Source: Pelomonas aquatica
GTDB lineage: Bacteria; Pseudomonadota; Gammaproteobacteria; Burkholderiales; Burkholderiaceae_C
NCBI RefSeq assembly: GCF_026712205.1
Contig: NZ_JAPPUW010000022.1
Location: forward strand, 1 to 64,000
Length of the DNA: 64,000 bases
Reading direction: 5' to 3'
The notes under the pieces are model-generated. The model ran no database searches. It was given only the letters and a program-made list of their open reading frames with translations, and had not been told where the DNA came from. Below, one piece after another: positions 1 to 64,000 of the stretch. A program made the translations under genes and the position numbers. Position 1 is the first letter of the stretch. Each line of letters starts with the position of its first letter.

Positions 1-58
1 CAAGACCCCGGATGAGTTCTACTTCGCGTCGCTGCCGGCGATTCAACAGGCAGCCTGA
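1..58 (+). CDS. IS3-type transposase, C-terminal end only (partial)
   Basis: A reading frame is open from the left edge (first full codon at 2) to a TGA at 56-58. It ends in the peptide KTPDEFYFASLPAIQQAA. A TPxExYxxSLP tail is typical of the C-terminus of IS3-family OrfB (DDE, rve-type) transposases, just after the catalytic core. Only 18 codons are visible, so the catalytic residues lie outside the window and intactness cannot be judged. The call rests on this short tail plus the terminal-repeat-like DNA just downstream. Confidence 0.5.
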   Translation, partial: KTPDEFYFASLPAIQQAA

Positions 59-119
59 CGGATCGAGTTCCACTTATCGAACCCCGACTCCGTGTTCAAA
101 CGAACGGGGCCAGCTCTGT
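1..119 (+). mobile_element. Right end of an IS3-family insertion sequence (partial)
   Basis: About 35-60 bases after the transposase stop is a segment around 92-117 (GTTCAAACGAACGGGGCC and flanking bases). It resembles the terminal inverted repeat style of several proteobacterial IS3-group elements, which end close behind orfB. The left end and any target duplication are outside the window, so the exact boundary is a guess. Confidence 0.35.
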
Positions 120-644
120 CGGAACATCGGTGCCATCCGCCTCTGCCGACGTATCAGGAGCGCCGTCAGGCATTTCCTTGTCGAACGCACCTAGCTTGGG
201 CATCTGGAAGTGGGTGCGAAGCCTGTTGGGCTTTGGAAGCGCCTGATGGATTCGCTGCGGGTGCAGCATCAATTGTCATCGGTGCCGCGGACGTGAGGTG
301 CGCCGGCGGACTTCATCGCACAGCGCCAGGCCGCTAAGGGCAGAATCGGTTTGAGCCAGTGGCGTAGCCCAGCAACGGTTGTTCAAGCAGGCACCGGGCG
401 GGCGCCACTGTCGAGCGACCGTTGAATCTGCAATGATGAAGCTGCCAGTCAGCCCATCGGACCGCAGTGGCCGGTTTTGGCCGGAACGGCTGGTCAGGCG
501 CTGAACCGCGAACGACTGAGATCAGCCTCCGGGTCAACGGCCCATAACAGTAGGGCGCGCAGGCTACACAACCGGATGTGATCGACGCGAAGCCGTCGCT
601 GACGACAACCCTCGCCAGAACTAACGATCACACGTGATGCCGCG
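59..644. other. Gene-free stretch
   Basis: This 586-base stretch has no reading frame with a convincing start, ribosome-binding site or recognisable protein. The short frames present are Arg/Pro/Ser-rich and look like GC-rich chance frames. Apart from the possible IS end near 92-117, I see no tRNA, terminator or obvious repeat. It may be decayed sequence at an island boundary. Confidence 0.5.
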
Positions 645-899
645 TTATCTGCCGGCGCCCTCTTCTGCCTCTTTAGCTTCGTCGTCGATGTACACGGCGA
701 CGTCGCCAACCGCGCATCGGAAGAAGCGGCACAACCGCTCCACCGTCTCCGTGGTGGTCACGTAGCCCTTGTGATTCAGCATCCTCGACAAGGTCATCCG
801 GTTGATGCCCGTGGCCTCGGCGAGCTCCAACAGCGTGATCTTGCGTCCCTGCTGGAACTGCGCTTCGGCCAATAGCTCAGCGAGACGGAAGCGAATCAT
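645..899 (-). CDS. Small XRE (Cro/C1-type) HTH repressor
   Basis: An 84-residue protein that is almost entirely a Cro/C1-type helix-turn-helix domain. The segment ITLLELAEATGINRMTLSRML (helices 2-3) is around residues 20-40, followed by TTTETVERLCRFFRCAVGDV, the usual end of the domain. I chose the ATG at 899 because AGGTG lies just upstream; the longer frame to 968 has an unrelated N-terminus and would run through the promoter. It is divergent from the excisionase-like gene and integrase, the usual place for a small regulator controlling element excision or genes next to an integrase. A 12-bp perfect palindrome 14 bases upstream may be its operator. The family assignment is firm; the target is inference. 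Confidence 0.75.
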   Translation of the reverse strand: MIRFRLAELLAEAQFQQGRKITLLELAEATGINRMTLSRMLNHKGYVTTTETVERLCRFFRCAVGDVAVYIDDEAKEAEEGAGR

Positions 900-912
900 G
901 TAGCGCACCTGA

Positions 913-970
913 AACATTAATGTTGCAAACGCGCATTGAAGTGCTACTATGCAATCCATGTGATGCACAT
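913..970. promoter_or_regulatory. Divergent promoter region with two palindromes
   Basis: AACATTAATGTT (913-924) is a perfect 12-bp palindrome, and ATGTG-ATG-CACAT (958-970) is a second inverted repeat. Both sit in the AT-richer gap between the XRE gene and the divergent excisionase/integrase genes. They are plausible operators for the adjacent XRE repressor. No clear -35/-10 pair can be assigned by eye. Confidence 0.4.
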
Positions 971-1017
971 AAGTTGCATTGGATGCATAGGGCTGCGCTT
1001 TGATTCAGGAGGCTAGC

Positions 1018-1239
1018 ATGAACGGTGTCACTTATCTCACGACCGACGAGTTGTCCGCACGGATCCGCTACACGCCGGCGACGATCCGGAACCAACTGAA
1101 GGACAACGTCCTCATCGAGGGCAAACACTACATCCGTCCCTTCGGAGGTCGGAAGATCCTTTTCCTCTGGGAGCCGATCGAGGTCGACATGAAATTGGGC
1201 AGCACGGATTCCGTCGCCATGCCCGTCGCGATCGAGTGA
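1018..1239 (+). CDS. Small DNA-binding protein, excisionase-like
   Basis: A 73-residue protein starting at the ATG at 1018, which follows a strong AGGAGG (1006-1011). The sequence TTDELSARIRYTPATIRNQLKDNVLIEGKHY looks like a winged-helix/MerR-type recognition segment. Small proteins with a TDEL..R...xTIRN..K..LxEGxHY pattern commonly precede tyrosine-recombinase genes and act as directionality factors or integrase regulators. Its stop lies 8 bases before the integrase ATG, so the two genes are probably co-transcribed. The excisionase role is inferred from position and fold, not from a diagnostic residue. Confidence 0.6.
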   Translation: MNGVTYLTTDELSARIRYTPATIRNQLKDNVLIEGKHYIRPFGGRKILFLWEPIEVDMKLGSTDSVAMPVAIE

Positions 1240-1247
1240 GGCAAGCC

Positions 1248-2510
1248 ATGGCAAGCCTTCGCTCGAGAAAAGAGAACCACCAGCTGTTCTTCGACTTCCG
1301 CTGGAACGGCGCTCGATACCGAGCCCAAACCGATGAAGTAGACAGCCCAGCCGCTCGAAAGCGACTGGCCCCCAAGCTGGAATCGCTCAATGAGGCGCTT
1401 CGAACAGGGACATTCGACCTGGGCAAGTTCTTCCCGGACCTTGCTGTCCCGCTGACTTCCACATCTCCTGCCGCCACCCATGAGGTGCTACCACCCCCAT
1501 CAGTGGTCACCCCGATAACCAGTGCGGTGCCATGCAGTCTCAGCTTTCGCAGCTTCTCGGACCAGTGGTACTCCGAGTTCCGCGTCGGCTGGCGCAAGAC
1601 CTACGACGCCACCGTCCGCGGCCTGCTCGATCAGCATCTGCTGCCGCGATTCGGCACGACGGCTGTGTCGGCCGTGACCCGCGCGCAGATCCTCGAGTTC
1701 CGTGCCCACCTGTCCAAGCTCCCCGGCCGCCGCGAGGGCTCAAAGCTCTCCCCGGCCCGGATCAACACCATCATGCTGATCCTGCGCCAGATCCTGCAGG
1801 AGGCCGCGGACCGCTACGAGTTCACGATGCCGATGGGGCGGCTCAAGCCGCTCAAGATCCCGAAGTCCGACGTCATGCCGTTCACGCTGACCCAGGTCCA
1901 GGACCTGATCGCGCGCGTCCGGCCCGACTACAAGCACTACCTGACGGTGCGCTTCTTCACCGGCATGCGCTCCGGCGAGATCCACGGCCTGAAGTGGAAA
2001 TACATCGACTTCGAGCGCCGCCTCATCCTCGTGCGCGAGACGATCGTCGGCGGCGAAGAGGACTACACGAAGACCGATGCGTCCCAGCGCGACATCGTCA
2101 TGAACTCGGTCGTCTACGACGCCCTGCTCGCCCAGAAGAAGGCCACCGGCAACCGGGACTACGTCTTCTGCAACCTGAAGGGCGAGCCGGTCGACACGAT
2201 CAACTTCACGAAGCGCGTCTGGTATCCGCTGCTGAGGCACCTCGGGCTGGAGCTGCGCCGTCCCTATCAGACTCGGCACACGGCGGCCACGCTCTGGCTC
2301 GCTGCAGGCGAGATGCCCGAGTGGATCGCACGCCAGCTCGGACACGCATCCACCGAGATGCTGTTCCGCGTGTATAGCCGTTATGTCCCCAACCTGACGC
2401 GCAACGACGGCTCGGCATTCGACCGCATGCTTCAGCAGACGCTGTCACGCGACAGGCCCTCGGCCCAGGATCCGCAGCCACCGCCCTCCCCTTGGCGACT
2501 CGCCGCCTGA
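1248..2510 (+). CDS. Tyrosine recombinase (phage/island integrase)
   Basis: A 420-residue site-specific integrase. The N-terminus (residues 1-60, SRKENHQLFFDFRWNGARYRAQT) resembles the arm-type DNA-binding domain found in many island integrases. A SAM-like core-binding domain spans roughly 100-200 and the catalytic domain follows. Active-site residues visible: R241 (FFTGMRSGEIHGLKW), R343 in TRHTAATLWL, H366 (QLGHAS) and nucleophile Y376 (VYSRYV). The first position of the usual HxxR motif is Tyr (Y340), a common variant. The ATG at 1248 is preferred over the GTG at 1236 because TGAGG precedes it and the N-terminus then fits. The protein looks full length and active. It marks Region 1 as an integrated element; the att site could not be located. 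Confidence 0.9.
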   Translation: MASLRSRKENHQLFFDFRWNGARYRAQTDEVDSPAARKRLAPKLESLNEALRTGTFDLGKFFPDLAVPLTSTSPAATHEVLPPPSVVTPITSAVPCSLSFRSFSDQWYSEFRVGWRKTYDATVRGLLDQHLLPRFGTTAVSAVTRAQILEFRAHLSKLPGRREGSKLSPARINTIMLILRQILQEAADRYEFTMPMGRLKPLKIPKSDVMPFTLTQVQDLIARVRPDYKHYLTVRFFTGMRSGEIHGLKWKYIDFERRLILVRETIVGGEEDYTKTDASQRDIVMNSVVYDALLAQKKATGNRDYVFCNLKGEPVDTINFTKRVWYPLLRHLGLELRRPYQTRHTAATLWLAAGEMPEWIARQLGHASTEMLFRVYSRYVPNLTRNDGSAFDRMLQQTLSRDRPSAQDPQPPPSPWRLAA

Positions 2511-2748
2511 CGCCTTCGAGTCCCTCGAAGCCCCGCCAGGCGCCAGGCCCTCGGCCTGCCATTTGAAGTGACCCGCACGGCCAGCCTCCTCAGAGCGGCC
2601 GGGCCGGCGGAGCACTGCCCGAACTAGTCCCTGCGCTGCCAAGCCTTTCGCTTCGACGCGCTCGCAAATGCCCCGGCGATGACGGCAGGCCCCAGTGCCG
2701 ACCGTTGCCGACCGCCGGGGATCGTGACCACGACCTTTGGAGACCTTC

Positions 2749-3318
2749 ATGTCCGACGAATTTCTGCCTCCCGGCCTCGACCTCCTCGCGCCCCGCGCGG
2801 ATTTCCGCGGCACGCGCCCACTCATTTGGAGCGCCGGCCGAATCCTCGGCAACGACCTCGACATGTCCCGCGCCCTGGTCCAGCCAACGCTGCACTTCCG
2901 CCTGGAGTTCAAACCCGACACCAGCCAGGACGCCATCCACGCACTGCAACGTGACCTGGCCTTTCTGCTCGAGTCGGCGGGCCTGCTCGGCGGCTATGCC
3001 AACGACGAGCAATACATGGTGATCAGCCTGCTGCTGCCGATGAGCGAGGCCGACGGCGAGCCCATCGTGAACTGGCTGTCGGCGCATCCCGCGGTCGCCG
3101 TGGTCCGCTACTCGGACGTCCAGTCGCTGGCCCAGGTGCTGGCCAACACCGCCGGGCGCGAGCTCGGCGAGGAGCTGCCCCTGGCGTCGGCCTTGCTGTT
3201 CTCGCTGATCCGCAGCATGGTGCCGGAATGGCGCATGCAGCGCTGGATGCTGCGCCAAGCCCGGCAAGCCCGGGAGGGCTCGACAACGCCGGACGCCAAC
3301 GAGGAGGCTGGATCGTGA
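2749..3318 (+). CDS. Uncharacterised protein, first gene of integrase-adjacent operon
   Basis: A 189-residue soluble protein with no recognised family. The central part (about 45-130) alternates predicted strands and helices: LHFRLEF, a helix with LQRDLAFLLE, YMVISLLLP, then a helix ending IVNWLSAHPAVAVVRYSD. This pattern, with the W-L-S-x2-P-x-V signature, recurs in the products at 3315 and 4404, which suggests three paralogous alpha/beta (possibly ferredoxin-like) domains. The start at 2749 has the weak GGAGA upstream. The stop overlaps the GTG of the next gene, so translation is probably coupled. It lies 238 bases after the integrase and may be cargo of the element. No function can be assigned. 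Confidence 0.65.
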   Translation: MSDEFLPPGLDLLAPRADFRGTRPLIWSAGRILGNDLDMSRALVQPTLHFRLEFKPDTSQDAIHALQRDLAFLLESAGLLGGYANDEQYMVISLLLPMSEADGEPIVNWLSAHPAVAVVRYSDVQSLAQVLANTAGRELGEELPLASALLFSLIRSMVPEWRMQRWMLRQARQAREGSTTPDANEEAGS

Positions 3319-3617
3319 GCACAGGTGCTTCCCATCCTTCTTCCGCCGATTGGCGCGAACGTCATCCCTCCCGCATCGATCTGTGCGTGCAGTTCCGCGG
3401 CCCCTGGTCCGCTCGCGGCGCCGTCGCACGCCGGCTCGCCCAACGACTGCAGGGCTTCCAGGTGAGCGTCGCCGTCACCCCCGACAGCGTCGTGCTCAGG
3501 CAGCCCGAGCGCGGCATCTCGCCCGCGCTCTGCCAGGGCGTGTGCCACTGGCTAAGCGAGCAGCCCGAGGTGCTCTCCGTGGCGCCGATCGCTCTGCAGG
3601 TCTGGGAGCTCGCATGA
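3315..3617 (+). CDS. Uncharacterised 100-residue protein, paralogue of the 2749 domain
   Basis: It starts with GTG at 3315, overlapping the previous stop (GTGA) and preceded by GAGGAGG. The protein reads as strand (DLCVQFRGPW), helix (AVARRLAQRL), two strands (FQVSVAVTPDSVVLRQP), helix and HWLSEQPEVLSVAPIALQVW. The order and the W-L-S-x2-P-x-V motif match the central part of the 2749 product, so the two probably share one fold. It ends in an ATGA overlap with the next gene. No catalytic or membrane features are visible. Function unknown. Confidence 0.65.
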   Translation: MSTGASHPSSADWRERHPSRIDLCVQFRGPWSARGAVARRLAQRLQGFQVSVAVTPDSVVLRQPERGISPALCQGVCHWLSEQPEVLSVAPIALQVWELA

Positions 3618-3982
3618 GGATCAACGCCCTCGGACTCAACTCCGTCCGTGCCGCCTACCTGGTGCTGCAGGAGATCCAGCGCCAGCCTGGTCTGCCGGAC
3701 GAACTGCGCGCAGCCGCGGGCGCCGCCTGCATCGGCTACCCCAGCCTCGCCGTCATCAGGCTTGGGCTCTGGACCGCTGAGTCTGCTCAGGCCCAGACCT
3801 GGGGGGCGGCCCTGATGCAGGCTCGTCAGTCGTTGGATCGGCTGCTGACCCTCGACACGGATGCGGACATCCGCGACCTCGCGCGGTGGGCGAATCGCCA
3901 CTTCCCGACCCGCGTGCAACTCGCGGGGCATCGGGTCGTCCACGACCCCGGTCGGGGCTGGACGCTGGAGATCGCCGCATGA
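3614..3982 (+). CDS. Helical protein with two BPSL0761-like repeats
   Basis: A 122-residue protein starting at the ATG overlapping the previous stop (ATGA). Two segments look alike: GLPDELRAAAGAACIGYPS (around 29-47) and DTDADIRDLARWANRHFPT (around 85-103). Both fit a pattern of [LI]-R-x2-A-x6-[FY]-P, which resembles the short BPSL0761 family of unknown function found in Burkholderia and Pseudomonas islands. The same pattern occurs twice in the 4839 product. It ends in another ATGA overlap. The family likeness is by eye and tentative; function unknown. Confidence 0.6.
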   Translation: MRINALGLNSVRAAYLVLQEIQRQPGLPDELRAAAGAACIGYPSLAVIRLGLWTAESAQAQTWGAALMQARQSLDRLLTLDTDADIRDLARWANRHFPTRVQLAGHRVVHDPGRGWTLEIAA

Positions 3983-4257
3983 AGCGCGGCGCACGTTCAC
4001 GCCGTACCCCGACCGGCCCCACCTGGACGGTCACCTTCCGGCGCAGCGCACTCGGCCGCCTGGAGGTGACCCTGCCGCCCGGGGCTCATGAGGGCCTCGG
4101 CCCGCTGGGCTCGCGCGTCTGGTTCGCCGTTCGCCGCGGCTGCGTCGAGGTCAGCGCGCGGCCCCGAGGACCCCGACCCGCCAACGGACGACGCTGCACG
4201 CGAATGCGTCGACCCCGTGGACGCCCGAGTGGCAGTCGGTATGTGAGGCCGCGATGA
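3979..4257 (+). CDS. Small arginine-rich protein, possibly AbrB/SymE-like
   Basis: A 92-residue, strongly basic protein in the same coupled operon; the ATG overlaps the previous stop (ATGA) and the stop overlaps an ATG at 4254. Residues about 13-60 (TWTVTFRRSALGRLEVTLPP then LGSRVWFAVRRGCVEVSARP) form a strand-rich segment. Its G-x-[LV]-x-V-x-LP ... G-x-x-V-x-F/V order is vaguely like a swapped-hairpin AbrB or SymE barrel. The last 30 residues are mostly Arg, Pro and Gly and are probably disordered and nucleic-acid binding. The fold suggestion is weak. It could also be a poorly conserved frame kept only by position. Confidence 0.45.
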   Translation: MKRGARSRRTPTGPTWTVTFRRSALGRLEVTLPPGAHEGLGPLGSRVWFAVRRGCVEVSARPRGPRPANGRRCTRMRRPRGRPSGSRYVRPR

Positions 4258-4403
4258 CCTCGACCGCCTGCCTCCGACCCGCACGGGCGCCGCCTCCTCC
4301 GCACTTGCGCCTGATCCGTCCCTTCATCCGTGAGCCAACGCGCATCGTCCGCAAGAGGGCTGCGCGCGGGCCAACTCGATCCCCGTACCTCCTGGAGTCT
4401 CGA

Positions 4404-4829
4404 ATGAACGCACCTGACCCGGAAGCCCTGGGCTTCTCCTTCTCCATCGTCCCGACACCGGGCATGACCTGGCCCCAGGTTGTGGCTCTCGAACGCCAGA
4501 TCGAGGACTACGCCCGTGAGCGCGAACTGCTGCCCCGCGGATGCCAATTGCGCTGGGTGCTGTCGAGCCCGCAGCGCAGCCTGAGCGCGGCCGATCAGGT
4601 CGAGCTGCTGGATTGGATTGTGGACCGCCCGGGCATTGCCGCTGTGAACCTCAGCCAGCTGCTGCCGGATCTGGCGGCGCCGGTGCCGTTGTCCGAAGGC
4701 TATCTGCGCCTGACGCCACTGGAGCCGTCCGTGATTGGACTGACGCTGCTGCATCGGCTGGGCCGCATCAAGCCGGAGCTCTATCTGGAGATTCTGGGTG
4801 GCTTCGTGCGGCCGATCGGACTGCACTGA
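4404..4829 (+). CDS. Uncharacterised protein, third copy of the W-[LI]-x3-P domain
   Basis: A 141-residue protein from the ATG at 4404, which has CTGGAG upstream. An in-frame ATG at 4254 overlapping the previous stop would add 50 Arg/Pro-rich residues that look non-coding, but coupling makes it possible. The body runs FSFSIVPTPGMTW, a long helix (VVALERQIEDYARERELL), QLRWVLSSP, then a helix ending LLDWIVDRPGIAAVNLSQL. This repeats the strand-helix-strand-helix layout and the W-[LI]-x3-P-x-[VI]-x2-V signature of the 2749 and 3315 products. Function unknown; probably a paralogous subunit. Confidence 0.6.
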   Translation: MNAPDPEALGFSFSIVPTPGMTWPQVVALERQIEDYARERELLPRGCQLRWVLSSPQRSLSAADQVELLDWIVDRPGIAAVNLSQLLPDLAAPVPLSEGYLRLTPLEPSVIGLTLLHRLGRIKPELYLEILGGFVRPIGLH

Positions 4830-4838
4830 GGAGCGGCC

Positions 4839-5657
4839 ATGACCACGTTTGATGAACGCGGCATCGCGCTGAACCTGGGGCGAGAGCTCATGACCTCCTG
4901 GGTGGGCACCGAGGACATGCCGCCAGGCCTGCGTGAACTGGCGGGGATGGCACTCGACCGCTACCCTGGCTCGGCCTCCATCGCCCATCGGCTGGAAGAT
5001 CTCGGGGGCTACGGGCTGCTGTTGGCCGTGCGCAGCATCGAGACAGCGGCCGGCCTGATCGCAAGGCTCAGCCTTGGTCATGACGCACCGCCGGCGCTGA
5101 CCGAACACCGCGACCGCGCTCGGCACGTCGCCTGGCACTTCCCCGAAGAGGCTGAACTCAAGGAGGCCGTCGGCAGTCCGCACGCGGCGCGCTGGTGGGC
5201 GGCGTTTTACCTGGACAGGCCACCCGGGCGAGATGGTCTCCTTCGGGAGCAGCCTGCGCCCCGGCCGGACGGGCGCTGCAGCCCGAGGCAGCGGCTCGAA
5301 GCCCTGCGACGCCTGCCAGCGTTCCTAGACGGTCTGGCTCGGGAATCCGAATTGCCGCCGCTGGCGGTGTCGGAGGCGCAGACGGCGCGCGCGGAACTGC
5401 GCCCGTCGCGATGGCTGGAGTTGCAGTTCCACGAGGTCTCGGCGCCCGAACTCATCCGCGCGTTCGAAGGCCTGGAGCGGGGCTGTCAGCTCGTCGAAGC
5501 AGTAAGCGACGGGGTCTTTGCGGCCGGCCCGCGCTCGCAGGCCCTGGCACAGACGCTGCGGAGTCACCTGCCGCGGGGCGAGGAGTTCCCGGTCAGCGGC
5601 TTTGACGAGCAGCGCCGCGGCAGCTGGATCGACTGGCTGCTGTCGGGGTGCGTGTGA
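4839..5657 (+). CDS. Uncharacterised protein with two BPSL0761-like repeats
   Basis: A 272-residue, largely helical protein preceded by GAGGAGC, 10 bases after the previous stop. The N-terminal part holds DMPPGLRELAGMALDRYPG (around 26-44) and APPALTEHRDRARHVAWHFPE (around 86-106). These match the [LI]-R-x2-A-x6-[FY]-P repeat of the 3614 product (in the second copy the Arg is shifted). The C-terminal half (about 150-272) has no recognised similarity; it includes the helix LEALRRLPAFLDGLA and a strand-rich tail. It is the last gene of the run of six after the integrase and is followed at once by a converging XRE gene. Function unknown. Confidence 0.6.
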   Translation: MTTFDERGIALNLGRELMTSWVGTEDMPPGLRELAGMALDRYPGSASIAHRLEDLGGYGLLLAVRSIETAAGLIARLSLGHDAPPALTEHRDRARHVAWHFPEEAELKEAVGSPHAARWWAAFYLDRPPGRDGLLREQPAPRPDGRCSPRQRLEALRRLPAFLDGLARESELPPLAVSEAQTARAELRPSRWLELQFHEVSAPELIRAFEGLERGCQLVEAVSDGVFAAGPRSQALAQTLRSHLPRGEEFPVSGFDEQRRGSWIDWLLSGCV

Positions 5658-5671
5658 GTCGTACCAGGCGC

Positions 5672-6031
5672 TCAGCGCACTCGCCCACGCGACGGCGGAT
5701 TGCCCTGCTTGCGGTTGCTGCCACGGGCCGGCCTCGGCGGGGTGCCGGCCGGGAACAGGTCGGCGACCGTCACGCCAAGCGCGTCGGCCAGCGCGCAGAT
5801 CATGGTCAGCGTCGGGTTGGCATTGCCGGTCTCGATGCGGCTCATGTAGGTGCGGAACAGGCCGCAGTGCGCCGCCAGATCCTCCTGGGTGAGCTCGCGC
5901 TGCAGTCGCAGCTCTCGGATGCGGGCGCCGAACGCGACCTGCGGGTGAGCGGCCGGGCGGGATGGCGCCTCGGCGCGCGAGCGGGATCGGGGAGAGGCCT
6001 GAGACACCCCGGCAGGGTGTCGAAAGTACAC
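5672..6031 (-). CDS. XRE (Cro/C1-type) transcriptional regulator
   Basis: A protein of up to 119 residues with a clear Cro/C1 HTH around residues 35-95: FGARIRELRLQRELTQEDLA, HCGLFRTYMSRIETGNANPTLTMICALADALGVTVADLF. This is the standard single-domain XRE layout with a basic C-terminal tail. The start is uncertain: GTG at 6031 or GTG at 6007, neither with a strong ribosome-binding site. It is divergent from the lipoprotein gene at 6121, and the 90-base gap holds inverted repeats, so it probably controls itself and perhaps the lipoprotein. Its tail converges on the end of the integrase-linked operon. Confidence 0.8.
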   Translation of the reverse strand: MYFRHPAGVSQASPRSRSRAEAPSRPAAHPQVAFGARIRELRLQRELTQEDLAAHCGLFRTYMSRIETGNANPTLTMICALADALGVTVADLFPAGTPPRPARGSNRKQGNPPSRGRVR

Positions 6032-6076
6032 TCATTCAAACACACACTAATTCGCACATTGATGCGACGGTGTGTG
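6003..6076. promoter_or_regulatory. Inverted repeats between XRE gene and lipoprotein gene
   Basis: GACACCC-N5-GGGTGTC (6003-6021) is a perfect 7-bp inverted repeat at the start of the XRE gene. CACACAC (6041-6047) and GTGTGTG (6070-6076) form a second pair with a 22-base spacer. They lie in the divergent gap and are candidate operators for the XRE protein; no footprint-like evidence is available. Confidence 0.3.
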
Positions 6077-6120
6077 CGCGCGAAGCAGCGCTTCCCGGTC
6101 ATCACAATCAAGGAGGACTT

Positions 6121-6933
6121 ATGACCGCGTCTCGTGTCGTTGTGTCGTCGCACATAGGTGGGTGCGCCAAGCGTGCCTGGGTCTTGAGAGGGACGGCCGC
6201 ACTGGTCACGTCCCTGGTGCTCGTGGGATGTGAGTCGCTGCCGCAGACACCCAGGGATCATGCGCTGAGCTGGGCGTATGCCTGGGCCGCGGGAACGCTC
6301 CCGGAGAAGGTGGACACCACACCGTACCTGCCCCGGCCCAAGGTTGCCGTGGGCAACGGCTTGCGAACGCTGTCCCTCTTCAACAAGCCTGGCGGTCCGG
6401 ACAAGGAGATCCGCTGGAACGAAGGGTTCCGGCAGGCGTGTGCGCGGCAGAGCGGGCGCTTCGACGCGAACAAGCTGTGCCACTCCGGCGACGATCCGGA
6501 CAAGATCCTGTTCGCGGTGGCCCTGAAGAGCTGGTACGGGGATGGCTCGTCATCGGTCGAGATCACCTACGTGGAGCCGACGAGGCAGCCGCCGTCGCTG
6601 GACTATCAACTGGTGCTGCAGCGGGCCGGTTTTATGCCGGACCGGATCGTCCAGCAAAGGAAGATCATGGCGGCAGTCGACGCGGAGTCGCGGCAGATGA
6701 GGGAAGAGGCTCGCGCCCGAAGCGCATGGCAGCTCATGCGGGAGCGAGGCCGGGCGGTCTGCCAGGATCGGGATGGTGTTCGCTATTTTGGGTTCGTCGA
6801 GGACTTCACGGAATCACGGATGAAGGTGTCGGTCACGCGGGCCTACTTCATTCGGTCACCGGCATTTGCGCCGGGGAACTTCCGGCCCGAGGTGATTTGG
6901 ACCGGGCCGGTGGGCTGGTTTCCCTGCGACTAG
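6121..6933 (+). CDS. Putative lipoprotein, uncharacterised
   Basis: A 270-residue protein with a strong AAGGAGGA ribosome-binding site just before the ATG at 6121. The N-terminus has a positively charged stretch (AKRAW), a hydrophobic run and the lipobox LVGC with Cys at residue 37. It should therefore be exported and lipid-anchored. The n-region is unusually long; a start inside it cannot be excluded. The mature part contains four more Cys residues that could form disulfides and a predicted helix (VDAESRQMREEARARSAWQLMRERG) before a strand-rich end. No family recognised. It stands alone, divergent from an XRE gene, and is followed by a stem-loop. Confidence 0.7.
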   Translation: MTASRVVVSSHIGGCAKRAWVLRGTAALVTSLVLVGCESLPQTPRDHALSWAYAWAAGTLPEKVDTTPYLPRPKVAVGNGLRTLSLFNKPGGPDKEIRWNEGFRQACARQSGRFDANKLCHSGDDPDKILFAVALKSWYGDGSSSVEITYVEPTRQPPSLDYQLVLQRAGFMPDRIVQQRKIMAAVDAESRQMREEARARSAWQLMRERGRAVCQDRDGVRYFGFVEDFTESRMKVSVTRAYFIRSPAFAPGNFRPEVIWTGPVGWFPCD

Positions 6934-7125
6934 CGGGCAGTCGCACTGTGGTGCAAGCCCGAGCGGCAACAGCGTCTGCGGGAAAGGAAGCCGGGGCGTG
7001 AATGCGAGTGGCGAGCATGCAGGTTCGGGCGAAACCGGTGGGACGATTTCGTTGGAGACCGTGGTGATCGCTCTCATTCCAGAGTACCGCCAGGTCTGGG
7101 TTCAAGACGCTGATGGTCACCAGTT

Positions 7126-7150
7126 TGAACCGCCCCGCCGGGGCGGTTCA
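7126..7150. terminator. Strong stem-loop (possible terminator)
   Basis: TGAACCGCCCC-GCC-GGGGCGGTTCA is a perfect 11-bp stem with a 3-base loop. It lies between the lipoprotein gene (+) and the LysR gene (-), which converge, so it could serve both strands. There is no T-run on either side, so intrinsic termination is likely but not certain. Confidence 0.55.
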
Positions 7151-7178
7151 CGCTGCGCTTGCGCCAGCAGGATGATTC

Positions 7179-8186
7179 TTAGACAGACGGCGACACACGG
7201 ACGCGCGAACCTGAAGGTTCGCGCACCACAGCGTCCTCGGTGTCCGATGTCTGGGGGCCGGCGCGCCCCAGGAAATCCCGGAACGCCGTCGCGCAGGGAG
7301 AGAGATTAGGCGCGGTCCGCCAGGCCAGCCCAATCTCCATGACGGGCAGGTGCTGGTCGAGCGGCAGTGGCTGGATGCGCCGGCCGTCCAGTGACCAGGT
7401 GCGGAAGACCATATCCGAGAGGATGGTCACGCCGAGCCCCAACGCGACCATCTCACGCAAGGCCTCCATGGACGAGGTGCGGATCCAGGACGCGGGCTCC
7501 AGCCCGGCCTGCTCCCAGTAACGCCTTGAGTTGCTGTCCGCCTCGTCCATCATCGGCACGATGTATGGATAGGGTGCAAGGTCTGACCAGTTCACGACGC
7601 TACGGCCTGCCAGCGGGTGGTTGTGCGAGACCCACACCTGACGGCGAGAACTGACCAGCATGCGCGTGGCAATGCCTGCCCGAGACTGCAGGTTGGACAG
7701 CAGCACTACCGCCAGTTCCAGCGACCCGTCACGAAGCCGGCTCTCGATCTCGGGACGCGGCAGTTCGATCGGAACCACCTCGACGTTCGGAAACAGCTTG
7801 CGAAACCGCGCCACCATCGGCAGCAGGAAGTAGCCCTGCACCGTGTACGTGGCTGCCAGTTCCAGCCGGCCCGTGAGGTTCGCTGGCCGATGAAACGGCA
7901 GCCGCGACGCTTCCCGCGCTGCCTGCAACAGCCCCTCGGCCTGCTGAAGGAAGGCCTGGCCCTCGAAGGTCAGGCTCACGCCGTGCCGGCCACGCTCGAA
8001 CAGCGTGGCGCCCACCGACCGTTCCAGTTCAGCTATCGCCAAGGTCATCGCAGACTGTGAGACACCGACCTCCGCCGATGCCACCGAAATCTGACCGCAG
8101 CGAGCCGCGGCAGCAAAGTAGTGGAGTTGTCGGAACGTGAAGCGCGGCACGGCGCGGGCTTCGGCGGTAGTGGTCGTCTTGGACAT
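7179..8186 (-). CDS. LysR-family transcriptional regulator
   Basis: A 335-residue LysR regulator. The winged HTH is at about 15-75 (FTFRQLHYFAAAARCGQISVASAEVGVSQSAMTLAIAELERSVGATLFER), and the periplasmic-binding-protein-like effector domain spans about 105-310. I chose the ATG at 8186; an upstream in-frame start at 8246 would overlap the operator-like palindrome. The gene is divergent from the fused 2-oxoacid:ferredoxin oxidoreductase gene, with a 105-base gap, the classic arrangement for LysR control of the neighbour. The effector is unknown. The first catabolic promoter (8240-8264 palindrome) lies in this gap, so the gene may be part of the cluster-wide regulon. Confidence 0.9.
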   Translation of the reverse strand: MSKTTTTAEARAVPRFTFRQLHYFAAAARCGQISVASAEVGVSQSAMTLAIAELERSVGATLFERGRHGVSLTFEGQAFLQQAEGLLQAAREASRLPFHRPANLTGRLELAATYTVQGYFLLPMVARFRKLFPNVEVVPIELPRPEIESRLRDGSLELAVVLLSNLQSRAGIATRMLVSSRRQVWVSHNHPLAGRSVVNWSDLAPYPYIVPMMDEADSNSRRYWEQAGLEPASWIRTSSMEALREMVALGLGVTILSDMVFRTWSLDGRRIQPLPLDQHLPVMEIGLAWRTAPNLSPCATAFRDFLGRAGPQTSDTEDAVVREPSGSRVRVSPSV

Positions 8187-8239
8187 TGGAAATGTCAATG
8201 TGCGAGGCAAGAAATTGAATTCGACTATGGCACATTTTG

Positions 8240-8264
8240 TGAACAAACTATCTAATTCTGTTTA
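8240..8264. promoter_or_regulatory. 25-bp palindromic operator, site A
   Basis: TGAACAAA-N9-TCTGTTTA. The two halves match at 6 of 8 positions as an inverted repeat. It lies between the LysR start (8186) and the oxidoreductase start (8292). It belongs to the set of nine ACA-N13-TGT sites in this window. Confidence 0.6.
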
Positions 8265-8291
8265 CATCAGTCACATCGACGCCCAGCACAC

Positions 8292-11200
8292 ATGAGCCAC
8301 TCCGTTCGATTGAGTGATAAGTACGACCTCCCTGCCGGTCGCGTCTTCATGACCGGAACACAGGCGCTGGTGCGCATGCTGCTGGCCCAGAAAGCCCGTG
8401 ACGAGGCCGTGGGGTTGAAGACCGAGGGCTTTGTCTCCGGCTATCGCGGCTCGCCACTGGGTGGCCTCGACCTGGAACTTTGGAAGAACAAGGCGCGCCT
8501 CACGGAGCGCAAGATTCGCTTCGAGCCGGGCCTCAACGAGGAACTTGCCGCCACGGCCATCTGGGGCACGCAGATGCTCGCACTAGACCCGAAGGCGCGG
8601 GTGGATGGCGTGTTCTCCCTCTGGTACGGCAAGGGGCCCGGCGTTGACCGATGTGGCGACGTATTCAAGCACGGCAATATCGCCGGCTGTGCACTTAAGG
8701 GCGGCGTGCTGCTGGTGGCAGGAGACGACCACTCCTGCAAGTCTTCCTCGCTACCGCACCAGAGCGAGCATGCGTTGATCGCCTCGATGATCCCCGTGCT
8801 GGCGCCGGCTGATCTCAACGACTTCATCGAGTACGGCCTGCACGGCTACGCGATGTCGCGCTACTCGGGCTGCTGGGTCGGCTACAAGGTTGTCAGCGAC
8901 ACGGTCGAGTCCTCCGGCTCGGTGGAAATTGATCCGATGGCCGTCGAGATCCGGATCCCCGACAGCTACCCGATCCCGCCGGATGGCTTCTCGATTCGCT
9001 GGCCCGATCCGCCACTGGTCCAGGAGAACCGGCTGCAACGTGAGCGCCTGTACGCGCTGCTGGAGTACGTCCGCGTCAACCGGCTGAACCGGCAGGACTG
9101 GTCGGCGCCGCAGGCCAGGCTGGGCATCGTGACCGCGGGCAAAAGCTACCTGGACGTGCGCGAGGCACTGAAGCTACTCGCGCTGAACGTGGACGGCGCG
9201 GCTGCGCTGGGCCTCAGGCTGCTGAAGGTGGGCGTGGTCTGGCCGCTGGAGCCGCAGTGCGTGGTCGAGTTTGCGCAGGGCCTGGAGGAGATCCTGGTCG
9301 TCGAGGAAAAGCGCCAGGTGCTGGAGTACCAGATCAAGGAACACCTGTACAACGAGCCGGATCGTCCACGCGTCGTGGGCAAGTACGACGATGCCGGCGA
9401 GTGGGTGAAGGTGCCGAGTCAACATATCCTGCTGTCGCCCAATGGCGAGCTGAACCCCGCGGTGATCGCCGATGCGATCGCACGCCGGCTCGAGCGAGTG
9501 CTCGGTCGCAGTGCCCTGCCCCCGGGCGTCAGCGCCTGGCTCGGCGAGGGCTGCACGGCAATTCGCCAAAGCCTGCCGGTCGATCCGAGCCTGCCGCAAC
9601 GGGTGCCCTACTTCTGCTCTGGCTGTCCCCACAACACCAGCACGCGCGTGCCCGAGGGTTCGCGGGCGCTCGCCGGTATCGGCTGCCATTACCTCGTGCA
9701 AGGCATGGACCGGCGCACCGAGACCTTCTCCCAGATGGGCGGCGAAGGCGCCACATGGATCGGCACCGCACCGTTCACGGACACGCCGCATGTGTTCGCC
9801 AACCTCGGCGACGGCACCTACATGCACTCAGGCTCGCTGGCGATCCGGGCAGCTGTCGCGGCCAAGGTCAACATCACCTACAAGCTGTTGGTCAATGATG
9901 CGGTCGCGATGACCGGCGGCCAGCCTGTTGAAGGCGCGCCTTCGGTGCCGCAGTTGATGCATCAACTCGCTGCGGAAGGCGTTCGCGAATTGCACCTAGT
10001 CAGCGATGAACCGGAGAACTTCAGCCTCAATGAGTTGCCGCCGGGCAGCCACATCGCGCATCGCGACAGCATGGATGCGTTGCAACGTCAGGTGCGCGAG
10101 GTCGGAGGCGTTTCGGCCATCGTCTACGTGCAGACTTGCGCCACCGAAAAGCGCCGGCGCCGCAAGGCGAAAAAGCTGGCTGATCCGGCCAGGCGGATCG
10201 TCATCAACGAAGCCGTCTGCGAAGGCTGCGGCGACTGCGGTATCCAGTCGAACTGCGTCTCGATCCTGCCATTGGAGACGGAACTGGGCCGCAAGCGTGT
10301 GATCGATCAGAGCTCCTGCAACAAGGACAGTTCGTGCGTGAACGGCTTCTGCCCCAGTTTCGTCACCGTGGAAGGCGCCGAGCCCCGCAAGCCCGATCGC
10401 AGCAAGATTAGGCTGCCGGAGAATTTGCCGGACCCTGCCCTGCCTAGCTTGGCTCAACCCTACAACATCCTGGTGGCTGGCGTTGGCGGTACCGGCGTCG
10501 TGACCATCGGTGCCATCCTTGGTATGGCGGCGCACATCGAGGGCAAGGGCGTCCGTGTGCTCGACATGGCGGGCCTGGCCCAGAAAGGCGGCGCCGTGCA
10601 GTCGCATGTGCGCCTGGCCGCAACGCCGTCCGAACTGCACGCCACCCGAGTGCCGCGGGCCCAGGCCGATCTGATCCTCGGCTGCGACCTGATGACCAGC
10701 GCCGGAACCGATCCGATGGCCACGCTTTCCATCGACCGGACCCGAGCGCTGATGAACACGGATGTGGCACCGACCGGCGCCTTCACGCGCAATCCCGATT
10801 GGCAAGCGTCGCCGGAAGGCCTGCTGGAGCATGTCCGCGGCGCAGTGATGGAACTCGCAGCCGTCGACGCCACGCGACTGGCCACTGCCCTGCTCGGCGA
10901 CGCGGTCGCGAGCAACATGTTCATGCTGGGCTACGCTTGGCAGAAAGGCTGGATCCCGCTGCAGCGCGAATCGCTGAGCCAGGCGATCGAACTGAACGGT
11001 GCCGCGGTGGCCATGAACCAGGGAGCCTTCACCTGGGGTCGCCAGGCCGCGCTGGACCTGACGGCCGTGCGCCTGGCTGCAGGCATCCGCCCTTCAGAGT
11101 CGCTCATGCTGATGCCCAACCGCCTCCCCAGCCTGGCGCAACTGCTGATTGACCGGGACAAGCGCTTGAGCGCCTACCAGGATGCCGCCTATGCCCAGCG

Positions 11201-11780
11201 CTACCGGCGCCTCGTCACCGAGATCGCGCGCCTCGAGCAGAGCCGCACCGGCGGCGACCGCTTCGCCCGTGAAGTGGCGGTCAGCCTCTACAAGCTGATG
11301 GCCTACAAGGACGAGTACGAAGTGGCGCGGCTCCATGTCGAGACCGGCTTCTTCGAGCGGATCCGTGAGCAGTTCGACGGCAAGCTGAGCCTGCGCTTCC
11401 ACCTGGCGCCGCCGCTGCTGGCGCGCAAGGATGAGCAGGGCCACCTGGTCAAGAAAGCCTACGGCCCGTGGGTCGCCGTCGTCTTCAAGGCGCTGGCCAA
11501 GCTGAAAGGCCTGCGCGGCACGCCTTTCGACCCCTTCGGCTACACGGCCGAGCGGCGGAGCGAACGCCAGGCCATCCGCGATTTCGAGGCACTGATGAGT
11601 GGCATCGCCGCCGAACTTGATCACCAACGCATGGCCATCGCCATGGAACTGGCGCGCCTGCCCCAGGCGGTGAAGGGCTTCGGCCACGTCAGGGACCGCA
11701 ACGCCAGAGCGGTGACGCTGAAGCAGGCTGAACTGATGCGCCGATGGAAGTCTTGCAACACGGTGCTGAAGGCGGCCTGA
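8292..11780 (+). CDS. Fused indolepyruvate-type 2-oxoacid:ferredoxin oxidoreductase
   Basis: A 1162-residue single-chain IOR-family enzyme (IorA-IorB fusion). Such enzymes oxidatively decarboxylate a 2-oxoacid to acyl-CoA with thiamine diphosphate and iron-sulfur clusters, passing electrons to ferredoxin. Visible parts are an N-terminal pyrimidine-binding domain (TGTQALVRMLL, SGYRGSPLGGLD), CSGCPHNTST near residue 442, the diphosphate-binding stretch LGDGTYMHSG then LLVNDAVAMTGG, and the cluster motif CEGCGDCGIQSNC near 642. The gamma domain follows (ILVAGVGGTGVVTIGAIL, LAQKGGAVQSHVR), then the C-terminal extension usual for fused forms. The usual substrate is an arylpyruvate. In this cluster it could instead act on 2-oxoacids released after ring cleavage; that is inference. 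Monocistronic, behind operator site A and opposite a LysR gene. Confidence 0.9.
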   Translation: MSHSVRLSDKYDLPAGRVFMTGTQALVRMLLAQKARDEAVGLKTEGFVSGYRGSPLGGLDLELWKNKARLTERKIRFEPGLNEELAATAIWGTQMLALDPKARVDGVFSLWYGKGPGVDRCGDVFKHGNIAGCALKGGVLLVAGDDHSCKSSSLPHQSEHALIASMIPVLAPADLNDFIEYGLHGYAMSRYSGCWVGYKVVSDTVESSGSVEIDPMAVEIRIPDSYPIPPDGFSIRWPDPPLVQENRLQRERLYALLEYVRVNRLNRQDWSAPQARLGIVTAGKSYLDVREALKLLALNVDGAAALGLRLLKVGVVWPLEPQCVVEFAQGLEEILVVEEKRQVLEYQIKEHLYNEPDRPRVVGKYDDAGEWVKVPSQHILLSPNGELNPAVIADAIARRLERVLGRSALPPGVSAWLGEGCTAIRQSLPVDPSLPQRVPYFCSGCPHNTSTRVPEGSRALAGIGCHYLVQGMDRRTETFSQMGGEGATWIGTAPFTDTPHVFANLGDGTYMHSGSLAIRAAVAAKVNITYKLLVNDAVAMTGGQPVEGAPSVPQLMHQLAAEGVRELHLVSDEPENFSLNELPPGSHIAHRDSMDALQRQVREVGGVSAIVYVQTCATEKRRRRKAKKLADPARRIVINEAVCEGCGDCGIQSNCVSILPLETELGRKRVIDQSSCNKDSSCVNGFCPSFVTVEGAEPRKPDRSKIRLPENLPDPALPSLAQPYNILVAGVGGTGVVTIGAILGMAAHIEGKGVRVLDMAGLAQKGGAVQSHVRLAATPSELHATRVPRAQADLILGCDLMTSAGTDPMATLSIDRTRALMNTDVAPTGAFTRNPDWQASPEGLLEHVRGAVMELAAVDATRLATALLGDAVASNMFMLGYAWQKGWIPLQRESLSQAIELNGAAVAMNQGAFTWGRQAALDLTAVRLAAGIRPSESLMLMPNRLPSLAQLLIDRDKRLSAYQDAAYAQRYRRLVTEIARLEQSRTGGDRFAREVAVSLYKLMAYKDEYEVARLHVETGFFERIREQFDGKLSLRFHLAPPLLARKDEQGHLVKKAYGPWVAVVFKALAKLKGLRGTPFDPFGYTAERRSERQAIRDFEALMSGIAAELDHQRMAIAMELARLPQAVKGFGHVRDRNARAVTLKQAELMRRWKSCNTVLKAA

Positions 11781-11823
11781 CCTCCGCATCGCGCAGTTGG
11801 AGACATTGAAATGGCCAATTGCA

Positions 11824-11848
11824 TGAACACATATTCTATTTGTGTTTA
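11824..11848. promoter_or_regulatory. 25-bp palindromic operator, site B
   Basis: TGAACACA-N9-TGTGTTTA; 7 of 8 positions match between the half-sites. It is 44 bases before the SDR start at 11892, where it would overlap a promoter. Confidence 0.6.
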
Positions 11849-11891
11849 AATAAATGCCAGCATCGCCAGACATCCGCGAAAGCCCCCCTTC

Positions 11892-12746
11892 ATGAACATC
11901 GACCTGAGCAACAAGCGCGTCATCATCACCGGCGCGTCACGCGGCATCGGCCGCGCCATCGCCACCGCATTCGCACAGGAAGGGGCGCGGGTCGCCATCT
12001 GTGCCCGCACCGAGGCGGATGTGCGGACGGTCGGCGACGAACTGGCGAAATCCGCCCAGGCCGTCATCGCGCGCGCGGTGGACGTGACGGATACCGTGGC
12101 GGTGAAGGCCTTCGTGGACGAGGTGGCGAGCGCCTGGGGCAGCGTGGACGTGCTCGTGAACAACGCCGGCCAGGGCCGCGGCGGCAACCTGGACACGTTG
12201 ACGCCCGAGCAGATCCTCGAGCATGCCAATGTGCTTCAGATGGGCCACTTCCGCTTCATCCAGGCGGTGGTACCGCACATGCGCCAGCAGCGCTGGGGCC
12301 GCATCATCGAGATCAACGCGCTGGCCGGCTCGATCCCGACGCCGGACGGCATCCCCTCGGTGATCAACCGCGCATCCTGCATCGCCCTGTCCAAGACGCT
12401 GGGCATGTCCCTGCCCAAGGACGGCATCCTGGTGAACACACTCAATATGGGCTGGATCGACACCGGCCAGTGGAACCGCCACTTCAAGGAAATGCCGGCC
12501 GGCAGTTGCACGCGCGAGGAGTTCGACGAGATGGTGCTCAAGGTCGTCCCCGCCGGCCGCTACGGCAAGCCGGAAGACGTCACCGGCATGGTGCTACTGC
12601 TGGCTAGCGACCGGGCCAGCTTCATCAGCGGCGCGTCCATCGACATCGCAGGCGGCATGCAGGGGCAGATCGCCTACTACCCGACGCTGAAGCGGGAGTT
12701 CAATGCGGCGATGCAGGAACGCGTAGACTCACGGGCATCGAGCTAA
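11892..12746 (+). CDS. SDR-family protein with altered active site
   Basis: A 284-residue short-chain dehydrogenase/reductase. It has the cofactor motif TGASRGIGRAIA near the N-terminus, NNAG near 90 and the C-terminal ISGASIDIAGG. Where classical SDRs carry YxxxK, the sequence reads GIPSVINRASCIALSKTLG, placing Ser and Arg at the Tyr and Lys positions. It may use another residue, act on a specialised substrate, or be a non-classical member. It is a single gene behind operator site B, converging on the extradiol dioxygenase operon. Likely role: oxidation or reduction of a hydroxy/keto intermediate of the pathway. The SDR fold is certain; the reaction is not. Confidence 0.85.
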   Translation: MNIDLSNKRVIITGASRGIGRAIATAFAQEGARVAICARTEADVRTVGDELAKSAQAVIARAVDVTDTVAVKAFVDEVASAWGSVDVLVNNAGQGRGGNLDTLTPEQILEHANVLQMGHFRFIQAVVPHMRQQRWGRIIEINALAGSIPTPDGIPSVINRASCIALSKTLGMSLPKDGILVNTLNMGWIDTGQWNRHFKEMPAGSCTREEFDEMVLKVVPAGRYGKPEDVTGMVLLLASDRASFISGASIDIAGGMQGQIAYYPTLKREFNAAMQERVDSRASS

Positions 12747-12761
12747 TCAGATCGACTAAGA

Positions 12762-12791
12762 AGCGGTGTCCTGATAGCTGCGGATGCCGCT
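12762..12791. terminator. Weak stem-loop between converging genes
   Basis: AGCGGTGTCC and GGATGCCGCT can pair over 10 bp with two G-U pairs and a 10-base loop. It sits between the ends of the SDR (+) and extradiol dioxygenase (-) genes. No T-run, so only a possible terminator. Confidence 0.3.
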
Positions 12792-12857
12792 GGCCGTGAT
12801 CGGCACCCGCAAACGCCGGTTGGAACTTTCTGTCAAAGGCGCCGCCCAGCGCGCAGA

Positions 12858-13784
12858 TCAGAAGTCCTTCAATTCCTCAACATTGCGCACGCTCGGCCCC
12901 AAGATCGGCCCGACAAGCTCATGCCCCCACGTGCTCATCTTCTCCGGATTCAGCTCGAATCCGTCGTTATGCCAGGGCTCCAGCTCGACGATGGTCTCGA
13001 AGGCGAAGCCAGACGGGTTGAAGTGATAGAAGGACATGTGCGGGTCTTGCGTGTGCTGGCCCAGCGTCATCATCATCGGCAGATTGCGCTTCCTGACGAT
13101 ATCGTAGGTCTGGCCGACATCCTGGACCGACTTCACGAATAGGCCCACATGCTGGACGCCGCGCTTGCCGGCACCGAAGCCGAAGGCGATGTCATGGCTG
13201 GTGGACTCGTTCAGCTTGGCGCGGAAGAACCCGGTCTTGCCTTTGCCCGCACCGGCGCCGTACCACTTGAAGCCCATCAGGTCGATCAGGAAGGACTCCA
13301 GCTCGGGCGGGTACTCCGGCGTGATGACGACCAGGTGCCCCATCCCACGGGCGTTCGCCACGAAGCCGCCATGCGGACGGCCCGGCACGAAGGACTTCGG
13401 CGTCCACTTCTGCGAGTAGTACAACTCGTGCTGATAGCCGACCGGATCTTTGAAACGGATCAGTTCCTTGACGCCACGCTGCTCGCACAGCGCCGCATCG
13501 CCGACCGTCACTTCGATGCTCGCCGCACGGAACTTCTCCACCGCGGCGACAAACTCCATCCGTCCGCGCGCCTCCCAGCCGATGTAGGCCAGGCGATCGA
13601 TCCTGCCGGGATGGAAGGCAAACCGGTTGCGGCGGTCGTCGATCTTGAAGTACAGCGACTCCGGATCGTTGGCCGGCACGGCGCCCAGTTGGAAGCCCAT
13701 CACCTCCGGGCCATAGCTGCGCCACTGATCCAGCGTGGCGGGTGTCGCTTCGAAACCGAGGTAGCCGAGGCCGATGATGTCCAT
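12858..13784 (-). CDS. Type I extradiol (BphC-like) ring-cleavage dioxygenase
   Basis: A 308-residue two-domain vicinal-oxygen-chelate protein. The C-terminal domain has the Fe(II) ligands H150 (MGHLVVIT), H212 (VQHVGLF) and E263 (GFAFETIVE). It also has the second-sphere H197 (STSHDIAF) and Y253 (YHFNPSGF), at nearly the spacing of 2,3-dihydroxybiphenyl 1,2-dioxygenase. It should open a catechol ring next to the hydroxyls (meta cleavage). GAGGAC precedes the ATG. It is the last gene of a ferredoxin-SDR-dioxygenase operon, so it probably cleaves the catechol formed by the Rieske dioxygenase and a diol dehydrogenase. DitC of diterpenoid degradation and HsaC of steroid degradation are comparable enzymes; which it resembles more cannot be decided by eye. 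Confidence 0.9.
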   Translation of the reverse strand: MDIIGLGYLGFEATPATLDQWRSYGPEVMGFQLGAVPANDPESLYFKIDDRRNRFAFHPGRIDRLAYIGWEARGRMEFVAAVEKFRAASIEVTVGDAALCEQRGVKELIRFKDPVGYQHELYYSQKWTPKSFVPGRPHGGFVANARGMGHLVVITPEYPPELESFLIDLMGFKWYGAGAGKGKTGFFRAKLNESTSHDIAFGFGAGKRGVQHVGLFVKSVQDVGQTYDIVRKRNLPMMMTLGQHTQDPHMSFYHFNPSGFAFETIVELEPWHNDGFELNPEKMSTWGHELVGPILGPSVRNVEELKDF

Positions 13785-13813
13785 GGTCGAGTCCTCTCAG
13801 GTAATCCGGTAGT

Positions 13814-14575
13814 TCAATGGGCCAGTAGGCCGCCGTCCACGACGACGTCGGTGCCAGTGATGAAGGACGCTTCGCTGGACGCCAGGAACAGCGCCGTGGA
13901 GACGACCTCGTGGGATTCGCCCGGCCGGTCCATCAGTACGCCGTCCAGGATGACGGCCCGCATCGCCGCGTTCTGCATGAAGGTTTCGGTGCCCGGCGTG
14001 GCGATGAAGCCCGGGCTGATGCTGACCGCCCGGATGCCTACCTTGGCTCCCTCGATCGCGATCTGCCGCGTGAACGACACCACCGCGCCCTTGGCTGCCG
14101 CGTGGGCCGAGATTCCGGCCGCCTTGGAACCACCCCAGGCGGCGACGGACGAGACGTTCAGCACCACGCCACGCTGTCTGGCCAGGTGCGGCCAAGCATA
14201 TTTGGTGGCGAAGAAGACCAGGTCGATCTCGTTGCGCATGGTGAAGCGCCAATCTTCGATCGACAGCTCGGCCACCGGCCCGAAGCGGGCGGCCGAGGCG
14301 TTGTTGTAGAGCACATCGATGCGACCGTGCTGCTCCGCGGCACCCTCAATCCACTGGCGGGCCTGCTCGGGTTCGCCCAGGTCCACCGGCGCCATGCCGT
14401 GCAGCGTCAGCCCTTCGGCGGCCATCAGCGCGCGCGTGCCTTCATGCCCATCGGCGTTGACGTCGCAGCCGACAACGATGGCGCCCTCGCGCGCAAAGCG
14501 CAGCGCCGCGACGCGCCCCTGGCCGCCGCCGCTGCCGGTGAGCAGGACGACCCTACCTTCGAAGCGACCGGCCAT
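13814..14575 (-). CDS. SDR-family dehydrogenase, catalytic Tyr replaced by His
   Basis: A 253-residue SDR: cofactor motif TGSGGGQGRVAALRFA at the N-terminus, NNASAARFG, and the C-terminal ITGTDVVVDGG. The active-site block reads AGISAHAAAKGAVVSFTRQIA, so the usual YxxxK is HxxxK; codon CAC was checked in the DNA. Its place between the ferredoxin and extradiol dioxygenase genes suggests a cis-dihydrodiol dehydrogenase step, the expected reaction between ring dihydroxylation and ring cleavage. The 2-base gap to the ferredoxin stop implies coupled translation. The His substitution makes the catalytic mechanism uncertain. Confidence 0.85.
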   Translation of the reverse strand: MAGRFEGRVVLLTGSGGGQGRVAALRFAREGAIVVGCDVNADGHEGTRALMAAEGLTLHGMAPVDLGEPEQARQWIEGAAEQHGRIDVLYNNASAARFGPVAELSIEDWRFTMRNEIDLVFFATKYAWPHLARQRGVVLNVSSVAAWGGSKAAGISAHAAAKGAVVSFTRQIAIEGAKVGIRAVSISPGFIATPGTETFMQNAAMRAVILDGVLMDRPGESHEVVSTALFLASSEASFITGTDVVVDGGLLAH

Positions 14576-14577
14576 GG

Positions 14578-14799
14578 TCAGGCGACGGCTTCGACGGCCA
14601 GGGCCTCGGCCGGGCAGGCCGCGGCGCCTTCCTTCGCTTCTTCCTCCAGGCCGGCGGGCACCAGGTCGCTATCGAGATAGACAAGCCCGTCTGAATCCAG
14701 CTTGTAGACCGTGGGGCAGACCTGGGCGCACAGCCCGTAGCCGCAGCAGCGGCTGCGGTCGGCGATGACGCGGAATTTCGGGGTGTCGGACGAACTCAT
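14578..14799 (-). CDS. [3Fe-4S]-type ferredoxin
   Basis: A 73-residue ferredoxin starting at the ATG at 14799, preceded by AGGAGA; the longer frame to 14832 lacks this. Cysteines are C18, C19, C24, C28 and C62 (SRCCGYGLCAQVCP ... AAACPAEA). Reading C18-x2-Y21-x2-C24 and C62-P, the second cluster Cys is replaced by Tyr. This is the signature of single-cluster [3Fe-4S] ferredoxins that serve P450s and a few ring-hydroxylating dioxygenases. DitA3 of the abietane dioxygenase is reported as such an unusual type. It leads the operon with the SDR and extradiol dioxygenase. Possible partners are the Rieske oxygenase (49957) and the P450 (28856), reduced by the flavoprotein at 58217. Its operator resembles that of the Rieske gene most closely. 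Confidence 0.88.
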   Translation of the reverse strand: MSSSDTPKFRVIADRSRCCGYGLCAQVCPTVYKLDSDGLVYLDSDLVPAGLEEEAKEGAAACPAEALAVEAVA

Positions 14800-14835
14800 C
14801 TTGTCTCCTGTCGTCGATCTCTTGTCGACCAATTA

Positions 14836-14860
14836 TGCACACTAATGCTGATTGTGTCTT
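14836..14860. promoter_or_regulatory. 25-bp palindromic operator, site C
   Basis: TGCACACT-N9-TGTGTCTT, 37 bases before the ferredoxin start. It has the ACA-N13-TGT core. Its reverse complement is almost the same as site H (51388-51412) before the Rieske dioxygenase. Confidence 0.55.
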
Positions 14861-14889
14861 CAAATCGGAGCCGGACCGATCGGTGATTA

Positions 14890-14922
14890 TTCGGATATCG
14901 GAATGCTTTTCCATATCTAGAA
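14890..14922. promoter_or_regulatory. Two copies of a TTC-N8-GAA motif before the IclR gene
   Basis: TTCGGATATCGGAA (14890-14903) and TTCCATATCTAGAA (14909-14922) share the frame TTC-N8-GAA with an ATAT centre and lie 19 bases apart. A third copy precedes the CoA ligase at 45958. IclR proteins commonly bind short AT-centred palindromes near their own promoters, so this is a candidate autoregulatory site. Confidence 0.45.
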
Positions 14923-14988
14923 TGACATGACACCTTTCCATGGCCACGCTTTGCGCACGGCACCACTTCATCCTCGCATCTCATCACC

Positions 14989-15810
14989 ATGCCCAGCGCG
15001 ACGAACGAAGAACATGAAGTGGACGAAGACGCCGACAACGGCTCCCGAAACAGCACCAGCGTCAGCGGCGTCACGGTCAAGCCGGTCTCCAATGCGATCC
15101 GCATCCTGCGCTATCTGTCGCAGACCGCGGCGCCCGAACGCGCTGCCGATATCGCGCGCCACCTGCAGATCAATCCGAGCACCTGCTTCAACATCCTGCG
15201 CACGCTGGTCGCCGAGGAGGTGGTCGAGTTCAATCCGGTGTTCAAGATGTACACCGTCGGCCTGGGCCTGGCCAAGCTGGCCAACCAGGTGATGACGCAG
15301 GGGCAGCGCATCGAACTGGCCCGCCCGGTGATGGAGGACCTTGCGGCGCGCTACCAGGTCACGATGACGCTGTGGCGCCGCATGGGTCTCGACCGGATCG
15401 TGCTGGTCAGCTCCGTCGTGAGCCCCGCCGCGCTGCGAATCGACATGCCGCCGGGCCAGCGCTTGCCACTGCTGATGGGCGCCAGCGGCCGCCTGTTCAT
15501 CGGCCAACTGGGCTGGAGCGAAGAAGAGACCCGCAAGGAGTTCGAGGGCATCCACTGGTCCCGCCCCCTCTCCTTCGACACCTACTGGCGCGAAGTGAAC
15601 AGGGCCAGGAAGCGCGGCTGGGCCCAGGACGACGGCTACTTCTCCAATGGCATCCTGGCCATCGCCGCCCCGGTCTACGATCCCTCCGGCAGGATTGCGT
15701 TCACGCTGTCCGCCGTGATGATTCGCGGCCACTATGACGACGACGGCTTGGATGCCATCGGGGAGGCGCTCCGCGCCGCCGGCACTGCGCTGACCAAGAC
15801 GCTCTTCTAG
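14989..15810 (+). CDS. IclR-family transcriptional regulator
   Basis: A 273-residue IclR regulator. A variable acidic N-terminus (about 1-25) is followed by the winged HTH (about 28-90: VSNAIRILRYLSQTAAPERAADIARHLQINPSTCFNILRTLVAEEVVEF) and the C-terminal effector domain (about 105-270: VTMTLWRRMGLDRIVLVSS, GQRLPLLMGASGRLFIG). It is divergent from the ferredoxin operon and upstream of the amidohydrolase/acyl-CoA dehydrogenase operon, so it is well placed to control both. DitR of the diterpenoid cluster is also IclR-type. Two TTC-N8-GAA palindromes sit in its promoter. The effector is unknown. Confidence 0.9.
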   Translation: MPSATNEEHEVDEDADNGSRNSTSVSGVTVKPVSNAIRILRYLSQTAAPERAADIARHLQINPSTCFNILRTLVAEEVVEFNPVFKMYTVGLGLAKLANQVMTQGQRIELARPVMEDLAARYQVTMTLWRRMGLDRIVLVSSVVSPAALRIDMPPGQRLPLLMGASGRLFIGQLGWSEEETRKEFEGIHWSRPLSFDTYWREVNRARKRGWAQDDGYFSNGILAIAAPVYDPSGRIAFTLSAVMIRGHYDDDGLDAIGEALRAAGTALTKTLF

Positions 15811-15838
15811 GTACAAACACCAGACAGTGCGCAACTAC

Positions 15839-15863
15839 TGAACAGAGTCATTGATTCTGTTCA
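15839..15863. promoter_or_regulatory. 25-bp palindromic operator, site D (perfect)
   Basis: TGAACAGA-N9-TCTGTTCA: all 8 positions of the half-sites are complementary. This is the best copy of the motif and serves as its reference. It lies 85 bases before the operon starting at 15948. Confidence 0.65.
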
Positions 15864-15947
15864 ATTTAGATCCTATCATCAGCCCCACATCGGAACCGAG
15901 CGCGGCCGCAGTCCGCTTCGGCGCTCACGCAACCCAAGGGGAAGTTG

Positions 15948-17255
15948 ATGAAACTGGAAGACCTGATCCTCGTCAGCGTTGACGATCACGCCATCGAGCC
16001 GCCGAACGCCTTCGAGCGCCACATGCCCGCCAAGTACAAGGGCCGCCACCCGAAGGTCGAGCAGATCAAGGGTCGCGACGTCTGGGTATTCGAGGAGCGC
16101 GCCACCGGCTACATGGGGCTGAACTCCGTCGTAGGCCGGCCGAAGGAGGAGTACGGCATGGAGCCGCTGTCCTACGCCCACATGCGCCGCGGCACCTGGG
16201 ATGTGAAGGCCCGCGTCGACGACATGAACGCCAACGGCGTGCTGGGCTCGCTGTGCTTCCCCACCTTCCCCGGCTTCGCCGGCCAGCGCTTCCAGGGCGT
16301 CGAGGACCGCGGCGTTTCGCTGGCGGCCATCCAGGCCTACAACGACTGGCATCTGCACGACTGGTGCAATGCGGCACCGGGCCGCTTCATCCCGCTGATG
16401 ATGGTGCCGTGGTGGGACATGCAGGCGGCGGCCGCTGAGGTCAAGCGCATGGCTGACCAGGGCGTGCATGCGGTGACGCTGTCGGACAACCCGACCGTGC
16501 ACGGCTACCCCTCCATCCACAACGCCCACTGGGACCCGCTGTGGAAAGCCTGCGCCGACAACAACGTCGTCGTCTGCTGCCACATCGGCACCGGCGCCAA
16601 GGCGGCCCATGCCTCGGATGAATCGCCGATCGATGCCTGGATCACCTCGATGCCGATCTCGATCGCCAACTCGGCGGCCGACTGGATCTGGGCGCCGATG
16701 TGGAAGAAGTTCCCGAAGCTGAAGATGGCTCTGTCTGAAGGCGGCATCGGCTGGATTCCCTACCTGCTGGAACGCGCCGACTTCACCTACAACCATCACC
16801 ACGCCTGGACGAACACCAACTTCGGCGGCAAGAAGCCCAGCGATACTTTCAACAAGCACTTCATCACCTGCTTCATCGAGGACGCCTTCGGCCTGAAAAA
16901 CCTGGACTCGATCAACGTGGACATGGCCTGCTGGGAATGCGACTACCCGCATTCAGACTGCACCTGGCCGCACTCGGCCGAGGTGTTCCAGAAGCAGTCG
17001 GCGCACCTCAGCGACGAGATCATCAACAAGATCACTCACCTGAACGCGATGCGCGAGTTCAGCTACGACCCCTTCAGCATCCTCGGCCGCGAGAACTGCA
17101 CGGTGGGCACTCTGAAGGCACAGGCCAAGCACGTCAGCGTGGAGCCTGCATTGGGCCTGGGCGGCGCCGCGCCGGAGCGCGACCCGAACAAGCCGGTCAC
17201 TTCGGGCGACATCAACCGCATGTTCGCTGCGGCGGACGCGCAGACGGCGCTGTGA
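15948..17255 (+). CDS. Amidohydrolase-2 family protein (metal-dependent hydrolase or decarboxylase)
   Basis: A 435-residue amidohydrolase-2 (PF04909-type) protein. The N-terminal metal site is DDHAIEP (H14; the first His of HxH is Asp), with VVCCHIGTG in the middle and the late ECDYPHSDCTWP motif, whose Asp is the expected metal ligand. Family members include ACMSD-type decarboxylases and C-C or C-O hydrolases. The ATG at 15948 is preferred; a TTG directly precedes it. It leads an operon with acyl-CoA dehydrogenases and a crotonase, joined to the next gene by a GTGA overlap. In steroid and terpenoid clusters similar proteins occur without a settled function. The exact reaction is unknown. Confidence 0.85.
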   Translation: MKLEDLILVSVDDHAIEPPNAFERHMPAKYKGRHPKVEQIKGRDVWVFEERATGYMGLNSVVGRPKEEYGMEPLSYAHMRRGTWDVKARVDDMNANGVLGSLCFPTFPGFAGQRFQGVEDRGVSLAAIQAYNDWHLHDWCNAAPGRFIPLMMVPWWDMQAAAAEVKRMADQGVHAVTLSDNPTVHGYPSIHNAHWDPLWKACADNNVVVCCHIGTGAKAAHASDESPIDAWITSMPISIANSAADWIWAPMWKKFPKLKMALSEGGIGWIPYLLERADFTYNHHHAWTNTNFGGKKPSDTFNKHFITCFIEDAFGLKNLDSINVDMACWECDYPHSDCTWPHSAEVFQKQSAHLSDEIINKITHLNAMREFSYDPFSILGRENCTVGTLKAQAKHVSVEPALGLGGAAPERDPNKPVTSGDINRMFAAADAQTAL

Positions 17256-18406
17256 TCGCCAACGAGTTCCGCTACAGCCGCATCCCCGAGGCGGCCGAGG
17301 CGCAGCGCGAAGAGGTCCGCAGCTTCGTGCGCGAAGCCCTGGCAGACTACCCGCTGGAGCGCCGCGCCGATTCCTGGATGGGCTTCGATGCCGGCTTCAG
17401 CCGCAAGCTGGGAGCTCGGGGCTGGATCGGCATGGCGCTGCCCAGGCGCTACGGCGGCGCCGAGGCCGGCCCCTTTGCCCGCTACGTGGTCATCGAGGAG
17501 TTGCTGGCGGCCGGCGCGCCCGTCTCGGCACACTGGATCGCGGACCGCCAGAGCGGTCCGCTGATCCTGCGCTACGGCAGCGATGCGCAGCGGGACCGCC
17601 ACCTGCCCGCGATCTGCCGCGGCGAGCAGTACTTCTGCATCGGCATGAGCGAGCCGGGATCGGGGTCGGATCTTGCTTCGATCAAGTCGCGCGCCAGGCG
17701 CATCGAGGGCACGGACCGCTGGCTCCTGAACGGCCAGAAGCTCTGGACCACCAATGCCCACAAGTCGCATTTCATGATCGCGCTGGTGCGCACGGCCGAG
17801 CCGACGAAGGCACGCCATGAGGGTATGTCGCAGTTCATCATCGACCTGAGCGCACCCGGCGTGACCATCCGCCCGATCCGCGACCTGGCCGGCAGCGAGC
17901 ATTTCAACGAGGTCTTCTTCGACAACGTAGAACTGGGCCCGGAATCGCTGATCGGCACCGAGGGTCAGGGCTGGGAACAGGTGACTGCCGAACTGGCGTT
18001 CGAGCGCAGCGGGCCGGAACGCTTCCTCAGCAGCATCGCCTTGCTGCACACGCTGATCGATGCCATCGGCCCCGCACCCGACGCGCTGCAAGCCAAGGAG
18101 ATCGGGCGCCTGACGGCGAAGCTGATCGGGCTGCGCACGATGTCGCTGTCCGTCACCGCCCAGCTGGCAGCGGGTGCCAATCCGGCGCTGGCCGCTTCCT
18201 GCGTCAAGGACCTCGGCACCGGCTTCGAGCAGGAATTGCCCGAGATCGCTCAACTGCTGCACGACACGCCACCGAGCACCGCCGGCGGCAGCACCCATGC
18301 CCGCGTGCTCGCGCAACTGACGCAGATGGCGCCATCCTTCTCCCTGCGCGGCGGCACCCGGGAAATCCTGCGCGGCATCATCGCGCGTGGCCTAGGACTG
18401 CGCTGA
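17252..18406 (+). CDS. Acyl-CoA dehydrogenase
   Basis: A 384-residue flavin-dependent acyl-CoA dehydrogenase. It has FCIGMSEPGSGSDLASIKSRA (FAD/substrate loop), WLLNGQKLWTTNAHKSH, and the C-terminal GGTREILRGIIARGLGLR. Where medium-chain enzymes have YEGT with the catalytic Glu there is RGGT, so the base must come from elsewhere. The start is the GTG at 17252, overlapping the previous stop. The next gene encodes a shorter acyl-CoA dehydrogenase-like protein joined by TGATG. Such pairs often form heteromeric enzymes in steroid and terpenoid side-chain oxidation (FadE28/FadE29 type). A heteromer is therefore likely but inferred. Confidence 0.9.
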   Translation: MIANEFRYSRIPEAAEAQREEVRSFVREALADYPLERRADSWMGFDAGFSRKLGARGWIGMALPRRYGGAEAGPFARYVVIEELLAAGAPVSAHWIADRQSGPLILRYGSDAQRDRHLPAICRGEQYFCIGMSEPGSGSDLASIKSRARRIEGTDRWLLNGQKLWTTNAHKSHFMIALVRTAEPTKARHEGMSQFIIDLSAPGVTIRPIRDLAGSEHFNEVFFDNVELGPESLIGTEGQGWEQVTAELAFERSGPERFLSSIALLHTLIDAIGPAPDALQAKEIGRLTAKLIGLRTMSLSVTAQLAAGANPALAASCVKDLGTGFEQELPEIAQLLHDTPPSTAGGSTHARVLAQLTQMAPSFSLRGGTREILRGIIARGLGLR

Positions 18407-19422
18407 TGCGTGAACTTTTCGAATCCACCGTCGAGCGCCTGCTCGCGGACATCTGCACGCCCGAAGCCGTGCTCGCCAGCGAAGGCGGCCAGTGGCCTGC
18501 GGCGCTGTGGGCAGCGGTCGAGGATTCCGGCTTCGCCTTGGCGGCGGCGCCGGAGTCCAGCGGCGGCGCCGGCGCAAGCTGGGACGACCTGTTCCCGGTG
18601 CTTCTCGCCTGCGGCCGGCATTGCGCCCCCCTGCCCTTGCCCGAGGCGATCCTGTGCAACTGGCTGCTGGGCTGCGCGGGCCTGGAGGCCGTGGGCGGCC
18701 CCTTGTCGGTCGCCTTCGACGCCCGACTCACCTGGACCGATGGCAAGCTCAGCGGACGTCTGAGCGGCGTCCCCTGGGGGCGGCATGTCGCGCATGTCGT
18801 GGCCCTGGTCGGCGACAGCGTCGTGTTGCTGGCCACCGCGTCGGCCTCGGCGGTCAACGCAGGCCAGAACATCGCCGGCGAATCCCGCGACGACATGAGC
18901 TTCAGCGATGTCGCACCGATCGCCAGCGCCGCCCGGCCCGCCAGCCTGAGCGCCGACGTCGTGCTGCAAGGCGGCGCACTGCTCCGGGCCGCGCAGACGG
19001 CCGGTGCACTTCAGGCTGTGCTGGCCATGTGCACCCAGCACGCCACCGAGCGGGTGCAGTTCGGCAAGCCGATCGGCAGCTTCCAGGCCATCGGGCACCA
19101 GATCGCTGTGCTGGCGGAACAGGTGGCGCTGGCCACCGTCACCGCGGAGGCGGCCTGCGCCGAATTTGCGCCACTGCGGATTGCTTCCGCAAAGGTGTGC
19201 AGCGCCGAGGCCGCCGGTATCGCCGCGGGCATCGCCCACGCCGTCCACGGCGCCATGGGCTTCACCCACGAGCACCGCCTGCACCTGAGCACACGCCGCC
19301 TCTGGGCCTGGCGCAGCGAGTTCGGTTCGGCGAGCGAGTGGTCGCAACGCATCGGCCGCCTGGCCTGCGTCGGTGGCGCTGCCAAGTTCTGGCCGGCCAT
19401 CACCGCTGGAGAATTCAAATGA
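18406..19422 (+). CDS. Acyl-CoA dehydrogenase-like subunit (short)
   Basis: A 338-residue protein of the acyl-CoA dehydrogenase superfamily, shorter and more divergent in its N-terminal and middle domains than the gene before it. The C-terminal helical domain is best kept: QATERVQFGKPIGSFQAIGHQIA-like motif around 205-225, then GIAHAVHGAMGFTHEHRLHLSTRRLWAWRSEFG. The pattern matches the second subunit of alpha2-beta2 acyl-CoA dehydrogenases, in which each chain supplies part of the FAD site. Its start overlaps the previous stop (TGATG) and its stop overlaps the crotonase ATG. Probably a partner of the 17252 product. Confidence 0.85.
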   Translation: MRELFESTVERLLADICTPEAVLASEGGQWPAALWAAVEDSGFALAAAPESSGGAGASWDDLFPVLLACGRHCAPLPLPEAILCNWLLGCAGLEAVGGPLSVAFDARLTWTDGKLSGRLSGVPWGRHVAHVVALVGDSVVLLATASASAVNAGQNIAGESRDDMSFSDVAPIASAARPASLSADVVLQGGALLRAAQTAGALQAVLAMCTQHATERVQFGKPIGSFQAIGHQIAVLAEQVALATVTAEAACAEFAPLRIASAKVCSAEAAGIAAGIAHAVHGAMGFTHEHRLHLSTRRLWAWRSEFGSASEWSQRIGRLACVGGAAKFWPAITAGEFK

Positions 19423-20234
19423 GCGCTGCCGTCGACAACCCCTTCCTGCTGGTCGAGCGCCACGGCCCGGTCGTACTGGTTCGCATGAACCGCCCCGAGT
19501 CCCGCAATGCCCTGTCTGAGCCGCAGCAGATGCAGGAGTTCGTGGACCTGTGTCACGCCCTGCGCCGCGACCGGGAGGCCAAGGTCCTGGTACTGACCGG
19601 CAATGGCTCGGCCTTCTGCGCCGGTGGCAACGTCAAGGACATGCAGACACGCGGCGGCATCTTCGCCGGCAGCCCCTACGAGGTGCGCAACAGCTATCGC
19701 GACGGCATCCAGCGCATTCCGCTGGCCCTGTACGAACTGGACCTGCCGGTGATCGCGGCCGTCAATGGTCCCGCCATCGGCGCCGGCCTGGACCTGGCCT
19801 GCATGTGCGACATCCGCATCGCTGCGGACAAGGCCCTGTTCGCCGAGAGCTTCGTCAAGCTGGGCATCGTGCCCGGCGATGGCGGCGCCTGGCTGCTGCC
19901 GCGTGTGATCGGCCTCCCCAAGGCCAGCCTGATGGCCTTCACCGGCGACACCATCGACGCGGCCAAGGCCGAGCAATGGGGACTTGTGGCGCAGGTGGTC
20001 CCGGCCGCCGAACTGGAGCAGGAAGCACTCGCGCTGGCCCAGCGCATCGCCGCCAATCCCGCCCACGCGCTGCGCCTGACCAAGCGGCTGCTGCGCGAAG
20101 GCCAGCACATGCGCCTGGACTCGCTGCTGGAGCTCTCGGCCGCCTACCAGGCGCTGGCCCATCACACCGAAGACCATCACGAGTCGGTGAACGCCTTCCT
20201 CGAGAAGCGCCCGGCCCGCTACACAGGAAAGTAG
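19419..20234 (+). CDS. Crotonase-superfamily protein (enoyl-CoA hydratase/isomerase-like)
   Basis: A 271-residue crotonase fold protein: AFCAGGNVKDM (oxyanion-hole loop), VNGPAIGAGLDLACMCDIRIA and ESFVKLGIVPGDGGAWLLPR. The two Glu residues used by classical hydratases are absent: the first position is D125 and the second appears to be F145. D154 within PGDGG may be the working base, as in isomerase or PaaG-like relatives. It could be an isomerase, a ring hydrolase or an atypical hydratase. It sits between two acyl-CoA dehydrogenase genes and is coupled to the one before by ATGA. The N-terminus is clean and the length normal. Confidence 0.85.
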   Translation: MSAAVDNPFLLVERHGPVVLVRMNRPESRNALSEPQQMQEFVDLCHALRRDREAKVLVLTGNGSAFCAGGNVKDMQTRGGIFAGSPYEVRNSYRDGIQRIPLALYELDLPVIAAVNGPAIGAGLDLACMCDIRIAADKALFAESFVKLGIVPGDGGAWLLPRVIGLPKASLMAFTGDTIDAAKAEQWGLVAQVVPAAELEQEALALAQRIAANPAHALRLTKRLLREGQHMRLDSLLELSAAYQALAHHTEDHHESVNAFLEKRPARYTGK

Positions 20235-20239
20235 TCGCC

Positions 20240-21364
20240 ATGCGCCCCGTCTTCCGCGAAGACCACGAACAGTTCCGCGAAACCGTCCGCCGTTTTGTCG
20301 ACAAGGAGATCGTCCCCCACCTGCACGAGTGGGAACACGCCGGCATCGTGCCGATATCGCTCTGGCTCAAGGCGGGCGAGGCGGGCCTGCTGTGCTCCAC
20401 CGTGCCCGAGGAATACGGCGGCTCGGGCGGCGACCTCGGCCACTCGGCCGTGATGATCGAGGAACTGGCCCGCGCCAATGCCACGGCCGTGGGCTTCACC
20501 ACCCATTCGGAGATCGTGGCGCCCTACATCGTTGCCTATGGCAGCGAGGAGCAGAAGCAGCGCTGGCTGCCGCGCATGGTCAGTGGCGAACTGATCGGTG
20601 TGATCGCGATGAGCGAGCCCGGCATCGGCAGCGACCTGCGGGCGATGCGCACGACGGCCCGGCGCGAGGGCGACGACTACATCATCAACGGCCAGAAGAC
20701 CTTCATCACCAACGGCGGCAACGCGGGCCTGATGGTCACGGCCACCAAGCTCGACCCGGCCGACAAAAAGCTGACCTTGGTCTGCGTGGAAGAGGAGCGG
20801 CCCGGCTTCGCCAAAGGCAAGCTGCTGGAGAAGATCGGCCTGAAGGGTCAGGACACCTCCGAATTGTTCTTCGACAACGTGCGCGTGCCGGTCAGCAACC
20901 GCCTGGGCGCCGAGAACGAAGGCTTCAAATACCTCACCCACCAGCTTGCCTGGGAGCGCACGATCATCGGCATCCGCGCCTGCGCCTCGATCGAGGCGCT
21001 GCTGGAGGAAACCATCGCCTACACGCGCGACCGCAAGGTTTTCGGCCAGACGGTGTTCGACTTCCAGAACACCAAGTTCAAGCTGGCCGAGTGCAAGGCG
21101 CAGGCGACGATGCTGCGCGCCTTCGTGGACGACTGCCTCTCCAAGGCCATGCGCGGCGAGCTGACCGCAGAGGTCGGTGCCATGTGCAAGCTGATGGGCT
21201 CCGAGATGCAGGGCAAGGTCCTTGACGAACTGCTTCAACTGCACGGCGGCTACGGCTTCATGAGTGAGTACAAGATCTCGCGGGCCTGGGTCGATGCGCG
21301 GGTGGCGCGGATCTATGGCGGCACCTCCGAGATCATGAAAGAGATCATCAGCCGGTCGCTCTGA
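20240..21364 (+). CDS. Acyl-CoA dehydrogenase, long-chain/isovaleryl-like
   Basis: A 374-residue acyl-CoA dehydrogenase with the full set of motifs: VIAMSEPGIGSDLRAMRTTA, YIINGQKTFITNGGNAG, QLHGGYGFMSEYKISRAWVDARVARIYGGTSEIMKEIISRSL. The late position is IYGGT rather than IYEGT, while QLAWERTIIGIRA carries a Glu at the place used as catalytic base by long-chain and isovaleryl-CoA dehydrogenases. It should therefore be active on a branched or bulky acyl-CoA. AGGAAA precedes the ATG at 20240. It is the third acyl-CoA dehydrogenase-type gene of the operon, pointing to more than one round of beta-oxidation. Confidence 0.92.
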   Translation: MRPVFREDHEQFRETVRRFVDKEIVPHLHEWEHAGIVPISLWLKAGEAGLLCSTVPEEYGGSGGDLGHSAVMIEELARANATAVGFTTHSEIVAPYIVAYGSEEQKQRWLPRMVSGELIGVIAMSEPGIGSDLRAMRTTARREGDDYIINGQKTFITNGGNAGLMVTATKLDPADKKLTLVCVEEERPGFAKGKLLEKIGLKGQDTSELFFDNVRVPVSNRLGAENEGFKYLTHQLAWERTIIGIRACASIEALLEETIAYTRDRKVFGQTVFDFQNTKFKLAECKAQATMLRAFVDDCLSKAMRGELTAEVGAMCKLMGSEMQGKVLDELLQLHGGYGFMSEYKISRAWVDARVARIYGGTSEIMKEIISRSL

Positions 21365-21465
21365 AGACGGCAGCCACGCTGATGATCGCATCGATGCGCC
21401 CCCTATCCCGAGCGCACGGGCTGCCTGCCACGCCAGCTGGCCGCGGCACCAAGGAGACAAGCATC

Positions 21466-22293
21466 ATGACCATCCCATCCATGTCTGACGCCGACTTCCG
21501 CGATCGCTACGGCCCCTGGGCGCTGATCTCCGGCGCCTCCGAAGGCACCGGCGCCGAGTTCGCGCTGCAAGCCGCGGCCAAGGGGCTGAACGTCATCCTG
21601 GTGGCCCGACGCATCGACAAGCTCAACGAACTGGCCGAGCGCATCCGTGCCGAACAGAAGGTCGAAGTCCACACCGTCTCGCTGGATCTCACCGCCGCCG
21701 ATGCCGCAGCCCAACTCCAGCAGGCCGCCGCGGGGCGCGACCTGGGACTGGTCGTCTTCAACGCCGGCGGCGACAGTGTCGGCGGGCCCTTCCTCGACAA
21801 GCCCTACGCCTCCTGGCGCACGCTGACCCAGCGCAACATCGACCTGCTGACCGAGGCCTGCCATGCCTTCGGCACCGCCTTCGCCAAGCGCGGGCGCGGC
21901 GGGCTGATCCTGGTGGGTTCGGAGGCGGCCCTCGGCGGCTGCGGCCGCCTGGCCATCTACACGGCCACCAAGGCCTATGCGATGAACTTCGGCGAAAGCC
22001 TCTGGAAGGAACTGAAGCCGCACGGCGTCGACGTGCTGAACCTGCTGATCGGCGCCACCGACACGCCGAAGCTGCGCACCGTCTTCGCGAAGAACAATCT
22101 CTCGCCCGACCTCGTGCCGCTCACCCCATCGCAGGAAGTCGCCCGCCTGGGCCTGAGCGGCCTCGGCCGCGGCCCGACCCTCGTGCTCAATGCGCTGGAG
22201 GATCTGGACAGCCCGCTGGTGTCCTCCACGATCCGTCGCGAGCGCGTGGAGGTGCAGAGCAAGTTCCTGGACAACTTCTACGGCCCGGCCTGA
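21466..22293 (+). CDS. SDR-family oxidoreductase
   Basis: A 275-residue SDR of the DltE/YqjQ-like type: WALISGASEGTGAEFALQAAAKG, VVFNAGGDSVGGP, and a normal active site SEAALGG...YTATKAYAMNFGESLWKEL. The C-terminus is longer and lacks the usual DGG end. The start at 21466 follows AAGGAGA; the upstream in-frame ATG at 21382 has no site and would give an odd Arg/Pro-rich N-terminus. A 100-base gap separates it from the preceding gene, and its stop overlaps the next ATG (TGATG). Probably oxidises or reduces a hydroxy/keto intermediate. Confidence 0.88.
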   Translation: MTIPSMSDADFRDRYGPWALISGASEGTGAEFALQAAAKGLNVILVARRIDKLNELAERIRAEQKVEVHTVSLDLTAADAAAQLQQAAAGRDLGLVVFNAGGDSVGGPFLDKPYASWRTLTQRNIDLLTEACHAFGTAFAKRGRGGLILVGSEAALGGCGRLAIYTATKAYAMNFGESLWKELKPHGVDVLNLLIGATDTPKLRTVFAKNNLSPDLVPLTPSQEVARLGLSGLGRGPTLVLNALEDLDSPLVSSTIRRERVEVQSKFLDNFYGPA

Positions 22294-23987
22294 TGGGTCT
22301 GGTTGGAGATCAGCAAGCGACGCAGACTCTCGAGACCGATGTCGTCGTCGTCGGTTCTGGCGGCGCCGGCCTGACGGCCGCTACGGTGGCGGCCCGCCAC
22401 GGGCTCCAGGTCTGTCTGGTCGAGAAGACCGCCTTCTTCGGCGGCACGACGGCGCTGTCCGGCGGCGGCATCTGGGTGCCGCGGAGCACGCTGGCGGCGC
22501 AGGCGGGGATCGAGGAAGCGCCGGAGGCTGCCTCGCGCTACATCCACGAGGTCGTCGGCGACAGCCTTCGCGGCGATCTGCTGGACGCCTTCCTCAAAGC
22601 CGCGCCGCGCATGGTGGACTACCTGCACGAGCACACCGCCGTGCGCTTCCGCCTGCAACGCGGCTTCGCCGACTGGCATCCCACCGCCGCGGGTTTCATG
22701 CGCGAAGGCCGGCTGCTCTGCCCGATGGACTACGCCGGTCGCGAACTCGGCCCGCACTTCGCCAGGCTGCGGCCGCCGCTGAACGAATTCAACGCGCCAG
22801 GCGGTCTGATGATCGGCCTGCCCGACATGGGCCACGCCGCAAACATGACGCGCTCGCTGGTCTCGTTCAGGCACATGGCCAAGCTCGGTCTCGCCTACGC
22901 GCGAGACCGCCTGCGCCACCCACGCGGCATGCGTCTGACGATGGGCAATGCGCTGGCCGCGCGCCTCCTGCGCTCGGCCGTCGATGCCGGCGTGAGCCTG
23001 TGGAACCACGCGCCGATGACCGGCCTGCTGACAGAGGGCCGGTCGGTGACCGGCATCACCGTGCTACGCGAGGGCCGGCCGGTGCAGGTGATGGCACGCC
23101 GCGGCGTCGTACTGGCCAGCGGCGGGTTCTCGGCGAACGCCGACATGCGCCGCCGCTACATCCCCTTCGCAGAACACCACGTATCGCTGGTCCCGGAGGG
23201 CAACACGGGCGATGGTCTCAGCAATGCCCAAGCGTGCGGCGGCCGCTTCGACGGCGCCAACCACAGCAACGCGGGCTGGGTCGTGGTCTCGGTGCTGCAC
23301 GAGCCGGACGGCCGCGTGCGCAAGTTCCCGCACCTGTTCCTCGACCGCGGCAAGCCGGGTTGCATCGCCGTCAACAAGGACGGCCGACGCTTCGGCAACG
23401 AGTCGGCCACCAACCTGGTCGAGCCCATGCACCGCAGCGGCTCGGTGCCGGCCCACCTGATCTGCGACGACGCCTTCATCCACCGCTACGGCCTGGGCCT
23501 GGTGCGGCCAGGCGGCTGGGGCCTGAGGCGCCTGGTGGCGGCGGGCTACATCATCAAGGCTGCTTCCATCGAAGCCCTGGCGCAGCGGATCGGCGCGCCA
23601 CCCGAGGCCCTGGCCGCCACGGTGAGCCGCTTCAATGCGCAGGCCGACAGCGGCATCGACCAAGACTTCGCCCGCGGCAAGGACAAGGCCGACCACTTCA
23701 TGGGCGATCCCGGCCACGGGCCCAATCCCTGCCTCGGCGCCATCCGGCGCGGGCCGTTTTACGCGGTGCAGATCTTCCCCGGCGATTCGACGACGACCGT
23801 GGGCCTGCGCGTCGATGCCAGGGCCCGCGTCCTCGATGCTCAGGATCAGCCGATTCCCGGCCTGCATGCGATCGGCCTGGACATGAACTCGCTCTGGCGC
23901 GGGCGGGCGCCCGGCAGCGGCGCCAACAACACGCTGGGCCTCACCTTTGGCTACATCGCTGCACGCACGCTTGCCGGCATGAGCTGA
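22293..23987 (+). CDS. FAD-binding dehydrogenase, 3-ketosteroid delta1-dehydrogenase-like
   Basis: A 564-residue flavoprotein of the fumarate reductase/KstD superfamily. It has the dinucleotide-binding motif VVVVGSGGAGLTAATVAARHG at 17-37 and FFGGTTALSGGGIWVP, typical of KstD-like proteins. A second FAD contact is GVVLASGGFSANADMRRRY, and the C-terminal end reads GLHAIGLDMNSLWRGRAPGSGANNTLGLTFGYIAAR. Members put double bonds into ring ketones such as 3-ketosteroids. Its presence suggests that the pathway includes desaturation of an alicyclic ring. It is the last gene of the 15948 operon, coupled by TGATG to the SDR. The substrate is unknown. Confidence 0.88.
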   Translation: MGLVGDQQATQTLETDVVVVGSGGAGLTAATVAARHGLQVCLVEKTAFFGGTTALSGGGIWVPRSTLAAQAGIEEAPEAASRYIHEVVGDSLRGDLLDAFLKAAPRMVDYLHEHTAVRFRLQRGFADWHPTAAGFMREGRLLCPMDYAGRELGPHFARLRPPLNEFNAPGGLMIGLPDMGHAANMTRSLVSFRHMAKLGLAYARDRLRHPRGMRLTMGNALAARLLRSAVDAGVSLWNHAPMTGLLTEGRSVTGITVLREGRPVQVMARRGVVLASGGFSANADMRRRYIPFAEHHVSLVPEGNTGDGLSNAQACGGRFDGANHSNAGWVVVSVLHEPDGRVRKFPHLFLDRGKPGCIAVNKDGRRFGNESATNLVEPMHRSGSVPAHLICDDAFIHRYGLGLVRPGGWGLRRLVAAGYIIKAASIEALAQRIGAPPEALAATVSRFNAQADSGIDQDFARGKDKADHFMGDPGHGPNPCLGAIRRGPFYAVQIFPGDSTTTVGLRVDARARVLDAQDQPIPGLHAIGLDMNSLWRGRAPGSGANNTLGLTFGYIAARTLAGMS

Positions 23988-24036
23988 TCCGCCGCCCAAA
24001 CTCAGAGTAAACACTTATGTCACTCTGCCTCTATGG

Positions 24037-24061
24037 TTGACACTATTCGCATATCTGTTCA
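24037..24061. promoter_or_regulatory. 25-bp palindromic operator, site E
   Basis: TTGACACT-N9-TCTGTTCA: a perfect right half and a degenerate left half with the ACA core. It ends 9 bases before the ATG at 24071 and overlaps the ribosome-binding region, so a bound repressor would block the 13-gene operon. Confidence 0.5.
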
Positions 24062-24070
24062 GGAACAAAT

Positions 24071-25279
24071 ATGCGTACTTCGTCGCCGGAACCTGTTGCC
24101 GATCTTTCTGACCCCGTCGCCCTTGCCCGCGCGCTGACGCCGCTGCTCGCCAAGCATGCCGAGAACGCAGAGCGCGAGCGCTGCGCCAGCGCCGTGGTGA
24201 TCCAGGCACTGCGCGATGCAGGCCTGTTCAAGATGATGTTCGCCCGCCGGGCTGGCGGCGTCGGCCACAAGCTAATCACCCACGTCGAGACGGTCGCCGA
24301 ACTGGCCCGCGGCTGCCCGGGCACGGCCTGGGCCTTCGGCCTGCTCTCCGGCGTGACCGGCTCGGCCTCCGCGATGCCGCCGGTCATCCGCGACCTGGTC
24401 TTCAAGCGAGGCGATGAACTGGTGTGCAGCGTCGCCGGCCAGATCGGCACCGCGCGCGCCACCGAGGGCGGGTACGTCGTCGATGGTTCCTGGGGCTACG
24501 GTTCGGGCTGCCTGCATGCGGACTGGGCACTGAACGGAATCCGCATCCTGGACGATCAGGGTCAGCAGAACGACGCGGGCTTCGCCTTCCTGCCGCTGGC
24601 CGGGCCGGACGTAGCCATCCAGGACACCTGGCATGTCTCGGGCCTGTCGGCCTCGGGCAGCAACACCATCGTAGCCAGCAAGGCCTTCGTGCCGTCGACG
24701 CTGGTGCTGCGCTTCTCGGCGCTTCGCGGCAGCCGTCCGCTGGCCGAGATGGAGCCGCGGGACCGCTGGCCCGTCGAGCCGCTGTTCCCGCTGGGCGTAC
24801 TGTCGCCGATGCTCGGCGCTGCCGGTGCGATGCTGGACATCGTCAAGGCGAACATGCCCGCGCGGCCGACGATCGGCTGGCAGTACGGCAAGCAGGCGGA
24901 CTCGCAGACTTTCGTCGGCCAACTTGGCGAGGCGGCGCTCGAGATCGACTCGGCCTGGCTGCATGTGCGCCGGGCCGTCTCGATGATCGACGAGGCCGCA
25001 CAGAGCCAGCCGCTGAGTGGCTACGAGAAGGCGCGCGTCCAGGCGGACTGCGGCTACGCGATGCGGCAGTTGCGCCGCGCCGGCGAGCGCCTGATGGAGA
25101 TCGCCGGGCCGGGCGCCTTCGCGCTCAGCAGCCCCTTGCAGCGCCTGTGGCGCGACCTGAGCGTCGGCTCGCGACACACGGCGCTGAACACGATGCTGTC
25201 CACCGAACTCTATGGCCGCGCGCTGCTGGGCCAGGCCTCGAACCTGTCGCTGCTGCCCGATATCCGCGAGGCCGCCTGA
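24071..25279 (+). CDS. Acyl-CoA dehydrogenase-fold flavin monooxygenase (HsaA/HpaB-like)
   Basis: A 402-residue protein with the acyl-CoA dehydrogenase fold but monooxygenase features: CPGTAWAFGLLSG near the start, a central strand domain (GGYVVDGSWGYGSGCLHADWALNG) and the C-terminal LQRLWRDLSVGSRHTALN. The W-R-D-x3-G-x-R-H motif is typical of two-component group D flavin monooxygenases (HsaA, HpaB-C2, DszC). These use reduced FMN or FAD from a separate reductase to hydroxylate aromatic or keto substrates. The reductase is probably encoded at 30503 in the same operon. It leads a run of 13 same-strand genes and lies just before a TetR gene. Likely role: hydroxylating a phenolic intermediate before ring cleavage. 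Confidence 0.85.
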   Translation: MRTSSPEPVADLSDPVALARALTPLLAKHAENAERERCASAVVIQALRDAGLFKMMFARRAGGVGHKLITHVETVAELARGCPGTAWAFGLLSGVTGSASAMPPVIRDLVFKRGDELVCSVAGQIGTARATEGGYVVDGSWGYGSGCLHADWALNGIRILDDQGQQNDAGFAFLPLAGPDVAIQDTWHVSGLSASGSNTIVASKAFVPSTLVLRFSALRGSRPLAEMEPRDRWPVEPLFPLGVLSPMLGAAGAMLDIVKANMPARPTIGWQYGKQADSQTFVGQLGEAALEIDSAWLHVRRAVSMIDEAAQSQPLSGYEKARVQADCGYAMRQLRRAGERLMEIAGPGAFALSSPLQRLWRDLSVGSRHTALNTMLSTELYGRALLGQASNLSLLPDIREAA

Positions 25280-25280
25280 A

Positions 25281-25976
25281 GTGGAATCGACCGCCTCTAC
25301 CGAGGACTTCCGCGTCCGCTCCGCCGCGGAGAAGCGCGAGCGCATGCACGCCCGGCTGATCGCCGCGACGATGGAGGCCTATCTGCAGGCGCCAGCCGGC
25401 TTCCACCCGGTGATCGACGACGTGATCCGCGTGGCCGACGTCTCCCGCGGCACCTTCTACAAGTACTTCGATTCGCTGGACGAGGTGCGCGCCAAGATCG
25501 GCCGCAGCATGGCGGGCGAGATGCTGTCGAGCTACGAGGCGCTGTTCGCCGGCATCGAAGACTACGCCGTGCGCATGGCGGCCGGCCCGCTGATGGCGCT
25601 GGCCCGCGCGGCCATGGAGCCGCGGCACGCCGCCTTCATCTCGCGCGTCGACTTCATCGAATTCCTCGACGGCGAGGACCCGCGCAGCGTGATCGTCAAG
25701 CGCGGGCTCGAGGAAGGCCGGCAGCGCGGCCAGGTGCAATTCGAATCGCTGGAGGCCGCGGTGGACTTGGTCGTCGGTGTGAGCCTCGAGGGTGCGCGGC
25801 GGATCTTGCAGACCGGCGCGCTGGACGGCGCCTACATCCGCGAGACCGCGACGCTGGTGATGCTGGGCCTGGGCCTGTCCCGCCCAGAAGCCAAGGCCGC
25901 CGTCACCGCCGCCTGGGAACACCTGCAAAAAGTATCGGGCCGGCTGCACTGGTGGAGACCGGTCGGCGGCATTTAA
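25281..25976 (+). CDS. TetR-family transcriptional regulator
   Basis: A 231-residue TetR-type repressor. The HTH lies around 45-70 (IDDVIRVADVSRGTFYKYFDSLDEVRAKIG), followed by a helical ligand-binding domain. The start is the GTG at 25281, one base after the previous stop; later in-frame ATGs would cut into the HTH. Being second in the operon whose promoter carries operator site E, it is the best candidate for the protein that binds the nine 25-bp palindromes and represses itself. That assignment is inference; LysR, IclR and another TetR are also in the window. Confidence 0.88.
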   Translation: MESTASTEDFRVRSAAEKRERMHARLIAATMEAYLQAPAGFHPVIDDVIRVADVSRGTFYKYFDSLDEVRAKIGRSMAGEMLSSYEALFAGIEDYAVRMAAGPLMALARAAMEPRHAAFISRVDFIEFLDGEDPRSVIVKRGLEEGRQRGQVQFESLEAAVDLVVGVSLEGARRILQTGALDGAYIRETATLVMLGLGLSRPEAKAAVTAAWEHLQKVSGRLHWWRPVGGI

Positions 25977-26013
25977 GACAAGAAACGCGTTCGAGAAGAA
26001 CCCGAAGGATCCC

Positions 26014-27597
26014 ATGAGCGAGACAACAGCAACCTACGACGCCGTCATCGTCGGCGGCGGACACAACGGCCTGGCCTGCGCCTGCTACCTGGCGATGGCC
26101 GGCAAGAAGGTGGTGGTGACCGAGGCGCTGGAGAAGGTCGGCGGCATGTGTTCCTCGGGCTACCTGATTCCAGAGGCGCCGCAGCACCTGGTTCATCCCT
26201 GCGCGCTTGACCTGATGTCGCTGCGGGTCCATCCCATGATGCCGGAGGAACTGGACCTGGCGCGCCATGGCTTCAAGCACGTGGAGATGACGCCGGGCTA
26301 TGTCTACCTGCACCCGGACGGCCAGTCGCTGGCCTTCTGGCGCGACGTGGACAAGACCGCCGCCGAGATCCGCCGCTTCTCGGAGGCGGACGCCGCCGAG
26401 TTCATCGAGTTCATGAAGATCGTCAACGCCTTCATCGACATGGCGATCCCGATGATGCGCGTGGACCCGGCGCTGAAGAACTGGGGCGCGAAGTTCCAAG
26501 CGCTGAAGGCGCTGCTGCGCAACAAGCACCTGAAGCCCGAGATCATGGGCATGCTCGGTAGCCCGGCCTACCAGGTGATCATGGAGCGCTTCGAGCACCC
26601 GATCACCCAGTCTGCGCTGTGCTGCCTGCTCGGCGCCGCAGGCCCGATCACCAACGAAGGCACGGGCGTCTACTTCGCGCTGCTGGGCTTCCTGCTGCGC
26701 ACAGGCGTGGGCCGCGTGGTGGGTGGCATGCAGCAGTTGAGCAATGCGCTGGCGGCACGACTGGAAGAACTGGGCGGCACGATCCTGCTCAATGCGCCCG
26801 CGGCCGAGATCATTGCCCAGGGCGGCAAGGCCACCGGCGTACGGCTGAAGGACGGCCGGGTACTGAACGCCAAGGCCGTGGTGGCCAGCATCCATCCGAA
26901 GAACGCGTTCGACATCGTCACCCCCGGAGCGCTGGACCGGCGCGCCATGGTGCGCGTGGCGCTTGCCCCGGCCAACGCCCACGGCGGCGCCCCGCTGAAG
27001 GTGGACGTGGCGCTGCGCGGCCAGGTCAGCATCAAGCGCCACCAGGCAATGCGCAGCGACGGGCTGGACCTGCGCAAGTGCGTGCTGCTGATCGGCACGA
27101 CCGACGCGGTGCTCGAGAATTTCCGCGCCGCGGCGCGCGGCGAGGTGCCCACCCTTCCCTATATGTGGAGCACGCTGCCCAGCGCCGTTGATCCGTCGCA
27201 GGCGCCGGCCGGGCAAGACATCGCCTATCTCTATCCGGTGGCGATGCCGGTCAAGCCCGGCGAAGGTTGGGACGCGATCCGCGGCCGCGTGGGCCAGCAG
27301 GTGATCGACCAGGCCAGCGAGTACATGGACGGCCTGAAGGATCTGGAGATAGGCCGCCGCGTCGAGGCCTCTCCGGACCTGGCCAAGCGGCTGAACGTGC
27401 ACAACGGCTGCGTGGTCCACATCGACACCGGCACGACCCGGTCCGGCGGCATGCGGCCGGCCTTCGGCCTGGGCGGAGAAACGCTGCCGGTGGCGGGCCT
27501 GTTCTTCGGCGGCGCCGGCATCCACCCGGGCGGCGGCATCAACGGCCTGCCCGGCCGCATCGCAGCGGGGCGCGTGAAGCGCTTCCTTGCCAAATGA
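26014..27597 (+). CDS. Phytoene-dehydrogenase-like FAD oxidoreductase
   Basis: A 527-residue NAD(P)/FAD-dependent oxidoreductase of the phytoene desaturase (CrtI/RetSat) type. The N-terminal dinucleotide motif is DAVIVGGGHNGLACACYLAMAGKKVVVTEA (about 7-36), followed by VGGMCSSG. The C-terminus has the FAD-binding block LPVAGLFFGGAGIHPGGGINGLPGRIAAGRV. GAAGGA precedes the ATG. These proteins desaturate or isomerise isoprenoid and lipid-like substrates. Several occur in terpenoid and steroid clusters without known function. Its stop overlaps the MFS ATG, so it belongs to the 24071 operon. Confidence 0.88.
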   Translation: MSETTATYDAVIVGGGHNGLACACYLAMAGKKVVVTEALEKVGGMCSSGYLIPEAPQHLVHPCALDLMSLRVHPMMPEELDLARHGFKHVEMTPGYVYLHPDGQSLAFWRDVDKTAAEIRRFSEADAAEFIEFMKIVNAFIDMAIPMMRVDPALKNWGAKFQALKALLRNKHLKPEIMGMLGSPAYQVIMERFEHPITQSALCCLLGAAGPITNEGTGVYFALLGFLLRTGVGRVVGGMQQLSNALAARLEELGGTILLNAPAAEIIAQGGKATGVRLKDGRVLNAKAVVASIHPKNAFDIVTPGALDRRAMVRVALAPANAHGGAPLKVDVALRGQVSIKRHQAMRSDGLDLRKCVLLIGTTDAVLENFRAAARGEVPTLPYMWSTLPSAVDPSQAPAGQDIAYLYPVAMPVKPGEGWDAIRGRVGQQVIDQASEYMDGLKDLEIGRRVEASPDLAKRLNVHNGCVVHIDTGTTRSGGMRPAFGLGGETLPVAGLFFGGAGIHPGGGINGLPGRIAAGRVKRFLAK

Positions 27598-28859
27598 ACA
27601 CGCACGCGATCAGCGCGGCTCCGGCCACGCCGCCACTGGCCACCAGCGAGTTCCGCTCCGGCTGGAAGACGCTGCTGCTGGCTCTGGCCGGCGTGGCCAC
27701 CAGCGTCAGCGCGCTGCTGATCTACAGCCTGGGCACGCTTATCGTGCCGCTGAGCGACGCGCTGGGCTGGAGCAAGGCCGACCTGCAGCTGCTGGTGAGC
27801 TTCCTCGCGGCCGGTGGCGCGGTGTCCGTCAACTTCGTCGGCTGGCTCAATGCGCGTTACGGCATGCGCGCGGTGACCGGCGTGTCGATGCTCGCGCTGG
27901 TGCTGGCCTTCGCCTCTCTGACACTGGCCTCGAGCGCCATCGGCTGGCTCTACCTCGGCTATTTCCTGCTGCCCTTCATCGGCATCGGCACTACACCGGT
28001 GACCTGGACGCACATCGTCAATCTGCGCTTCAAGCGCCATCGCGGCCTGGCCTTGTCGCTGGTGCTGTGCGGCACGGGCCTGGCCGCCGCCGCGCTGCCG
28101 CCGCTGCTGAGCGCTGCGGTTGCGCGCTGGGGTTGGCAGGCCGGCTACCTGAGCCTCGGCGGCCTGGTGCTGGTGTTCTGGCTGAGCACGGCCTGGCGTA
28201 ACCTGCCCGCGCAGGGCGTGGCAACGAACAGGACGCCAACGGACGGGGTCGACGGCATCCCATGGCGGCAGGCCGTCGGGAGCCGAAGCTTCTGGACCTG
28301 CAACATCGCGCTGGCCTTGGTCGTCTCGGCGCTCTACGGGCTGACGGCCAATACCGTGCCGATGCTGCGCGGCCTGGGCTTTAGCGCTGCCACCGCGGCC
28401 GGCATCTTCAGCAGCTTCGGCGTGGCGCTGATCGCCGGGCGCATCTTCGTCGGCGCGCTGATCGATCGCTACTGGGCGCCGGGTGTCGCGGCGATCGTGC
28501 TCGCGATGCCGGCCATCGGCTGCGCACTGCTGCTCAGCGCCGATGCACACACCCCGCTGGCCCTGCTGGTCGCAGCCACCGCGCTGTGCGGCGTGGGTGC
28601 CGGGGCGGAGTTCGACATCGCGGCCTATCTCGTCTCCCGCTACTTCGGGCTGCGCGACTACGGCCGCCTGTTCGGCATGCACCTGGGCCTGGTCACCATC
28701 GGCTCGGCCGTATCGCCCTTTGCCTTCGGCGCGTTGCTGAAGGCCAGCGGCTACCACCCTCTCTTCATGCTCTGCGGCGGCGCCTGCGTCCTCGGCCCCG
28801 CATTGTTGCTCACCCTGGGGCGCTACCCCGACCTTTCCAAGACGGAGACAAAGCCATGA
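27594..28859 (+). CDS. MFS transporter (first of three paralogues)
   Basis: A 421-residue permease of the major facilitator superfamily with about 12 predicted membrane helices. It shares with the products at 34864 and 56953 the N-terminal [FW]-[KR]-x-[GW]-W-[RK], W-T-x-[LI]-V at helix 4-5, and the C-terminal GAGAEFDIAAYLVSRYFGLRDYGRLFGMHLGL. The latter is typical of an MFS branch linked to aromatic and terpenoid acids. It probably imports the growth substrate or an intermediate acid. The ATG overlaps the previous stop (ATGA), and the stop overlaps the P450 start. DitE of diterpenoid clusters is a comparable permease. Confidence 0.92.
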   Translation: MNTHAISAAPATPPLATSEFRSGWKTLLLALAGVATSVSALLIYSLGTLIVPLSDALGWSKADLQLLVSFLAAGGAVSVNFVGWLNARYGMRAVTGVSMLALVLAFASLTLASSAIGWLYLGYFLLPFIGIGTTPVTWTHIVNLRFKRHRGLALSLVLCGTGLAAAALPPLLSAAVARWGWQAGYLSLGGLVLVFWLSTAWRNLPAQGVATNRTPTDGVDGIPWRQAVGSRSFWTCNIALALVVSALYGLTANTVPMLRGLGFSAATAAGIFSSFGVALIAGRIFVGALIDRYWAPGVAAIVLAMPAIGCALLLSADAHTPLALLVAATALCGVGAGAEFDIAAYLVSRYFGLRDYGRLFGMHLGLVTIGSAVSPFAFGALLKASGYHPLFMLCGGACVLGPALLLTLGRYPDLSKTETKP

Positions 28860-30139
28860 CAAGCCACACCGAACAATCGAACGAACAGAAGCTGGAGAGC
28901 GTGTACTCGTCCGTCTCCGACGCCTACAAAGGCACCGGCGCCGACATCTACGCGATGTGCCGCGAGATGCGCCAGAACTCGCCGGTCTGGGAGGGCGACT
29001 TCATCGGCAAGTTCGGCGTGCCGACGAATGCCGGCATGAAGATGCAGACCCGCAAGACGGTGGCCGTCTTCAAGTACCAGGACGTGATGAATGTGCTGAA
29101 GGATGCCACCAACTACACCAACGGCTTCATCGCCGAAGGCCTGGGTGCGGTGTTCGACGGCCTGATCATCCTGGCCATGGATGGCCAGCAGCACCGCAAC
29201 GTGCGCGCCATGCTGCAGCCCGCCTTCATGCCGGAGACGGTCAACAAGTGGAAACCGGCGCTGGACCGCATCATGCGCGAGGAGTTCATCGCGCCGCTGG
29301 TGGCGGCCAAGAAGGCTGACCTGGCGGACTTCGGTCTCAACTTCCCGATCCGCGCGATCTACGCCGTCATGGGCTTCCCGGAGGACAAGGAGACCTATCG
29401 CCAGTACGCCACCTGGGGCCTGGCCATCCTCGGCGCCAACATCATCGACCCAACCAAGATCGATGAAGCCCGCCGCCAGGCCGGCATCGCGCTGAAGGGG
29501 CTGTACGACTCGATCAAGGGCGTGGTACGGCAGCGCCGCGCCGAGGGCGCAACTGGCGACGACCTCATCAGCCGCCTGATCCGCGCCGAGTACGAAGGCC
29601 GCAAGCTCGACGATCACGAGGTCACGACCTTCGTTCGCTCGCTGCTGCCCGCCGCCACCGAGACGACCACCCGGACCTTCAGCGCCGTGATGACCATGCT
29701 GCTGACCAAGCCGGAACTGATGGCCCGCTTGATGGCCGACCGCTCGCTGCTCAACAAGATCATCGACGAGACGGTCCGCTTCGAGCCGGTGTCCACATTC
29801 AAGGTCCGCGAGGCCGCCAACGATATGGAAATCGGCGGCGTAAAGATCGAGAAGGGCAGCTTCGTCCAGTGCATGGTGGCCTCGGCCAACCGCGACGAGA
29901 CCGTGTTCGAGAACCCCGACGTGTTTGACGTCGATCGCCGCCAGAAGCCTTCCTTCGGCTTCGGTTTCGGCGCGCACATGTGCATCGGCCAGTTCGTCGC
30001 CAAGGTCGAGATCGTCTGCGCGGTCAATGCCGTGCTGGACCTGCTGCCAAACCTGCGCGTCGATCCGACCCAGGCACCGCCGGTCATCGAGGGCGCCATG
30101 CTGCGCGGCGCCAAGAACATCCACGTCATCTGGGACTGA
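28856..30139 (+). CDS. Cytochrome P450
   Basis: A 427-residue soluble bacterial P450. The haem-binding loop FGFGFGAHMCIGQ has the axial Cys at residue 376. The K-helix ExxR is E305-T-V-R308. The I-helix region reads LLPAATETTTRTFS, with the oxygen-activating acid/Thr pair shifted to E-T-T-T. There is no membrane anchor. It needs a ferredoxin and reductase, possibly those at 14578 and 58217. Its start overlaps the MFS stop (ATGA). It should hydroxylate the terpenoid-like substrate early in the pathway; DitQ and DitU play that part in abietane degradation. The CYP family cannot be assigned by eye. Confidence 0.93.
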   Translation: MTSHTEQSNEQKLESVYSSVSDAYKGTGADIYAMCREMRQNSPVWEGDFIGKFGVPTNAGMKMQTRKTVAVFKYQDVMNVLKDATNYTNGFIAEGLGAVFDGLIILAMDGQQHRNVRAMLQPAFMPETVNKWKPALDRIMREEFIAPLVAAKKADLADFGLNFPIRAIYAVMGFPEDKETYRQYATWGLAILGANIIDPTKIDEARRQAGIALKGLYDSIKGVVRQRRAEGATGDDLISRLIRAEYEGRKLDDHEVTTFVRSLLPAATETTTRTFSAVMTMLLTKPELMARLMADRSLLNKIIDETVRFEPVSTFKVREAANDMEIGGVKIEKGSFVQCMVASANRDETVFENPDVFDVDRRQKPSFGFGFGAHMCIGQFVAKVEIVCAVNAVLDLLPNLRVDPTQAPPVIEGAMLRGAKNIHVIWD

Positions 30140-30144
30140 ACACT

Positions 30145-30498
30145 ATGGACGCATCCAGCATCCAGGCCTTCCTCCATGCCCAGGTGCAGGCCTGGAACGC
30201 GGGCGACAAGGAGGGCTTCCTCGGCGCCTATCGCCAGGCGGCGCCGGAAGGCCTGTTGATCGAGTACGTCGGGCGCGGGCCGGCCGGCAACGGCTGGCCG
30301 GTGCTCGAAGGCATGTGGGCCCAGCAGGGCGCCAAGATCGAGATCGAGGAGGTGCTGCTGGTCGTCAACGGACTCGAGGCGGCCTGCCACAACCGCAACA
30401 AGTTGCGCGACACGACGATTGCCATCGAGACGATCGAGTTGTACGACTTCAGGACGCCGGGCCGCCTGGCCGTCCGCTACTTCATCAAGCAGGGCTGA
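30145..30498 (+). CDS. NTF2/SnoaL-like protein (first copy)
   Basis: A 117-residue protein of the SnoaL/NTF2-like cone fold: a helix (FLHAQVQAWNAGDKEGFLGAYR), strands (GLLIEYVGRGPAGNGWPVLEGMW) and the last sheet (IEIEEVLLVVNGLEAACHNRNK ... LAVRYFIKQG). It is clearly paralogous to the product at 31501: both have W-N-x-G-D-[KR]-E-G-F and YVG/YAG-R blocks. The fold is used by isomerases, dehydratases and cyclases. The two copies flank the flavin reductase gene. No catalytic residue can be named with confidence. The start lies 5 bases after the P450 stop. Confidence 0.8.
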   Translation: MDASSIQAFLHAQVQAWNAGDKEGFLGAYRQAAPEGLLIEYVGRGPAGNGWPVLEGMWAQQGAKIEIEEVLLVVNGLEAACHNRNKLRDTTIAIETIELYDFRTPGRLAVRYFIKQG

Positions 30499-30502
30499 GC
30501 GG

Positions 30503-31504
30503 ATGGACTCAGTGATGCCGTCGCGGGCCCATGATCCGAAGGCCTTCCGCGCCGCGCTCGGATCCTTCGCCACCGGCGTCACGGTCATCACCGCGTGCTC
30601 GGGCGACGGGACCCCGGTGGGCCTCACCGCGAACAGCTTCAACTCCGTCTCGCTCGATCCGCCGATGGTGCTTTGGAGCCTGGCCAAGACCTCGCGTAGC
30701 CTGCCGGTGTTCATGGACACCGAGCACTGGGCGGTGCATGTGCTTGCGGCTGAGCAGCACGGCCTCTCGGACGTGTTCGCCCGCGCGGGCGAAGACAAGT
30801 TCGCCGGCCTGGAGGTCGTGGCCGCAGCGGGCTCCGGCGTGCCGCTGCTGGAAGGCTGCGCCGCCCGCTTCGAATGCCGCACGAGCTTCCGCTACGAGGG
30901 CGGCGACCATGTCATCATCGTCGGAGAGGTCACCGCGTTCGAGCGCAGCAGCCGTTCGCCGCTGGTGTTTCACGCCGGTCGCTACGCCAGGGCCACCGAG
31001 CACGACCGCTCGCTGCCACAGGCGCGCAGCGCCAGGATCGCCGGCGGTCTCAACGACGACATGCTCGGCTACCTGCTCGGCCGAGCGCACTACCAGAGCC
31101 ACGCCGGCCTGCGCGAACTGGTGCGGGAGCAGGGCCTGAGCGAAGCGCAATGGATCGTCATTGCAGCGTTGACCGTACAGGACGGCGTCACGGCCGCCAG
31201 CCTCGATGCCGCACTCTCCTATGTGCTCGACACCCCCTGCGAACCCATTCTCTACGCGTTGCTCGCCCAGGGCTGGATCGCCATCGCCGGCTCGGCCGGG
31301 GGGCCGCCGCTCTACCGCCTCAGCGAGTCGGGCCGCATGCGCTCCGTCCACCTGCTCGCCGCTGCGAAGTCGCGCGAGTCTGACCTGCTCGCCCGCATGG
31401 AAGGCGACGACGGCCTGCTGTTGAAGGCCCTCCTGCGCAAGTTCATCACCTCGACCAACCCCGGCCTCGCCGACCTCTGGCCCGCCGAACAAGGACAGGT
31501 ATGA
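30503..31504 (+). CDS. Flavin reductase fused to a MarR-like domain
   Basis: A 333-residue two-domain protein. Residues about 10-165 form an HpaC-like flavin reductase: FRAALGSFATGVTVITACSGDGTPVGLTANSFNSVSLDPPMVLWSLAK and VIIVGEVTAFE. Residues about 185-330 form a MarR-like winged-helix unit (LGYLLGRAHYQSHAGLRELVREQGLSEAQWIVIAALTVQDG, then PLYRLSESGRMRSVHLLAA). The p-hydroxyphenylacetate hydroxylase reductase C1 of Acinetobacter baumannii has the same layout; there the MarR-like part senses substrate and relieves autoinhibition. It should feed reduced flavin to the 24071 monooxygenase, and the tail may sense the aromatic substrate. It ends in an ATGA overlap. Confidence 0.88.
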   Translation: MDSVMPSRAHDPKAFRAALGSFATGVTVITACSGDGTPVGLTANSFNSVSLDPPMVLWSLAKTSRSLPVFMDTEHWAVHVLAAEQHGLSDVFARAGEDKFAGLEVVAAAGSGVPLLEGCAARFECRTSFRYEGGDHVIIVGEVTAFERSSRSPLVFHAGRYARATEHDRSLPQARSARIAGGLNDDMLGYLLGRAHYQSHAGLRELVREQGLSEAQWIVIAALTVQDGVTAASLDAALSYVLDTPCEPILYALLAQGWIAIAGSAGGPPLYRLSESGRMRSVHLLAAAKSRESDLLARMEGDDGLLLKALLRKFITSTNPGLADLWPAEQGQV

Positions 31505-31905
31505 CCACCGTAGAAAAGGCAGCCATCGAACGCTTCATGCACGGCCAGGTGGCCTGCTGGAACAACGGCGACCGCGAGGGCTTCATGGCCCACTACCGCG
31601 AGATGGCGCCCGAGCGGCTCGACATCGGCTACGCCGGCCGCAGTGACCCGAACACAGGCTGGTTCGTCATCGAGGAAATGTGGGACAAGCACAACGCGAG
31701 CTTCCGGCTCGAAGTCGTGGAGACCATCGTCAACGGCAACGAGGTCGCAGTGCATCACCGCAACTGCATCAAGGGCACCGATGCGGTGATCGAGAGCATC
31801 GAGACCTACCGCTTCGAACCGGGCCGCCTGTCGGTCGTCTACTTCCTGAAGCCGCCAGCGCAAGCGATCGAACTGGAACAGTTCCGCGGCTTTGCGGCCG
31901 CCTGA
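31501..31905 (+). CDS. NTF2/SnoaL-like protein (second copy)
   Basis: A 134-residue SnoaL/NTF2-like protein, paralogue of the product at 30145 (W-N-N-G-D-R-E-G-F, YAGRSDPNTGWFVIEEMW, RLSVVYFLKPP) with a longer C-terminal tail. The two may form a heteromer or act on successive intermediates. The ATG overlaps the stop of the flavin reductase fusion. The cone-shaped fold often binds polycyclic ligands, which fits a terpenoid or steroid-like substrate. Function unknown. Confidence 0.8.
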   Translation: MTTVEKAAIERFMHGQVACWNNGDREGFMAHYREMAPERLDIGYAGRSDPNTGWFVIEEMWDKHNASFRLEVVETIVNGNEVAVHHRNCIKGTDAVIESIETYRFEPGRLSVVYFLKPPAQAIELEQFRGFAAA

Positions 31906-31922
31906 AGGACGGGGCCGCGACG

Positions 31923-32501
31923 ATGCTGACGCTCTACCACTCGCCCGGCTCCTTCTCCTCGCGCATCCTCTGGTTGCTCGAGGAACTGGAGGCCGACTAC
32001 GCGGTCGAAATCGTCAGCTACCCCAAGGCCGACGGCAGCAACGCCGATCCGCGCAATCCGCATCCCCGCGGCTACACGCCCGCACTCTCGCACGACGGCC
32101 ATGTGGTGACCGAGACCGGCGCCATCGCCCTTTACCTGACCGACCTGTTCCCGCAATCGCCGGTGGGCGTGCCGTCAGCCAACCCGCTGCGCGGCCGCTA
32201 CCTCACCTGGCTGTTCTACCAGGTGGGCCTGACCGAACCGCTGGTCTACATGAAGGGCAGGAAGCTGCTCGCACAGGACGCGCCGATGCGCTACCTGGAC
32301 GGCGAAATGATGAAGCACATCGAGGCCACGCTGGCGGCCGGACGTTACATCCTGGGCGATCGCTTCACGGCGGTGGACATCCTCTGCATGAGCCTGTTCG
32401 AGCACGCCCGGCCGCTGCTGGACGACAGCGCCTTGATCGATGCCTATCTCGCCCGCGCCGACCGCCCTGCCCGCAGGCGTGCCGCGGCCCGTGTCGACTA
32501 G
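31923..32501 (+). CDS. Glutathione S-transferase-like protein
   Basis: A 192-residue glutathione transferase: thioredoxin-like N-terminal domain (MLTLYHSPGSFSSRILWLLEELEADY, with the S-x-x-S-x-x-[IV] entry seen in bacterial GSTs), the cis-Pro and ETGAIALYL motif, and a helical C-domain with ILGDRFTAVDILCMSLFEHA. No classic catalytic Tyr at the entry; a Ser takes that place. Members in catabolic clusters may isomerise maleyl-type products or detoxify epoxides. The neighbouring P450 and epoxide-hydrolase-like genes make the second attractive, but this is inference. Confidence 0.88.
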   Translation: MLTLYHSPGSFSSRILWLLEELEADYAVEIVSYPKADGSNADPRNPHPRGYTPALSHDGHVVTETGAIALYLTDLFPQSPVGVPSANPLRGRYLTWLFYQVGLTEPLVYMKGRKLLAQDAPMRYLDGEMMKHIEATLAAGRYILGDRFTAVDILCMSLFEHARPLLDDSALIDAYLARADRPARRRAAARVD

Positions 32502-32598
32502 ATCTGCAACTCGCCGATGGCAGCCCGCAACTCATCGATAGCAAGCCAGCCAAAGACGATCTCACCTTCACGCCGAATCGACAGCCCCAGGTCTAACC

Positions 32599-33027
32599 AT
32601 GAACCCCGAAGCCACGGTACGCCAATTCATCAGCGCCTTCAGCAAGAGCTGGCCCCAGGACTTCGACGCCGCGCTCGCCCCGCTGGCCGAGGACGCCAGC
32701 TACCAGATCGTGACGCCCACGGTCGAGCCGATCCGCGGCCGCGCCGCGATCAAGGCCGCACTGCTGGGCATGAAGGAACGGGTGACCGACCAGAAGCATG
32801 TGATGAAGGCCGTCGCGGCCGACGGCAACACCGTGTTCACCGAGCGCGTGGACTCCTCGCTGCGCAACGGCCACTGGGTGGAGATCCCGCTAGTGGCCGT
32901 CTTCGAACTCAACGACCGCGGCCAGATCCAGTCCTGGCGCGAATACCTCGACCTCGCATGCGTCGCTCAGAAGCACGGCATGAGCTCTGACGCGCTGCTC
33001 AACTCCCTGAAAGCACTGACATCATGA
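32599..33027 (+). CDS. Limonene-1,2-epoxide hydrolase-like protein
   Basis: A 142-residue protein of the limonene epoxide hydrolase/SnoaL group. The segment VFTERVDSS holds R83-x-D85, and WREYLD holds E115. In Rhodococcus limonene epoxide hydrolase the catalytic set is Arg-x-Asp with a later Asp in WRDYFD; here the later acid is Glu. The length and order fit that family. It could hydrate an epoxide formed by the P450 or another oxygenase. It lies about 100 bases after the GST gene, with a short ribosome-binding-like CCAGGTC, and is coupled by ATGA to the next gene. The substrate is unknown. Confidence 0.75.
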   Translation: MNPEATVRQFISAFSKSWPQDFDAALAPLAEDASYQIVTPTVEPIRGRAAIKAALLGMKERVTDQKHVMKAVAADGNTVFTERVDSSLRNGHWVEIPLVAVFELNDRGQIQSWREYLDLACVAQKHGMSSDALLNSLKALTS

Positions 33028-34058
33028 AAACCTTTCCCCGCGTGCCCGAACGCGGCGACTTCGCCTTCCAGATGCTCGTCGCCCCGCACCGCAGCAGCGG
33101 CGCCGCCATGCACGACCTGCGCGGCTTCTTCGGCCTGCACTTGAGCAAGACCATGCCCTTCGGCACCGTGCGCGACGACGAGGGCCACATGTACACGGTG
33201 GTGCGCGCGGTCAACTCGCCCACCGGCACGCCCAACAACACCCGCTTCATCTACCAGAGCACCCGTGTAGACGGCCAGACCCTGCGGATGGACAAGCCGA
33301 AGATGCTGGCCACCGCGCAGACGCTGATGCCCACCCGCACCCTGGTGGAGGGCGACACTGCCCGCTGGACCAGCCTGCCGGAAGAAGCCGGCACGCCCTG
33401 GAAGCTGGACGCCTCCGGCGAGCACATGCACTGGGTCGAGGAAGGACTGATGGACCTGCAAGGCCGCAACATCGGCCCCGGCATGCAGTGGCTGCTGCCC
33501 GGGGTGGACTGGGGCACCTTCTACATCTCGCAGCTCTATGACGTGGCCGGCACGGTCGAGGGCCGCGCGGTCAAGGGCATCGTGGCGGTCGAGCAGTCGT
33601 ACATGGCCGAGGGCGGCCAGGTGCATGCCAAGAAGTGCCTGATCGTCAACAACAAGAAGCATGTGATCTGGTGCGCCTTCGCCACCGTCTACACCGACGG
33701 CACGATCGACGCCGGCACCTTCCTGGTCGGCCACGAGAACCTCGGCTTCGCCTTCCTCTGCAACGAGAAGAGCGAGGTGCGCACCACCACCGACATCGAG
33801 GCCACCGTCATCCGCAAGGACGGCGATCCCTTCATCGACAAGGTGCTGCTGACCGTCGAGGGCAAGGACCAGTGGGAATTCATCCCGGACGCCAAGGGCC
33901 GCATGGTCGACTTCCTCGGCGGCCATGTGCCCACCGCGCAGCAGGAAGGTCGCTGGCAGCGCGTCGGCGACACCCGCGTGCCTGACCGCTGGTTCGCCTG
34001 GGGCGAAGGCGACCGCCGCAACGGCACGGCCCGCAACGTTCTCGGCACGGAGGAATGA
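33024..34058 (+). CDS. Uncharacterised 344-residue protein, paralogue of 51463
   Basis: A 344-residue protein of unknown function. It is rich in predicted strands and contains GTFYISQLYDVAGTVEGRAVKGIVAVEQSY, KKCLIVNNKKHVIWCAFATVY and a Trp-rich C-terminus (WQRVGDTRVPDRWFAWGEGDRRNGTARNV). It shares these blocks throughout its length with the product at 51463. A lipocalin-like double barrel of the AttH/CrtC kind is a guess from the strand pattern only. No signal peptide or membrane helix, so probably cytoplasmic. It is coupled by ATGA on both sides (epoxide-hydrolase-like protein, SDR). The paralogue sits with an FAH hydrolase and an SDR, so a shared enzymatic or binding role is likely. Confidence 0.75.
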   Translation: MKTFPRVPERGDFAFQMLVAPHRSSGAAMHDLRGFFGLHLSKTMPFGTVRDDEGHMYTVVRAVNSPTGTPNNTRFIYQSTRVDGQTLRMDKPKMLATAQTLMPTRTLVEGDTARWTSLPEEAGTPWKLDASGEHMHWVEEGLMDLQGRNIGPGMQWLLPGVDWGTFYISQLYDVAGTVEGRAVKGIVAVEQSYMAEGGQVHAKKCLIVNNKKHVIWCAFATVYTDGTIDAGTFLVGHENLGFAFLCNEKSEVRTTTDIEATVIRKDGDPFIDKVLLTVEGKDQWEFIPDAKGRMVDFLGGHVPTAQQEGRWQRVGDTRVPDRWFAWGEGDRRNGTARNVLGTEE

Positions 34059-34867
34059 TGAGCCCCCACCTGGGCCGCTTCGACGGCCAGGTGGCGATCG
34101 TCACCGGCGGCGCCTCGGGCATCGGCGAGGCGACCTGCCGCCGGCTCGTCGCTGAGGGCGCGACGGTGGTCATCGCCGACATCGATGGCGAACGGGCAGC
34201 GTCGGTGGCCGCGGAACTGGGCCGTGCTGCCAGCGCCGTGCAATTCGACGCTGCCGACGTGACATCGATCGAAAGCCTGGTGCTGTGCACCATCGAGCGC
34301 TTCGGCCACCTGGACGTGCTGCACAACAACGCCGCCCTCACCTCGCCGGCGCTGCACGCCAAGGACACGAACGCCATCGACATCGGCTTCGACACCTGGG
34401 ACCTGATCTTCGCGGCCAATGTGCGCGGCTACCTCGCCGGCTGCAAATACGCGCTGCCGACGATGATCCGGCAGGGCTCGGGCGCCATCGTCAACACGGC
34501 CTCCACCGGCGCCTTCTCCGGCGACATCACGCGCATGGCTTACACGGTGTCCAAGGCAGCCATCATCGGCCTGACCCGCCAGATCGCCACGCACCACGGC
34601 AAGCAGGGCATCCGCTGCAATGCGGTGGCGCCGGGCCTGGTCATGTCGCCCGGTGCGCGCGCCGCGGTGCCGGACGTCATCCAGGTCATGCAACGGCATC
34701 TGCTGACGCCGGAGATCGGCGAGCCGGACGACCTGGCCGCCCTGGTCTGCTTCCTCGCCTCAGAGGAGGCGCGCTACATCAACGGCCAGACCTATATCGC
34801 CGACGGCGGCATGCTGGCCCACAACCCGGCGATGGCCGACCTTGTCGACCTGGCAGCCCACCGATGA
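34055..34867 (+). CDS. SDR-family oxidoreductase
   Basis: A classical SDR of 270 residues: VAIVTGGASGIGEATCRRL, LHNNAALTSPA, active-site STGAFSG...YTVSKAAIIGLTRQIA with intact YxxxK, and YINGQTYIADGG at the end. The ATG overlaps the previous stop, and a second ATG follows at once. The intact catalytic set implies a real NAD(P)-dependent alcohol/ketone step. It closely resembles the minus-strand SDR at 60431 in motifs (FFxxE-type tail HNPAM/HSPAM after DGG), which suggests a shared substrate class. Its stop overlaps the MFS start. Confidence 0.9.
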   Translation: MMSPHLGRFDGQVAIVTGGASGIGEATCRRLVAEGATVVIADIDGERAASVAAELGRAASAVQFDAADVTSIESLVLCTIERFGHLDVLHNNAALTSPALHAKDTNAIDIGFDTWDLIFAANVRGYLAGCKYALPTMIRQGSGAIVNTASTGAFSGDITRMAYTVSKAAIIGLTRQIATHHGKQGIRCNAVAPGLVMSPGARAAVPDVIQVMQRHLLTPEIGEPDDLAALVCFLASEEARYINGQTYIADGGMLAHNPAMADLVDLAAHR

Positions 34868-36108
34868 ACACCAGCGAATTCGCCCGCGGCTGGCGCATCC
34901 TGCTGCTGGCCCTGGCCGGCGCCGCCACGACAGCCAGCGTGACCCTGCTCTACAGCCTCGGCACGCTGGTGCTGCCGCTGCAGAAGGCCTTCGGCTGGAG
35001 CCGGCCCGACCTGCAGATCGCCATCAGCTTCATGTCGGGCGGCGTCGTTGTCGCCAGCCAGTTGGCCGGCTGGGCCAACCTGCGCTGGGGGCTGCGACGC
35101 ATGGCGCTGATCTCGCTGGCAGCGCTGGCCCTGACCCTGTTCGCAATCACGCTGATCCCGAGCGCGATCGGCTGGCTCTACCTGCTCTACTTCCTGGCGC
35201 CGATCACCGGCACCGGCATCACCTTCGTGACCTGGACGCAACTGGTCAGCCAGTGGTTTGATCGCCGCCGCGGGCTGGCGCTGGCGCTGGTGCTCTGTGG
35301 CTCGGGCCTGTCTGCTGCCATCCTGCCGCCGCTGTTGGGCTGGGCCATCGAGCGCTGGGACTGGCGCGCGGCCTTCATCGTGCTTGGCGGCTTGCCGCTG
35401 GTGCTGACCTGGCCGCTGGCCCTGCTGTGGTTCAGGGCCAGCCCGGACGCCGGTGCCACGCCGCAGAAGGCGGCCGCTGCCGGGCAACCCTGCGTGGCAG
35501 GACCCTCCGACTTCCGCACCGCCGTGCGCTCGCGCCGCTTCTGGACGCTCAACGTTGCGCTGACGCTGGTCGTCTCGGCCATCGTCGGCATGGTGACCAA
35601 CACCGTACCGCTGCTGCGCGACATCGGGCTCAGCGCCACCGAGGCCGGCAGCGTCTTCGGCAGTTTCGGCATCGCGTTGATTGCTGGCCGGGTCATCGCC
35701 GGCTGGCTGATCGACCGCGTCTGGGCGCCCGGCGTGGCGGCCGTGGCGCTGGCCATGCCGGCCATCGGCTGCCTGATGCTGTCAAGCGCGGGCCCCGCCT
35801 CGCCGTCCTGGCTGCTGGTGCTGGCGGTGTGCCTGGTCGGCGTCGGCACCGGCGCCGAGTTCGACATGTCGGCCTACCTGGTCTCCCGCTACTTCGGGCT
35901 GGAGCACTACGGGCGACTGTTTGGGATCCACCTGGGCCTGATTACCGCCGGCAGCATGCTCGCGCCCTTGATGTATGCGGCCATGTACCAGGCCAGCGGC
36001 GGCTACGGCCCCTTGCTCGCCTACAGCACGACCTGCTGCGTGATCGGACCGGCGCTGCTGCTGACGCTGGGACGGATGCCGCGGGTAGGAAACCTGAAGC
36101 TGGCCTGA
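34864..36108 (+). CDS. MFS transporter (second of three paralogues)
   Basis: A 414-residue major facilitator permease with about 12 membrane helices, paralogous to the proteins at 27594 and 56953. Shared blocks are FARGWRILLLALAG, FVTWTQLVSQWFDRRRGLALALVLCGSGL and GTGAEFDMSAYLVSRYFGLEHYGRLFGIHLGL. It is the last gene of the long 24071 operon, coupled by ATGA to the SDR. Two permeases in one operon suggest uptake of the substrate and of a related acid, or import plus export. The next gene converges on it from the other strand. Confidence 0.92.
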   Translation: MNTSEFARGWRILLLALAGAATTASVTLLYSLGTLVLPLQKAFGWSRPDLQIAISFMSGGVVVASQLAGWANLRWGLRRMALISLAALALTLFAITLIPSAIGWLYLLYFLAPITGTGITFVTWTQLVSQWFDRRRGLALALVLCGSGLSAAILPPLLGWAIERWDWRAAFIVLGGLPLVLTWPLALLWFRASPDAGATPQKAAAAGQPCVAGPSDFRTAVRSRRFWTLNVALTLVVSAIVGMVTNTVPLLRDIGLSATEAGSVFGSFGIALIAGRVIAGWLIDRVWAPGVAAVALAMPAIGCLMLSSAGPASPSWLLVLAVCLVGVGTGAEFDMSAYLVSRYFGLEHYGRLFGIHLGLITAGSMLAPLMYAAMYQASGGYGPLLAYSTTCCVIGPALLLTLGRMPRVGNLKLA

Positions 36109-36181
36109 AGGACCCTGACACCAAGATGCGCCGGCCACCGAAGACCTTGTTCGGCGCCAGGCTCTGCATCAGCGACTCAGT

Positions 36182-37384
36182 TCAGTGGTCTGCATGACTC
36201 TCGCTCCCATTGCGGGCCTGCCAGGTTCCCAGCGCCAGTGCGCAGGCCATCAGGCCCAGCAGCGTGCTGGCCCCGAGCGCCGCGCCCGCCGCCCCGAAGA
36301 CAAGCGGCATCGTGGTCATCGAGAGGTGCACGCTCATGGCCCGCAAGGCCAGCGCCTCGCCCTGGCGACCTGGCGGCGCCACCTCGTGCACGCTGGCCAG
36401 GATCGCCGGCTGGATGGCGCCCAGCGCCAGCCCCAGCACCGAGGCTCCCAGGCCCATCGCCCACACCGCGCCCAGGGACGGGAACACCAGCAACACCGCA
36501 CCCGCTAGGCCAAGCGCGCCCACCATCATCAGCCGGCGCGACAGCCGCTCGGCCACCAGCGGGATCAGCAGCCGCACCGCCATGGAAGCCACCGCATAGG
36601 CCGCCAGCACGCTGCCGATCGAAGCCGCGCTGAAGCCCCGCGCATGCCCGAGGATGGGCAGCGCGAAGCCGAACACATCCCAGCTCGTCGACACCAGCCA
36701 GTTGATGAACAGCAGCCGCCGGAAGGCGGGCGAGCCCAGCATCTGCCAGGCCGGGGGCGGCGCAGTCGCCGCCGGGGCGGCGCGGGCGATCAACTCCCGC
36801 GGCACGCCGCCGGCGATCAGCAGGGTCGCGGCGGGCAGCAGTGCCAGGGCCAAGAAGGCGGCGCGAAAGCCGTAGTGGTCGATCAGCACTCCCGCCAGCA
36901 GCGGCCCCACCAGATTGGCCACCGAGGGCGCGAGTGCCACGCGGGAAAAGATGCTGATCCGCTCTGCAGTGCTGCGTGCCATGCGGCTGGCCGTGCGCTG
37001 CACCGCGATCATGCCGAAGCCCGAGCCCGCGCCGCACAGCGCGGCCGTGGCGCAGAGCGCCAGCACATGACCGCTCAGCGCGCCGCACAGGGCGCCCAGC
37101 AGCGAGAGCGTGGCCGCGACGCGCACCGGCCGATGGAAGCCGAAGCGGTCGGCCATGCGCCCCGCCGGAATGGCGAACACGGCCGGCACCAAGGCGAAGA
37201 AGGCCAGCAGCACGCCGACGGCGAAGGCGCCTTGCCCCTGCTGAAGCGCCTGCAAGGGCGCGGCCAGGCGCGCGCCCTGCGTGCAGGCGTGCAGGCCGAC
37301 CTGGCAACTCACCAGGGCGAGCAGTCCCATGGCCTGGCCTTGCGCGGCGGGGACGGGTGTCACCCGGGCTTGCGGTTCACTCAT
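36182..37384 (-). CDS. MFS transporter, drug-efflux-like
   Basis: A 400-residue major facilitator permease with about 12 predicted helices, not closely related to the three MFS paralogues of this cluster. The helix 2-3 loop reads GRMADRFGFHRPVRV, the classic MFS motif A, and RMARSTAERISIFSR lies in the middle. It looks like the YfcJ/efflux branch. Last gene of the minus-strand operon from 43603, separated by one base from the DMT transporter stop. Possible role: export of a toxic intermediate. The substrate is unknown. Confidence 0.88.
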   Translation of the reverse strand: MSEPQARVTPVPAAQGQAMGLLALVSCQVGLHACTQGARLAAPLQALQQGQGAFAVGVLLAFFALVPAVFAIPAGRMADRFGFHRPVRVAATLSLLGALCGALSGHVLALCATAALCGAGSGFGMIAVQRTASRMARSTAERISIFSRVALAPSVANLVGPLLAGVLIDHYGFRAAFLALALLPAATLLIAGGVPRELIARAAPAATAPPPAWQMLGSPAFRRLLFINWLVSTSWDVFGFALPILGHARGFSAASIGSVLAAYAVASMAVRLLIPLVAERLSRRLMMVGALGLAGAVLLVFPSLGAVWAMGLGASVLGLALGAIQPAILASVHEVAPPGRQGEALALRAMSVHLSMTTMPLVFGAAGAALGASTLLGLMACALALGTWQARNGSESHADH

Positions 37385-37385
37385 T

Positions 37386-38294
37386 TCAAGCCTCTTGCAA
37401 TTCGGCCGAGGTCGACAGGGGCCGGGCCGGCCACAGCACCAGCACGATCGCCCCGAGGATCAGCGCGATGGCCGCGCCGTCCTGCCAATGCAGGGTCTCG
37501 CCCAGCAGCGCCGCGCCGGACAGCAGCCCGATCACCGGGATCATGCAGATGCTGACGCTCGACGCCACCGGCGGCAGCGATCGCGCCAGGCTGAACCAGG
37601 CTGGCTGGCAGAAGCCGAAGATCAACGCGGCGTTGTAGGCGATGGCGCCAAACACCCGGGGGTCAGGAATTGCCCAGCGGGCGGACTCGGTCGCGGAACT
37701 CCAGCCGCAGGCGACGGCGGTCGTGATGACGGTCATCCAGAAGGCGATCGCCAGCGTCGGCGCCTGCACCTGCGTGCGTCGCAACTGCTGCGTGCCCAGC
37801 GCCCAGATCGCGGTGCCGAACAGCAGCACCGCGGCCGACACCGGCGCGCCCCTCATCCGTGCGAACTCGTGCCACAGCAGCAGCACCACGCCCACCCCGG
37901 CCGCCAGGATGCCCAGCGCTTGCCGCCCGCGCACCCGCTCGCCATAGAACCCCAGGCCCCACAGCGCCGAGAACACCGGCATCGTGTAGCCCAGGATCGC
38001 CGCCCGGCCCGAGGGCAGGCCCGGCAGCGCGAGCATCAGGCAGACATGCCAGACCACCATGTTCGTCAGGGCCAGCAGGGCCACGGCCGCCCAGTCCTGC
38101 CGCGCGATGCGGAACGGCACCTTGAAGAAGCGCAGCGCCAGCGCCAGGCACGGCAGGCCGGCCAGCATCGACAGCGCGCGAAAGGTCATCGGCGGGTAGG
38201 CGTTGACGGCGCTCTTCATCACCGGCCAGTTCAAGCCCCAGACGAGCGTGAGCAGCACCAGCGGGATGGCCTGCGAGCGGGTCAGCCGGGTCAT
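37386..38294 (-). CDS. EamA/DMT-family membrane transporter
   Basis: A 302-residue drug/metabolite transporter with ten predicted helices and two EamA repeats: TLVWGLNWPVMKSAVNAYPPMTFRALSMLAG in the first, and ALLFGTAIWALGTQQLRRTQ then SVSICMIPVIGLLSGAALLGETLHWQDGAAIALILGAIVL in the second. I chose the ATG at 38294; a longer frame to 38348 or 38414 adds a non-membrane stretch. It lies between the MFS gene and glutathione peroxidase gene on the minus strand and is probably the seventh gene of that operon, after a 174-base gap. Substrate unknown. Confidence 0.88.
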   Translation of the reverse strand: MTRLTRSQAIPLVLLTLVWGLNWPVMKSAVNAYPPMTFRALSMLAGLPCLALALRFFKVPFRIARQDWAAVALLALTNMVVWHVCLMLALPGLPSGRAAILGYTMPVFSALWGLGFYGERVRGRQALGILAAGVGVVLLLWHEFARMRGAPVSAAVLLFGTAIWALGTQQLRRTQVQAPTLAIAFWMTVITTAVACGWSSATESARWAIPDPRVFGAIAYNAALIFGFCQPAWFSLARSLPPVASSVSICMIPVIGLLSGAALLGETLHWQDGAAIALILGAIVLVLWPARPLSTSAELQEA

Positions 38295-38468
38295 GGAATC
38301 ATCAGCCCGCCGTCCCCCGTCGCGGGCTGCGAGTTCGTCGGCGCTCATGCGCTGCCGGTGGGGCTCGTACACCGGCCTCGCACAGATGCAAGCCCGCGCT
38401 GCAGCCGGCCACATCGCTGGTCACTTCGATGACGCAGGCCGGCGAGGACGGCGCCATCGTTCATCGCT

Positions 38469-39020
38469 TCAACCCAGCGCCTGCTCGATGGTCGCCAGCA
38501 GCGCGGGATGCTCCGCCGTCACGTCCGGCGCAAAGCGCGCCAGCACCCGCCCGTCGCGGCCCACCAGGAACTTCTCGAAGTTCCAGGTCACGTCGGTCTC
38601 GCGCTTGGGCAGTAGGCCGTGCTGGGCCAGCGTCTTGTGCAGCTTGTCGTCGCCGGAGCCGTGGGCCTGCGGCTGTGCGGCGATCAGCGCCTGGTACAGC
38701 GGATGGCGCGGCTCGCTGTTGATCTGCACCTTGGCGAACAGCGGAAAGTGCACGTCGTAGCTGGTGTCGCAGAAGCTCTGGATCTCGGCCTCGGTGCCCG
38801 GCTCCTGGCCAGCGAAGTCGTTGCAGGGGAAGCCCAGCACCTGAAGGCCGCGTTCGCGCTGTTGCCGGTACAGGGCTTCCAGGCCGGTGTACTGCGGCGT
38901 CAGCCCGCACTTGGACGCGACGTTGACGATCAGCAAGACCTGGCCCTTGTAGGCCGCCAGCGTGGCGGGAGTGCCGTCGATCCGGGTCAGCGGGATGTCG
39001 TACAGGAATGTCTCGCTCAT
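38469..39020 (-). CDS. Glutathione peroxidase (Cys type)
   Basis: A 183-residue thioredoxin-fold peroxidase: NVASKCGLTPQY with peroxidatic C38, GFPCNDFAGQEPG with Q72 and the second Cys, and VTWNFEKFLV with W146. These give the usual Cys-Gln-Trp active site of non-selenium bacterial glutathione or thioredoxin peroxidases. It should reduce hydroperoxides, which oxygenase-rich pathways may leak. The start at 39020 overlaps the stop of the upstream gene (ATGA) and lies behind GAGGCAGG. It is probably part of the operon rather than a general stress gene; this is inferred from the overlap. Confidence 0.93.
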   Translation of the reverse strand: MSETFLYDIPLTRIDGTPATLAAYKGQVLLIVNVASKCGLTPQYTGLEALYRQQRERGLQVLGFPCNDFAGQEPGTEAEIQSFCDTSYDVHFPLFAKVQINSEPRHPLYQALIAAQPQAHGSGDDKLHKTLAQHGLLPKRETDVTWNFEKFLVGRDGRVLARFAPDVTAEHPALLATIEQALG

Positions 39021-39556
39021 GTCGTGCCTGCCTCCTCGTAAGCCTGTTGGACGTAGGTCATGCGGCCGCCGGCCAGCATCAGTGCGCAGAACAGATTCAG
39101 CTCGACGACCTCGGGCACGCTGAACCATCGTGCGAGTTCGGCGTAGACGGTGTCATCGATGGCCGTGTAGTCGTCGGCGAACAACTGCGCATAGCGCAGG
39201 GCCGCGCGCTCGGGTGGGCTGAAGCGGTCGCTGTCGGGCGCGAGGCAGGCCAGGTCGGCAAGGTTCGCCAGATCGGCTTCGGTGACCGTGTCGCTCTTGC
39301 GGGCCAGCCGGCAGGCCTGGCAGTTGGTAATCGAGGCGATCTTGAGCCGCACCAGTTCCCGCAGTCGCGCGCCCAGCAGGCCGTGCGTATGTAGCTGCTC
39401 CAGCGCCTGCAGCCAGGCGGCGGCCACTTCGGGCCGGTGGGCCCAGACCTGGACGGGCGCCGTGGTGCTCAGCATGCCGCTGCTGCGCCCGCGCTCCGTC
39501 ACCGCTCGCAGCCCCGGCGGGAACTCGCTCAGCGGCACGAGGGGCAGACGCGGCAT
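39017..39556 (-). CDS. Carboxymuconolactone decarboxylase/AhpD-family protein
   Basis: A 179-residue helical protein of the AhpD/CMD fold. The core reads LRELVRLKIASITNCQACRLARKSDTVTEADL, with a CxxC at the usual place; the His expected a few residues later in AhpD is not evident. The second half has PERAALRYAQLFADDYTAIDD and VVELNLFCALMLAGGRMTYVQQA. Such proteins act as peroxidase partners or lactone decarboxylases. Directly upstream of, and coupled to, a glutathione peroxidase gene, so a redox role is the simpler guess. The ATG at 39556 is used; a GTG directly precedes it. Confidence 0.85.
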   Translation of the reverse strand: MPRLPLVPLSEFPPGLRAVTERGRSSGMLSTTAPVQVWAHRPEVAAAWLQALEQLHTHGLLGARLRELVRLKIASITNCQACRLARKSDTVTEADLANLADLACLAPDSDRFSPPERAALRYAQLFADDYTAIDDTVYAELARWFSVPEVVELNLFCALMLAGGRMTYVQQAYEEAGTT

Positions 39557-39571
39557 CACGGGGCTCCGGCC

Positions 39572-40738
39572 TCAGAGGCGTTCAATGATCGTCGCCGTAC
39601 CCATGCCGCCGGCGCAGCAGATGGCTTGCAGCCCGTAGCGGGCGCCGCGGCGCTCCATCTCGTGCAGCATCGAGACCATGATCCTTGCGCCGCTCGCCCC
39701 GAGCGGGTGGCCCAGCGCGATCGCACCGCCGTTGACGTTCAGCTTCTCGTGCGACACGCCCAGCTCGCGCATCCAGACGATCGGCACCGGGGCGAAGGCC
39801 TCATTGACCTCGAACAGGTCAATGTCCTTGATGGTCAGGCCGGCCTGCGCCAGCACGCGCCGGGTGGCGGCAATGGGGCCGGTCAGCATGAGAGTCGGGT
39901 CGGAGCCCACGGTCGTGAAGGCTCGCACCCGCGCCCGCGGCTTGAGCTTGAACTGAGCGACCGTCTCGGCGGAGGCCAGCAGCAGCGCGGCGGCGCCGTC
40001 GGAGATCTGCGAGGCATTGCCGGCCGTGATGCGGCCGTCGGCGCGGAAGCTGGTCTTCAGCGTAGCCAGCTTTTCCGCCGCCGTGCCGGGGCGGATCGTC
40101 TCGTCGGCGGCGAACACCGGCGCCTCGCCTTCCAGCCCCTTCTCGCGCAAGGCCATCACCGGCACCGGCGTGATCTCCTTCTGGAACCAGCCTGCCGCTG
40201 CCGCTGCGGCGGCGCGGCGATGGCTCTCCACCGCAAAGGCGTCCAGTTCGCTGCGGCTCAGCTTCCACTTGTCGACCAGGCGTTCGGCGGCCTCACCCTG
40301 GCCGGTCAGCTCGTACTTGTCGCTGGCCATCCAGCCGAAGGCCTCGCCGTGCAGGTCGCGGTTGCTGCCCATGGGCACGCGGCTCATGTTCTCGGCGCCA
40401 CCGGCGACAACGATGCGGGCCGAGCCCGCATGGATCAGCCCCGCCGCCACGTGGACAGCCGCCTCGCCGGAGCCGCACTTGCGGTCGATGGTGAGGCCCG
40501 GGATCGTCTCGGGCCAGCCGGCGCCGAGCAGCGAGGTGCGCGCGATATTGGCGGACTGCTCGCCGATCTGCGTGACGCAGCCGAAGATCACGTCATCGAC
40601 AACATCTGCCGGCAAGCCGGCACGCTTGACGAGTTCGGCGATGACGTGGGCGCCCAGATGGTCCGCGCGCACCCCGGCGAGGCTGCCGCGGAACTTGCCA
40701 ACCGGGGTGCGGATGGCTTCGATGATGTACGCGCTCAT
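39572..40738 (-). CDS. Acetyl-CoA acetyltransferase (thiolase)
   Basis: A 388-residue thiolase with all catalytic residues: nucleophile C88 (TIDRKCGSGE), H344 (NGGAIALGHPLGASGAR) and C375 (CCAGGMG). It should cleave a 3-ketoacyl-CoA with CoA, the last beta-oxidation step. It lies 9 bases downstream of the 3-hydroxyacyl-CoA dehydrogenase gene on the minus strand, so the two act in series. Substrate range unknown; the neighbouring FAH and amidohydrolase genes suggest that products of ring cleavage reach this pair. Confidence 0.95.
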   Translation of the reverse strand: MSAYIIEAIRTPVGKFRGSLAGVRADHLGAHVIAELVKRAGLPADVVDDVIFGCVTQIGEQSANIARTSLLGAGWPETIPGLTIDRKCGSGEAAVHVAAGLIHAGSARIVVAGGAENMSRVPMGSNRDLHGEAFGWMASDKYELTGQGEAAERLVDKWKLSRSELDAFAVESHRRAAAAAAAGWFQKEITPVPVMALREKGLEGEAPVFAADETIRPGTAAEKLATLKTSFRADGRITAGNASQISDGAAALLLASAETVAQFKLKPRARVRAFTTVGSDPTLMLTGPIAATRRVLAQAGLTIKDIDLFEVNEAFAPVPIVWMRELGVSHEKLNVNGGAIALGHPLGASGARIMVSMLHEMERRGARYGLQAICCAGGMGTATIIERL

Positions 40739-40747
40739 TGGGGGACC

Positions 40748-41650
40748 TCAGAGTGCGCTGGCCTTGAGGCCCGAGGCCGGCACGCGCTGGCCGCCCTCGT
40801 ACTTGTAGACGCCGTGGCCGGTCTTGCGGCCCAGGCGGCCGGCGGCCACCATCTTGATGATCAACGGGCAGGGGCGGAACTTGTCGCCCAGCATCGCGTG
40901 CAGGTAGCGCAGCACCGACAGGCGCGTGTCCCAGCCGGTCAGGTCGCCCAGCTCGAGCGGGCCCATCGGATGGTTGAAGCCCAGGCGCAGCGCGGTGTCG
41001 ATGTCCTCGGCGGTGGCCGTGCCTTCCTGCAGCATCCACATCGCCTCGTTGCCGAGCAGCGCAGACATGCGGCTGGTGGTCAGACCCGGCGATTCGTTGA
41101 CGACGATGCTGGTCTTGCCGATGGCGTCGGACCAGTCACGGGCCCGGGCGACGGTCTCGTCGTCGGTGGCCAGGCCGCGCACCAGTTCCACCAGCTTCAT
41201 CTTGTGGACCGGGTTGAAGAAGTGCATGCCGACGACGCGCTCCGGCGACGCCACCGCGGTGGCGATCTCGGTGACGCTCAGCGCCGAGGTGTTGGTGGCG
41301 ATGACGGCGTTGGCGGCCAGCACCGGCGCAGCAGCGGTGATGACTGCCTTCTTGATGTCCAGCTTCTCGGAGACGGTCTCCACCAGCAACGCGGCGCCGC
41401 CGGCGGCAGACACCAGATCGGCGGAGATCGTCAGCCGCGCCTTCGCCGCCGCGGCGGCGTCGGGCTGCACCTTGCCGAGCTTGACGCCGTCGTCCAGGAT
41501 CTTCTCGATCTGCTGGCGGGACTTGTCGAGCGCGTCGCCATTGGTGTCGACCAGCACGGTGGTGAAGCCGGAGCTGGCGAAGGCGTGGGCGATACCGGTG
41601 CCCATCAGGCCGGCGCCAACGACGATGATCTTGTCTGTGAGGTCTGCCAT
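40748..41650 (-). CDS. 3-hydroxyacyl-CoA dehydrogenase
   Basis: A 300-residue two-domain enzyme: NAD-binding IIVVGAGLMGTGIAHAFASSGFTTVLVD at the N-terminus, NTSALSVTEIA, and the catalytic block GMHFFNPVHKMKLVELVRG with the active His. The C-terminal helical domain has DTALRLGFNHPMGPLELGDLTGWDT. Length and motifs are those of short-chain (PaaH/Hbd-like) enzymes. The start at 41650 (MADLTDK) is chosen because the longer frame to 41722 reads through the intergenic DNA. It oxidises the 3-hydroxyacyl-CoA that the thiolase next door then cleaves. Confidence 0.95.
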   Translation of the reverse strand: MADLTDKIIVVGAGLMGTGIAHAFASSGFTTVLVDTNGDALDKSRQQIEKILDDGVKLGKVQPDAAAAAKARLTISADLVSAAGGAALLVETVSEKLDIKKAVITAAAPVLAANAVIATNTSALSVTEIATAVASPERVVGMHFFNPVHKMKLVELVRGLATDDETVARARDWSDAIGKTSIVVNESPGLTTSRMSALLGNEAMWMLQEGTATAEDIDTALRLGFNHPMGPLELGDLTGWDTRLSVLRYLHAMLGDKFRPCPLIIKMVAAGRLGRKTGHGVYKYEGGQRVPASGLKASAL

Positions 41651-41672
41651 GGTCCTGGCCTCTCTGGTTGTC

Positions 41673-42524
41673 TTAGCGGGCCAGCTTCGGGCCCACGGTG
41701 TTTCTGAGGATGCCGATGCCATCGACCTCGGCCTCGACGACGTCGCCCGGCTTCAGGAACAGGCCCGTGCCCTGGGCAGTGCCGGCCGGGGAGCCGGTGA
41801 ACATCACGTCCCCGCATTCGAAGGTGGAGCGCTCGTCCACGAAGCGCACGAGGAAGCCCACGTCCCAGGTCATCTCGGCGGTGTTGCCGTCCTGGCGCGT
41901 CTCGCCGTTGACCTTGAGCGTCAGCCGGCGCATGGGAGAGCCTTCTGGAAACTCGTCACGGGTAACGATCCAGGGCCCCAAGCCGGTCGAGCGGTCCTGG
42001 CTCTTGGCGGCGAACAGGTCCATGCCGACGCCGGGCGGGCCGCTGCGCTGCAGGTCGCGGGCGCTGACGTCGTTGCCGACCGTGTAGCCCAGGACGCTGG
42101 ACAGCGGATCGTCGCGGTCGACGCTTTCAGCGCCGATCACAGCCACCAGTTCCACCTCGTGGTCCAGCTCATCGGTGAGCGGCGGATAGCGCATCTCGTC
42201 GCGCGCGCCGATCAGCGCACCGAAGGCCTTGAGGAAGGCAATCGGCTGGCCATGAGGCTTGACCAGGCCGAAGTCAGCCGCCAGGTGCTTGGCGTAGTTG
42301 GCGCCGGCGACGACGACACGGTTGCCCTTCTCGATCGGCGGCAGCAGGCGCACCGCCGTCAGCGACAGCGGACCGCCGGTGGTCTCGATGGCGCCGGCCT
42401 CGCCGCGGGTGACCCGCGGCGCCCAGTCGGCAAACGCGCCCTTGATCGGCGTGACCGTCTGCGCCGGGACATCGACGAGTGCCCAGAAGGCTGCCCCGCC
42501 GGTGGTGCAGCGCGCGATCTTCAT
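41673..42524 (-). CDS. Fumarylacetoacetate hydrolase-family protein (first)
   Basis: A 283-residue FAH-fold protein: VVAGANYAKHLAADFG, the metal site LDHEVELVAVIG (D-x-E-x-E), GNDVSARDLQ, and FTGSPAGTAQGTGLFLKPGDVVEAEVDGIG. The fold covers hydrolases, isomerases and decarboxylases of 2-hydroxydienoate-type compounds made by extradiol cleavage (HpcE/HpaG, catechol meta pathway). DitH of the diterpenoid cluster is of this kind. Its ATG overlaps the amidohydrolase stop, so it is second in the minus-strand operon. Likely role: processing the ring-cleavage product. It is not a close copy of the second FAH gene at 52524. Confidence 0.92.
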   Translation of the reverse strand: MKIARCTTGGAAFWALVDVPAQTVTPIKGAFADWAPRVTRGEAGAIETTGGPLSLTAVRLLPPIEKGNRVVVAGANYAKHLAADFGLVKPHGQPIAFLKAFGALIGARDEMRYPPLTDELDHEVELVAVIGAESVDRDDPLSSVLGYTVGNDVSARDLQRSGPPGVGMDLFAAKSQDRSTGLGPWIVTRDEFPEGSPMRRLTLKVNGETRQDGNTAEMTWDVGFLVRFVDERSTFECGDVMFTGSPAGTAQGTGLFLKPGDVVEAEVDGIGILRNTVGPKLAR

Positions 42525-43603
42525 GCTGTGGCCACCTGCTTCGGCGCCGGGCTGCCCAGCTTGGCCGGGTCGAGGTGCAGCAGTTCGCAGGCGTTTTTCC
42601 AGCGGATCTTTTGCAGATCGTCATCGGACAGACGCAGGCCGTCGGTCAGGTCATGGCGCACGGCATCGCTACCGCCGAAGTTGCTGCCGTACAGGATGCG
42701 GTCGGCGCCGAGGATGTCGATCAGCGCCTGGCGCATCGGCAGTTCGTGTAGCTCGACGTCGAAGTAGAAGTTCTTCAGGTACTCGGTGACCGGCTTCTTG
42801 TTGTGGGAGACGTCGAGGTTCGGATTGCACTGCGCCATACGGCCCAGTTGGTAGGGCACGTAGCCGCCGCCGTGGGTGATGTAGACCTTGAGGTCGGGGA
42901 AGCGGTCGAATACGCCGCCGTTGACCATGTACCAGAAGCAGCGGGTCTCGTCGTAGTTCATGCCGACGATGGCCGTGGTCTCGTAGCGGTCGTCGTTGGC
43001 TTTCTTGCCCCAAGTCACCGACTGGTTATATCCATGCACGAACATCGGCAGATCCAGGTCGCACAGCGCGCGCCAGACCGGGTCCATCTCCGGGGAGTCG
43101 AACTCCAGGCCCCCGAAGTTGGCGCCGCCAGCCACCAGGCCCTTGGCGCCCAGGTGCGTGCAGGCACGGCGGATTTCCTTGGCCGCCTCTTCGGGGACGT
43201 TCAGCGGCGCGTGGGCCCAGGCCATCAGACGATCCGGCGCCTGGCCGCAATAGTTGGCCAGTGTGTCGTTGACCTTGCGGGCGAAGGGCACCGAGAACTC
43301 GGGCTCGGCCCAGTACATGTAGCAGTGCGAGGGCACCGACACGACTTGCGCGTTCTGGCCCGCGGCATCCATGCCGGCCAGGCGGGTCTTGGGGTCGGCC
43401 CAGCGGGCGAGATAGGTCTCCAGCTTGGGGCCATTGCCCGCGCGGACAGCCGCTTTTCGCTCCGGCGAGCCGAGGCCAAGAATCCAGTCGCCGACGCGCA
43501 GCTTGATGTCGCCGTCCTGGTGCTGCTCGAAGAACGGGCCCCAGTGCGGATGCTGGTTGTAGTAGTCGGGGTGCGGGGCATGAGCGTGCAGATCGATCAG
43601 CAT
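42521..43603 (-). CDS. ACMSD-like amidohydrolase (paralogue of 54340)
   Basis: A 360-residue amidohydrolase-2 protein: metal motif DLHAH at residues 4-8, PSHCYMYWAE, MFVHGYNQSV, ITHGGGYVPYQLGR and the late YGSNFGGSD with the metal Asp. The set matches the ACMSD/resorcylate decarboxylase group, whose members decarboxylate or hydrolyse carboxylated aromatic and ring-cleavage products. It shares most motifs (HGYNQS, LGAKGL, YGxNFGG) with the product at 54340. It is the first gene of an eight-gene minus-strand operon behind operator site F. Confidence 0.9.
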   Translation of the reverse strand: MLIDLHAHAPHPDYYNQHPHWGPFFEQHQDGDIKLRVGDWILGLGSPERKAAVRAGNGPKLETYLARWADPKTRLAGMDAAGQNAQVVSVPSHCYMYWAEPEFSVPFARKVNDTLANYCGQAPDRLMAWAHAPLNVPEEAAKEIRRACTHLGAKGLVAGGANFGGLEFDSPEMDPVWRALCDLDLPMFVHGYNQSVTWGKKANDDRYETTAIVGMNYDETRCFWYMVNGGVFDRFPDLKVYITHGGGYVPYQLGRMAQCNPNLDVSHNKKPVTEYLKNFYFDVELHELPMRQALIDILGADRILYGSNFGGSDAVRHDLTDGLRLSDDDLQKIRWKNACELLHLDPAKLGSPAPKQVATA

Positions 43604-43699
43604 GGGTGAACCTCGATGAATGTTCGTCAGGAATTTGTCCGGGTCGCCAACCCGCGTTACTCGTACGGTCGGAGTGGGATGCCGGCATCATGCCAATGT

Positions 43700-43724
43700 T
43701 AGGCATATTTAGCAAATATGTTCA
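43700..43724. promoter_or_regulatory. 25-bp palindromic operator, site F
   Basis: TAGGCATA-N9-TATGTTCA: strong right half, left half matching at 5 of 8 positions. It lies between the divergent amidohydrolase (43603, minus) and VOC (43756, plus) genes and could serve both. Confidence 0.45.
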
Positions 43725-43755
43725 ACTAATAGGTTTCCAGTAGGCAAGCCGGAGC

Positions 43756-44190
43756 ATGCAGATGGGTGCGATACAGCGGATGGACCACTTCACCGTCGTC
43801 ACCGACCGGCTGGAGGAGACGCGGGTGTTCTATGAACGGCTGGGCCTGGCGGTGGGCCCGCGGCCGGACTTCGGCATCGGTGGCCTCTGGCTCTATGTGG
43901 GCGGGCATCCGGTCTTGCACGTGATCGAGGTGCAGCAGATGCCTACGCCGCGGCGCGGCGCGCTGGACCACATGGCCTTCATGGGGGGCGATGCCGCGTC
44001 CACGCTTGGGTTGCTGCAGCAGGCCGGCATCGCCTACCGGCTGGTGCGGCTGCCACGGCCCTACAGCACCTGGCAGGTGTTCTTCCAGGACCCGAATGGG
44101 GCGGAGGTAGAGATCGACTTCGACGCGGCGCAGGCCATCCCGGCCGCGCTGCGCGTCTCACCCGATCCCGGTCAGATCAGGCCGTCGTAG
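43756..44190 (+). CDS. VOC-family (glyoxalase/dioxygenase-like) protein
   Basis: A 144-residue single-domain vicinal-oxygen-chelate protein: MDHFTVVTDRLEETRVFYERLGL, PVLHVIEVQ, LDHMAFMG and VFFQDPNGAEVEIDF. It keeps His, His and Glu at the usual metal positions (first His in MDHF, His in LDHMAF, Glu in the last strand). The family contains isomerases, lyases and binding proteins. It is divergent from the minus-strand catabolic operon, and its last 19 bases overlap the end of the converging SDR gene. The substrate is unknown. Confidence 0.82.
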   Translation: MQMGAIQRMDHFTVVTDRLEETRVFYERLGLAVGPRPDFGIGGLWLYVGGHPVLHVIEVQQMPTPRRGALDHMAFMGGDAASTLGLLQQAGIAYRLVRLPRPYSTWQVFFQDPNGAEVEIDFDAAQAIPAALRVSPDPGQIRPS

Positions 44191-44951
44191 GAGCCGCCGT
44201 CGACCTGCAGGTTCTGCCCGGAGATGAACGCGGCTTGGGCCGAGCACAGGAAGGCGCAGGCATCGGCCAGTTCCTCCGGGCGGCCCAGGCGCCCCGCCCT
44301 GACTATCCGTGCCTGCAGGGCGCGCGCCTCTTCGAAGCTGATGCCGCGGTCGCGCATCATGCGCTGTGCCATCTCCAGCTGCCGACCGGTGTCGATGTGC
44401 TGCGGCAGCAGGTTGTTGATGGTGACGTTGTCGGCGACGACCTCGCGTTGCAGCCCCTTGCAGAAGGCGGTGAGCCCAGTGCGGGCGGTGGTCGACAGGC
44501 TCAGGCCCAGGCGCGGTGACTTCACCACGGCCGAGGTGATGTTGACGATGCGCCCGAAGCGACGCTTGCGCATGCTGCCGATGACCGCCGTGATCAACTC
44601 GATGGGCGCCAGCATATTGGCCTCCAGCGCAGCCAGCCAGGCCAGGTGGTCCCAGTCGCCCAGCTTGCCCGGCGGCGGGCCGGCATTGTTGGTGACCAGG
44701 ATGTCCGGGCCGGCGGCGATCTCCAGCAGCGCCGCGCGACCCGATGCGATGTTCAGGTCAGCGACCGCCAGCGCGGGGCGTCGGCCATGCAGGCGCTCGA
44801 TCTCGTCGGCAGCGGCGGCGAGGCGGCCGGCATCGCGGCCGTTGAGGATGACGTCGCAGCCTTCGCGCGCCAGGGCCGAGGCACAGGCCAAGCCCAGCCC
44901 GCGCGAGGATGCGCATACGAGCGCCCGACGCCCGAGCAACCCAAGGTCCAT
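44172..44951 (-). CDS. SDR-family protein with altered active site
   Basis: A 259-residue SDR: ALVCASSRGLGLACASALAREG, VTNNAGPPPGK, INNLLPQHIDTGR and FISGQNLQVDGG. The active-site block is LSLSTTARTGLTAFCKGL, so Tyr and Lys of YxxxK are Ser and Arg. A similar S-x3-R-x-G variant is common in one SDR branch often annotated as 3-oxoacyl-ACP reductase, so the change is a family trait. It is downstream of the TetR gene with a 12-base gap and probably co-transcribed. Its end overlaps the converging VOC gene by 19 bases. Confidence 0.85.
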   Translation of the reverse strand: MDLGLLGRRALVCASSRGLGLACASALAREGCDVILNGRDAGRLAAAADEIERLHGRRPALAVADLNIASGRAALLEIAAGPDILVTNNAGPPPGKLGDWDHLAWLAALEANMLAPIELITAVIGSMRKRRFGRIVNITSAVVKSPRLGLSLSTTARTGLTAFCKGLQREVVADNVTINNLLPQHIDTGRQLEMAQRMMRDRGISFEEARALQARIVRAGRLGRPEELADACAFLCSAQAAFISGQNLQVDGGSYDGLI

Positions 44952-44963
44952 CGGATGCGCCGC

Positions 44964-45827
44964 TCAGCGGCGGGTGCGGACCACGCCGGCACCCATGATC
45001 GTCGTGATCATGCGGGTCACGCGGCGCGGCAGGCTGTGGCGTTCAGTCGAGCCGGACACCAGTTGCTCGCTGAGCACATAGCGGATCAGCATTTCGCTGA
45101 CCAGTTCACGGTCGATGCGGGCGCCGAGACGGTCGTCCCAGGCATCGAAGACCGGCCGCAGAACATCTTCGAAACGAACGACCGCGTCATGGAAGATTCG
45201 CTTGAAGAAGCTCAGCGCGTAGTCCGGCGCCACCAGCAGCAGCCGCCGCGCGTTGCCATGCTCCAGATAGCGCTCCAGATAGGCCAGCAGCGCATCGAAG
45301 CGCTCGTCCGGGTCGGCGAAGGGCTCGACAGCTTCCTGCAACGCTCGGTGGAAGCGATCGCGCTTGTGGCGAGAGAAGGAATCCAGCAGGTCGTCCTGCG
45401 AGGAGAAGTAGCGATAGAAGGTGCCGCGCGAGACATTGGCGAGCTTGCACACGTCCAGGATGGAGATGCGGCTGGCGCCGGACTCCAGCACGATCTGCTC
45501 GGTCGCGACGAGGATGGTCTCGATCGTCTCCTCGGAGCGCTTGTTGCGGCGCTTGCGCCGCACCGGTGTGGCGGCCGGTGCAGGCGCCACTGCGGCTGGC
45601 GCCGCGGCCGGTGGCACCAGGGCCATGACGGGTTTGGCGGGCGCCTTGGCAGTCTTCGCCTTCACCGCCGCGGGCTTAGGCACTTTCGCCGCTTTTGTCG
45701 CGGCCTTTGTGGCGGCCGCGCGCCGTGTGGGCTGCGTCACGGCCGACAGCGCCGCACTGCGCTGGGCAGGTGCCTTGCCGATGGCATCGATCACTTGCGC
45801 CGGCGACTGCTCTTTCTCTCGTCCCAT
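44964..45827 (-). CDS. TetR-family regulator with histone-H1-like N-terminal tail
   Basis: A 287-residue TetR protein. Residues 98-145 form the HTH (EETIETILVATEQIVLESGASRISILDVCKLANVSRGTFYRYFSSQ), and the helical effector domain follows. The first 97 residues are unusual: Ala/Lys/Pro-rich repeats such as RRAAATKAATKAAKVPKP and AAVKAKTAKAPAKP, an Ala-Pro stretch, then RRKRRNKR. This looks like the lysine-rich tails of histone H1-like and AlgP-like proteins and probably binds DNA non-specifically. The ATG at 45827 is the first available; a start just before RRKRRNKR is not marked. It is divergent from the CoA ligase gene and is probably its regulator. Confidence 0.88.
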   Translation of the reverse strand: MGREKEQSPAQVIDAIGKAPAQRSAALSAVTQPTRRAAATKAATKAAKVPKPAAVKAKTAKAPAKPVMALVPPAAAPAAVAPAPAATPVRRKRRNKRSEETIETILVATEQIVLESGASRISILDVCKLANVSRGTFYRYFSSQDDLLDSFSRHKRDRFHRALQEAVEPFADPDERFDALLAYLERYLEHGNARRLLLVAPDYALSFFKRIFHDAVVRFEDVLRPVFDAWDDRLGARIDRELVSEMLIRYVLSEQLVSGSTERHSLPRRVTRMITTIMGAGVVRTRR

Positions 45828-45957
45828 GTTCGGTCCTCGCTGAGGTATCTGGATTGTCGATCATCTTCTTGGTTTTTAGACACGCATTTCCGCCTGCGGC
45901 CCGAGCCGTTCAGGGTAAACACGCGTGAGGCGCGTCGCCCCTACATCTAGAATTTTA

Positions 45958-45971
45958 TTCTCATATTGGAA
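45958..45971. promoter_or_regulatory. TTC-N8-GAA motif before the CoA ligase gene
   Basis: TTCTCATATTGGAA, in the same TTC-N8-GAA frame with ATAT centre as the two copies before the IclR gene (14890, 14909). It lies between the divergent TetR and CoA ligase genes, 21 bases before the ligase ATG. It could bind IclR or the adjacent TetR. Confidence 0.4.
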
Positions 45972-45992
45972 TAGATAGAAACGGTGACTTCC

Positions 45993-47660
45993 ATGCTTGA
46001 TGCCGCTGTTCGCAATGAAAACTCGCTCAACGGCATGGGCAGCCCCGACACCTGGAGCCTCGGCGAACGCGATACGGTGATCGCCGCGCTGGACCGCGCC
46101 GTGGCCCGATTCCCCGACCGGGTGCTGCTCGATTTCGCCGGAAATCTATACACATACGCCGAAGTTGACCGACTCTCAAATTGCATGGCGCACGCCTTGC
46201 AAGATCTGGGCCTGCGCCAGGGTCAAACGCTGGTCTCGATGTTGGACAACAACATCGATGCTGTCGTGGTCTGGCTGGCCGTGAACAAGCTGCGCGCCGT
46301 CAGCGTGCCGATCAACACGGCGCTGCGCGGTGAGTTCCTGCGCCACCAGATCGCCGACGCCGATGCGGCGCTGGTCATCTGTGAGGGCGACTACCTGGAG
46401 CGCATTGCCGCCGTGGTGCCCGGCGCGCCCGCGGTGAAGCAGATCCTGCACCGCAGCGGGGCGGCCGCGCCTGCGGGGGAACTCTCCGTCGCCGTGGTGC
46501 CGCTGGATGCCCATCGCGGCAGCGATGCCAGCCCCTTCGACGACAAGCCCGATCCGGCAGAACTCGCCTGCCTGGTCTACACCTCCGGCACGACGGGGCC
46601 GTCCAAGGGCTGCATGCTCAGCTACAACTTCATGTGCAACCTGGCCCGGTTGCAGTTGCGCGCCGGCCCGGCCACCGAGAAGGACGTGACGATCACGCCG
46701 CTGCCGCTGTTCCACATGAATGCGCTGTGCGTAGGCATCATCTCCAACATCCTGGTGGGCGCGCGGGTCTGCGTCGTGCCGCGCTTCTCGGTCTCCAACT
46801 TCTGGCCGGAAGTCGAGCGCTCCGGCGCCACCATCGCCTCCATCCTCGGCAGCATGGGCGGGCTGCTCGCTCAGGCCCCGGACAGCGAAGCCGCCAGGCG
46901 CTGCATCGGCCAGATCCACACGGTGCGGGGCAATCCCTTCACCGAGGAGACCAAGAAGATCTGGCGCGAGCGCTTCGGCGCCAGGCAGGTCGGCGGCAAC
47001 GGCTACGGCCTGACCGAGGCCTGCGTGGTCACCTCGCTGCCCGGCGGCGAGTACGCGGCCCCGGGCTCCTCGGGCAAGCGCATCCCCGACTTCGACGTAC
47101 GCATCGTCGACGAACTGGACCGCGAACTGCCGGCCAACACCGCGGGCGAGATCGTCGTGCGGCCGCTGCGCCCGGACATCATGTTCATGGGCTACTGGCG
47201 CCGCCCGGAGGACACGGTCAAGCTGCTGCGCAACTTGTGGTTCCACACCGGCGACATCGGCAAGTTCGACGAGCAGGGCTTCTTCTACTTCGTTGACCGC
47301 AAGAAGGACTACCTGCGCCGTCGCGGCGAGAACATCTCCAGCTTCGAGATGGAGGCGGCGTTCGCAGCACACCCGGCGATCGCCGAGGTGGCCGTGCATG
47401 CGGTGCCGTCCAGCAAGGGCGAGGACGATGTCAAGGTCACCGCCGTGCTGCACGCCGGCGCCACGCTGGCCCATGCGGACCTGTTCCGCTGGTCCACCGA
47501 CGCGGTGCCCTATTACGCGCTGCCGCGCTACATCGAGTTCCGCGATTCGCTGCCGAAGAATCCGCAAGGTCGGGTCTTGAAGTATTTGCTGCGTGACGAA
47601 GGCAAGACGGCTGCCACCTGGGATCTGGAAGAGACCGACATCAAGGTCGCCAAGCGCTGA
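45993..47660 (+). CDS. Acyl-CoA synthetase (AMP-forming ligase)
   Basis: A 555-residue adenylate-forming enzyme: P-loop-like LVYTSGTTGPSKGCMLSYN, NGYGLTEACV, WFHTGDIGKFDEQGFFYFVDRKKDYLRRRGENIS, and the catalytic Lys in LPKNPQGRVLKYLL. It should activate a carboxylic acid to its CoA thioester at the expense of ATP, the entry step for the beta-oxidation genes around it. The N-terminus resembles CaiC and bile-acid or resin-acid CoA ligases, but the acid is not identified. I prefer the ATG at 45993 with GGTGA before it; the GTG at 45984 is possible. A clear terminator follows the gene. Confidence 0.93.
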   Translation: MLDAAVRNENSLNGMGSPDTWSLGERDTVIAALDRAVARFPDRVLLDFAGNLYTYAEVDRLSNCMAHALQDLGLRQGQTLVSMLDNNIDAVVVWLAVNKLRAVSVPINTALRGEFLRHQIADADAALVICEGDYLERIAAVVPGAPAVKQILHRSGAAAPAGELSVAVVPLDAHRGSDASPFDDKPDPAELACLVYTSGTTGPSKGCMLSYNFMCNLARLQLRAGPATEKDVTITPLPLFHMNALCVGIISNILVGARVCVVPRFSVSNFWPEVERSGATIASILGSMGGLLAQAPDSEAARRCIGQIHTVRGNPFTEETKKIWRERFGARQVGGNGYGLTEACVVTSLPGGEYAAPGSSGKRIPDFDVRIVDELDRELPANTAGEIVVRPLRPDIMFMGYWRRPEDTVKLLRNLWFHTGDIGKFDEQGFFYFVDRKKDYLRRRGENISSFEMEAAFAAHPAIAEVAVHAVPSSKGEDDVKVTAVLHAGATLAHADLFRWSTDAVPYYALPRYIEFRDSLPKNPQGRVLKYLLRDEGKTAATWDLEETDIKVAKR

Positions 47661-47676
47661 GGCGTTGTCTATCCAG

Positions 47677-47708
47677 CAGGGCCCGCCATCGGGAGATGGC
47701 GAGCCCTG
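47677..47708 (+). terminator. Intrinsic terminator after the CoA ligase gene
   Basis: CAGGGC / GCCCTG and GCCATC / GATGGC pair in a stem broken by a 2x2 internal loop, closed by GGGA. TTCTTT follows on the plus strand. It lies in the 59-base gap between converging genes. Confidence 0.65.
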
Positions 47709-47719
47709 TTCTTTGCCGG

Positions 47720-48520
47720 TCAGCGCTCGCGCACCGGCACGTCGGCTGGCCGCGAGTTGTAGCCGGGCAGGTGCAGGCCGCCATCCACATGGATGGACTC
47801 GCCGGTGACGTAGCGCGACATGTCGCTCGCGAGGAAGACGACGGCCGGGCCGATGTCCTCCTCAGGGTCGCCACAACGGCCCAGGGGCCGCATCGCGGCC
47901 GACTTCTCGGCAAAGCCGGGGTTCTCGGCGCAGAGCTTGTGGAAGGTCGCCCCCATGGCCGTTGGCGCGATCGCGTTGACGGTGATGTTGAAGCGCCCCC
48001 ACTCGGAGGCGGCGCTGCGCGTCAGCCCGAGGATGCCGCCCTTGGCGGTGTTGTAGTCGCCATGCAGCCAGGCTCCCATCTCCACGTCGATCGAATAGAA
48101 GTTCACCACCTTGCCGCCGCCACGTGCGCGCATGTGCGGCAGCGCAGCCTTCATCGCCCACCAACTGGCCCAGACGGTGGAGCGCAGCGTCCGCTCGAGC
48201 ATCTCGTCGGTCTTGTCCTCGAGCTTGACGTTGGGCGTGGGCACGAAGGCGTTGTTGACCAGGATGTCCAGGCCGCCGAAGGCCTCGACGGCGGTGGCGA
48301 TGGCGGCCTCGATGCTGGCCTTGTCCGTGACGTCAGTACGCACGAACAGCGCGCGCGCGCCCAACTCCACGCATTCGGCGGCGACGGCCGGGCCGGTGCG
48401 TTCGTCGATCTCGGCGATGACGACCACCGCGCCTTCGCGCGCGAAGCGGCGGGCCACGCCACGGCCGATGCCGTTGCCGGCCCCGGTGATCAAGGCGACC
48501 TTGTCACGCAACAGCGCCAT
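47720..48520 (-). CDS. SDR-family oxidoreductase
   Basis: A 266-residue classical SDR: VALITGAGNGIGRGVARRFAREG, LVNNAFVPTPN, NFYSIDVEMGAWLHGDYNTAKGGILGLTRSAASEWG with intact YxxxK (YNTAK), and VTGESIHVDGGLHLPGY. It is a single minus-strand gene behind operator site G and converges on the CoA ligase gene. It is likely to oxidise a ring or side-chain alcohol of a pathway intermediate. The cofactor is probably NAD: an acidic residue (EID) follows the second strand. Confidence 0.9.
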   Translation of the reverse strand: MALLRDKVALITGAGNGIGRGVARRFAREGAVVVIAEIDERTGPAVAAECVELGARALFVRTDVTDKASIEAAIATAVEAFGGLDILVNNAFVPTPNVKLEDKTDEMLERTLRSTVWASWWAMKAALPHMRARGGGKVVNFYSIDVEMGAWLHGDYNTAKGGILGLTRSAASEWGRFNITVNAIAPTAMGATFHKLCAENPGFAEKSAAMRPLGRCGDPEEDIGPAVVFLASDMSRYVTGESIHVDGGLHLPGYNSRPADVPVRER

Positions 48521-48542
48521 CTCTGACCTCGCAAATTAAATA

Positions 48543-48567
48543 TGAACACATTTAGCACCATCGTACA
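48543..48567. promoter_or_regulatory. 25-bp palindromic operator, site G
   Basis: TGAACACA-N9-ATCGTACA: strong left half, weak right half. It lies between the divergent SDR (48520, minus) and DUF2889-like (48600, plus) genes. Additional dyad sequence (CACTT..AGAC / GTCT AAGTG) follows at about 48566-48591. Confidence 0.45.
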
Positions 48568-48599
48568 CTTTAAGACCACTATGTCTAAGTGAAATCTCC

Positions 48600-49325
48600 A
48601 TGGGCGCTTTCCGTCGACGCATCGTGATTGCCCATGAGGGCGGGCCCCGGCGCGGCACGGCCCGCGCCGCGCTGGAAGACGATTTCCACCACTTCAGGGC
48701 CGCCGTCGATCACGAATTTGAACAGGTGCTGCACGTCGAAGGGAGCGCGCTGCGCAATCCGTACACGCTGTGCCCATCGGCGGCAGGGCCGCTGAATGGT
48801 CTGGTCGGCATGCGACTGGATCGGATCGCCAGTTCGGTGGCGCGCGTCACTGAGGCTAGCCTGCAATGCACCCACCTGTTCGACCTGGCCGGCCTGGCGA
48901 TCGCCACCGCCGCCATGCAGCGGCCGCGCCGGCAGTACGACATCGAGGTGCCAGACCGCGTCAACGGTCGCACGCAGGCGAAGCTGTGGGCTAACGGCGA
49001 TCTGCTGCTGGACTGGCAGCTGGACGGCCTGGTCATTGCCGGCCCGAACGTGTCGCTGCGGGAAGGCTTCTCCCGCTGGGCCTTGCAGACACTCTCCCCT
49101 GACGAGGCCGAGGCTGCCATCGTGCTGCGCCGCTGCGCGATGATTTCGCTGGGACGGCAGAAGAACCTGGACATCCAGATCCACGCGATGCCGACCGGGC
49201 ACTGCCATGTCCAGCAGCCGGAGCGAGCCGCGCTGGCGTTGCGCATCGTCGGCTCGACCTGGGATTTCAGCGAGCGCGCGGCGGTGCTGTGCGCCGACGA
49301 TGAAAAATGGCTGGCCTTCGGATGA
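48600..49325 (+). CDS. DUF2889-like protein of unknown function
   Basis: A 241-residue protein resembling the DUF2889 family: an N-terminal strand region (FRRRIVIAHEGG), EDDFHHFRAAVDHE, then RNPYTLCPSAAGPLNGLVGMRLDRI and CTHLFDLAGLAIATAA. The C-P-x-A ... L-x-G and CTHL-x-D/E-L motifs are the family hallmarks; no activity is known to me. No export signal. It is divergent from an SDR gene and shares its promoter region with operator site G, so it is probably part of the catabolic regulon. Its 3' end overlaps a terminator serving the converging Rieske operon. Confidence 0.75.
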   Translation: MGAFRRRIVIAHEGGPRRGTARAALEDDFHHFRAAVDHEFEQVLHVEGSALRNPYTLCPSAAGPLNGLVGMRLDRIASSVARVTEASLQCTHLFDLAGLAIATAAMQRPRRQYDIEVPDRVNGRTQAKLWANGDLLLDWQLDGLVIAGPNVSLREGFSRWALQTLSPDEAEAAIVLRRCAMISLGRQKNLDIQIHAMPTGHCHVQQPERAALALRIVGSTWDFSERAAVLCADDEKWLAFG

Positions 49326-49336
49326 ACGCCAGCCAT
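49302..49336 (-). terminator. Intrinsic terminator of the Rieske dioxygenase operon
   Basis: Read on the minus strand, ATGGCTGGC and GCCAGCCAT form a perfect 9-bp stem with a 12-base loop, followed directly by TTTTTCATC. It lies 21 bases after the beta-subunit stop and overlaps the last codons of the converging DUF2889-like gene. Confidence 0.75.
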
Positions 49337-49356
49337 TCGCAAGGGCTCTAAGGGTC

Positions 49357-49920
49357 TCAGAGGAAGATAGCCAGGTTCGGTGTGCCGAGCACGGCCTGGT
49401 CGAGCAGGATCTCGCGGCGGGCCAGCTTGAAGCTGTTGCCGTCCTTGCGCAGGATGTCGTGGCGCTCCGCGCTAATCAGGTCGAACTCGTCGAAATTGAA
49501 ACGGCTGCGCGTGACCAGCAGATAGCTGACGACGGCGAACTCGTCGGGCTTGGCGGTTTTGCGCACAAGCACGTTGGTGACCAGGCGGCGGGTGCGCGAG
49601 GGCGGGTCCTCGGCCCAGGCGCTCTTGCCCGTGAGACGCATGATGCGGCCCATCACCGAGCGGTAGTCGTCGTGGTAGTGCTGCACGCTGCGGACATAGG
49701 TGGCGGCCTGATGGGCCGAGCCGCGAGTCTCGCGCAGCGGCGCGTTGTAGACCAGGTCGGTGGCCAGCGTCGCGGCCCATTCCGTCAGGCGGATCTGGTC
49801 GAGCAGCGCCGCCTCGTCATAGAGGAATTCGACGATGCGGTTGTACTCGGGCGCGCCCACCGGCACGCGCTCAAAGGTCTCGGTGGACTCCACGGCCTGG
49901 CTTTCAAGAACGGCTGACAT
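49357..49920 (-). CDS. Ring-hydroxylating dioxygenase, beta subunit
   Basis: A 187-residue small subunit of a Rieske dioxygenase with the SnoaL-like cone fold: EFLYDEAALLDQIRLTEWAATLATDLVYNAPL near the N-terminus, MGRIMRLTGKSAWAEDPPSRTRRLVTNVLV in the middle and the final sheet RHDILRKDGNSFKLARREILLDQAVLGTPNLAIFL. This is the normal family order and length. It has a structural role, supporting the alpha3-beta3 hexamer. It lies 36 bases after the alpha-subunit gene, with AGGAG before the ATG. A strong terminator follows. DitA2 is a comparable protein. Confidence 0.92.
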   Translation of the reverse strand: MSAVLESQAVESTETFERVPVGAPEYNRIVEFLYDEAALLDQIRLTEWAATLATDLVYNAPLRETRGSAHQAATYVRSVQHYHDDYRSVMGRIMRLTGKSAWAEDPPSRTRRLVTNVLVRKTAKPDEFAVVSYLLVTRSRFNFDEFDLISAERHDILRKDGNSFKLARREILLDQAVLGTPNLAIFL

Positions 49921-49956
49921 GACAGATTAGCTCCTTGGACTGATGTGGCGGGGGGG

Positions 49957-51354
49957 TCAGACTTCCGAGGTCATCAACTCGCGCCAGTACATCCACCAGT
50001 GCCACTGGGTGTCGTCCTTGGTGAAACCTTCGTTGACCATGCCAGGGCCGGGCCAGCCTTCGGGCGCGCCGGTCTCGTACACGGCCTGGTACTTGAGGGT
50101 CTGCTTTTTGCCCATCGCGCCCTTGGCGGAGAGCGTTATGTGGGGCCAGGTGTCTGAGTCGTCCTGCTCGACCATGCCCGAGGTGCCGAAGAGCTGGATC
50201 GTCTGCTTCAGGATGCGTTCGCGCAGTTCCTGCGGCGCGTCCTTCTCGGCCAGGATCCAGTTGACAAACTCGAGCTTGTCCGGGCCGCGCGGCACGTAGG
50301 CATGCAGCGTCAGCGAGCCCAGGACGGAACCGTCCGGCTGCGGGATGTAGACGAAGCCGAACAGCACATTCGGGAAGATGCCGCCCACCTGCGGCGGCAT
50401 TGTCGTCAGCACCTGCAACTGCTCGGGGCTGAGGTTGCGGGCCAGTTGCTCGACCATGTCCTTGTGCATGCCGGCGGGCGGGAGCGCGTCGAGCTTCTGC
50501 TGGACGCTGAGCTCCTTTGGATCCAGGCCGGTCAGGCGCGAGATCTTGCGGGCCAAGTCGATGCAGCGCAGCGCGTGGCCGTGCGGCGAGCTGATCTCGA
50601 CACCGTACATCTCCGGGCTCAGGTCGGCACTGGTGCCGTCCTCGTTCTTCTTGGCGTAGTTGCCGACCTCGCCGAGCCAGCGGTGCAGCGTCAGCGTGTG
50701 GAAGCCGTCGGCCGCGGACTGCTCGCCGGCGGCCTTCCAGTTCGCGCGGACGACGAAGCGCTGCGGCGGGCCGAGCACTTCCAGGCCGCGGTCGCTGCGC
50801 TTGAAGAGCATGTCGTAGTACCACTTGGCATCGCCGAGGAAGTCCTCGAAGGACGGGCCCTCAATGTTCCAGGTGGCGAAGATCAAGCCACCATAGAGGG
50901 TGACCCGGGCCTTCTTCAGGCCCAGTTCCTCCTTGCACATCATCTTGCCGTGCATGCACTCCTTCTCGACCGGCGCGCCGATGAAGTCGCCGTTCGGGCG
51001 GAAGGCCCAGCCGTGGTATATGCATTTGTGGATCTGCGTGTTGCCGCCGTCCAGCACGGAGACACGCATGCCGCGGTGCGGGCAGACGTTGAGCATCACG
51101 TGCACCTCGCCAGCCTTGTCGCGCGAGATGATGACCTGGTCCGAGCCCATGTCGCGGACAACGAAGTCGCCGGAGTTCGGGATCTCGGATTCATGGCCCA
51201 GGAAGTTCCAGATCTTGCCGAAGATGCGCTCCATCTCCAGTTCGTAGATCTCGGGATCGGAGAGGACCCTCATCTGGACTTCCCGCGTCGCGGGCAAGAC
51301 CAGGTCGGCGATCTTTGTGCCGTCGGCCAGCATCGGGCTCGTCTGCGTCAGCAT
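49957..51354 (-). CDS. Ring-hydroxylating dioxygenase, alpha subunit (Rieske)
   Basis: A 465-residue oxygenase large subunit. The Rieske [2Fe-2S] motif is C91-P-H93 and C111-x2-H114 (NVCPHRGM, CIYHGWAF). The mononuclear Fe(II) site is H219 and H224 (AADGFHTLTLH) with an Asp in VEQDDSD (398 or 399); D216 is the electron-bridging Asp. It should add both atoms of O2 to an aromatic ring, giving a cis-dihydrodiol, with electrons from the ferredoxin at 14578 and reductase at 58217. It is the first gene of a two-gene operon behind operator site H, which is nearly the same as site C of the ferredoxin operon. DitA1 is the suggested analogue. The substrate is not proven. Confidence 0.95.
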   Translation of the reverse strand: MLTQTSPMLADGTKIADLVLPATREVQMRVLSDPEIYELEMERIFGKIWNFLGHESEIPNSGDFVVRDMGSDQVIISRDKAGEVHVMLNVCPHRGMRVSVLDGGNTQIHKCIYHGWAFRPNGDFIGAPVEKECMHGKMMCKEELGLKKARVTLYGGLIFATWNIEGPSFEDFLGDAKWYYDMLFKRSDRGLEVLGPPQRFVVRANWKAAGEQSAADGFHTLTLHRWLGEVGNYAKKNEDGTSADLSPEMYGVEISSPHGHALRCIDLARKISRLTGLDPKELSVQQKLDALPPAGMHKDMVEQLARNLSPEQLQVLTTMPPQVGGIFPNVLFGFVYIPQPDGSVLGSLTLHAYVPRGPDKLEFVNWILAEKDAPQELRERILKQTIQLFGTSGMVEQDDSDTWPHITLSAKGAMGKKQTLKYQAVYETGAPEGWPGPGMVNEGFTKDDTQWHWWMYWRELMTSEV

Positions 51355-51387
51355 GCTTGTGCTCCTGTTTGTCTCTTCATCTAATAT

Positions 51388-51412
51388 AAGACACTATCGA
51401 CGATAGTGTGCA
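51388..51412. promoter_or_regulatory. 25-bp palindromic operator, site H
   Basis: AAGACACT-N9-AGTGTGCA; inside it, ACACTATCG-A-CGATAGTGT is a perfect 19-bp palindrome. It lies 34 bases before the Rieske alpha-subunit start. Its reverse complement matches site C of the ferredoxin operon in both half-sites. Confidence 0.6.
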
Positions 51413-51462
51413 TACAAATTATCGCGTGCCACAATGAGATCAATCCCACCGGACCGTGCCGC

Positions 51463-52494
51463 TCAGGGTTCGCGACCTGGCACGTTGCGCGCCGTCCCGT
51501 TGCGCAGGTCGGACTCCCCCCAGCCGAACCAGCGATCCGGCTCGCGGGTGTCACCGACTCGGCGCCAACGGCCTTCCTGCTGCGCAGTCACCGGGAATCC
51601 GCCGGTGAAGTCGGCCATCTCGCCGTAGCGGTCCGGCAGGAATTCCCACTGCTCCTGGCCCTCGACGGTGATGGTGACGGACTGGGCGAACCAGCTTTCC
51701 TTCTTGTGCACGACGCGCGCCTCCACATCAGTGGTGGTGCGGATCTCGCCCTTCTCGTTCTGGAAGATCGCGTAGCCGAGATGGTCGTGGCCCACCATGA
51801 AGGACCCGGTGTCCCAGGTGCCGTCCTTGTAGATGGTGACGAAGGACCACCAGGCCACGTGCTTCTTGTTGTTGACGATCGGATCCTTGCGGAAATGGAT
51901 CGCGCCGCCGTCGACCATGTAGGGCTGGTCCAGCGCCATCGCACCCTTCACCGGCCGCCCTTCGCAAGTGCCCTGCAGTTCGTACAGTTGGGAGACGTAG
52001 AACATGCCCCACTCCGGCCCGGGCAGGTACCACTGGAAGCCCTCGCCCATCAGCGCGCCGGACAGGTCGAACAAACCTTCTTCCTTCCAACTGATGCGCT
52101 CGCCCGAGGCCGCGATGCGCCAGGCATTGCCCTCCTCCCCCGGGACGCCCTGCCAGCACATGGAGCCCTCGCTCAGGCCGCGGTCTGGCATCGCCGTCAT
52201 GGCCTGGCTGGCGGTGCGGGCCTTGTCGATGCGTAGCGTCTGCCCGTCCACGCGGCTGGACTGGTAGATGAACTTCATCGGGTTGGGCGTGCTGTCCGGC
52301 GCATTAAGCGCGCGCACGAAGGCGTAGAGATGCCCCTCCTCATCCCGCACGCAGCCGAAGGGCGAGTGCTTGGTCAGCTTCAGGCCGTAGTAGCCGCGCG
52401 TGTCGGCCAGCGTCTCGGCAGACACCTTGTACGGCGCGATCAACATCTGGAAGACGAAGCCGCCCCGTTCGGGCGTGGTGGAAAAGGTCTTCAT
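51463..52494 (-). CDS. Uncharacterised 343-residue protein, paralogue of 33024
   Basis: A 343-residue protein of unknown function. It shares with the product at 33024 the start MKTFxxxPERGxFxFQML, SRVDGQTLRxDK, EWGMFYVSQLYELQGTCEGRPVKG, VNNKKHVAWWSFVTIYKDGT, and the end GRWRRVGDTREPDRWFGWGE. It is strand-rich, with no signal peptide or membrane segment. The start at 52494 matches the paralogue's start; the frame continues open upstream but that part is the shadow of the FAH gene. It is last in the SDR-FAH-51463 operon. Its company (ring-cleavage-product hydrolase, SDR) suggests an enzyme or binding protein of the pathway. Confidence 0.75.
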   Translation of the reverse strand: MKTFSTTPERGGFVFQMLIAPYKVSAETLADTRGYYGLKLTKHSPFGCVRDEEGHLYAFVRALNAPDSTPNPMKFIYQSSRVDGQTLRIDKARTASQAMTAMPDRGLSEGSMCWQGVPGEEGNAWRIAASGERISWKEEGLFDLSGALMGEGFQWYLPGPEWGMFYVSQLYELQGTCEGRPVKGAMALDQPYMVDGGAIHFRKDPIVNNKKHVAWWSFVTIYKDGTWDTGSFMVGHDHLGYAIFQNEKGEIRTTTDVEARVVHKKESWFAQSVTITVEGQEQWEFLPDRYGEMADFTGGFPVTAQQEGRWRRVGDTREPDRWFGWGESDLRNGTARNVPGREP

Positions 52495-52523
52495 CGGGGC
52501 GGCCTTCGCGAAGCGGATCGGGA

Positions 52524-53528
52524 TCAGGCGGCGGCCACGCGCTGGGGCCGCGTGATATGCGTGCGCAGGACGCCCAGGCCCTGGACCTCCAGTTCCACCA
52601 CGTCGTTGGCTTTCAGGTTGCGCAACTGCTCCAGGCCGCAACCGTTGCCGACGGTGCCCGAACCCAGGAACTCGCCCGGATACAGGGTCTCGGAGCGGGA
52701 GATGTGCTCGATCACCTCCTCGAAGGTCCAGCGCATCGTGCTCGTGCTGCCGCGGCCCCATTCCTCGCCGTTGACGCGGGCGATCATCGTCAGGTTGTAC
52801 GGGTCTTCGAGTTCGTCGGTGGTCACCAGGCAGGGGCCCATGACATTGGCCGTGTCGAAGTCCTTGCTCTTGGCCGGGCCCAGCATGCCGGACATCTCCA
52901 ACGCCTGCGTGTCGCGGGCGCTGATGTCGTTGAAGATCGTGTAGCCCACGACGTGCTTGCGGGCGTCGGCCTTGGCGACGTCCTTGGTCTTGCGGCCGAT
53001 ATAGCAGCCGAACTCCAGCTCGAAGTCGAGCGCCTTCGAGAAGCTGGGCCAGACCACGTCGTCGTCCGGACCGATCACCGCGAAGCGGTTGCACTTGTAG
53101 TAGATCGGCTGGCGGTTGAAGGTGGCGATCACCCGCTCGTCCGCCTTCGTACCCATTGCCGCCAGCGTGGCCTCGGGATCCGGTGTCTGCAACGCGCGGA
53201 TCTTGCGGGCCGCGGCAAAGCTCTGGCGCAGGTGCAGTTCGAAGCAGGAGCAGTCGCGCATCTGCGGCGGCGGCTGGATCGGTGCGTGCAGGTGCACTTG
53301 GTGGCGCAGCAGCACCGCCACCCGCGGTGCCAGCTCGACCAGCGAACGCGCATGGGCCATCGCCTCGTCGCCCGCCTCGATCAGCGAGAGCACGCTGGCC
53401 AGGCTCGGCGAGGTGGAACCGTGCAGTTCGCGCTGGGCCGCCTGCAGCGAGAGGATGGCCGAGTCCTGGTCGATGAAGGCGCCGGCATGCTGGACGCCCT
53501 GGGCGTCGGAGTAGGTGACGAGTCTCAT
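52524..53528 (-). CDS. Fumarylacetoacetate hydrolase-family protein (second)
   Basis: A 334-residue FAH protein, longer at the N-terminus than the one at 41673. The metal site is ALDFELEFGCYIG (D-x-E-x-E), followed by NDISARDTQALEMSGMLGPAKSKDFDTANVMGP and PGEFLGSGTVGNGCGLE. The layout is closer to true fumarylacetoacetase-like enzymes than to HpcE. It should hydrolyse a C-C bond in a dioxo acid or hydrate/isomerise a dienoate. No alpha/beta meta-cleavage hydrolase (HsaD/BphD) was seen in the window, so one of the two FAH proteins may take that place. It sits between an SDR and the uncharacterised 51463 gene. Confidence 0.92.
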   Translation of the reverse strand: MRLVTYSDAQGVQHAGAFIDQDSAILSLQAAQRELHGSTSPSLASVLSLIEAGDEAMAHARSLVELAPRVAVLLRHQVHLHAPIQPPPQMRDCSCFELHLRQSFAAARKIRALQTPDPEATLAAMGTKADERVIATFNRQPIYYKCNRFAVIGPDDDVVWPSFSKALDFELEFGCYIGRKTKDVAKADARKHVVGYTIFNDISARDTQALEMSGMLGPAKSKDFDTANVMGPCLVTTDELEDPYNLTMIARVNGEEWGRGSTSTMRWTFEEVIEHISRSETLYPGEFLGSGTVGNGCGLEQLRNLKANDVVELEVQGLGVLRTHITRPQRVAAA

Positions 53529-53549
53529 GGTTTCTTGTCGGGTGGATGG

Positions 53550-54251
53550 TCAGGTGCGGCCCGCGACGGGCAGCAAGGCGCCGGTGATCGCCGCAGCGTC
53601 ATCGGACAGCAGGAACTTGATCACGTAGCCCAGGGCCTGGGGCGTGACCCAGCGGTCGAAGGCGGCATCCGGCATGTCGGCGCGATTGGCCGGCGTGTCG
53701 ATGATGCTGGGCAGCACGGCATTGACGGTGATGCCGCGGTCCTTCAGTTCTTCGGCCAGCGCCTCGGTGAAGCGCATCACGCCGGCCTTCGACGCGGCGT
53801 AGGCGCCCATGCCGGTGGCAGCCTTCACCGCGCCGAGCGCGGCGATGTTGACGATGCGGCCACGGCCGTCGGTGCTCAGGTACGGCAACGCCGCCTGGCT
53901 CGCCGACACGGCGCTGCGCAGGTTCATCGCGTAGAGGCGGTCCCAGGTGTCCAGCTTGCCGTCGCCCACGGTCTCCCAGGCGAACCCGCCGGCGACGTTG
54001 ACCAGGCCATCGATGCGCTGCCAGCGCTGCCGGACCTGTGCAAATGCAGCAGCGGCCGCGCCAGCATCGCCCAGGTCCGCGCCGCCAATGGTCAGCACGC
54101 GGTCGCCGTCAGGCAGCCCCACCCCCGCCGGCGCCCTATCCAGCAGGGCGACACGCGCCCCCTCCTCCAGCAGCACCGCTGCCAGCGCCCGCCCCAGCGC
54201 GCCGAAGCCGCCGGTCACCACGAAAACCCGGTCAGACAGTGAGGAAGCCAT
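53550..54251 (-). CDS. SDR-family oxidoreductase (short)
   Basis: A 233-residue SDR: VFVVTGGFGALGRALAAVLLEEGARVALLDRA, LVNVAGGFAWETV, NIAALGAVKAATGMGAYAASKAGVMRFTEALAEEL with intact YAASK, and a shortened end (AAITGALLPVAG). It is the first gene of the minus-strand SDR-FAH-51463 operon and divergent from the amidohydrolase at 54340 across operator site I. The catalytic set is complete, so a real dehydrogenase; substrate unknown. Confidence 0.9.
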   Translation of the reverse strand: MASSLSDRVFVVTGGFGALGRALAAVLLEEGARVALLDRAPAGVGLPDGDRVLTIGGADLGDAGAAAAAFAQVRQRWQRIDGLVNVAGGFAWETVGDGKLDTWDRLYAMNLRSAVSASQAALPYLSTDGRGRIVNIAALGAVKAATGMGAYAASKAGVMRFTEALAEELKDRGITVNAVLPSIIDTPANRADMPDAAFDRWVTPQALGYVIKFLLSDDAAAITGALLPVAGRT

Positions 54252-54269
54252 CGTGAAAACCCTCTAAGT

Positions 54270-54294
54270 TATACATCTTGACTGAATATGTTCA
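54270..54294. promoter_or_regulatory. 25-bp palindromic operator, site I
   Basis: TATACATC-N9-TATGTTCA: strong right half; the left half keeps the T-N2-ACA core. It lies between the divergent SDR (54251, minus) and amidohydrolase (54340, plus) genes. CTGAA-TATG-TTCAG overlaps its right part. Confidence 0.45.
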
Positions 54295-54339
54295 GCTATT
54301 ACACTGCTTCGACACTGATGCGTCAACCGGGAGAGGCCC

Positions 54340-55350
54340 TTGCTGATTGATGTCCACGCCCATCTGTTCACTGCGGGCATGTTGAACAGGCATGAGTTCT
54401 GGGGGCCGTTCATGAAGCGCCAGGGGCTGACGGTTGGCCACTTCTCGCTGGGCACCAACAAGCACCGCAAGCCGGCGGGCACCGATGCCGAGGCCGAAGC
54501 CGCACTGCTGTCGAAGATGACGCACGCGAGCCGCCGCGCACTGATGGCCGAGCGCGGGGTCGACAAGCTGGTGCTGTCCACGCCATCGCATGCCTTCATG
54601 TACTGGGCCGACGACTTCGGCAACGAGTACGCACGGACCTGCAACGACGAGATGTCCCGGTACTGCGCGGAGGACCCCGAGCACTTCGCCTTCTGGGGCC
54701 ACGCCAACCTGGCCGACCCGAAAGAGGCCGTCAAGGAAATCGACCGGGCGGTCAAGCATCTGGGCGCCAAGGGCCTTTGCGTGGGCGGCGCGAACTTCAA
54801 CGGGCTGGAGGCCCACAGCGAGGAACTCTTGCCGCTCTGGGAGAAGCTGACGGAACTGGACGTGCCGGTCATGGTCCATGGCTACAACCAGTCCATCTGG
54901 CTGGGCGACCAGCATCACAAGGACAAGTTCGAGACCAGTTCCATCGTGGGCGACTGCGTGGACGAGACCCTGTTCTTCTGGTACCTGATCTGCGGCGGCG
55001 CGCTCGACGCCTTCCCGACGCTGAAGACCTACATCACCCACTCCGGCGGCATGGCCGTGTTCCAGCTTGGCCGCCTGGCCGAGCTGAACAAGGGCATGGC
55101 GCCGGATGCGCGCAACAAGCGCCCGCTGATGGACTACCTGCCCAACTTCTACTTCGACCTCGACGTGCACTCGCCCGCTCTGCGCCGCGGCGTGCTGGAG
55201 GTCGTCGGCGTGGACAGGCTGCTCTACGGTACCAACTTCGGCGGTGCCTACGACAACGGCGACCCGACCGAAGGCCTGGGCCTGAACGGCGCCGATCGCG
55301 AGAAGATCCGATCCGGCAATGCGATCGCCTTGCTGAAGCTCCAGCCATGA
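54340..55350 (+). CDS. ACMSD-like amidohydrolase (paralogue of 42521)
   Basis: A 336-residue amidohydrolase-2 protein. The start is TTG at 54340 behind GGGAGAGG; it gives MLIDVHAH, the same opening as the paralogue at 42521, which supports this rare start codon. Motifs: DVHAH (metal), PSHAFMYWAD, MVHGYNQSIW, ITHSGGMAVFQLGR and YGTNFGGAYD. Likely a decarboxylase or hydrolase acting on an aromatic or ring-cleavage acid. It is the first gene of a six-gene plus-strand operon behind operator site I and is joined to the DUF35 gene by ATGA. Confidence 0.9.
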   Translation: MLIDVHAHLFTAGMLNRHEFWGPFMKRQGLTVGHFSLGTNKHRKPAGTDAEAEAALLSKMTHASRRALMAERGVDKLVLSTPSHAFMYWADDFGNEYARTCNDEMSRYCAEDPEHFAFWGHANLADPKEAVKEIDRAVKHLGAKGLCVGGANFNGLEAHSEELLPLWEKLTELDVPVMVHGYNQSIWLGDQHHKDKFETSSIVGDCVDETLFFWYLICGGALDAFPTLKTYITHSGGMAVFQLGRLAELNKGMAPDARNKRPLMDYLPNFYFDLDVHSPALRRGVLEVVGVDRLLYGTNFGGAYDNGDPTEGLGLNGADREKIRSGNAIALLKLQP

Positions 55351-55763
55351 CCCGCAAGCTGCCCGCGCTCACTCCGGATACCGCACCGTTCTGGCAAGGC
55401 GGTGCCCAGGGCCTGCTGAACGTCCACCGCTGTTCCGCCTGTTCGCGCTGGTTCCACCCGCCGGCGCCGATCTGCCCGCATTGCCGCAGCTTTGACGTCG
55501 CTCCGCAGCCGGTGTCCGGCCACGGCAAGGTGCTGACCTTCACGATCAACCAGCAGGCCTGGACGCCCGACCTGGAGGCGCCGTATGTGGTCGCCATCAT
55601 CGAACTGGCCGAGCAGGCCGGGCTGCGGTTGACTAGCAATATCGTGCGCTGCGCACCGCAGGAGGTGCAGATCGACATGCCGGTGCGTGTGGTCTTCGAG
55701 CAGCAGGAGGACGTCTGGATCCCGCTGTTCGCTCCGCTTGAATCGAGGGTTGGCGATGTTTGA
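55347..55763 (+). CDS. DUF35 (zinc-ribbon/OB-fold) protein
   Basis: A 138-residue DUF35 protein: a rubredoxin-like zinc ribbon CSACSRWFHPPAPICPHC (C-x2-C ... C-x2-C), then an OB-fold (VSGHGKVLTFTINQQAW, YVVAIIELAEQAGLRLTSNIV). Such proteins pair with thiolase-like partners; in actinobacterial steroid degradation the DUF35 domain and Ltp2 form a retro-aldolase. Here the partner is the next gene, which starts 8 bases before this stop. The pairing is well known for the families; the reaction in this cluster is inferred. Confidence 0.9.
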   Translation: MTRKLPALTPDTAPFWQGGAQGLLNVHRCSACSRWFHPPAPICPHCRSFDVAPQPVSGHGKVLTFTINQQAWTPDLEAPYVVAIIELAEQAGLRLTSNIVRCAPQEVQIDMPVRVVFEQQEDVWIPLFAPLESRVGDV

Positions 55764-56946
55764 CCGGGTCTTCGAGAAGGACGTCGCCATCACCGGCATC
55801 GGGCAGTCGGAGGTCGGCCGGCCCTCGACGAAATCCGCCATGCGGCTGACGCTGGACGCCGCCTTCGAAGCCATCCAGGACGCCGGCCTCACGCCGGCCG
55901 ACATTGACGGCGTCTCCTGCTGGCCGGGCGACAACAACAACGGCAACAGCTTCTCCCCGGTGGGCCCGAATGCGCTAATCAGCGCCATGGGCCTGCAGGT
56001 GAACTGGTTCGGTGGCGGCTACGAAGGCCCGGGGCCGCTGGCCGGCGTCATCAATGGTGCGATGGCGATCGCCGCCGGCCTCGCCCGGCATGTCCTCGTG
56101 TTCCGCACGATCACCGAGGCGAGCGGCCGGCTGGTCGACAAGGGCGCCTCGGCGCTGACGAACAAGACCAGCGGCCGCGACACCAGCTACTTCTGGCAGT
56201 GGTACACGCCCTTCAACGTGCTCTCGGCCGTCAACCTGATGGCGATGTACGCGCAGCGGCACTTCCACGAGTTCGGGACCCGCCCCGAGCAACTGGCGCA
56301 GATCGCCCTCACCTGCCGCCGCAACGCCGTCTTGAATCCGAAGGCGGTGATGCGCAAGCCCATGGGCATGGACGACTACATGGCCTCGCGGATGATCTCC
56401 ACGCCGCTGCGCATGTTCGATTGCGACGTGCACTGCGATGCCTCGACGGCGCTGGTGCTGTCGCGCGCCGACGCCGCGAAGGACGGCCCGAACGCGCCGA
56501 TCCGCATCGAGGCGATCGGCGCGGCCCTGCACCAACCCTGGTCCTGGGACCAGATCTCGCTGACCGAGGGTGCGGCTTTCGATGTGGGCCGGATGATGTG
56601 GAACCGCACCGATCTGAAGCCGAGCGATGTGGGTAGCGCCCAGCTCTACGACGGCTTCTCCATCCTCACGATGATCTGGCTCGAAGCCATGGGCCTGTGC
56701 GCGCGCGGCGAGAGCGGCGCCTTCGTCGAGGGCGGCGCCCGCATAGCACGCGACGGCGTGCTGCCGATCAACACCAACGGCGGCCAGCTCTCCGGGGGAC
56801 GCACGCATGGCCTGGGTTATGTGCACGAAGCCTGCACCCAACTCTGGAGCCGCGCGGGCGACCGCCAGATCGCGCCGCACCAAGTCTCGGTCTGCGCCTC
56901 CGGCGGCGGGCCGCTCGGCGGCAGCCTGCTACTCGTCAGGGACTGA
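55756..56946 (+). CDS. Thiolase-like protein (SCPx/Ltp2 type), no nucleophilic Cys
   Basis: A 396-residue protein of the thiolase superfamily: ITGIGQSEVGRPSTKSAMRLTLDAAFEAIQDAGLTPADIDGV at the N-terminus, GGGYEGPGPLAG where thiolases carry the active Cys, INTNGGQLSGGRTHGLGYVHEA near the C-terminus and SVCASGGGPLGGSLLLVRD at the end. The nucleophilic Cys is absent, as in Ltp2-type aldol lyases that release a short acyl-CoA or aldehyde from a beta-hydroxyacyl-CoA. DitF of the diterpenoid cluster is also described as SCPx-like. It overlaps the DUF35 gene by 8 bases and probably forms a complex with it. The ATG at 55756 is used. Confidence 0.88.
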   Translation: MFDRVFEKDVAITGIGQSEVGRPSTKSAMRLTLDAAFEAIQDAGLTPADIDGVSCWPGDNNNGNSFSPVGPNALISAMGLQVNWFGGGYEGPGPLAGVINGAMAIAAGLARHVLVFRTITEASGRLVDKGASALTNKTSGRDTSYFWQWYTPFNVLSAVNLMAMYAQRHFHEFGTRPEQLAQIALTCRRNAVLNPKAVMRKPMGMDDYMASRMISTPLRMFDCDVHCDASTALVLSRADAAKDGPNAPIRIEAIGAALHQPWSWDQISLTEGAAFDVGRMMWNRTDLKPSDVGSAQLYDGFSILTMIWLEAMGLCARGESGAFVEGGARIARDGVLPINTNGGQLSGGRTHGLGYVHEACTQLWSRAGDRQIAPHQVSVCASGGGPLGGSLLLVRD

Positions 56947-56952
56947 ATCTCG

Positions 56953-58194
56953 ATGAAGACCAACACCGCCGCGATCGACCTCACCGAGTTCAAGCAAGGC
57001 TGGCGCATCGTCATCCTGGCCATGCTCGGGCTGGCCATCAACGCCAACGCCTCGATGCTGTATGCCTTCGGCTCCTTCGTGATCCCGTTGCAGACGGCAT
57101 TCGGCTGGCCCCGGGGAGAGATCCAGTCGGCCGTCACCTTCCTGTTCGCCAGTGCGGTGGTCGCATCGCAGATCGTGCCCTGGCTGAACCTCAGGTACGG
57201 CATGAAACGGGTCACCTGCATCTCGCTGGCCTGCCTGGCGCTGAGCTTCGCGTCCATCTCGCTGATGGGGCCGTCGATCGCCTGGCTGTACTTCTTCTTC
57301 GCGCTGCTGCCGCTGGCCAGCATGGGCACGATTCATGTAACCTGGACCTATCTGGTGAACCTCTGGTTCGTGCGCAACCGGGGACTGGGCTTGGCGCTTG
57401 TGCTCTCGGGCACGGGCATTTCCGCCGCGCTGCTGCCGTCGGCAGTCACCTGGGCCATCGGGCGCTGGGGCTGGCAGGGCGGATTCTGGCTATTAGCCAC
57501 CTTGCCGGTGCTGGTGGTGCTCCCCTTCGCCATGTTCTGGATGAAGGAGCCGGCCGGCGTCGCGCCACGCGCCGACGGCACACGGCCGGCCGCCCTGATC
57601 GCGGGCGGACTCACTTTTTCGCAGGGCCTGCGTTCGATGCGGTTCTGGTTCCTGAACATCGGCCTGTCGCTGGTGGTCGGCGCCATCGTCACGATGGTCT
57701 CGAACACGGTGCCAATGCTGCGCGACAAAGGCCTCACCGCCGCCGCCGCCGGCGCGGTGTTCGGTGGCTTCGGCCTGTCCTTGATCGGCGGGCGCGTGCT
57801 GGTGGGCTATCTGATCGACCGCCTGTGGGCGCCGGGCGTGGCAGCCGTGGCCCTGGCCCTGCCCGCCCTGGGCTGCCTGCTGCTGGCGACGACGGGCGCC
57901 GAGCAGACCGGCATCCTTCTGCTGGCCACCGCCCTGGTCGGCCTGGGTGCCGGCGCGGAGTTCGACATTGCCGCCTACCTGATGTCCCGCTACTTCGGCC
58001 TGCGGGACTACGGCCGTCTCTTCGGCGTGCACCTCGGCCTAATCACAGCGGCCGGCGCGCTAGCGCCGTGGCTGAGCGGCGTCGTCTACAAGAGCACGGG
58101 CAACTACATGATGGTGCTGACCCTTTGCGGATCGGCGTTCCTGGTCGGCGCAGCGAGCCTGCTGCCCCTGGGCCGCTATCCAAAATTCGATTGA
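56953..58194 (+). CDS. MFS transporter (third of three paralogues)
   Basis: A 413-residue major facilitator permease with about 12 helices, closely related to the proteins at 27594 and 34864: LTEFKQGWRIVILAMLG, HVTWTYLVNLWFVRNRGLGLALVLSGTGI and GAGAEFDIAAYLMSRYFGLRDYGRLFGVHLGL. It lies 6 bases after the thiolase-like gene. Having a third copy in a separate operon suggests that the cluster handles several related acids or that modules were duplicated. Confidence 0.92.
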   Translation: MKTNTAAIDLTEFKQGWRIVILAMLGLAINANASMLYAFGSFVIPLQTAFGWPRGEIQSAVTFLFASAVVASQIVPWLNLRYGMKRVTCISLACLALSFASISLMGPSIAWLYFFFALLPLASMGTIHVTWTYLVNLWFVRNRGLGLALVLSGTGISAALLPSAVTWAIGRWGWQGGFWLLATLPVLVVLPFAMFWMKEPAGVAPRADGTRPAALIAGGLTFSQGLRSMRFWFLNIGLSLVVGAIVTMVSNTVPMLRDKGLTAAAAGAVFGGFGLSLIGGRVLVGYLIDRLWAPGVAAVALALPALGCLLLATTGAEQTGILLLATALVGLGAGAEFDIAAYLMSRYFGLRDYGRLFGVHLGLITAAGALAPWLSGVVYKSTGNYMMVLTLCGSAFLVGAASLLPLGRYPKFD

Positions 58195-58216
58195 CGAAGA
58201 GAAGAAGGTTGTCGAG

Positions 58217-59458
58217 ATGTCTGCGTTGAATTCAGTCGTGATCGTCGGTGGCGGCCAGGCCGGCTTCCAGACCGCCGCCTCGCTGCGCCAGGGGGGCTTT
58301 GCCGGGCGCATCATCATCGTCGGCGACGAGCCGGGCGTACCCTACCAACGGCCGCCGCTGTCCAAGGCCTACCTGCTCGGCAAGATCGGTGCGCATGCGA
58401 TCCGCTTCCGCCAGCCCGAATACTTCGAGGAGCACCGGATCGAGCGGCTGCACGACAGCGTCACCCGCATCGACCGCGCGGCGCGGCATGTGGAACTGGC
58501 CTCGGGCACGGTGATTCCCTACGACCACCTGGTGCTCGCCACCGGCGCGCGTAACCGCGTGCCCGAACTGCCCGGCATCGAACTGGATGGCGTGATCGGG
58601 CTGCGGACGCTGGCCGACGCCGATACCCTATCGCCGCGCATCAGCAGCATCCGCAGTGCCGTCGTCATCGGCGCTGGCTTCATCGGCCTGGAGTTCGCCG
58701 CGGTGGCCGCGGCCAAGGGCGTGGCGGTGCACGTGATCGAACTGGGCGAGCGGCCGATGGCGCGGGCCATCTCCAAGCCCATGTCTGACCTGTTCACCGC
58801 GGGCCACGCGAGTTGGGGCGTGCAGATCGACTTCAGGCAGAAGCTGCGGCGCATCCTCGGCATCGAGGGCAAGGTCAGCGGCGTGGAGCTGGAAGACGGG
58901 CGCGTCATCGCGGCGGGCCTGGTGGTCTACGGCATCGGTGTGCTACCCAATGCGGAACTGGCAGCGGCCGCAGGCCTGACCGTCAACAACGGCATCTGCG
59001 TGGACGAACTGCTGCTGACCAGCGACCCCGATATCTCGGCGATCGGCGATGCGGCGAACTTCACCAGTTGCTACGCCGACAAGCCGGTGCGACTGGAATC
59101 GGTGCAGAACGCGGTGGACCAGGGCAAGGCCGTCGCTGCCCGGCTGATGGGCAAGCCCTCGCCTTACACCGCCCTGCCCTGGTTTTGGACCGACCAGGGC
59201 GCCCTGCGCCTTCAGATCGCCGGGCTGGCCGATGGGCATGACGAGACCGTGCAGGTCGGCGCCGCCGACGGGCATCAACTGGCCGTGCTTTGCTTCCGCC
59301 AGGGGCGCCTGATTGCCGTCGAGACCGCCAACCGGACTGCCGACCACATGGCCGCCCGCAAGCTGCTGGCGCGCAACACGCCACTGACGCCAGCACAGGC
59401 ACGCGAGCCCGGATTCGAACTGAAGGCCTACGAGGCCGCCACCAAAGACAACACCTGA
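58217..59458 (+). CDS. Ferredoxin reductase, putidaredoxin-reductase-like
   Basis: A 413-residue flavoprotein: FAD motif SVVIVGGGQAGFQTAASLR (6-24), DEPGVPYQRPPLSKAYL, NAD motif SAVVIGAGFIGLEFAAVAAAKG near 147-168, and the second FAD contact LTSDPDISAIGDAANF. It passes electrons from NADH to a ferredoxin, here probably the [3Fe-4S] protein at 14578, for the P450 and/or Rieske oxygenase. It is the only such reductase in the window. AGAAGG precedes the ATG. It is the fifth gene of the 54340 operon. Confidence 0.93.
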   Translation: MSALNSVVIVGGGQAGFQTAASLRQGGFAGRIIIVGDEPGVPYQRPPLSKAYLLGKIGAHAIRFRQPEYFEEHRIERLHDSVTRIDRAARHVELASGTVIPYDHLVLATGARNRVPELPGIELDGVIGLRTLADADTLSPRISSIRSAVVIGAGFIGLEFAAVAAAKGVAVHVIELGERPMARAISKPMSDLFTAGHASWGVQIDFRQKLRRILGIEGKVSGVELEDGRVIAAGLVVYGIGVLPNAELAAAAGLTVNNGICVDELLLTSDPDISAIGDAANFTSCYADKPVRLESVQNAVDQGKAVAARLMGKPSPYTALPWFWTDQGALRLQIAGLADGHDETVQVGAADGHQLAVLCFRQGRLIAVETANRTADHMAARKLLARNTPLTPAQAREPGFELKAYEAATKDNT

Positions 59459-59467
59459 GGATCACCG

Positions 59468-60391
59468 ATGAAAGCAGCAGTCATCCCGGAACGTGGCGTT
59501 GCCCCCGTCCTGACCGAGTTCCGCGAGCCCGAGCCGCGCGACGGTGCCCTATTGATCGACATGGACACAGCCGGCCTGGGCGGCTGGGACGTGCTCGGCG
59601 CGTACCGCCTCGGTATCGAGTTCCCTTGCGTCATTCGCGGTGAAGGCGTCGGCCGCCTGAAGAACGGACAGCGCGTCTACTTCGGCGAGCGCTCGGTGCA
59701 GCCCTTTGGCGCCTGGGCCGAGCGCACGCTGGTGCCAGCCGAAGAGGTCTGGGCCGTGCCGGACGACGTGGACGACAAGACGGCGATCAGCATGGGCATC
59801 GCCGCCACCGGTGCGCTGGTGCCGCTGGAGAAAGCGGCCATCCAGAAGGGCGAGAACGTGCTGATCCTCGGGGCCACCGGCACGCTGGGCCAGATCGCAC
59901 TGCAACTCGCCCGACACATGGGTGCGGGCCGCATCGTGGCAGCCGCCCGTTCGGAGGAATCGATTCAGCGCCTGGTCAGCCGTGGCCTGGCCGATGCCGG
60001 CATCAAGCTCGGCGGAGCCGACGACGTCGCCGCGCTGAAGGACGCCTCCAACGGCGGCTTCGACGTGGTGCTGGACCTGGTCTGCGGTCAGCCGCTGCTC
60101 TCGGCCTTGAAAGCCACGCGCTGGGGCGCCCGCATCATGACCATCGGCACCGGAGCCGGCCGCCAGATCAGCCTGGACATCGCCGACCTGCTGTTCCGCA
60201 CCCTCTCCTGTATCGGCACCGGCCAGCGCCCCTCGGCCGATCGCCGCGCGATCTGGGAGCGCCTGCTCCAGATCGACCGCGAGAACAAGATCGCCATCGA
60301 CTACCTGGATTTCAGCTTCGATCAGGCAGCCCAGGCGTGGGCGGCGCAGGTGGCGGGGCCGCATGCGAAGGTGACGGCGCGGATGCGCTGA
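59468..60391 (+). CDS. Zinc-independent medium-chain dehydrogenase/quinone reductase-like
   Basis: A 307-residue MDR protein: N-terminal GroES-like domain (LLIDMDTAGLGGWDVLGAYRLG) without the Cys/His zinc ligands, and an NADPH domain with ENVLILGATGTLGQIALQLARHMG. It resembles quinone oxidoreductases and enoyl reductases. It should reduce an enone or quinone-like intermediate. GAGG precedes the ATG by a few bases, 9 bases after the reductase stop. It is the last gene of the operon, and a stem-loop overlaps its stop codon. Confidence 0.87.
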   Translation: MKAAVIPERGVAPVLTEFREPEPRDGALLIDMDTAGLGGWDVLGAYRLGIEFPCVIRGEGVGRLKNGQRVYFGERSVQPFGAWAERTLVPAEEVWAVPDDVDDKTAISMGIAATGALVPLEKAAIQKGENVLILGATGTLGQIALQLARHMGAGRIVAAARSEESIQRLVSRGLADAGIKLGGADDVAALKDASNGGFDVVLDLVCGQPLLSALKATRWGARIMTIGTGAGRQISLDIADLLFRTLSCIGTGQRPSADRRAIWERLLQIDRENKIAIDYLDFSFDQAAQAWAAQVAGPHAKVTARMR

Positions 60392-60417
60392 CCGCTGGCA
60401 TTGACGCGCAGCGGTCA
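60389..60417. terminator. Bidirectional stem-loop terminator
   Basis: TGACCGCTG and CAGCGGTCA form a perfect 9-bp stem with an 11-base loop, starting at the stop codon of the plus-strand gene and lying 14 bases from the end of the converging SDR. No T-run, so its strength is uncertain. Confidence 0.5.
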
Positions 60418-60430
60418 CGGACGAACGCCA

Positions 60431-61270
60431 TCAGAGCTTGTTTGACCCCTGCCGCTCGAAGTATTCGCTCAGCGGCACCATCGCCGGAGAGTGGCTGGTG
60501 AATCCACCATCGACCGGGATCGTCGCGCCGGTGATGAAAGACGATTCCTCGCTGGCCAGGAAGGCCACGACATCGGCAATCTGGCGTGGGCTGCCCAGCT
60601 GTGGGGTCAGGTGTTGCGCCAGCAGGATCTGCTTGATCTCCTCGGGCACCGTCTTCTGCGCATGGTCATTGAGGACGAAGCCGATCATGATGGCGTTGGA
60701 GCGGATTCCCTTCTTGCCGAACTGGGCGGCGATCGAGCGCGAGAGCGCCATCAGCGCAGCCTTGGAGGCGGCGTAGGCCGTCAACGTCACATCGCCCAGT
60801 TGGCCGAAGCCCGAGGTCGAGTGGATGATCGAGCCGCCGCCGGTCTTGAGCATCACAGGCACCACATGCTTGCTGCACAGCATGGCGCCGCGGGCATTGA
60901 CGTCCAGCGCCCGGTCCCAGGCCTCGATGGAGACGTTGCAGACGTCGCGGTCGGCCTGGCGCTGCGGCACGTCTAGCGCGGCGGCGTTGTTGTGCAGCAC
61001 GTCGATGCGCCCAAAGCGCTGCTCGACGGCTTCGGCCATCCCCATGATCTCGGACTCGGACGTCAGGTCCACCTTGATGGCCATGGCCTCGCCCCCGGCC
61101 GCCTCGATCTCGGCCACGACGCCTTGCGCGGCCTCGAGGTTGATGTCGACGATCGCCACCCGTGCGCCTTGAGACGCCAGCACCCGTGCCGTCTCGGCGC
61201 CCAGGCCGTGGGCCGCGCCGGTGACGATGGCGACCTTGCCCGCCAAGCGGTCTCTGCTTGAATAGCTCAT
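60431..61270 (-). CDS. SDR-family oxidoreductase
   Basis: A 279-residue classical SDR: VAIVTGAAHGLGAETARVLASQGARVAIVD, VLHNNAAALDVPQ, STSGFGQLGDVTLTAYAASKAALMALSRSIA with intact YAASK, and FITGATIPVDGGFTSHSPAM. It resembles the SDR at 34055, including the extended tail after DGG. It is last in a minus-strand operon with a crotonase, a VOC protein and an RND transporter. Likely a hydroxyacyl or ring-alcohol dehydrogenase; substrate unknown. Confidence 0.9.
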   Translation of the reverse strand: MSYSSRDRLAGKVAIVTGAAHGLGAETARVLASQGARVAIVDINLEAAQGVVAEIEAAGGEAMAIKVDLTSESEIMGMAEAVEQRFGRIDVLHNNAAALDVPQRQADRDVCNVSIEAWDRALDVNARGAMLCSKHVVPVMLKTGGGSIIHSTSGFGQLGDVTLTAYAASKAALMALSRSIAAQFGKKGIRSNAIMIGFVLNDHAQKTVPEEIKQILLAQHLTPQLGSPRQIADVVAFLASEESSFITGATIPVDGGFTSHSPAMVPLSEYFERQGSNKL

Positions 61271-61295
61271 TACGTGCTCGCTCTCAGTCGTTCGG

Positions 61296-62096
61296 TCAAA
61301 GGCCGCTGAACTTCGGCGTGCGCTTCTCGCGGAAAGCCAGCGCCGCTTCCTTCACATCATGCATCGGGGCCAGCAGCGCAAACAAGTCGAGCTCCAGGTC
61401 CAGGCCGCTCTTGAGGTCCAGTTGCAGCGCCGCCCGTGCCGCCTGCTTGGCATAGGCAGTGGCCACCGGCGGCTTGGCGGCGATCTGCTGTGCCAGCGCC
61501 CGCACCTCGTCGATCATCGTCGTGGCGCTCGTCGCCACGCGCGTCACCAGGCCCATGGCCTTGGCTTCCTCGGCGCCCACGCGCCCGCCGGTGAGCAGCA
61601 AGTCCAGCGCGCGGCCGGGGCCGACGACACGCGGCAGGCGCTGCGTGCCGCCGCCGCCGGGGATCAGGCCGAGGCCGGTCTCCGGCAGCGCCAGCACCAC
61701 ATCGGGCGAGACGAAGCGGATGTCACAGGCCAGCGCCAGTTCCATACCTCCGCCCATGCAGTAGCCGTGGATCGCAGCGATCACGGGCTTCTCCAAGCGG
61801 TCCAGCGATTCGATCCAGCGCGAGCCCTGCATGCGGCGGCGCACCTGTAGCGAGGTCTCGGCTTCCCGGCGTTCCTTGATGTCCGCACCGGCGCAGAAGC
61901 CGCGCGGGCCTTCGCCGCGGATCACGATCACGCGAATGTCGGGGTCGGCCTCCAGTTCGGCCAGCGCGGCCGGGACACCCCTGCGGATGTCGTCGTTGAT
62001 CGCATTGATCTGGTCCGGGCGGTTCAGGACGATCCAGCCCACCCCGCCCTGCCCCGCGCCCTCACGCTCGATGCGCACTGCCATTGCGTCGGACAT
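61296..62096 (-). CDS. Enoyl-CoA hydratase
   Basis: A 266-residue crotonase with both catalytic Glu residues: E119 (GGGMELALACDIRF) and E139 (LPETGLGLIPGGGGTQRLPR). The oxyanion loop is GFCAGADIKE. It should hydrate a trans-2-enoyl-CoA, unlike the atypical crotonase at 19419. It lies 4 bases after the VOC gene on the minus strand. With the 3-hydroxyacyl-CoA dehydrogenase and thiolase at 39-41 kb it completes a beta-oxidation set. Confidence 0.95.
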   Translation of the reverse strand: MSDAMAVRIEREGAGQGGVGWIVLNRPDQINAINDDIRRGVPAALAELEADPDIRVIVIRGEGPRGFCAGADIKERREAETSLQVRRRMQGSRWIESLDRLEKPVIAAIHGYCMGGGMELALACDIRFVSPDVVLALPETGLGLIPGGGGTQRLPRVVGPGRALDLLLTGGRVGAEEAKAMGLVTRVATSATTMIDEVRALAQQIAAKPPVATAYAKQAARAALQLDLKSGLDLELDLFALLAPMHDVKEAALAFREKRTPKFSGL

Positions 62097-62100
62097 GGGA

Positions 62101-63066
62101 TCAGGCCTCTTCGAACTCGAACAACTGGCCCTGCAGGTCGGCAGGATCCACGCGGATCAGCGACTTGCCGTCGACGGCCTGGCATTCGTCGATCCAGGCG
62201 AAGTTGGTGCCGCGCGAGCGCAGGTCCTCGGCCTTCGCCTTCAGGTCGTTGACCGCGATGCGGACGTAGTACGGGCCCGGGCCCCAACTGTTGACATAGG
62301 TGCCGGCATCGCCGTTCCAGCGCGTGGCTTCGATCACGTCCAGCGTTGCGCTGTTGGGCAGCGAGAACTCCATCGTCGCGCGGCGGTAACCCTCCTTCTC
62401 CAGCACCTCTACCTGGCCGTGCGGCTCCCAGTCAAGATTGGCGGAGCAGCGTCGCAGCGTCTCATCAAGATTGCGCACCAGGAAGCCGCGGGAGCTCACC
62501 CGCACCATGTCGCCCGGCTTCAGGTCGCGCGGTGCCGGCGCCGGCACCGCGAAGGTCTCGGGGGGCAGTTGCAGCGGCTCGATCGGCATCACCTCGATGC
62601 ACAGCCCGCCGTCCACCGAGGGTTCGTAGTGCGGATCTTCGGGCGTCACGCCCATCCACATGCGGTCGAAAGGCATCGCCGGCGTGCGCTGCGCCATACG
62701 GAAACGCAGGCGGCGACGCATCAGCTTCTCCATCAACGCGTCGAACTTGGCGCTGTGGGTGGCCAGCACGATCGAGTGGGTCAGCATCGGGCGGTGCCGG
62801 CCCTGGAAATCCTTCAGGCTCTCCAGGAACTCGTGGAACATCGGGTCGCCAAGGTTGGGCTTGTCCAGGTGCCCCTGCGGCTCGACCCGCGTGGGCGACA
62901 CCGCCAGCGACTTGTGCACGCGCAGGAAATGAGCGATGTACGGATGGTCGGCGAAGGCCTGGCGCCAGCGCTCGTGCTTGTGGATGCCGAGCTTCGTGAC
63001 CAGCAGTTCGGCCATTGCGTCCGGGTCGCTGACCATCATGTCAGCGCTCATCAGCAGTTCAAACAT
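62101..63066 (-). CDS. VOC-fold protein of unknown function
   Basis: A 321-residue protein. Its halves look like vicinal-oxygen-chelate modules: MVSDPDAMAELLVTKLGI and LTHSIVLATHSAKFDALMEKLMRRRL in the first, and VRVSSRGFLVRNLDETLRRCSANLDWEP ... YYVRIAVNDLKAKAEDLRSRGTNFAWID in the second. The metal ligands are not as clear as in the extradiol dioxygenase at 12858, so an isomerase, hydratase or binding role is possible. Its ATG overlaps the end of the RND gene by 8 bases, and the crotonase follows after 4 bases. Confidence 0.75.
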   Translation of the reverse strand: MFELLMSADMMVSDPDAMAELLVTKLGIHKHERWRQAFADHPYIAHFLRVHKSLAVSPTRVEPQGHLDKPNLGDPMFHEFLESLKDFQGRHRPMLTHSIVLATHSAKFDALMEKLMRRRLRFRMAQRTPAMPFDRMWMGVTPEDPHYEPSVDGGLCIEVMPIEPLQLPPETFAVPAPAPRDLKPGDMVRVSSRGFLVRNLDETLRRCSANLDWEPHGQVEVLEKEGYRRATMEFSLPNSATLDVIEATRWNGDAGTYVNSWGPGPYYVRIAVNDLKAKAEDLRSRGTNFAWIDECQAVDGKSLIRVDPADLQGQLFEFEEA

Positions 63067-64000
63067 GCAATTGCTCCTTGATGTGCGGGGTGAGCGGCGC
63101 AGCCACCGGGGGCTGGCTCTTCGGATTGAGGAGGAAGTGGGAGAGCGCCGGGATCAGCACCAAGGCACCGACCATGTTCCACAGGAACATGAAGGTCAGC
63201 AGAATGCCCATATCGGCCTGGAACTTGATCGGCGACCAGGCCCAGGTGATCACGCCGGCCGCCATCGTCAGGCCCACCAGCGCGACCACGCGGCCGGTGA
63301 AATCCAGGGCTCGGCGATAGGACTGGGCCAGAGTCGCGCCGCGGCGCTGCATCGCCAGTTGCACACTGAGCAGGTAGAGCGCGTAGTCCACGCCGACGCC
63401 CACGCCCACCGCGATCACCGGCAGCGTCGCCACCTTGAGGCCGATGCCCAGCGCCACCATCAGCGCCTTGCACAGTATGGTGGTGATGACCAGCGGGATC
63501 ATCGCGACCAGCGTGGCGCGCAGGCTGCGGAAGGTCAGCAGGCACAGCAGCGCGGTGGCGCCGTAGACGGCCAGGTACATCTTCAGCACGCCGCGCTCGA
63601 CCTCGATGTTGGTGGCCGCCTCGATGCCGGCCGAGCCCGCTGCCAGCAGGAAATGCGTCGGGTGGACGGTGCCGTCCACCGTATTGAACTGGCCGGCGAA
63701 ATCCTCGCTGACCTTTAGCACGCGGCTGAGCGTGTCGGCCTTGTGGTCGCTGAGGTAGGCGATCAGCGGGGTCACCGAGCACTGCTGATTGGTGATGTCG
63801 GGCGTGGCGATCATCGCGGCGGACACGGCGACGTTGGTCAGCGCTTGGTCGCGGCTGAGCGTCAGCCATTTGCCGCTGCCTTCGGACAGCGCGGCAGTGA
63901 TGAAGCGGGTGGACTGGGCCAGCGAGCCGGTGGCCTGCACGCCTTCGGTCTCGCGCAGTTTCAGGGCCAGCGCGTCCATCAACTGGAGCGACTCATAGAA
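63059..64000 (-). CDS. RND/MMPL-family transporter, C-terminal part (runs off the window)
   Basis: The last 313 residues of a resistance-nodulation-division type exporter; the N-terminal part lies beyond 64000. Visible are a periplasmic loop (SDHKADTLSRVLKVSEDFAGQFN), then helices MYLAVYGATALLCLLTF, LVAMIPLVITTILCKALMVALGI, VATLPVIAVGVGVGVDYALYLLSVQLA with the conserved G-V-D-Y, VALVGLTMAAGVITWAW and ILLTFMFLWNMVGALVLIPAL. This matches the second half of HAE3/MMPL-like proteins that often accompany steroid and terpenoid catabolic clusters. It may move hydrophobic substrate across the envelope. It is coupled to the VOC gene by an 8-base overlap. Confidence 0.9.
   Translation of the reverse strand, partial: FYESLQLMDALALKLRETEGVQATGSLAQSTRFITAALSEGSGKWLTLSRDQALTNVAVSAAMIATPDITNQQCSVTPLIAYLSDHKADTLSRVLKVSEDFAGQFNTVDGTVHPTHFLLAAGSAGIEAATNIEVERGVLKMYLAVYGATALLCLLTFRSLRATLVAMIPLVITTILCKALMVALGIGLKVATLPVIAVGVGVGVDYALYLLSVQLAMQRRGATLAQSYRRALDFTGRVVALVGLTMAAGVITWAWSPIKFQADMGILLTFMFLWNMVGALVLIPALSHFLLNPKSQPPVAAPLTPHIKEQLHV

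Follow-up and report, generated by a model that had tools for sequence, protein, structure and literature searches.

Degradation clusters for abietane diterpenoids (resin acids), the dit clusters, were reportedly described by Martin and Mohn in 2000. DitR of P. abietaniphila is an inducer-dependent activator, and the name DitR implies inducer-dependent control of ditA3 transcription. Operators of TetR-family regulators are commonly 20-30 bp in length. According to the accessible part of a published account, ditA1A2A3, ditB, ditC, ditF, ditG and ditH are among the genes of dit clusters (PMC12628601). Two groups of IclR-family binding sites, as given in the accessible text of their survey, are relevant here: group 2 sites read TGRAACA-N1-2-TGTTYCA, and group 1 sites are exemplified by TGTYCRYW3RYGRACA (Suvorova and Gelfand 2021, PMC8222616). 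Among the titles and abstract openings returned by full-text literature search, no description of a DitR operator in diterpenoid degradation was found. The name DitR is also used there for a diamide-responsive repressor of Stenotrophomonas.

By its sequence, the 64,000-nucleotide stretch of Pelomonas aquatica DNA analysed here (the window) probably carries a dit cluster. A ditA1A2-type ring-hydroxylating dioxygenase, ferredoxin and extradiol dioxygenase are all present by domain matches: Rieske ring-hydroxylating dioxygenase beta and alpha subunits (ditA2A1-like) are encoded at 49357..51354, and an extradiol (BphC-like) dioxygenase, SDR and ferredoxin (ditC-, ditB- and ditA3-like) at 12858..14832, both on the minus strand. 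These dit-like names denote Pfam classes and not comparison with named Dit proteins. The gene of an IclR-family regulator (14989..15810, plus strand) sits within the cluster together with ditF-, ditA3-, ditB- and ditC-like genes, both in the window and in the Massilia gene order; the ditF-like thiolase, at 55687, is far from it.

The initial annotation had reported nine copies of a 25-bp palindrome in front of catabolic genes, and all nine were recovered at the coordinates given. They are treated here as putative operators A to I, none of them assigned to a strand. Counterparts are given for six other clusters, namely those of Pelomonas KK5, of G115, G131 and G052, and of Massilia and Caulobacter plasmids; bracketed scores are leave-one-out matrix scores.

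Site A (8240..8264; 23.6) lies between a LysR-type gene (7179..8246, minus strand) and an indolepyruvate-ferredoxin-oxidoreductase-like gene (plus strand). The upstream end of the LysR reading frame overlaps the site, and the true start is probably within the frame. Its counterparts are KK5 L029:7256, Massilia L026:28232 and G052 L036:4928. Site B (11824..11848; 30.0), upstream of the SDR gene 11892, corresponds to G115 36791 and G052 L036:5953, with a weak counterpart (13.5) at KK5 L029:12040. Site C (14836..14860; 22.6) separates the ditA3-like ferredoxin gene (minus strand) from the IclR gene; it has counterparts at KK5 17392, G131 L037:17788, G052 L036:9221, Massilia L026:20831 (16.3) and Caulobacter L066:104, and a weak one in G115 (39814, score 12.9). 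Site D (15839..15863; 26.1), the best copy, is located 3' of the IclR gene and 5' of the amidohydrolase gene 15945. Counterparts of D are found in all six other clusters, and its exact form, TGAACA-N13-TGTTCA, occurs in the 5.12-Mb genome only here.

Site E (24037..24061; 21.7) precedes the acyl-CoA dehydrogenase-like gene 24071 and is matched by KK5 30799 and G131 L037:3638. Site F (43700..43724; 26.4), between amidohydrolase 42521 (minus strand) and the VOC gene 43756 (plus strand), recurs at KK5 L057:17684, G115 58623, G131 L060:2803, Massilia L026:11559 and Caulobacter L066:10228. Site G (48543..48567; 17.2) is placed between SDR 47720 (minus strand) and the DUF2889 gene 48600 (plus strand), with counterparts KK5 L057:12833, G115 62032, G052 L059:3436 and Massilia L026:13068. 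Upstream of the ditA1-like Rieske dioxygenase alpha gene (49957-51354, minus strand) is site H (51388..51412; 16.4), corresponding to KK5 L057:9981, G115 64882, G052 L059:586 and L061:2214, and Massilia L064:9345. Site I (54270..54294; 21.6), between SDR 53550 (minus strand) and amidohydrolase 54340 (plus strand), is matched by KK5 L057:7097, G115 66902, Massilia L026:18246 and G052 L061:3587. A tenth site is probably present at contig position 69930.

Two details of the original description need correction. The proposed common core ACA-N13-TGT holds in seven sites and is broken in those at 43700 (GCA) and 48543 (CGT). Since complementary pairs number 7, 9, 5, 11, 5, 8, 5, 9 and 8 out of 12 in sites A to I, respectively, most copies are imperfect palindromes. 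Further, "almost every catabolic operon" is an overstatement: in our own gene model, 14 gaps measuring 70 bp or more lie before gene starts, and nine of them contain a site; the promoter-type gaps at 19423, 30140, 39129, 45601 and 55351 lack it.

In the window alone, the nine-site set is weakly significant and could be of chance origin. Matches with up to three mismatches number 17, against 9.5 expected (sd 3.0), and 17 was reached in 4 of 100 shuffles. When all 6-mers with spacers of 0-20 were searched, TGAACA-N13 was found in 6 of the 26 gaps and GGCGCC-N20 did equally well; 5 of 20 shuffles likewise reach 6. The whole genome contains 53 sites with up to two mismatches, compared to 17 for a reversed control pattern. 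Eight of the 53 lie on the 70.5-kb contig, which represents 1.4% of the genome; the sites at 14836, 43700 and 51388 are not among these eight. One of the eight, at 7126-7150, is a GC-rich palindrome that has two mismatches to the pattern; it is absent from contig matrix matches above 7 and resembles a stem-loop.

Leave-one-out matrix scores of the nine sites range from 16.4 to 30.0, and in 380 kb sampled elsewhere in the genome the top score was 16.5 and the second 14.5. Against this sample, seven sites (scores of at least 21.6) stand apart, while H and G are not outstanding by score alone. The shortness of a sequence-only covariance model puts low E-values out of reach (the best in this genome is 0.94); its matches listed in five genomes or records, from a search whose first stage was loose, are all inside clusters.

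Comparison with related clusters is more telling. A matrix built from the nine sites only was run over related clusters in five other genomes or plasmids (340 kb in all) and gave 37 matches, Pelomonas KK5 being excluded from this count because it is so close (IclR 96%). In the same clusters, 500 column-permuted matrices gave on average 1.13 matches, with a maximum of 9. On the Massilia putida plasmid, all 12 matrix matches are intergenic, although intergenic positions make up about 3.3% of 25-mers. We regard the permuted-matrix control and the Massilia count as the least biased tests of the set. For every one of the nine sites, two or more of the other clusters have a counterpart upstream of the orthologous gene, and conservation before orthologous genes extends over seven clusters. 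This includes F, G and I, so the doubt at first attached to these weak copies is not borne out.

The logo of the 37 outside sites, which were picked by the window matrix, reads T[GA]AACA...TGTT[CT]A. A scan of spacings 7-21 in the other clusters peaks at 13 (37 matches), with 21 matches at 11, 20 at 15 and 1-9 elsewhere. In whole-genome search, a degenerate form of the motif, designed with the nine sites in view and loose enough to fit each of them with no more than one mismatch, has 27 exact matches in eight other genomes or records and its reversed pattern has 3. By our own count, 22 of the 27 fall in clusters or on cluster contigs. Cross-genome conservation strongly supports the proposal that a single regulator governs a cluster-wide regulon.

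We consider the nine sites to be probable operators of one regulon over the probable dit cluster, and it is rather likely that they are read by the DitR-like IclR 14989. The protein combines an N-terminal HTH_IclR domain (PF09339; 37.2 bits, cut-off 22; 2.6e-9) with a C-terminal IclR_C domain (PF01614; 69.8 bits, cut-off 24; 2.7e-19). Its relatives in the six other clusters, which were found through IclR, share 48-96% identity. The presence of IclR in all seven motif clusters is thus partly due to selection, since six were found by search with this protein. In five of the seven clusters the IclR gene lies between sites C and D; one of these C copies is weak. Among plasmid ditA1 clusters found independently of IclR, both with an IclR gene (Massilia, Caulobacter) carry the motif. 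Two sphingomonad ditA1 clusters have no IclR match in 41 kb and no motif reaching threshold; they also lack a BphC-like match, so they differ in more than IclR. Around 19 distant IclR loci (29-37% identity) and 2 from another family, no site scores 16.4 or more, the best per locus ranging from -0.7 to 15.6. Further strong IclR relatives were rare, samples of the order (399 genomes) and of the class (369 genomes) yielding 2 and none, respectively. No relative was found in the viral contigs searched, and two phage records contain 26% relatives.

The most serious competitor, which we hold to be possible but clearly less probable, is the TetR-family protein 44964 (44964..45827, minus strand; true start probably near 45600, as TetR_N begins at residue 105). 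As a possible DitK counterpart, it would read the operators as a ligand-released repressor. It is present in all seven motif-bearing sources although it was not used to find them (the Caulobacter relative shares only 35%), and the palindrome length of the sites is common for TetR proteins. Comparison of recognition helices does not separate IclR from this TetR, as the Caulobacter relatives largely retain the helix of each. In Massilia, one 25-bp site lies between a CoA ligase gene and a relative of TetR 44964, and a second one is located upstream of a pair of SDR and TetR genes. Against this candidate, the gap before TetR 44964 has no 25-bp site in the window, KK5, G115, G052 or G131. This gap, which reaches to CoA ligase 45984, carries a different conserved block, an unstranded palindrome of TAGAAT-N3-ATTCTA type (45948..45962 in the window), with one mismatch in the window, KK5 and G052 and three in G131; it was not found in G115. 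Moreover, relatives of TetR 44964 are about equally distant in two sphingomonad clusters without the motif (32%) and in Caulobacter with it (35%).

A reader whose gene lies elsewhere than in the cluster seems quite improbable. For Massilia and Caulobacter the searches covered the plasmids, which leaves room for such a protein, but outside the cluster the motif is rare in the genomes and records examined, and it travels with the cluster in bacteria of two classes, on plasmids predicted to be mobilizable and conjugative. Even less probable is the TetR-type protein favoured by the initial annotation (25212..25976, plus strand; gene from about 25281). It is encoded just 3' of the gene behind site E and has relatives of 59-93% identity in Pelomonas KK5, G131 and G052. 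Nevertheless, it is not conserved with the motif: G115 (98% complete) and the Caulobacter plasmid both bear the motif and yielded no relative (E <= 1e-8), and the Massilia plasmid bears the motif with a single 26% relative. TetR 25281 is rejected as reader on this distribution over genomes and plasmids, and so is the LysR-type protein 7179 as common reader, its distribution not following the motif. Finally, a chance origin of the palindromes, in gaps that are AT-rich within a GC-rich genome, would be permitted by the weak window-only tests but is the least credible reading, since none of the 500 permuted matrices of the same base content reaches 37 matches and the sites are kept at orthologous positions although the surrounding gap sequence diverges, which places the set far beyond chance.

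If the DitR-like IclR 14989 is the reader, its dimer or tetramer would grip both boxes, TGAACA and TGTTCA, whose centres are 19 bp apart (approximately two helical turns), on one DNA face and within an A/T-rich frame. Because the sites lie on promoter elements, binding is likely to control transcription. Site D overlaps a sigma-70-like -35 element: a -35-like hexamer inside D is followed 17 bp on by a -10-like hexamer in five of seven clusters, as detected by an expression written after viewing the site D alignment. The operator geometry fits repression, and an inducer-dependent activator is equally possible. The inducer might be a resin acid or a pathway intermediate.

Taken together, the sites probably represent a conserved regulon of DitR type with an unusually wide operator. 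Control of degradation of resin acids, the diterpenes of conifers, is little studied, and a conserved putative operator with a named candidate regulator turns it into a testable regulon. The operator could also serve as a marker for finding more diterpenoid-degradation genes via their promoters, and possibly as part of a sensor that detects resin acids in pulp effluent. Boxes spaced this widely would broaden the range of IclR-family sites described so far.

As in the dit clusters of Pseudomonas, Acinetobacter and Serratia, where DitR is encoded, the IclR-type gene lies here within a cluster with ditA1A2A3-, ditB-, ditC-, ditF-, ditG- and ditH-like genes; the likeness to DitR is one of gene context. 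The present cluster is larger than the 8-12 genes given for dit clusters in the accessible part of that account (PMC12628601). Overall length and symmetry of the sites are shared with TetR-family operators, but candidate TetR 44964 has a different conserved palindrome before its own gene. Published group 1 sites share box letters with ours in opposite box order, as far as the accessible survey text details them (PMC8222616). Group 2 boxes, as given there, are nearly identical and in identical order, the box here being one base shorter, and this match of TGAACA-type boxes to published IclR-family boxes is one of the reasons for favouring IclR as reader (PMC8222616). The difference is in spacing, 13 bp here versus 1-2 bp in group 2 (PMC8222616), about one helical turn more; our spacing scan covered 7-21 bp. 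There is perhaps an even chance that the operators of DitR-type proteins form a third architecture within the IclR family, in which one regulator would serve ten or so promoters of a whole diterpenoid cluster in Beta- and Alphaproteobacteria. In such an architecture, TGAACA and TGTTCA boxes would stand about one helical turn wider than in group 2, and the A/T-rich centre could double as a -35 element.

All nine 25-bp palindromes of the initial annotation (operators A to I, at 8240, 11824, 14836, 15839, 24037, 43700, 48543, 51388 and 54270) are present at exactly these positions. Judged from the window only, their significance is modest. With up to three mismatches, TGAACA-N13-TGTTCA has 17 matches against 9.5 expected, a number reached by 4 of 100 shuffles, and the TGAACA-N13 found in 6 of 26 gaps by an unbiased search for a 6-mer plus spacer is equalled in 5 of 20 shuffles. 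The accompanying caution that some sites may be due to chance was thus justified as regards the window alone.

Genome-wide analysis revealed that the perfect TGAACA-N13-TGTTCA occurs once in 5.12 Mb, at 15839 (site D). Six sites have at most one mismatch, three of them in the window cluster region, and 53 have at most two (17 with the reversed control), eight of these on the 70.5-kb contig. A symmetric weight matrix was constructed from the nine sites, giving leave-one-out scores of 16.4 to 30.0. The next scores in the remainder of the contig were 16.5 (position 69930) and 12.0, and a 380-kb sample from other parts of the genome had a top score of 16.5 and a runner-up of 14.5; seven of nine sites clearly exceed this 380-kb background, G (17.2) barely does so and H (16.4) does not. 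A degenerate pattern, defined to accommodate each of the nine window sites with no more than one mismatch, matches at 34 places in the genome versus 11 for its reversed control, and 11 of the 34 lie on this contig (the nine sites, 8180 and 69930). A sequence-only model yielded six matches for this genome, corresponding to three sites matched on each strand, all inside the cluster.

The copy at 8180-8204, about 60 bp before site A, is weak (score 10.0) and is also found in Pelomonas sp. KK5 (L029:7196, score 12.3). A GC-rich, stem-loop-like palindrome at 7126-7150 carries the outer motif letters with two mismatches. Beyond the window, an operator-like tenth site at 69930-69954 of the contig (L028:9930-9954) precedes a DUF1302-DUF1329-YCF48-MMPL gene series by about 140 bp. 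It is only tentative, since it scores no higher than the best background sequence (16.5) and no counterpart scoring above 10 occurs in the next stretch of the related cluster G115 (L068).

In addition to this genome, four among 299 sampled from the family encode relatives of the DitR-like IclR regulator (gene at 14989) with more than 60% identity, the closest being that of KK5 (96%). Plasmids of Massilia putida and Caulobacter sp. FWC26 carry relatives at 58-59% and 48%, respectively. When the window matrix was applied to 340 kb around the related clusters, KK5 left out, 37 sites scored at least 16.4 (Massilia 12, G115 7, G052 9, G131 5, Caulobacter 4), while 500 symmetric column-permuted matrices gave 1.13 on average and 9 at most. 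All 12 Massilia sites are intergenic, as opposed to about 3.3% of all 25-mers there, and so are all four Caulobacter sites when compared with annotated genes. Scanning box spacings from 7 to 21 in these clusters gave a peak at 13 (37 matches); spacings of 11 and 15 form side peaks (21 and 20 matches) and all others have 1 to 9. Exact matches to the degenerate pattern in eight other genomes or records number 27, versus 3 for the reversed pattern (KK5 3, G115 5, G052 6, G131 2, Massilia plasmid 10, Caulobacter plasmid 1, none on two sphingomonad plasmids). Twenty-two of them are located in clusters or on cluster contigs (KK5 3, G115 4, G052 5, G131 1, Massilia 8, Caulobacter 1), G052 contig C55 being counted because a relative of the TetR gene at 25281 sits there. 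The remaining five lie on G115 C20, G052 C24, G131 C113 and at two places on the Massilia plasmid.

Site D has counterparts in all six other clusters. Those of A were detected in KK5, Massilia and G052; of B in G115, G052 and, at low score only, KK5; of C in KK5, G131, G052, Caulobacter and Massilia (16.3), weak in G115; and of E in KK5 and G131. F to I all recur in KK5, G115 and Massilia; in addition, F is found in G131 and Caulobacter, and G, H (two copies) and I in G052. Part of the missing counterparts is due to related contigs that stop short of the relevant gene; site B is missing in Massilia, where the SDR sits close behind another gene. KK5 has two strong additional copies, at L029:5035 (score 35.6) and L029:10844 (24.1), close to ORFs of 370 and 304 aa.

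The logo of the 37 outside sites is T[GA]AACA-S-WWTY-N3-RAWW-S-TGTT[CT]A, flanked on each side by about five A/T-rich bases; it is independent of the window matrix in these flanks only, since that matrix picked the sites. In five of the seven clusters, site D has TTGAnn in operator positions 13-18 and TA[TG]CAT 17 bp further on, an arrangement absent from Massilia and Caulobacter. A promoter scan of 7000-26000 found five promoter-like sites versus 1.4 expected; four of them overlap operator B, C or D, including one on the strand without a close downstream gene. This tendency to coincide with promoter elements suits a putative reader acting as repressor, an activator being equally allowed. DitR of P. 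abietaniphila is reportedly an inducer-dependent activator of ditA3, growth not being strictly dependent on it.

We wondered which of the four regulators encoded in the window cluster (LysR 7179, IclR 14989, TetR 25281, TetR 44964) reads the operators. IclR 14989 and TetR 44964 each occur in all seven motif-bearing sources, which holds for IclR partly by construction, since six clusters were found using it; none was found by means of TetR 44964. IclR 14989 is nevertheless the probable reader, and TetR 44964 a rather unlikely one. The gap between the divergent genes for the TetR 44964 relative and the CoA ligase does contain the 25-bp site in Massilia, but in five clusters the site is absent there and a different conserved block is found, RTTCYNATATNAGAA then ATTCTA (approximate only in G131). 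Five of the seven clusters have the IclR gene between sites C and D, the copy of C in G115 being weak.

An IclR-independent plasmid search with ditA1 retrieved Massilia, Caulobacter, Novosphingobium resinovorum and Croceicoccus marinus (two records, one analysed) as top matches. The first two plasmids possess both IclR and the motif. The two sphingomonad clusters have ditA1 at 55-56% and a TetR 44964 relative at 32%. In 41 kb they lack both an IclR and a BphC-like match (E <= 1e-6), and none of their sites reaches 16.4; the best score is 7.2 in one, and 15.3 (within coding sequence) and 14.2 (unannotated stretch) in the other. Since the TetR 44964 relative of motif-bearing Caulobacter (35%) is about as distant as these motif-less ones, IclR appears to track the motif better, on the basis of four clusters. 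TetR 25281, tentatively proposed as common reader by the initial annotation, and LysR 7179 are both unlikely in this role, because the motif also occurs in sources without a close relative of them: matches to the former at E <= 1e-8 are absent from G115 and the Caulobacter plasmid, with only 26% identity reached on the Massilia plasmid, and the latter has none at E <= 1e-50 in G115, G131 or the Caulobacter plasmid.

The gap in front of TetR 44964 harbours another palindrome, of the type TAGAAT-N3-ATTCTA, at 45948-45962. Copies in this gap show one mismatch each in KK5, G052 and the window and three in G131; none was found in G115. The palindrome recurs, with 1-2 mismatches, in the Caulobacter cluster (L027:18449, 21319, 35317 and L065:15908), and one such Massilia copy (L026:19964) is situated just upstream of the IclR gene. 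A second regulon, overlapping the first, may have this palindrome as its TetR operator.

A phage-type integrase (1236-2510) near the contig start and the lack of IclR matches at E <= 1e-20 in three sampled same-genus genomes suggest a genomic island. The 96% identical IclR occurs in another genus, the Massilia plasmid is predicted mobilizable and the Caulobacter plasmid conjugative. The regulon may travel as one unit; against this counts earlier work, noted in a passage of PMC10710418, which suggested that ditA1 is not mainly spread by horizontal transfer.

Pfam and NCBIfam assign to the cluster Rieske dioxygenase alpha and beta subunits, ferredoxin, BphC-like extradiol dioxygenase and P450, along with fumarylacetoacetate-hydrolase-fold proteins, amidohydrolases, acyl-CoA dehydrogenases, thiolases, CoA ligase and many SDRs. 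This gene set and the Massilia order (FAA hydrolase, SDR, OB-fold protein, thiolase, IclR, ferredoxin, SDR, VOC) resemble the dit genes of bark-beetle bacteria, whose ditR encodes an IclR-type regulator according to an excerpt of PMC12628601. Gene content points to resin acids as likely substrates. No description of a DitR operator was found in a literature search covering few relevant journals. One of two published types of IclR-family sites given in an extract of PMC8222616, TGRAACA-N1-2-TGTTYCA, is resembled by the TGAACA/TGTTCA box: letters and order agree, whereas the gap of 13 is wider by about one helical turn. If TetR 44964 were the reader, the site would be an ordinary long TetR operator; if IclR is, it would represent a new spacing variant of IclR-family sites.
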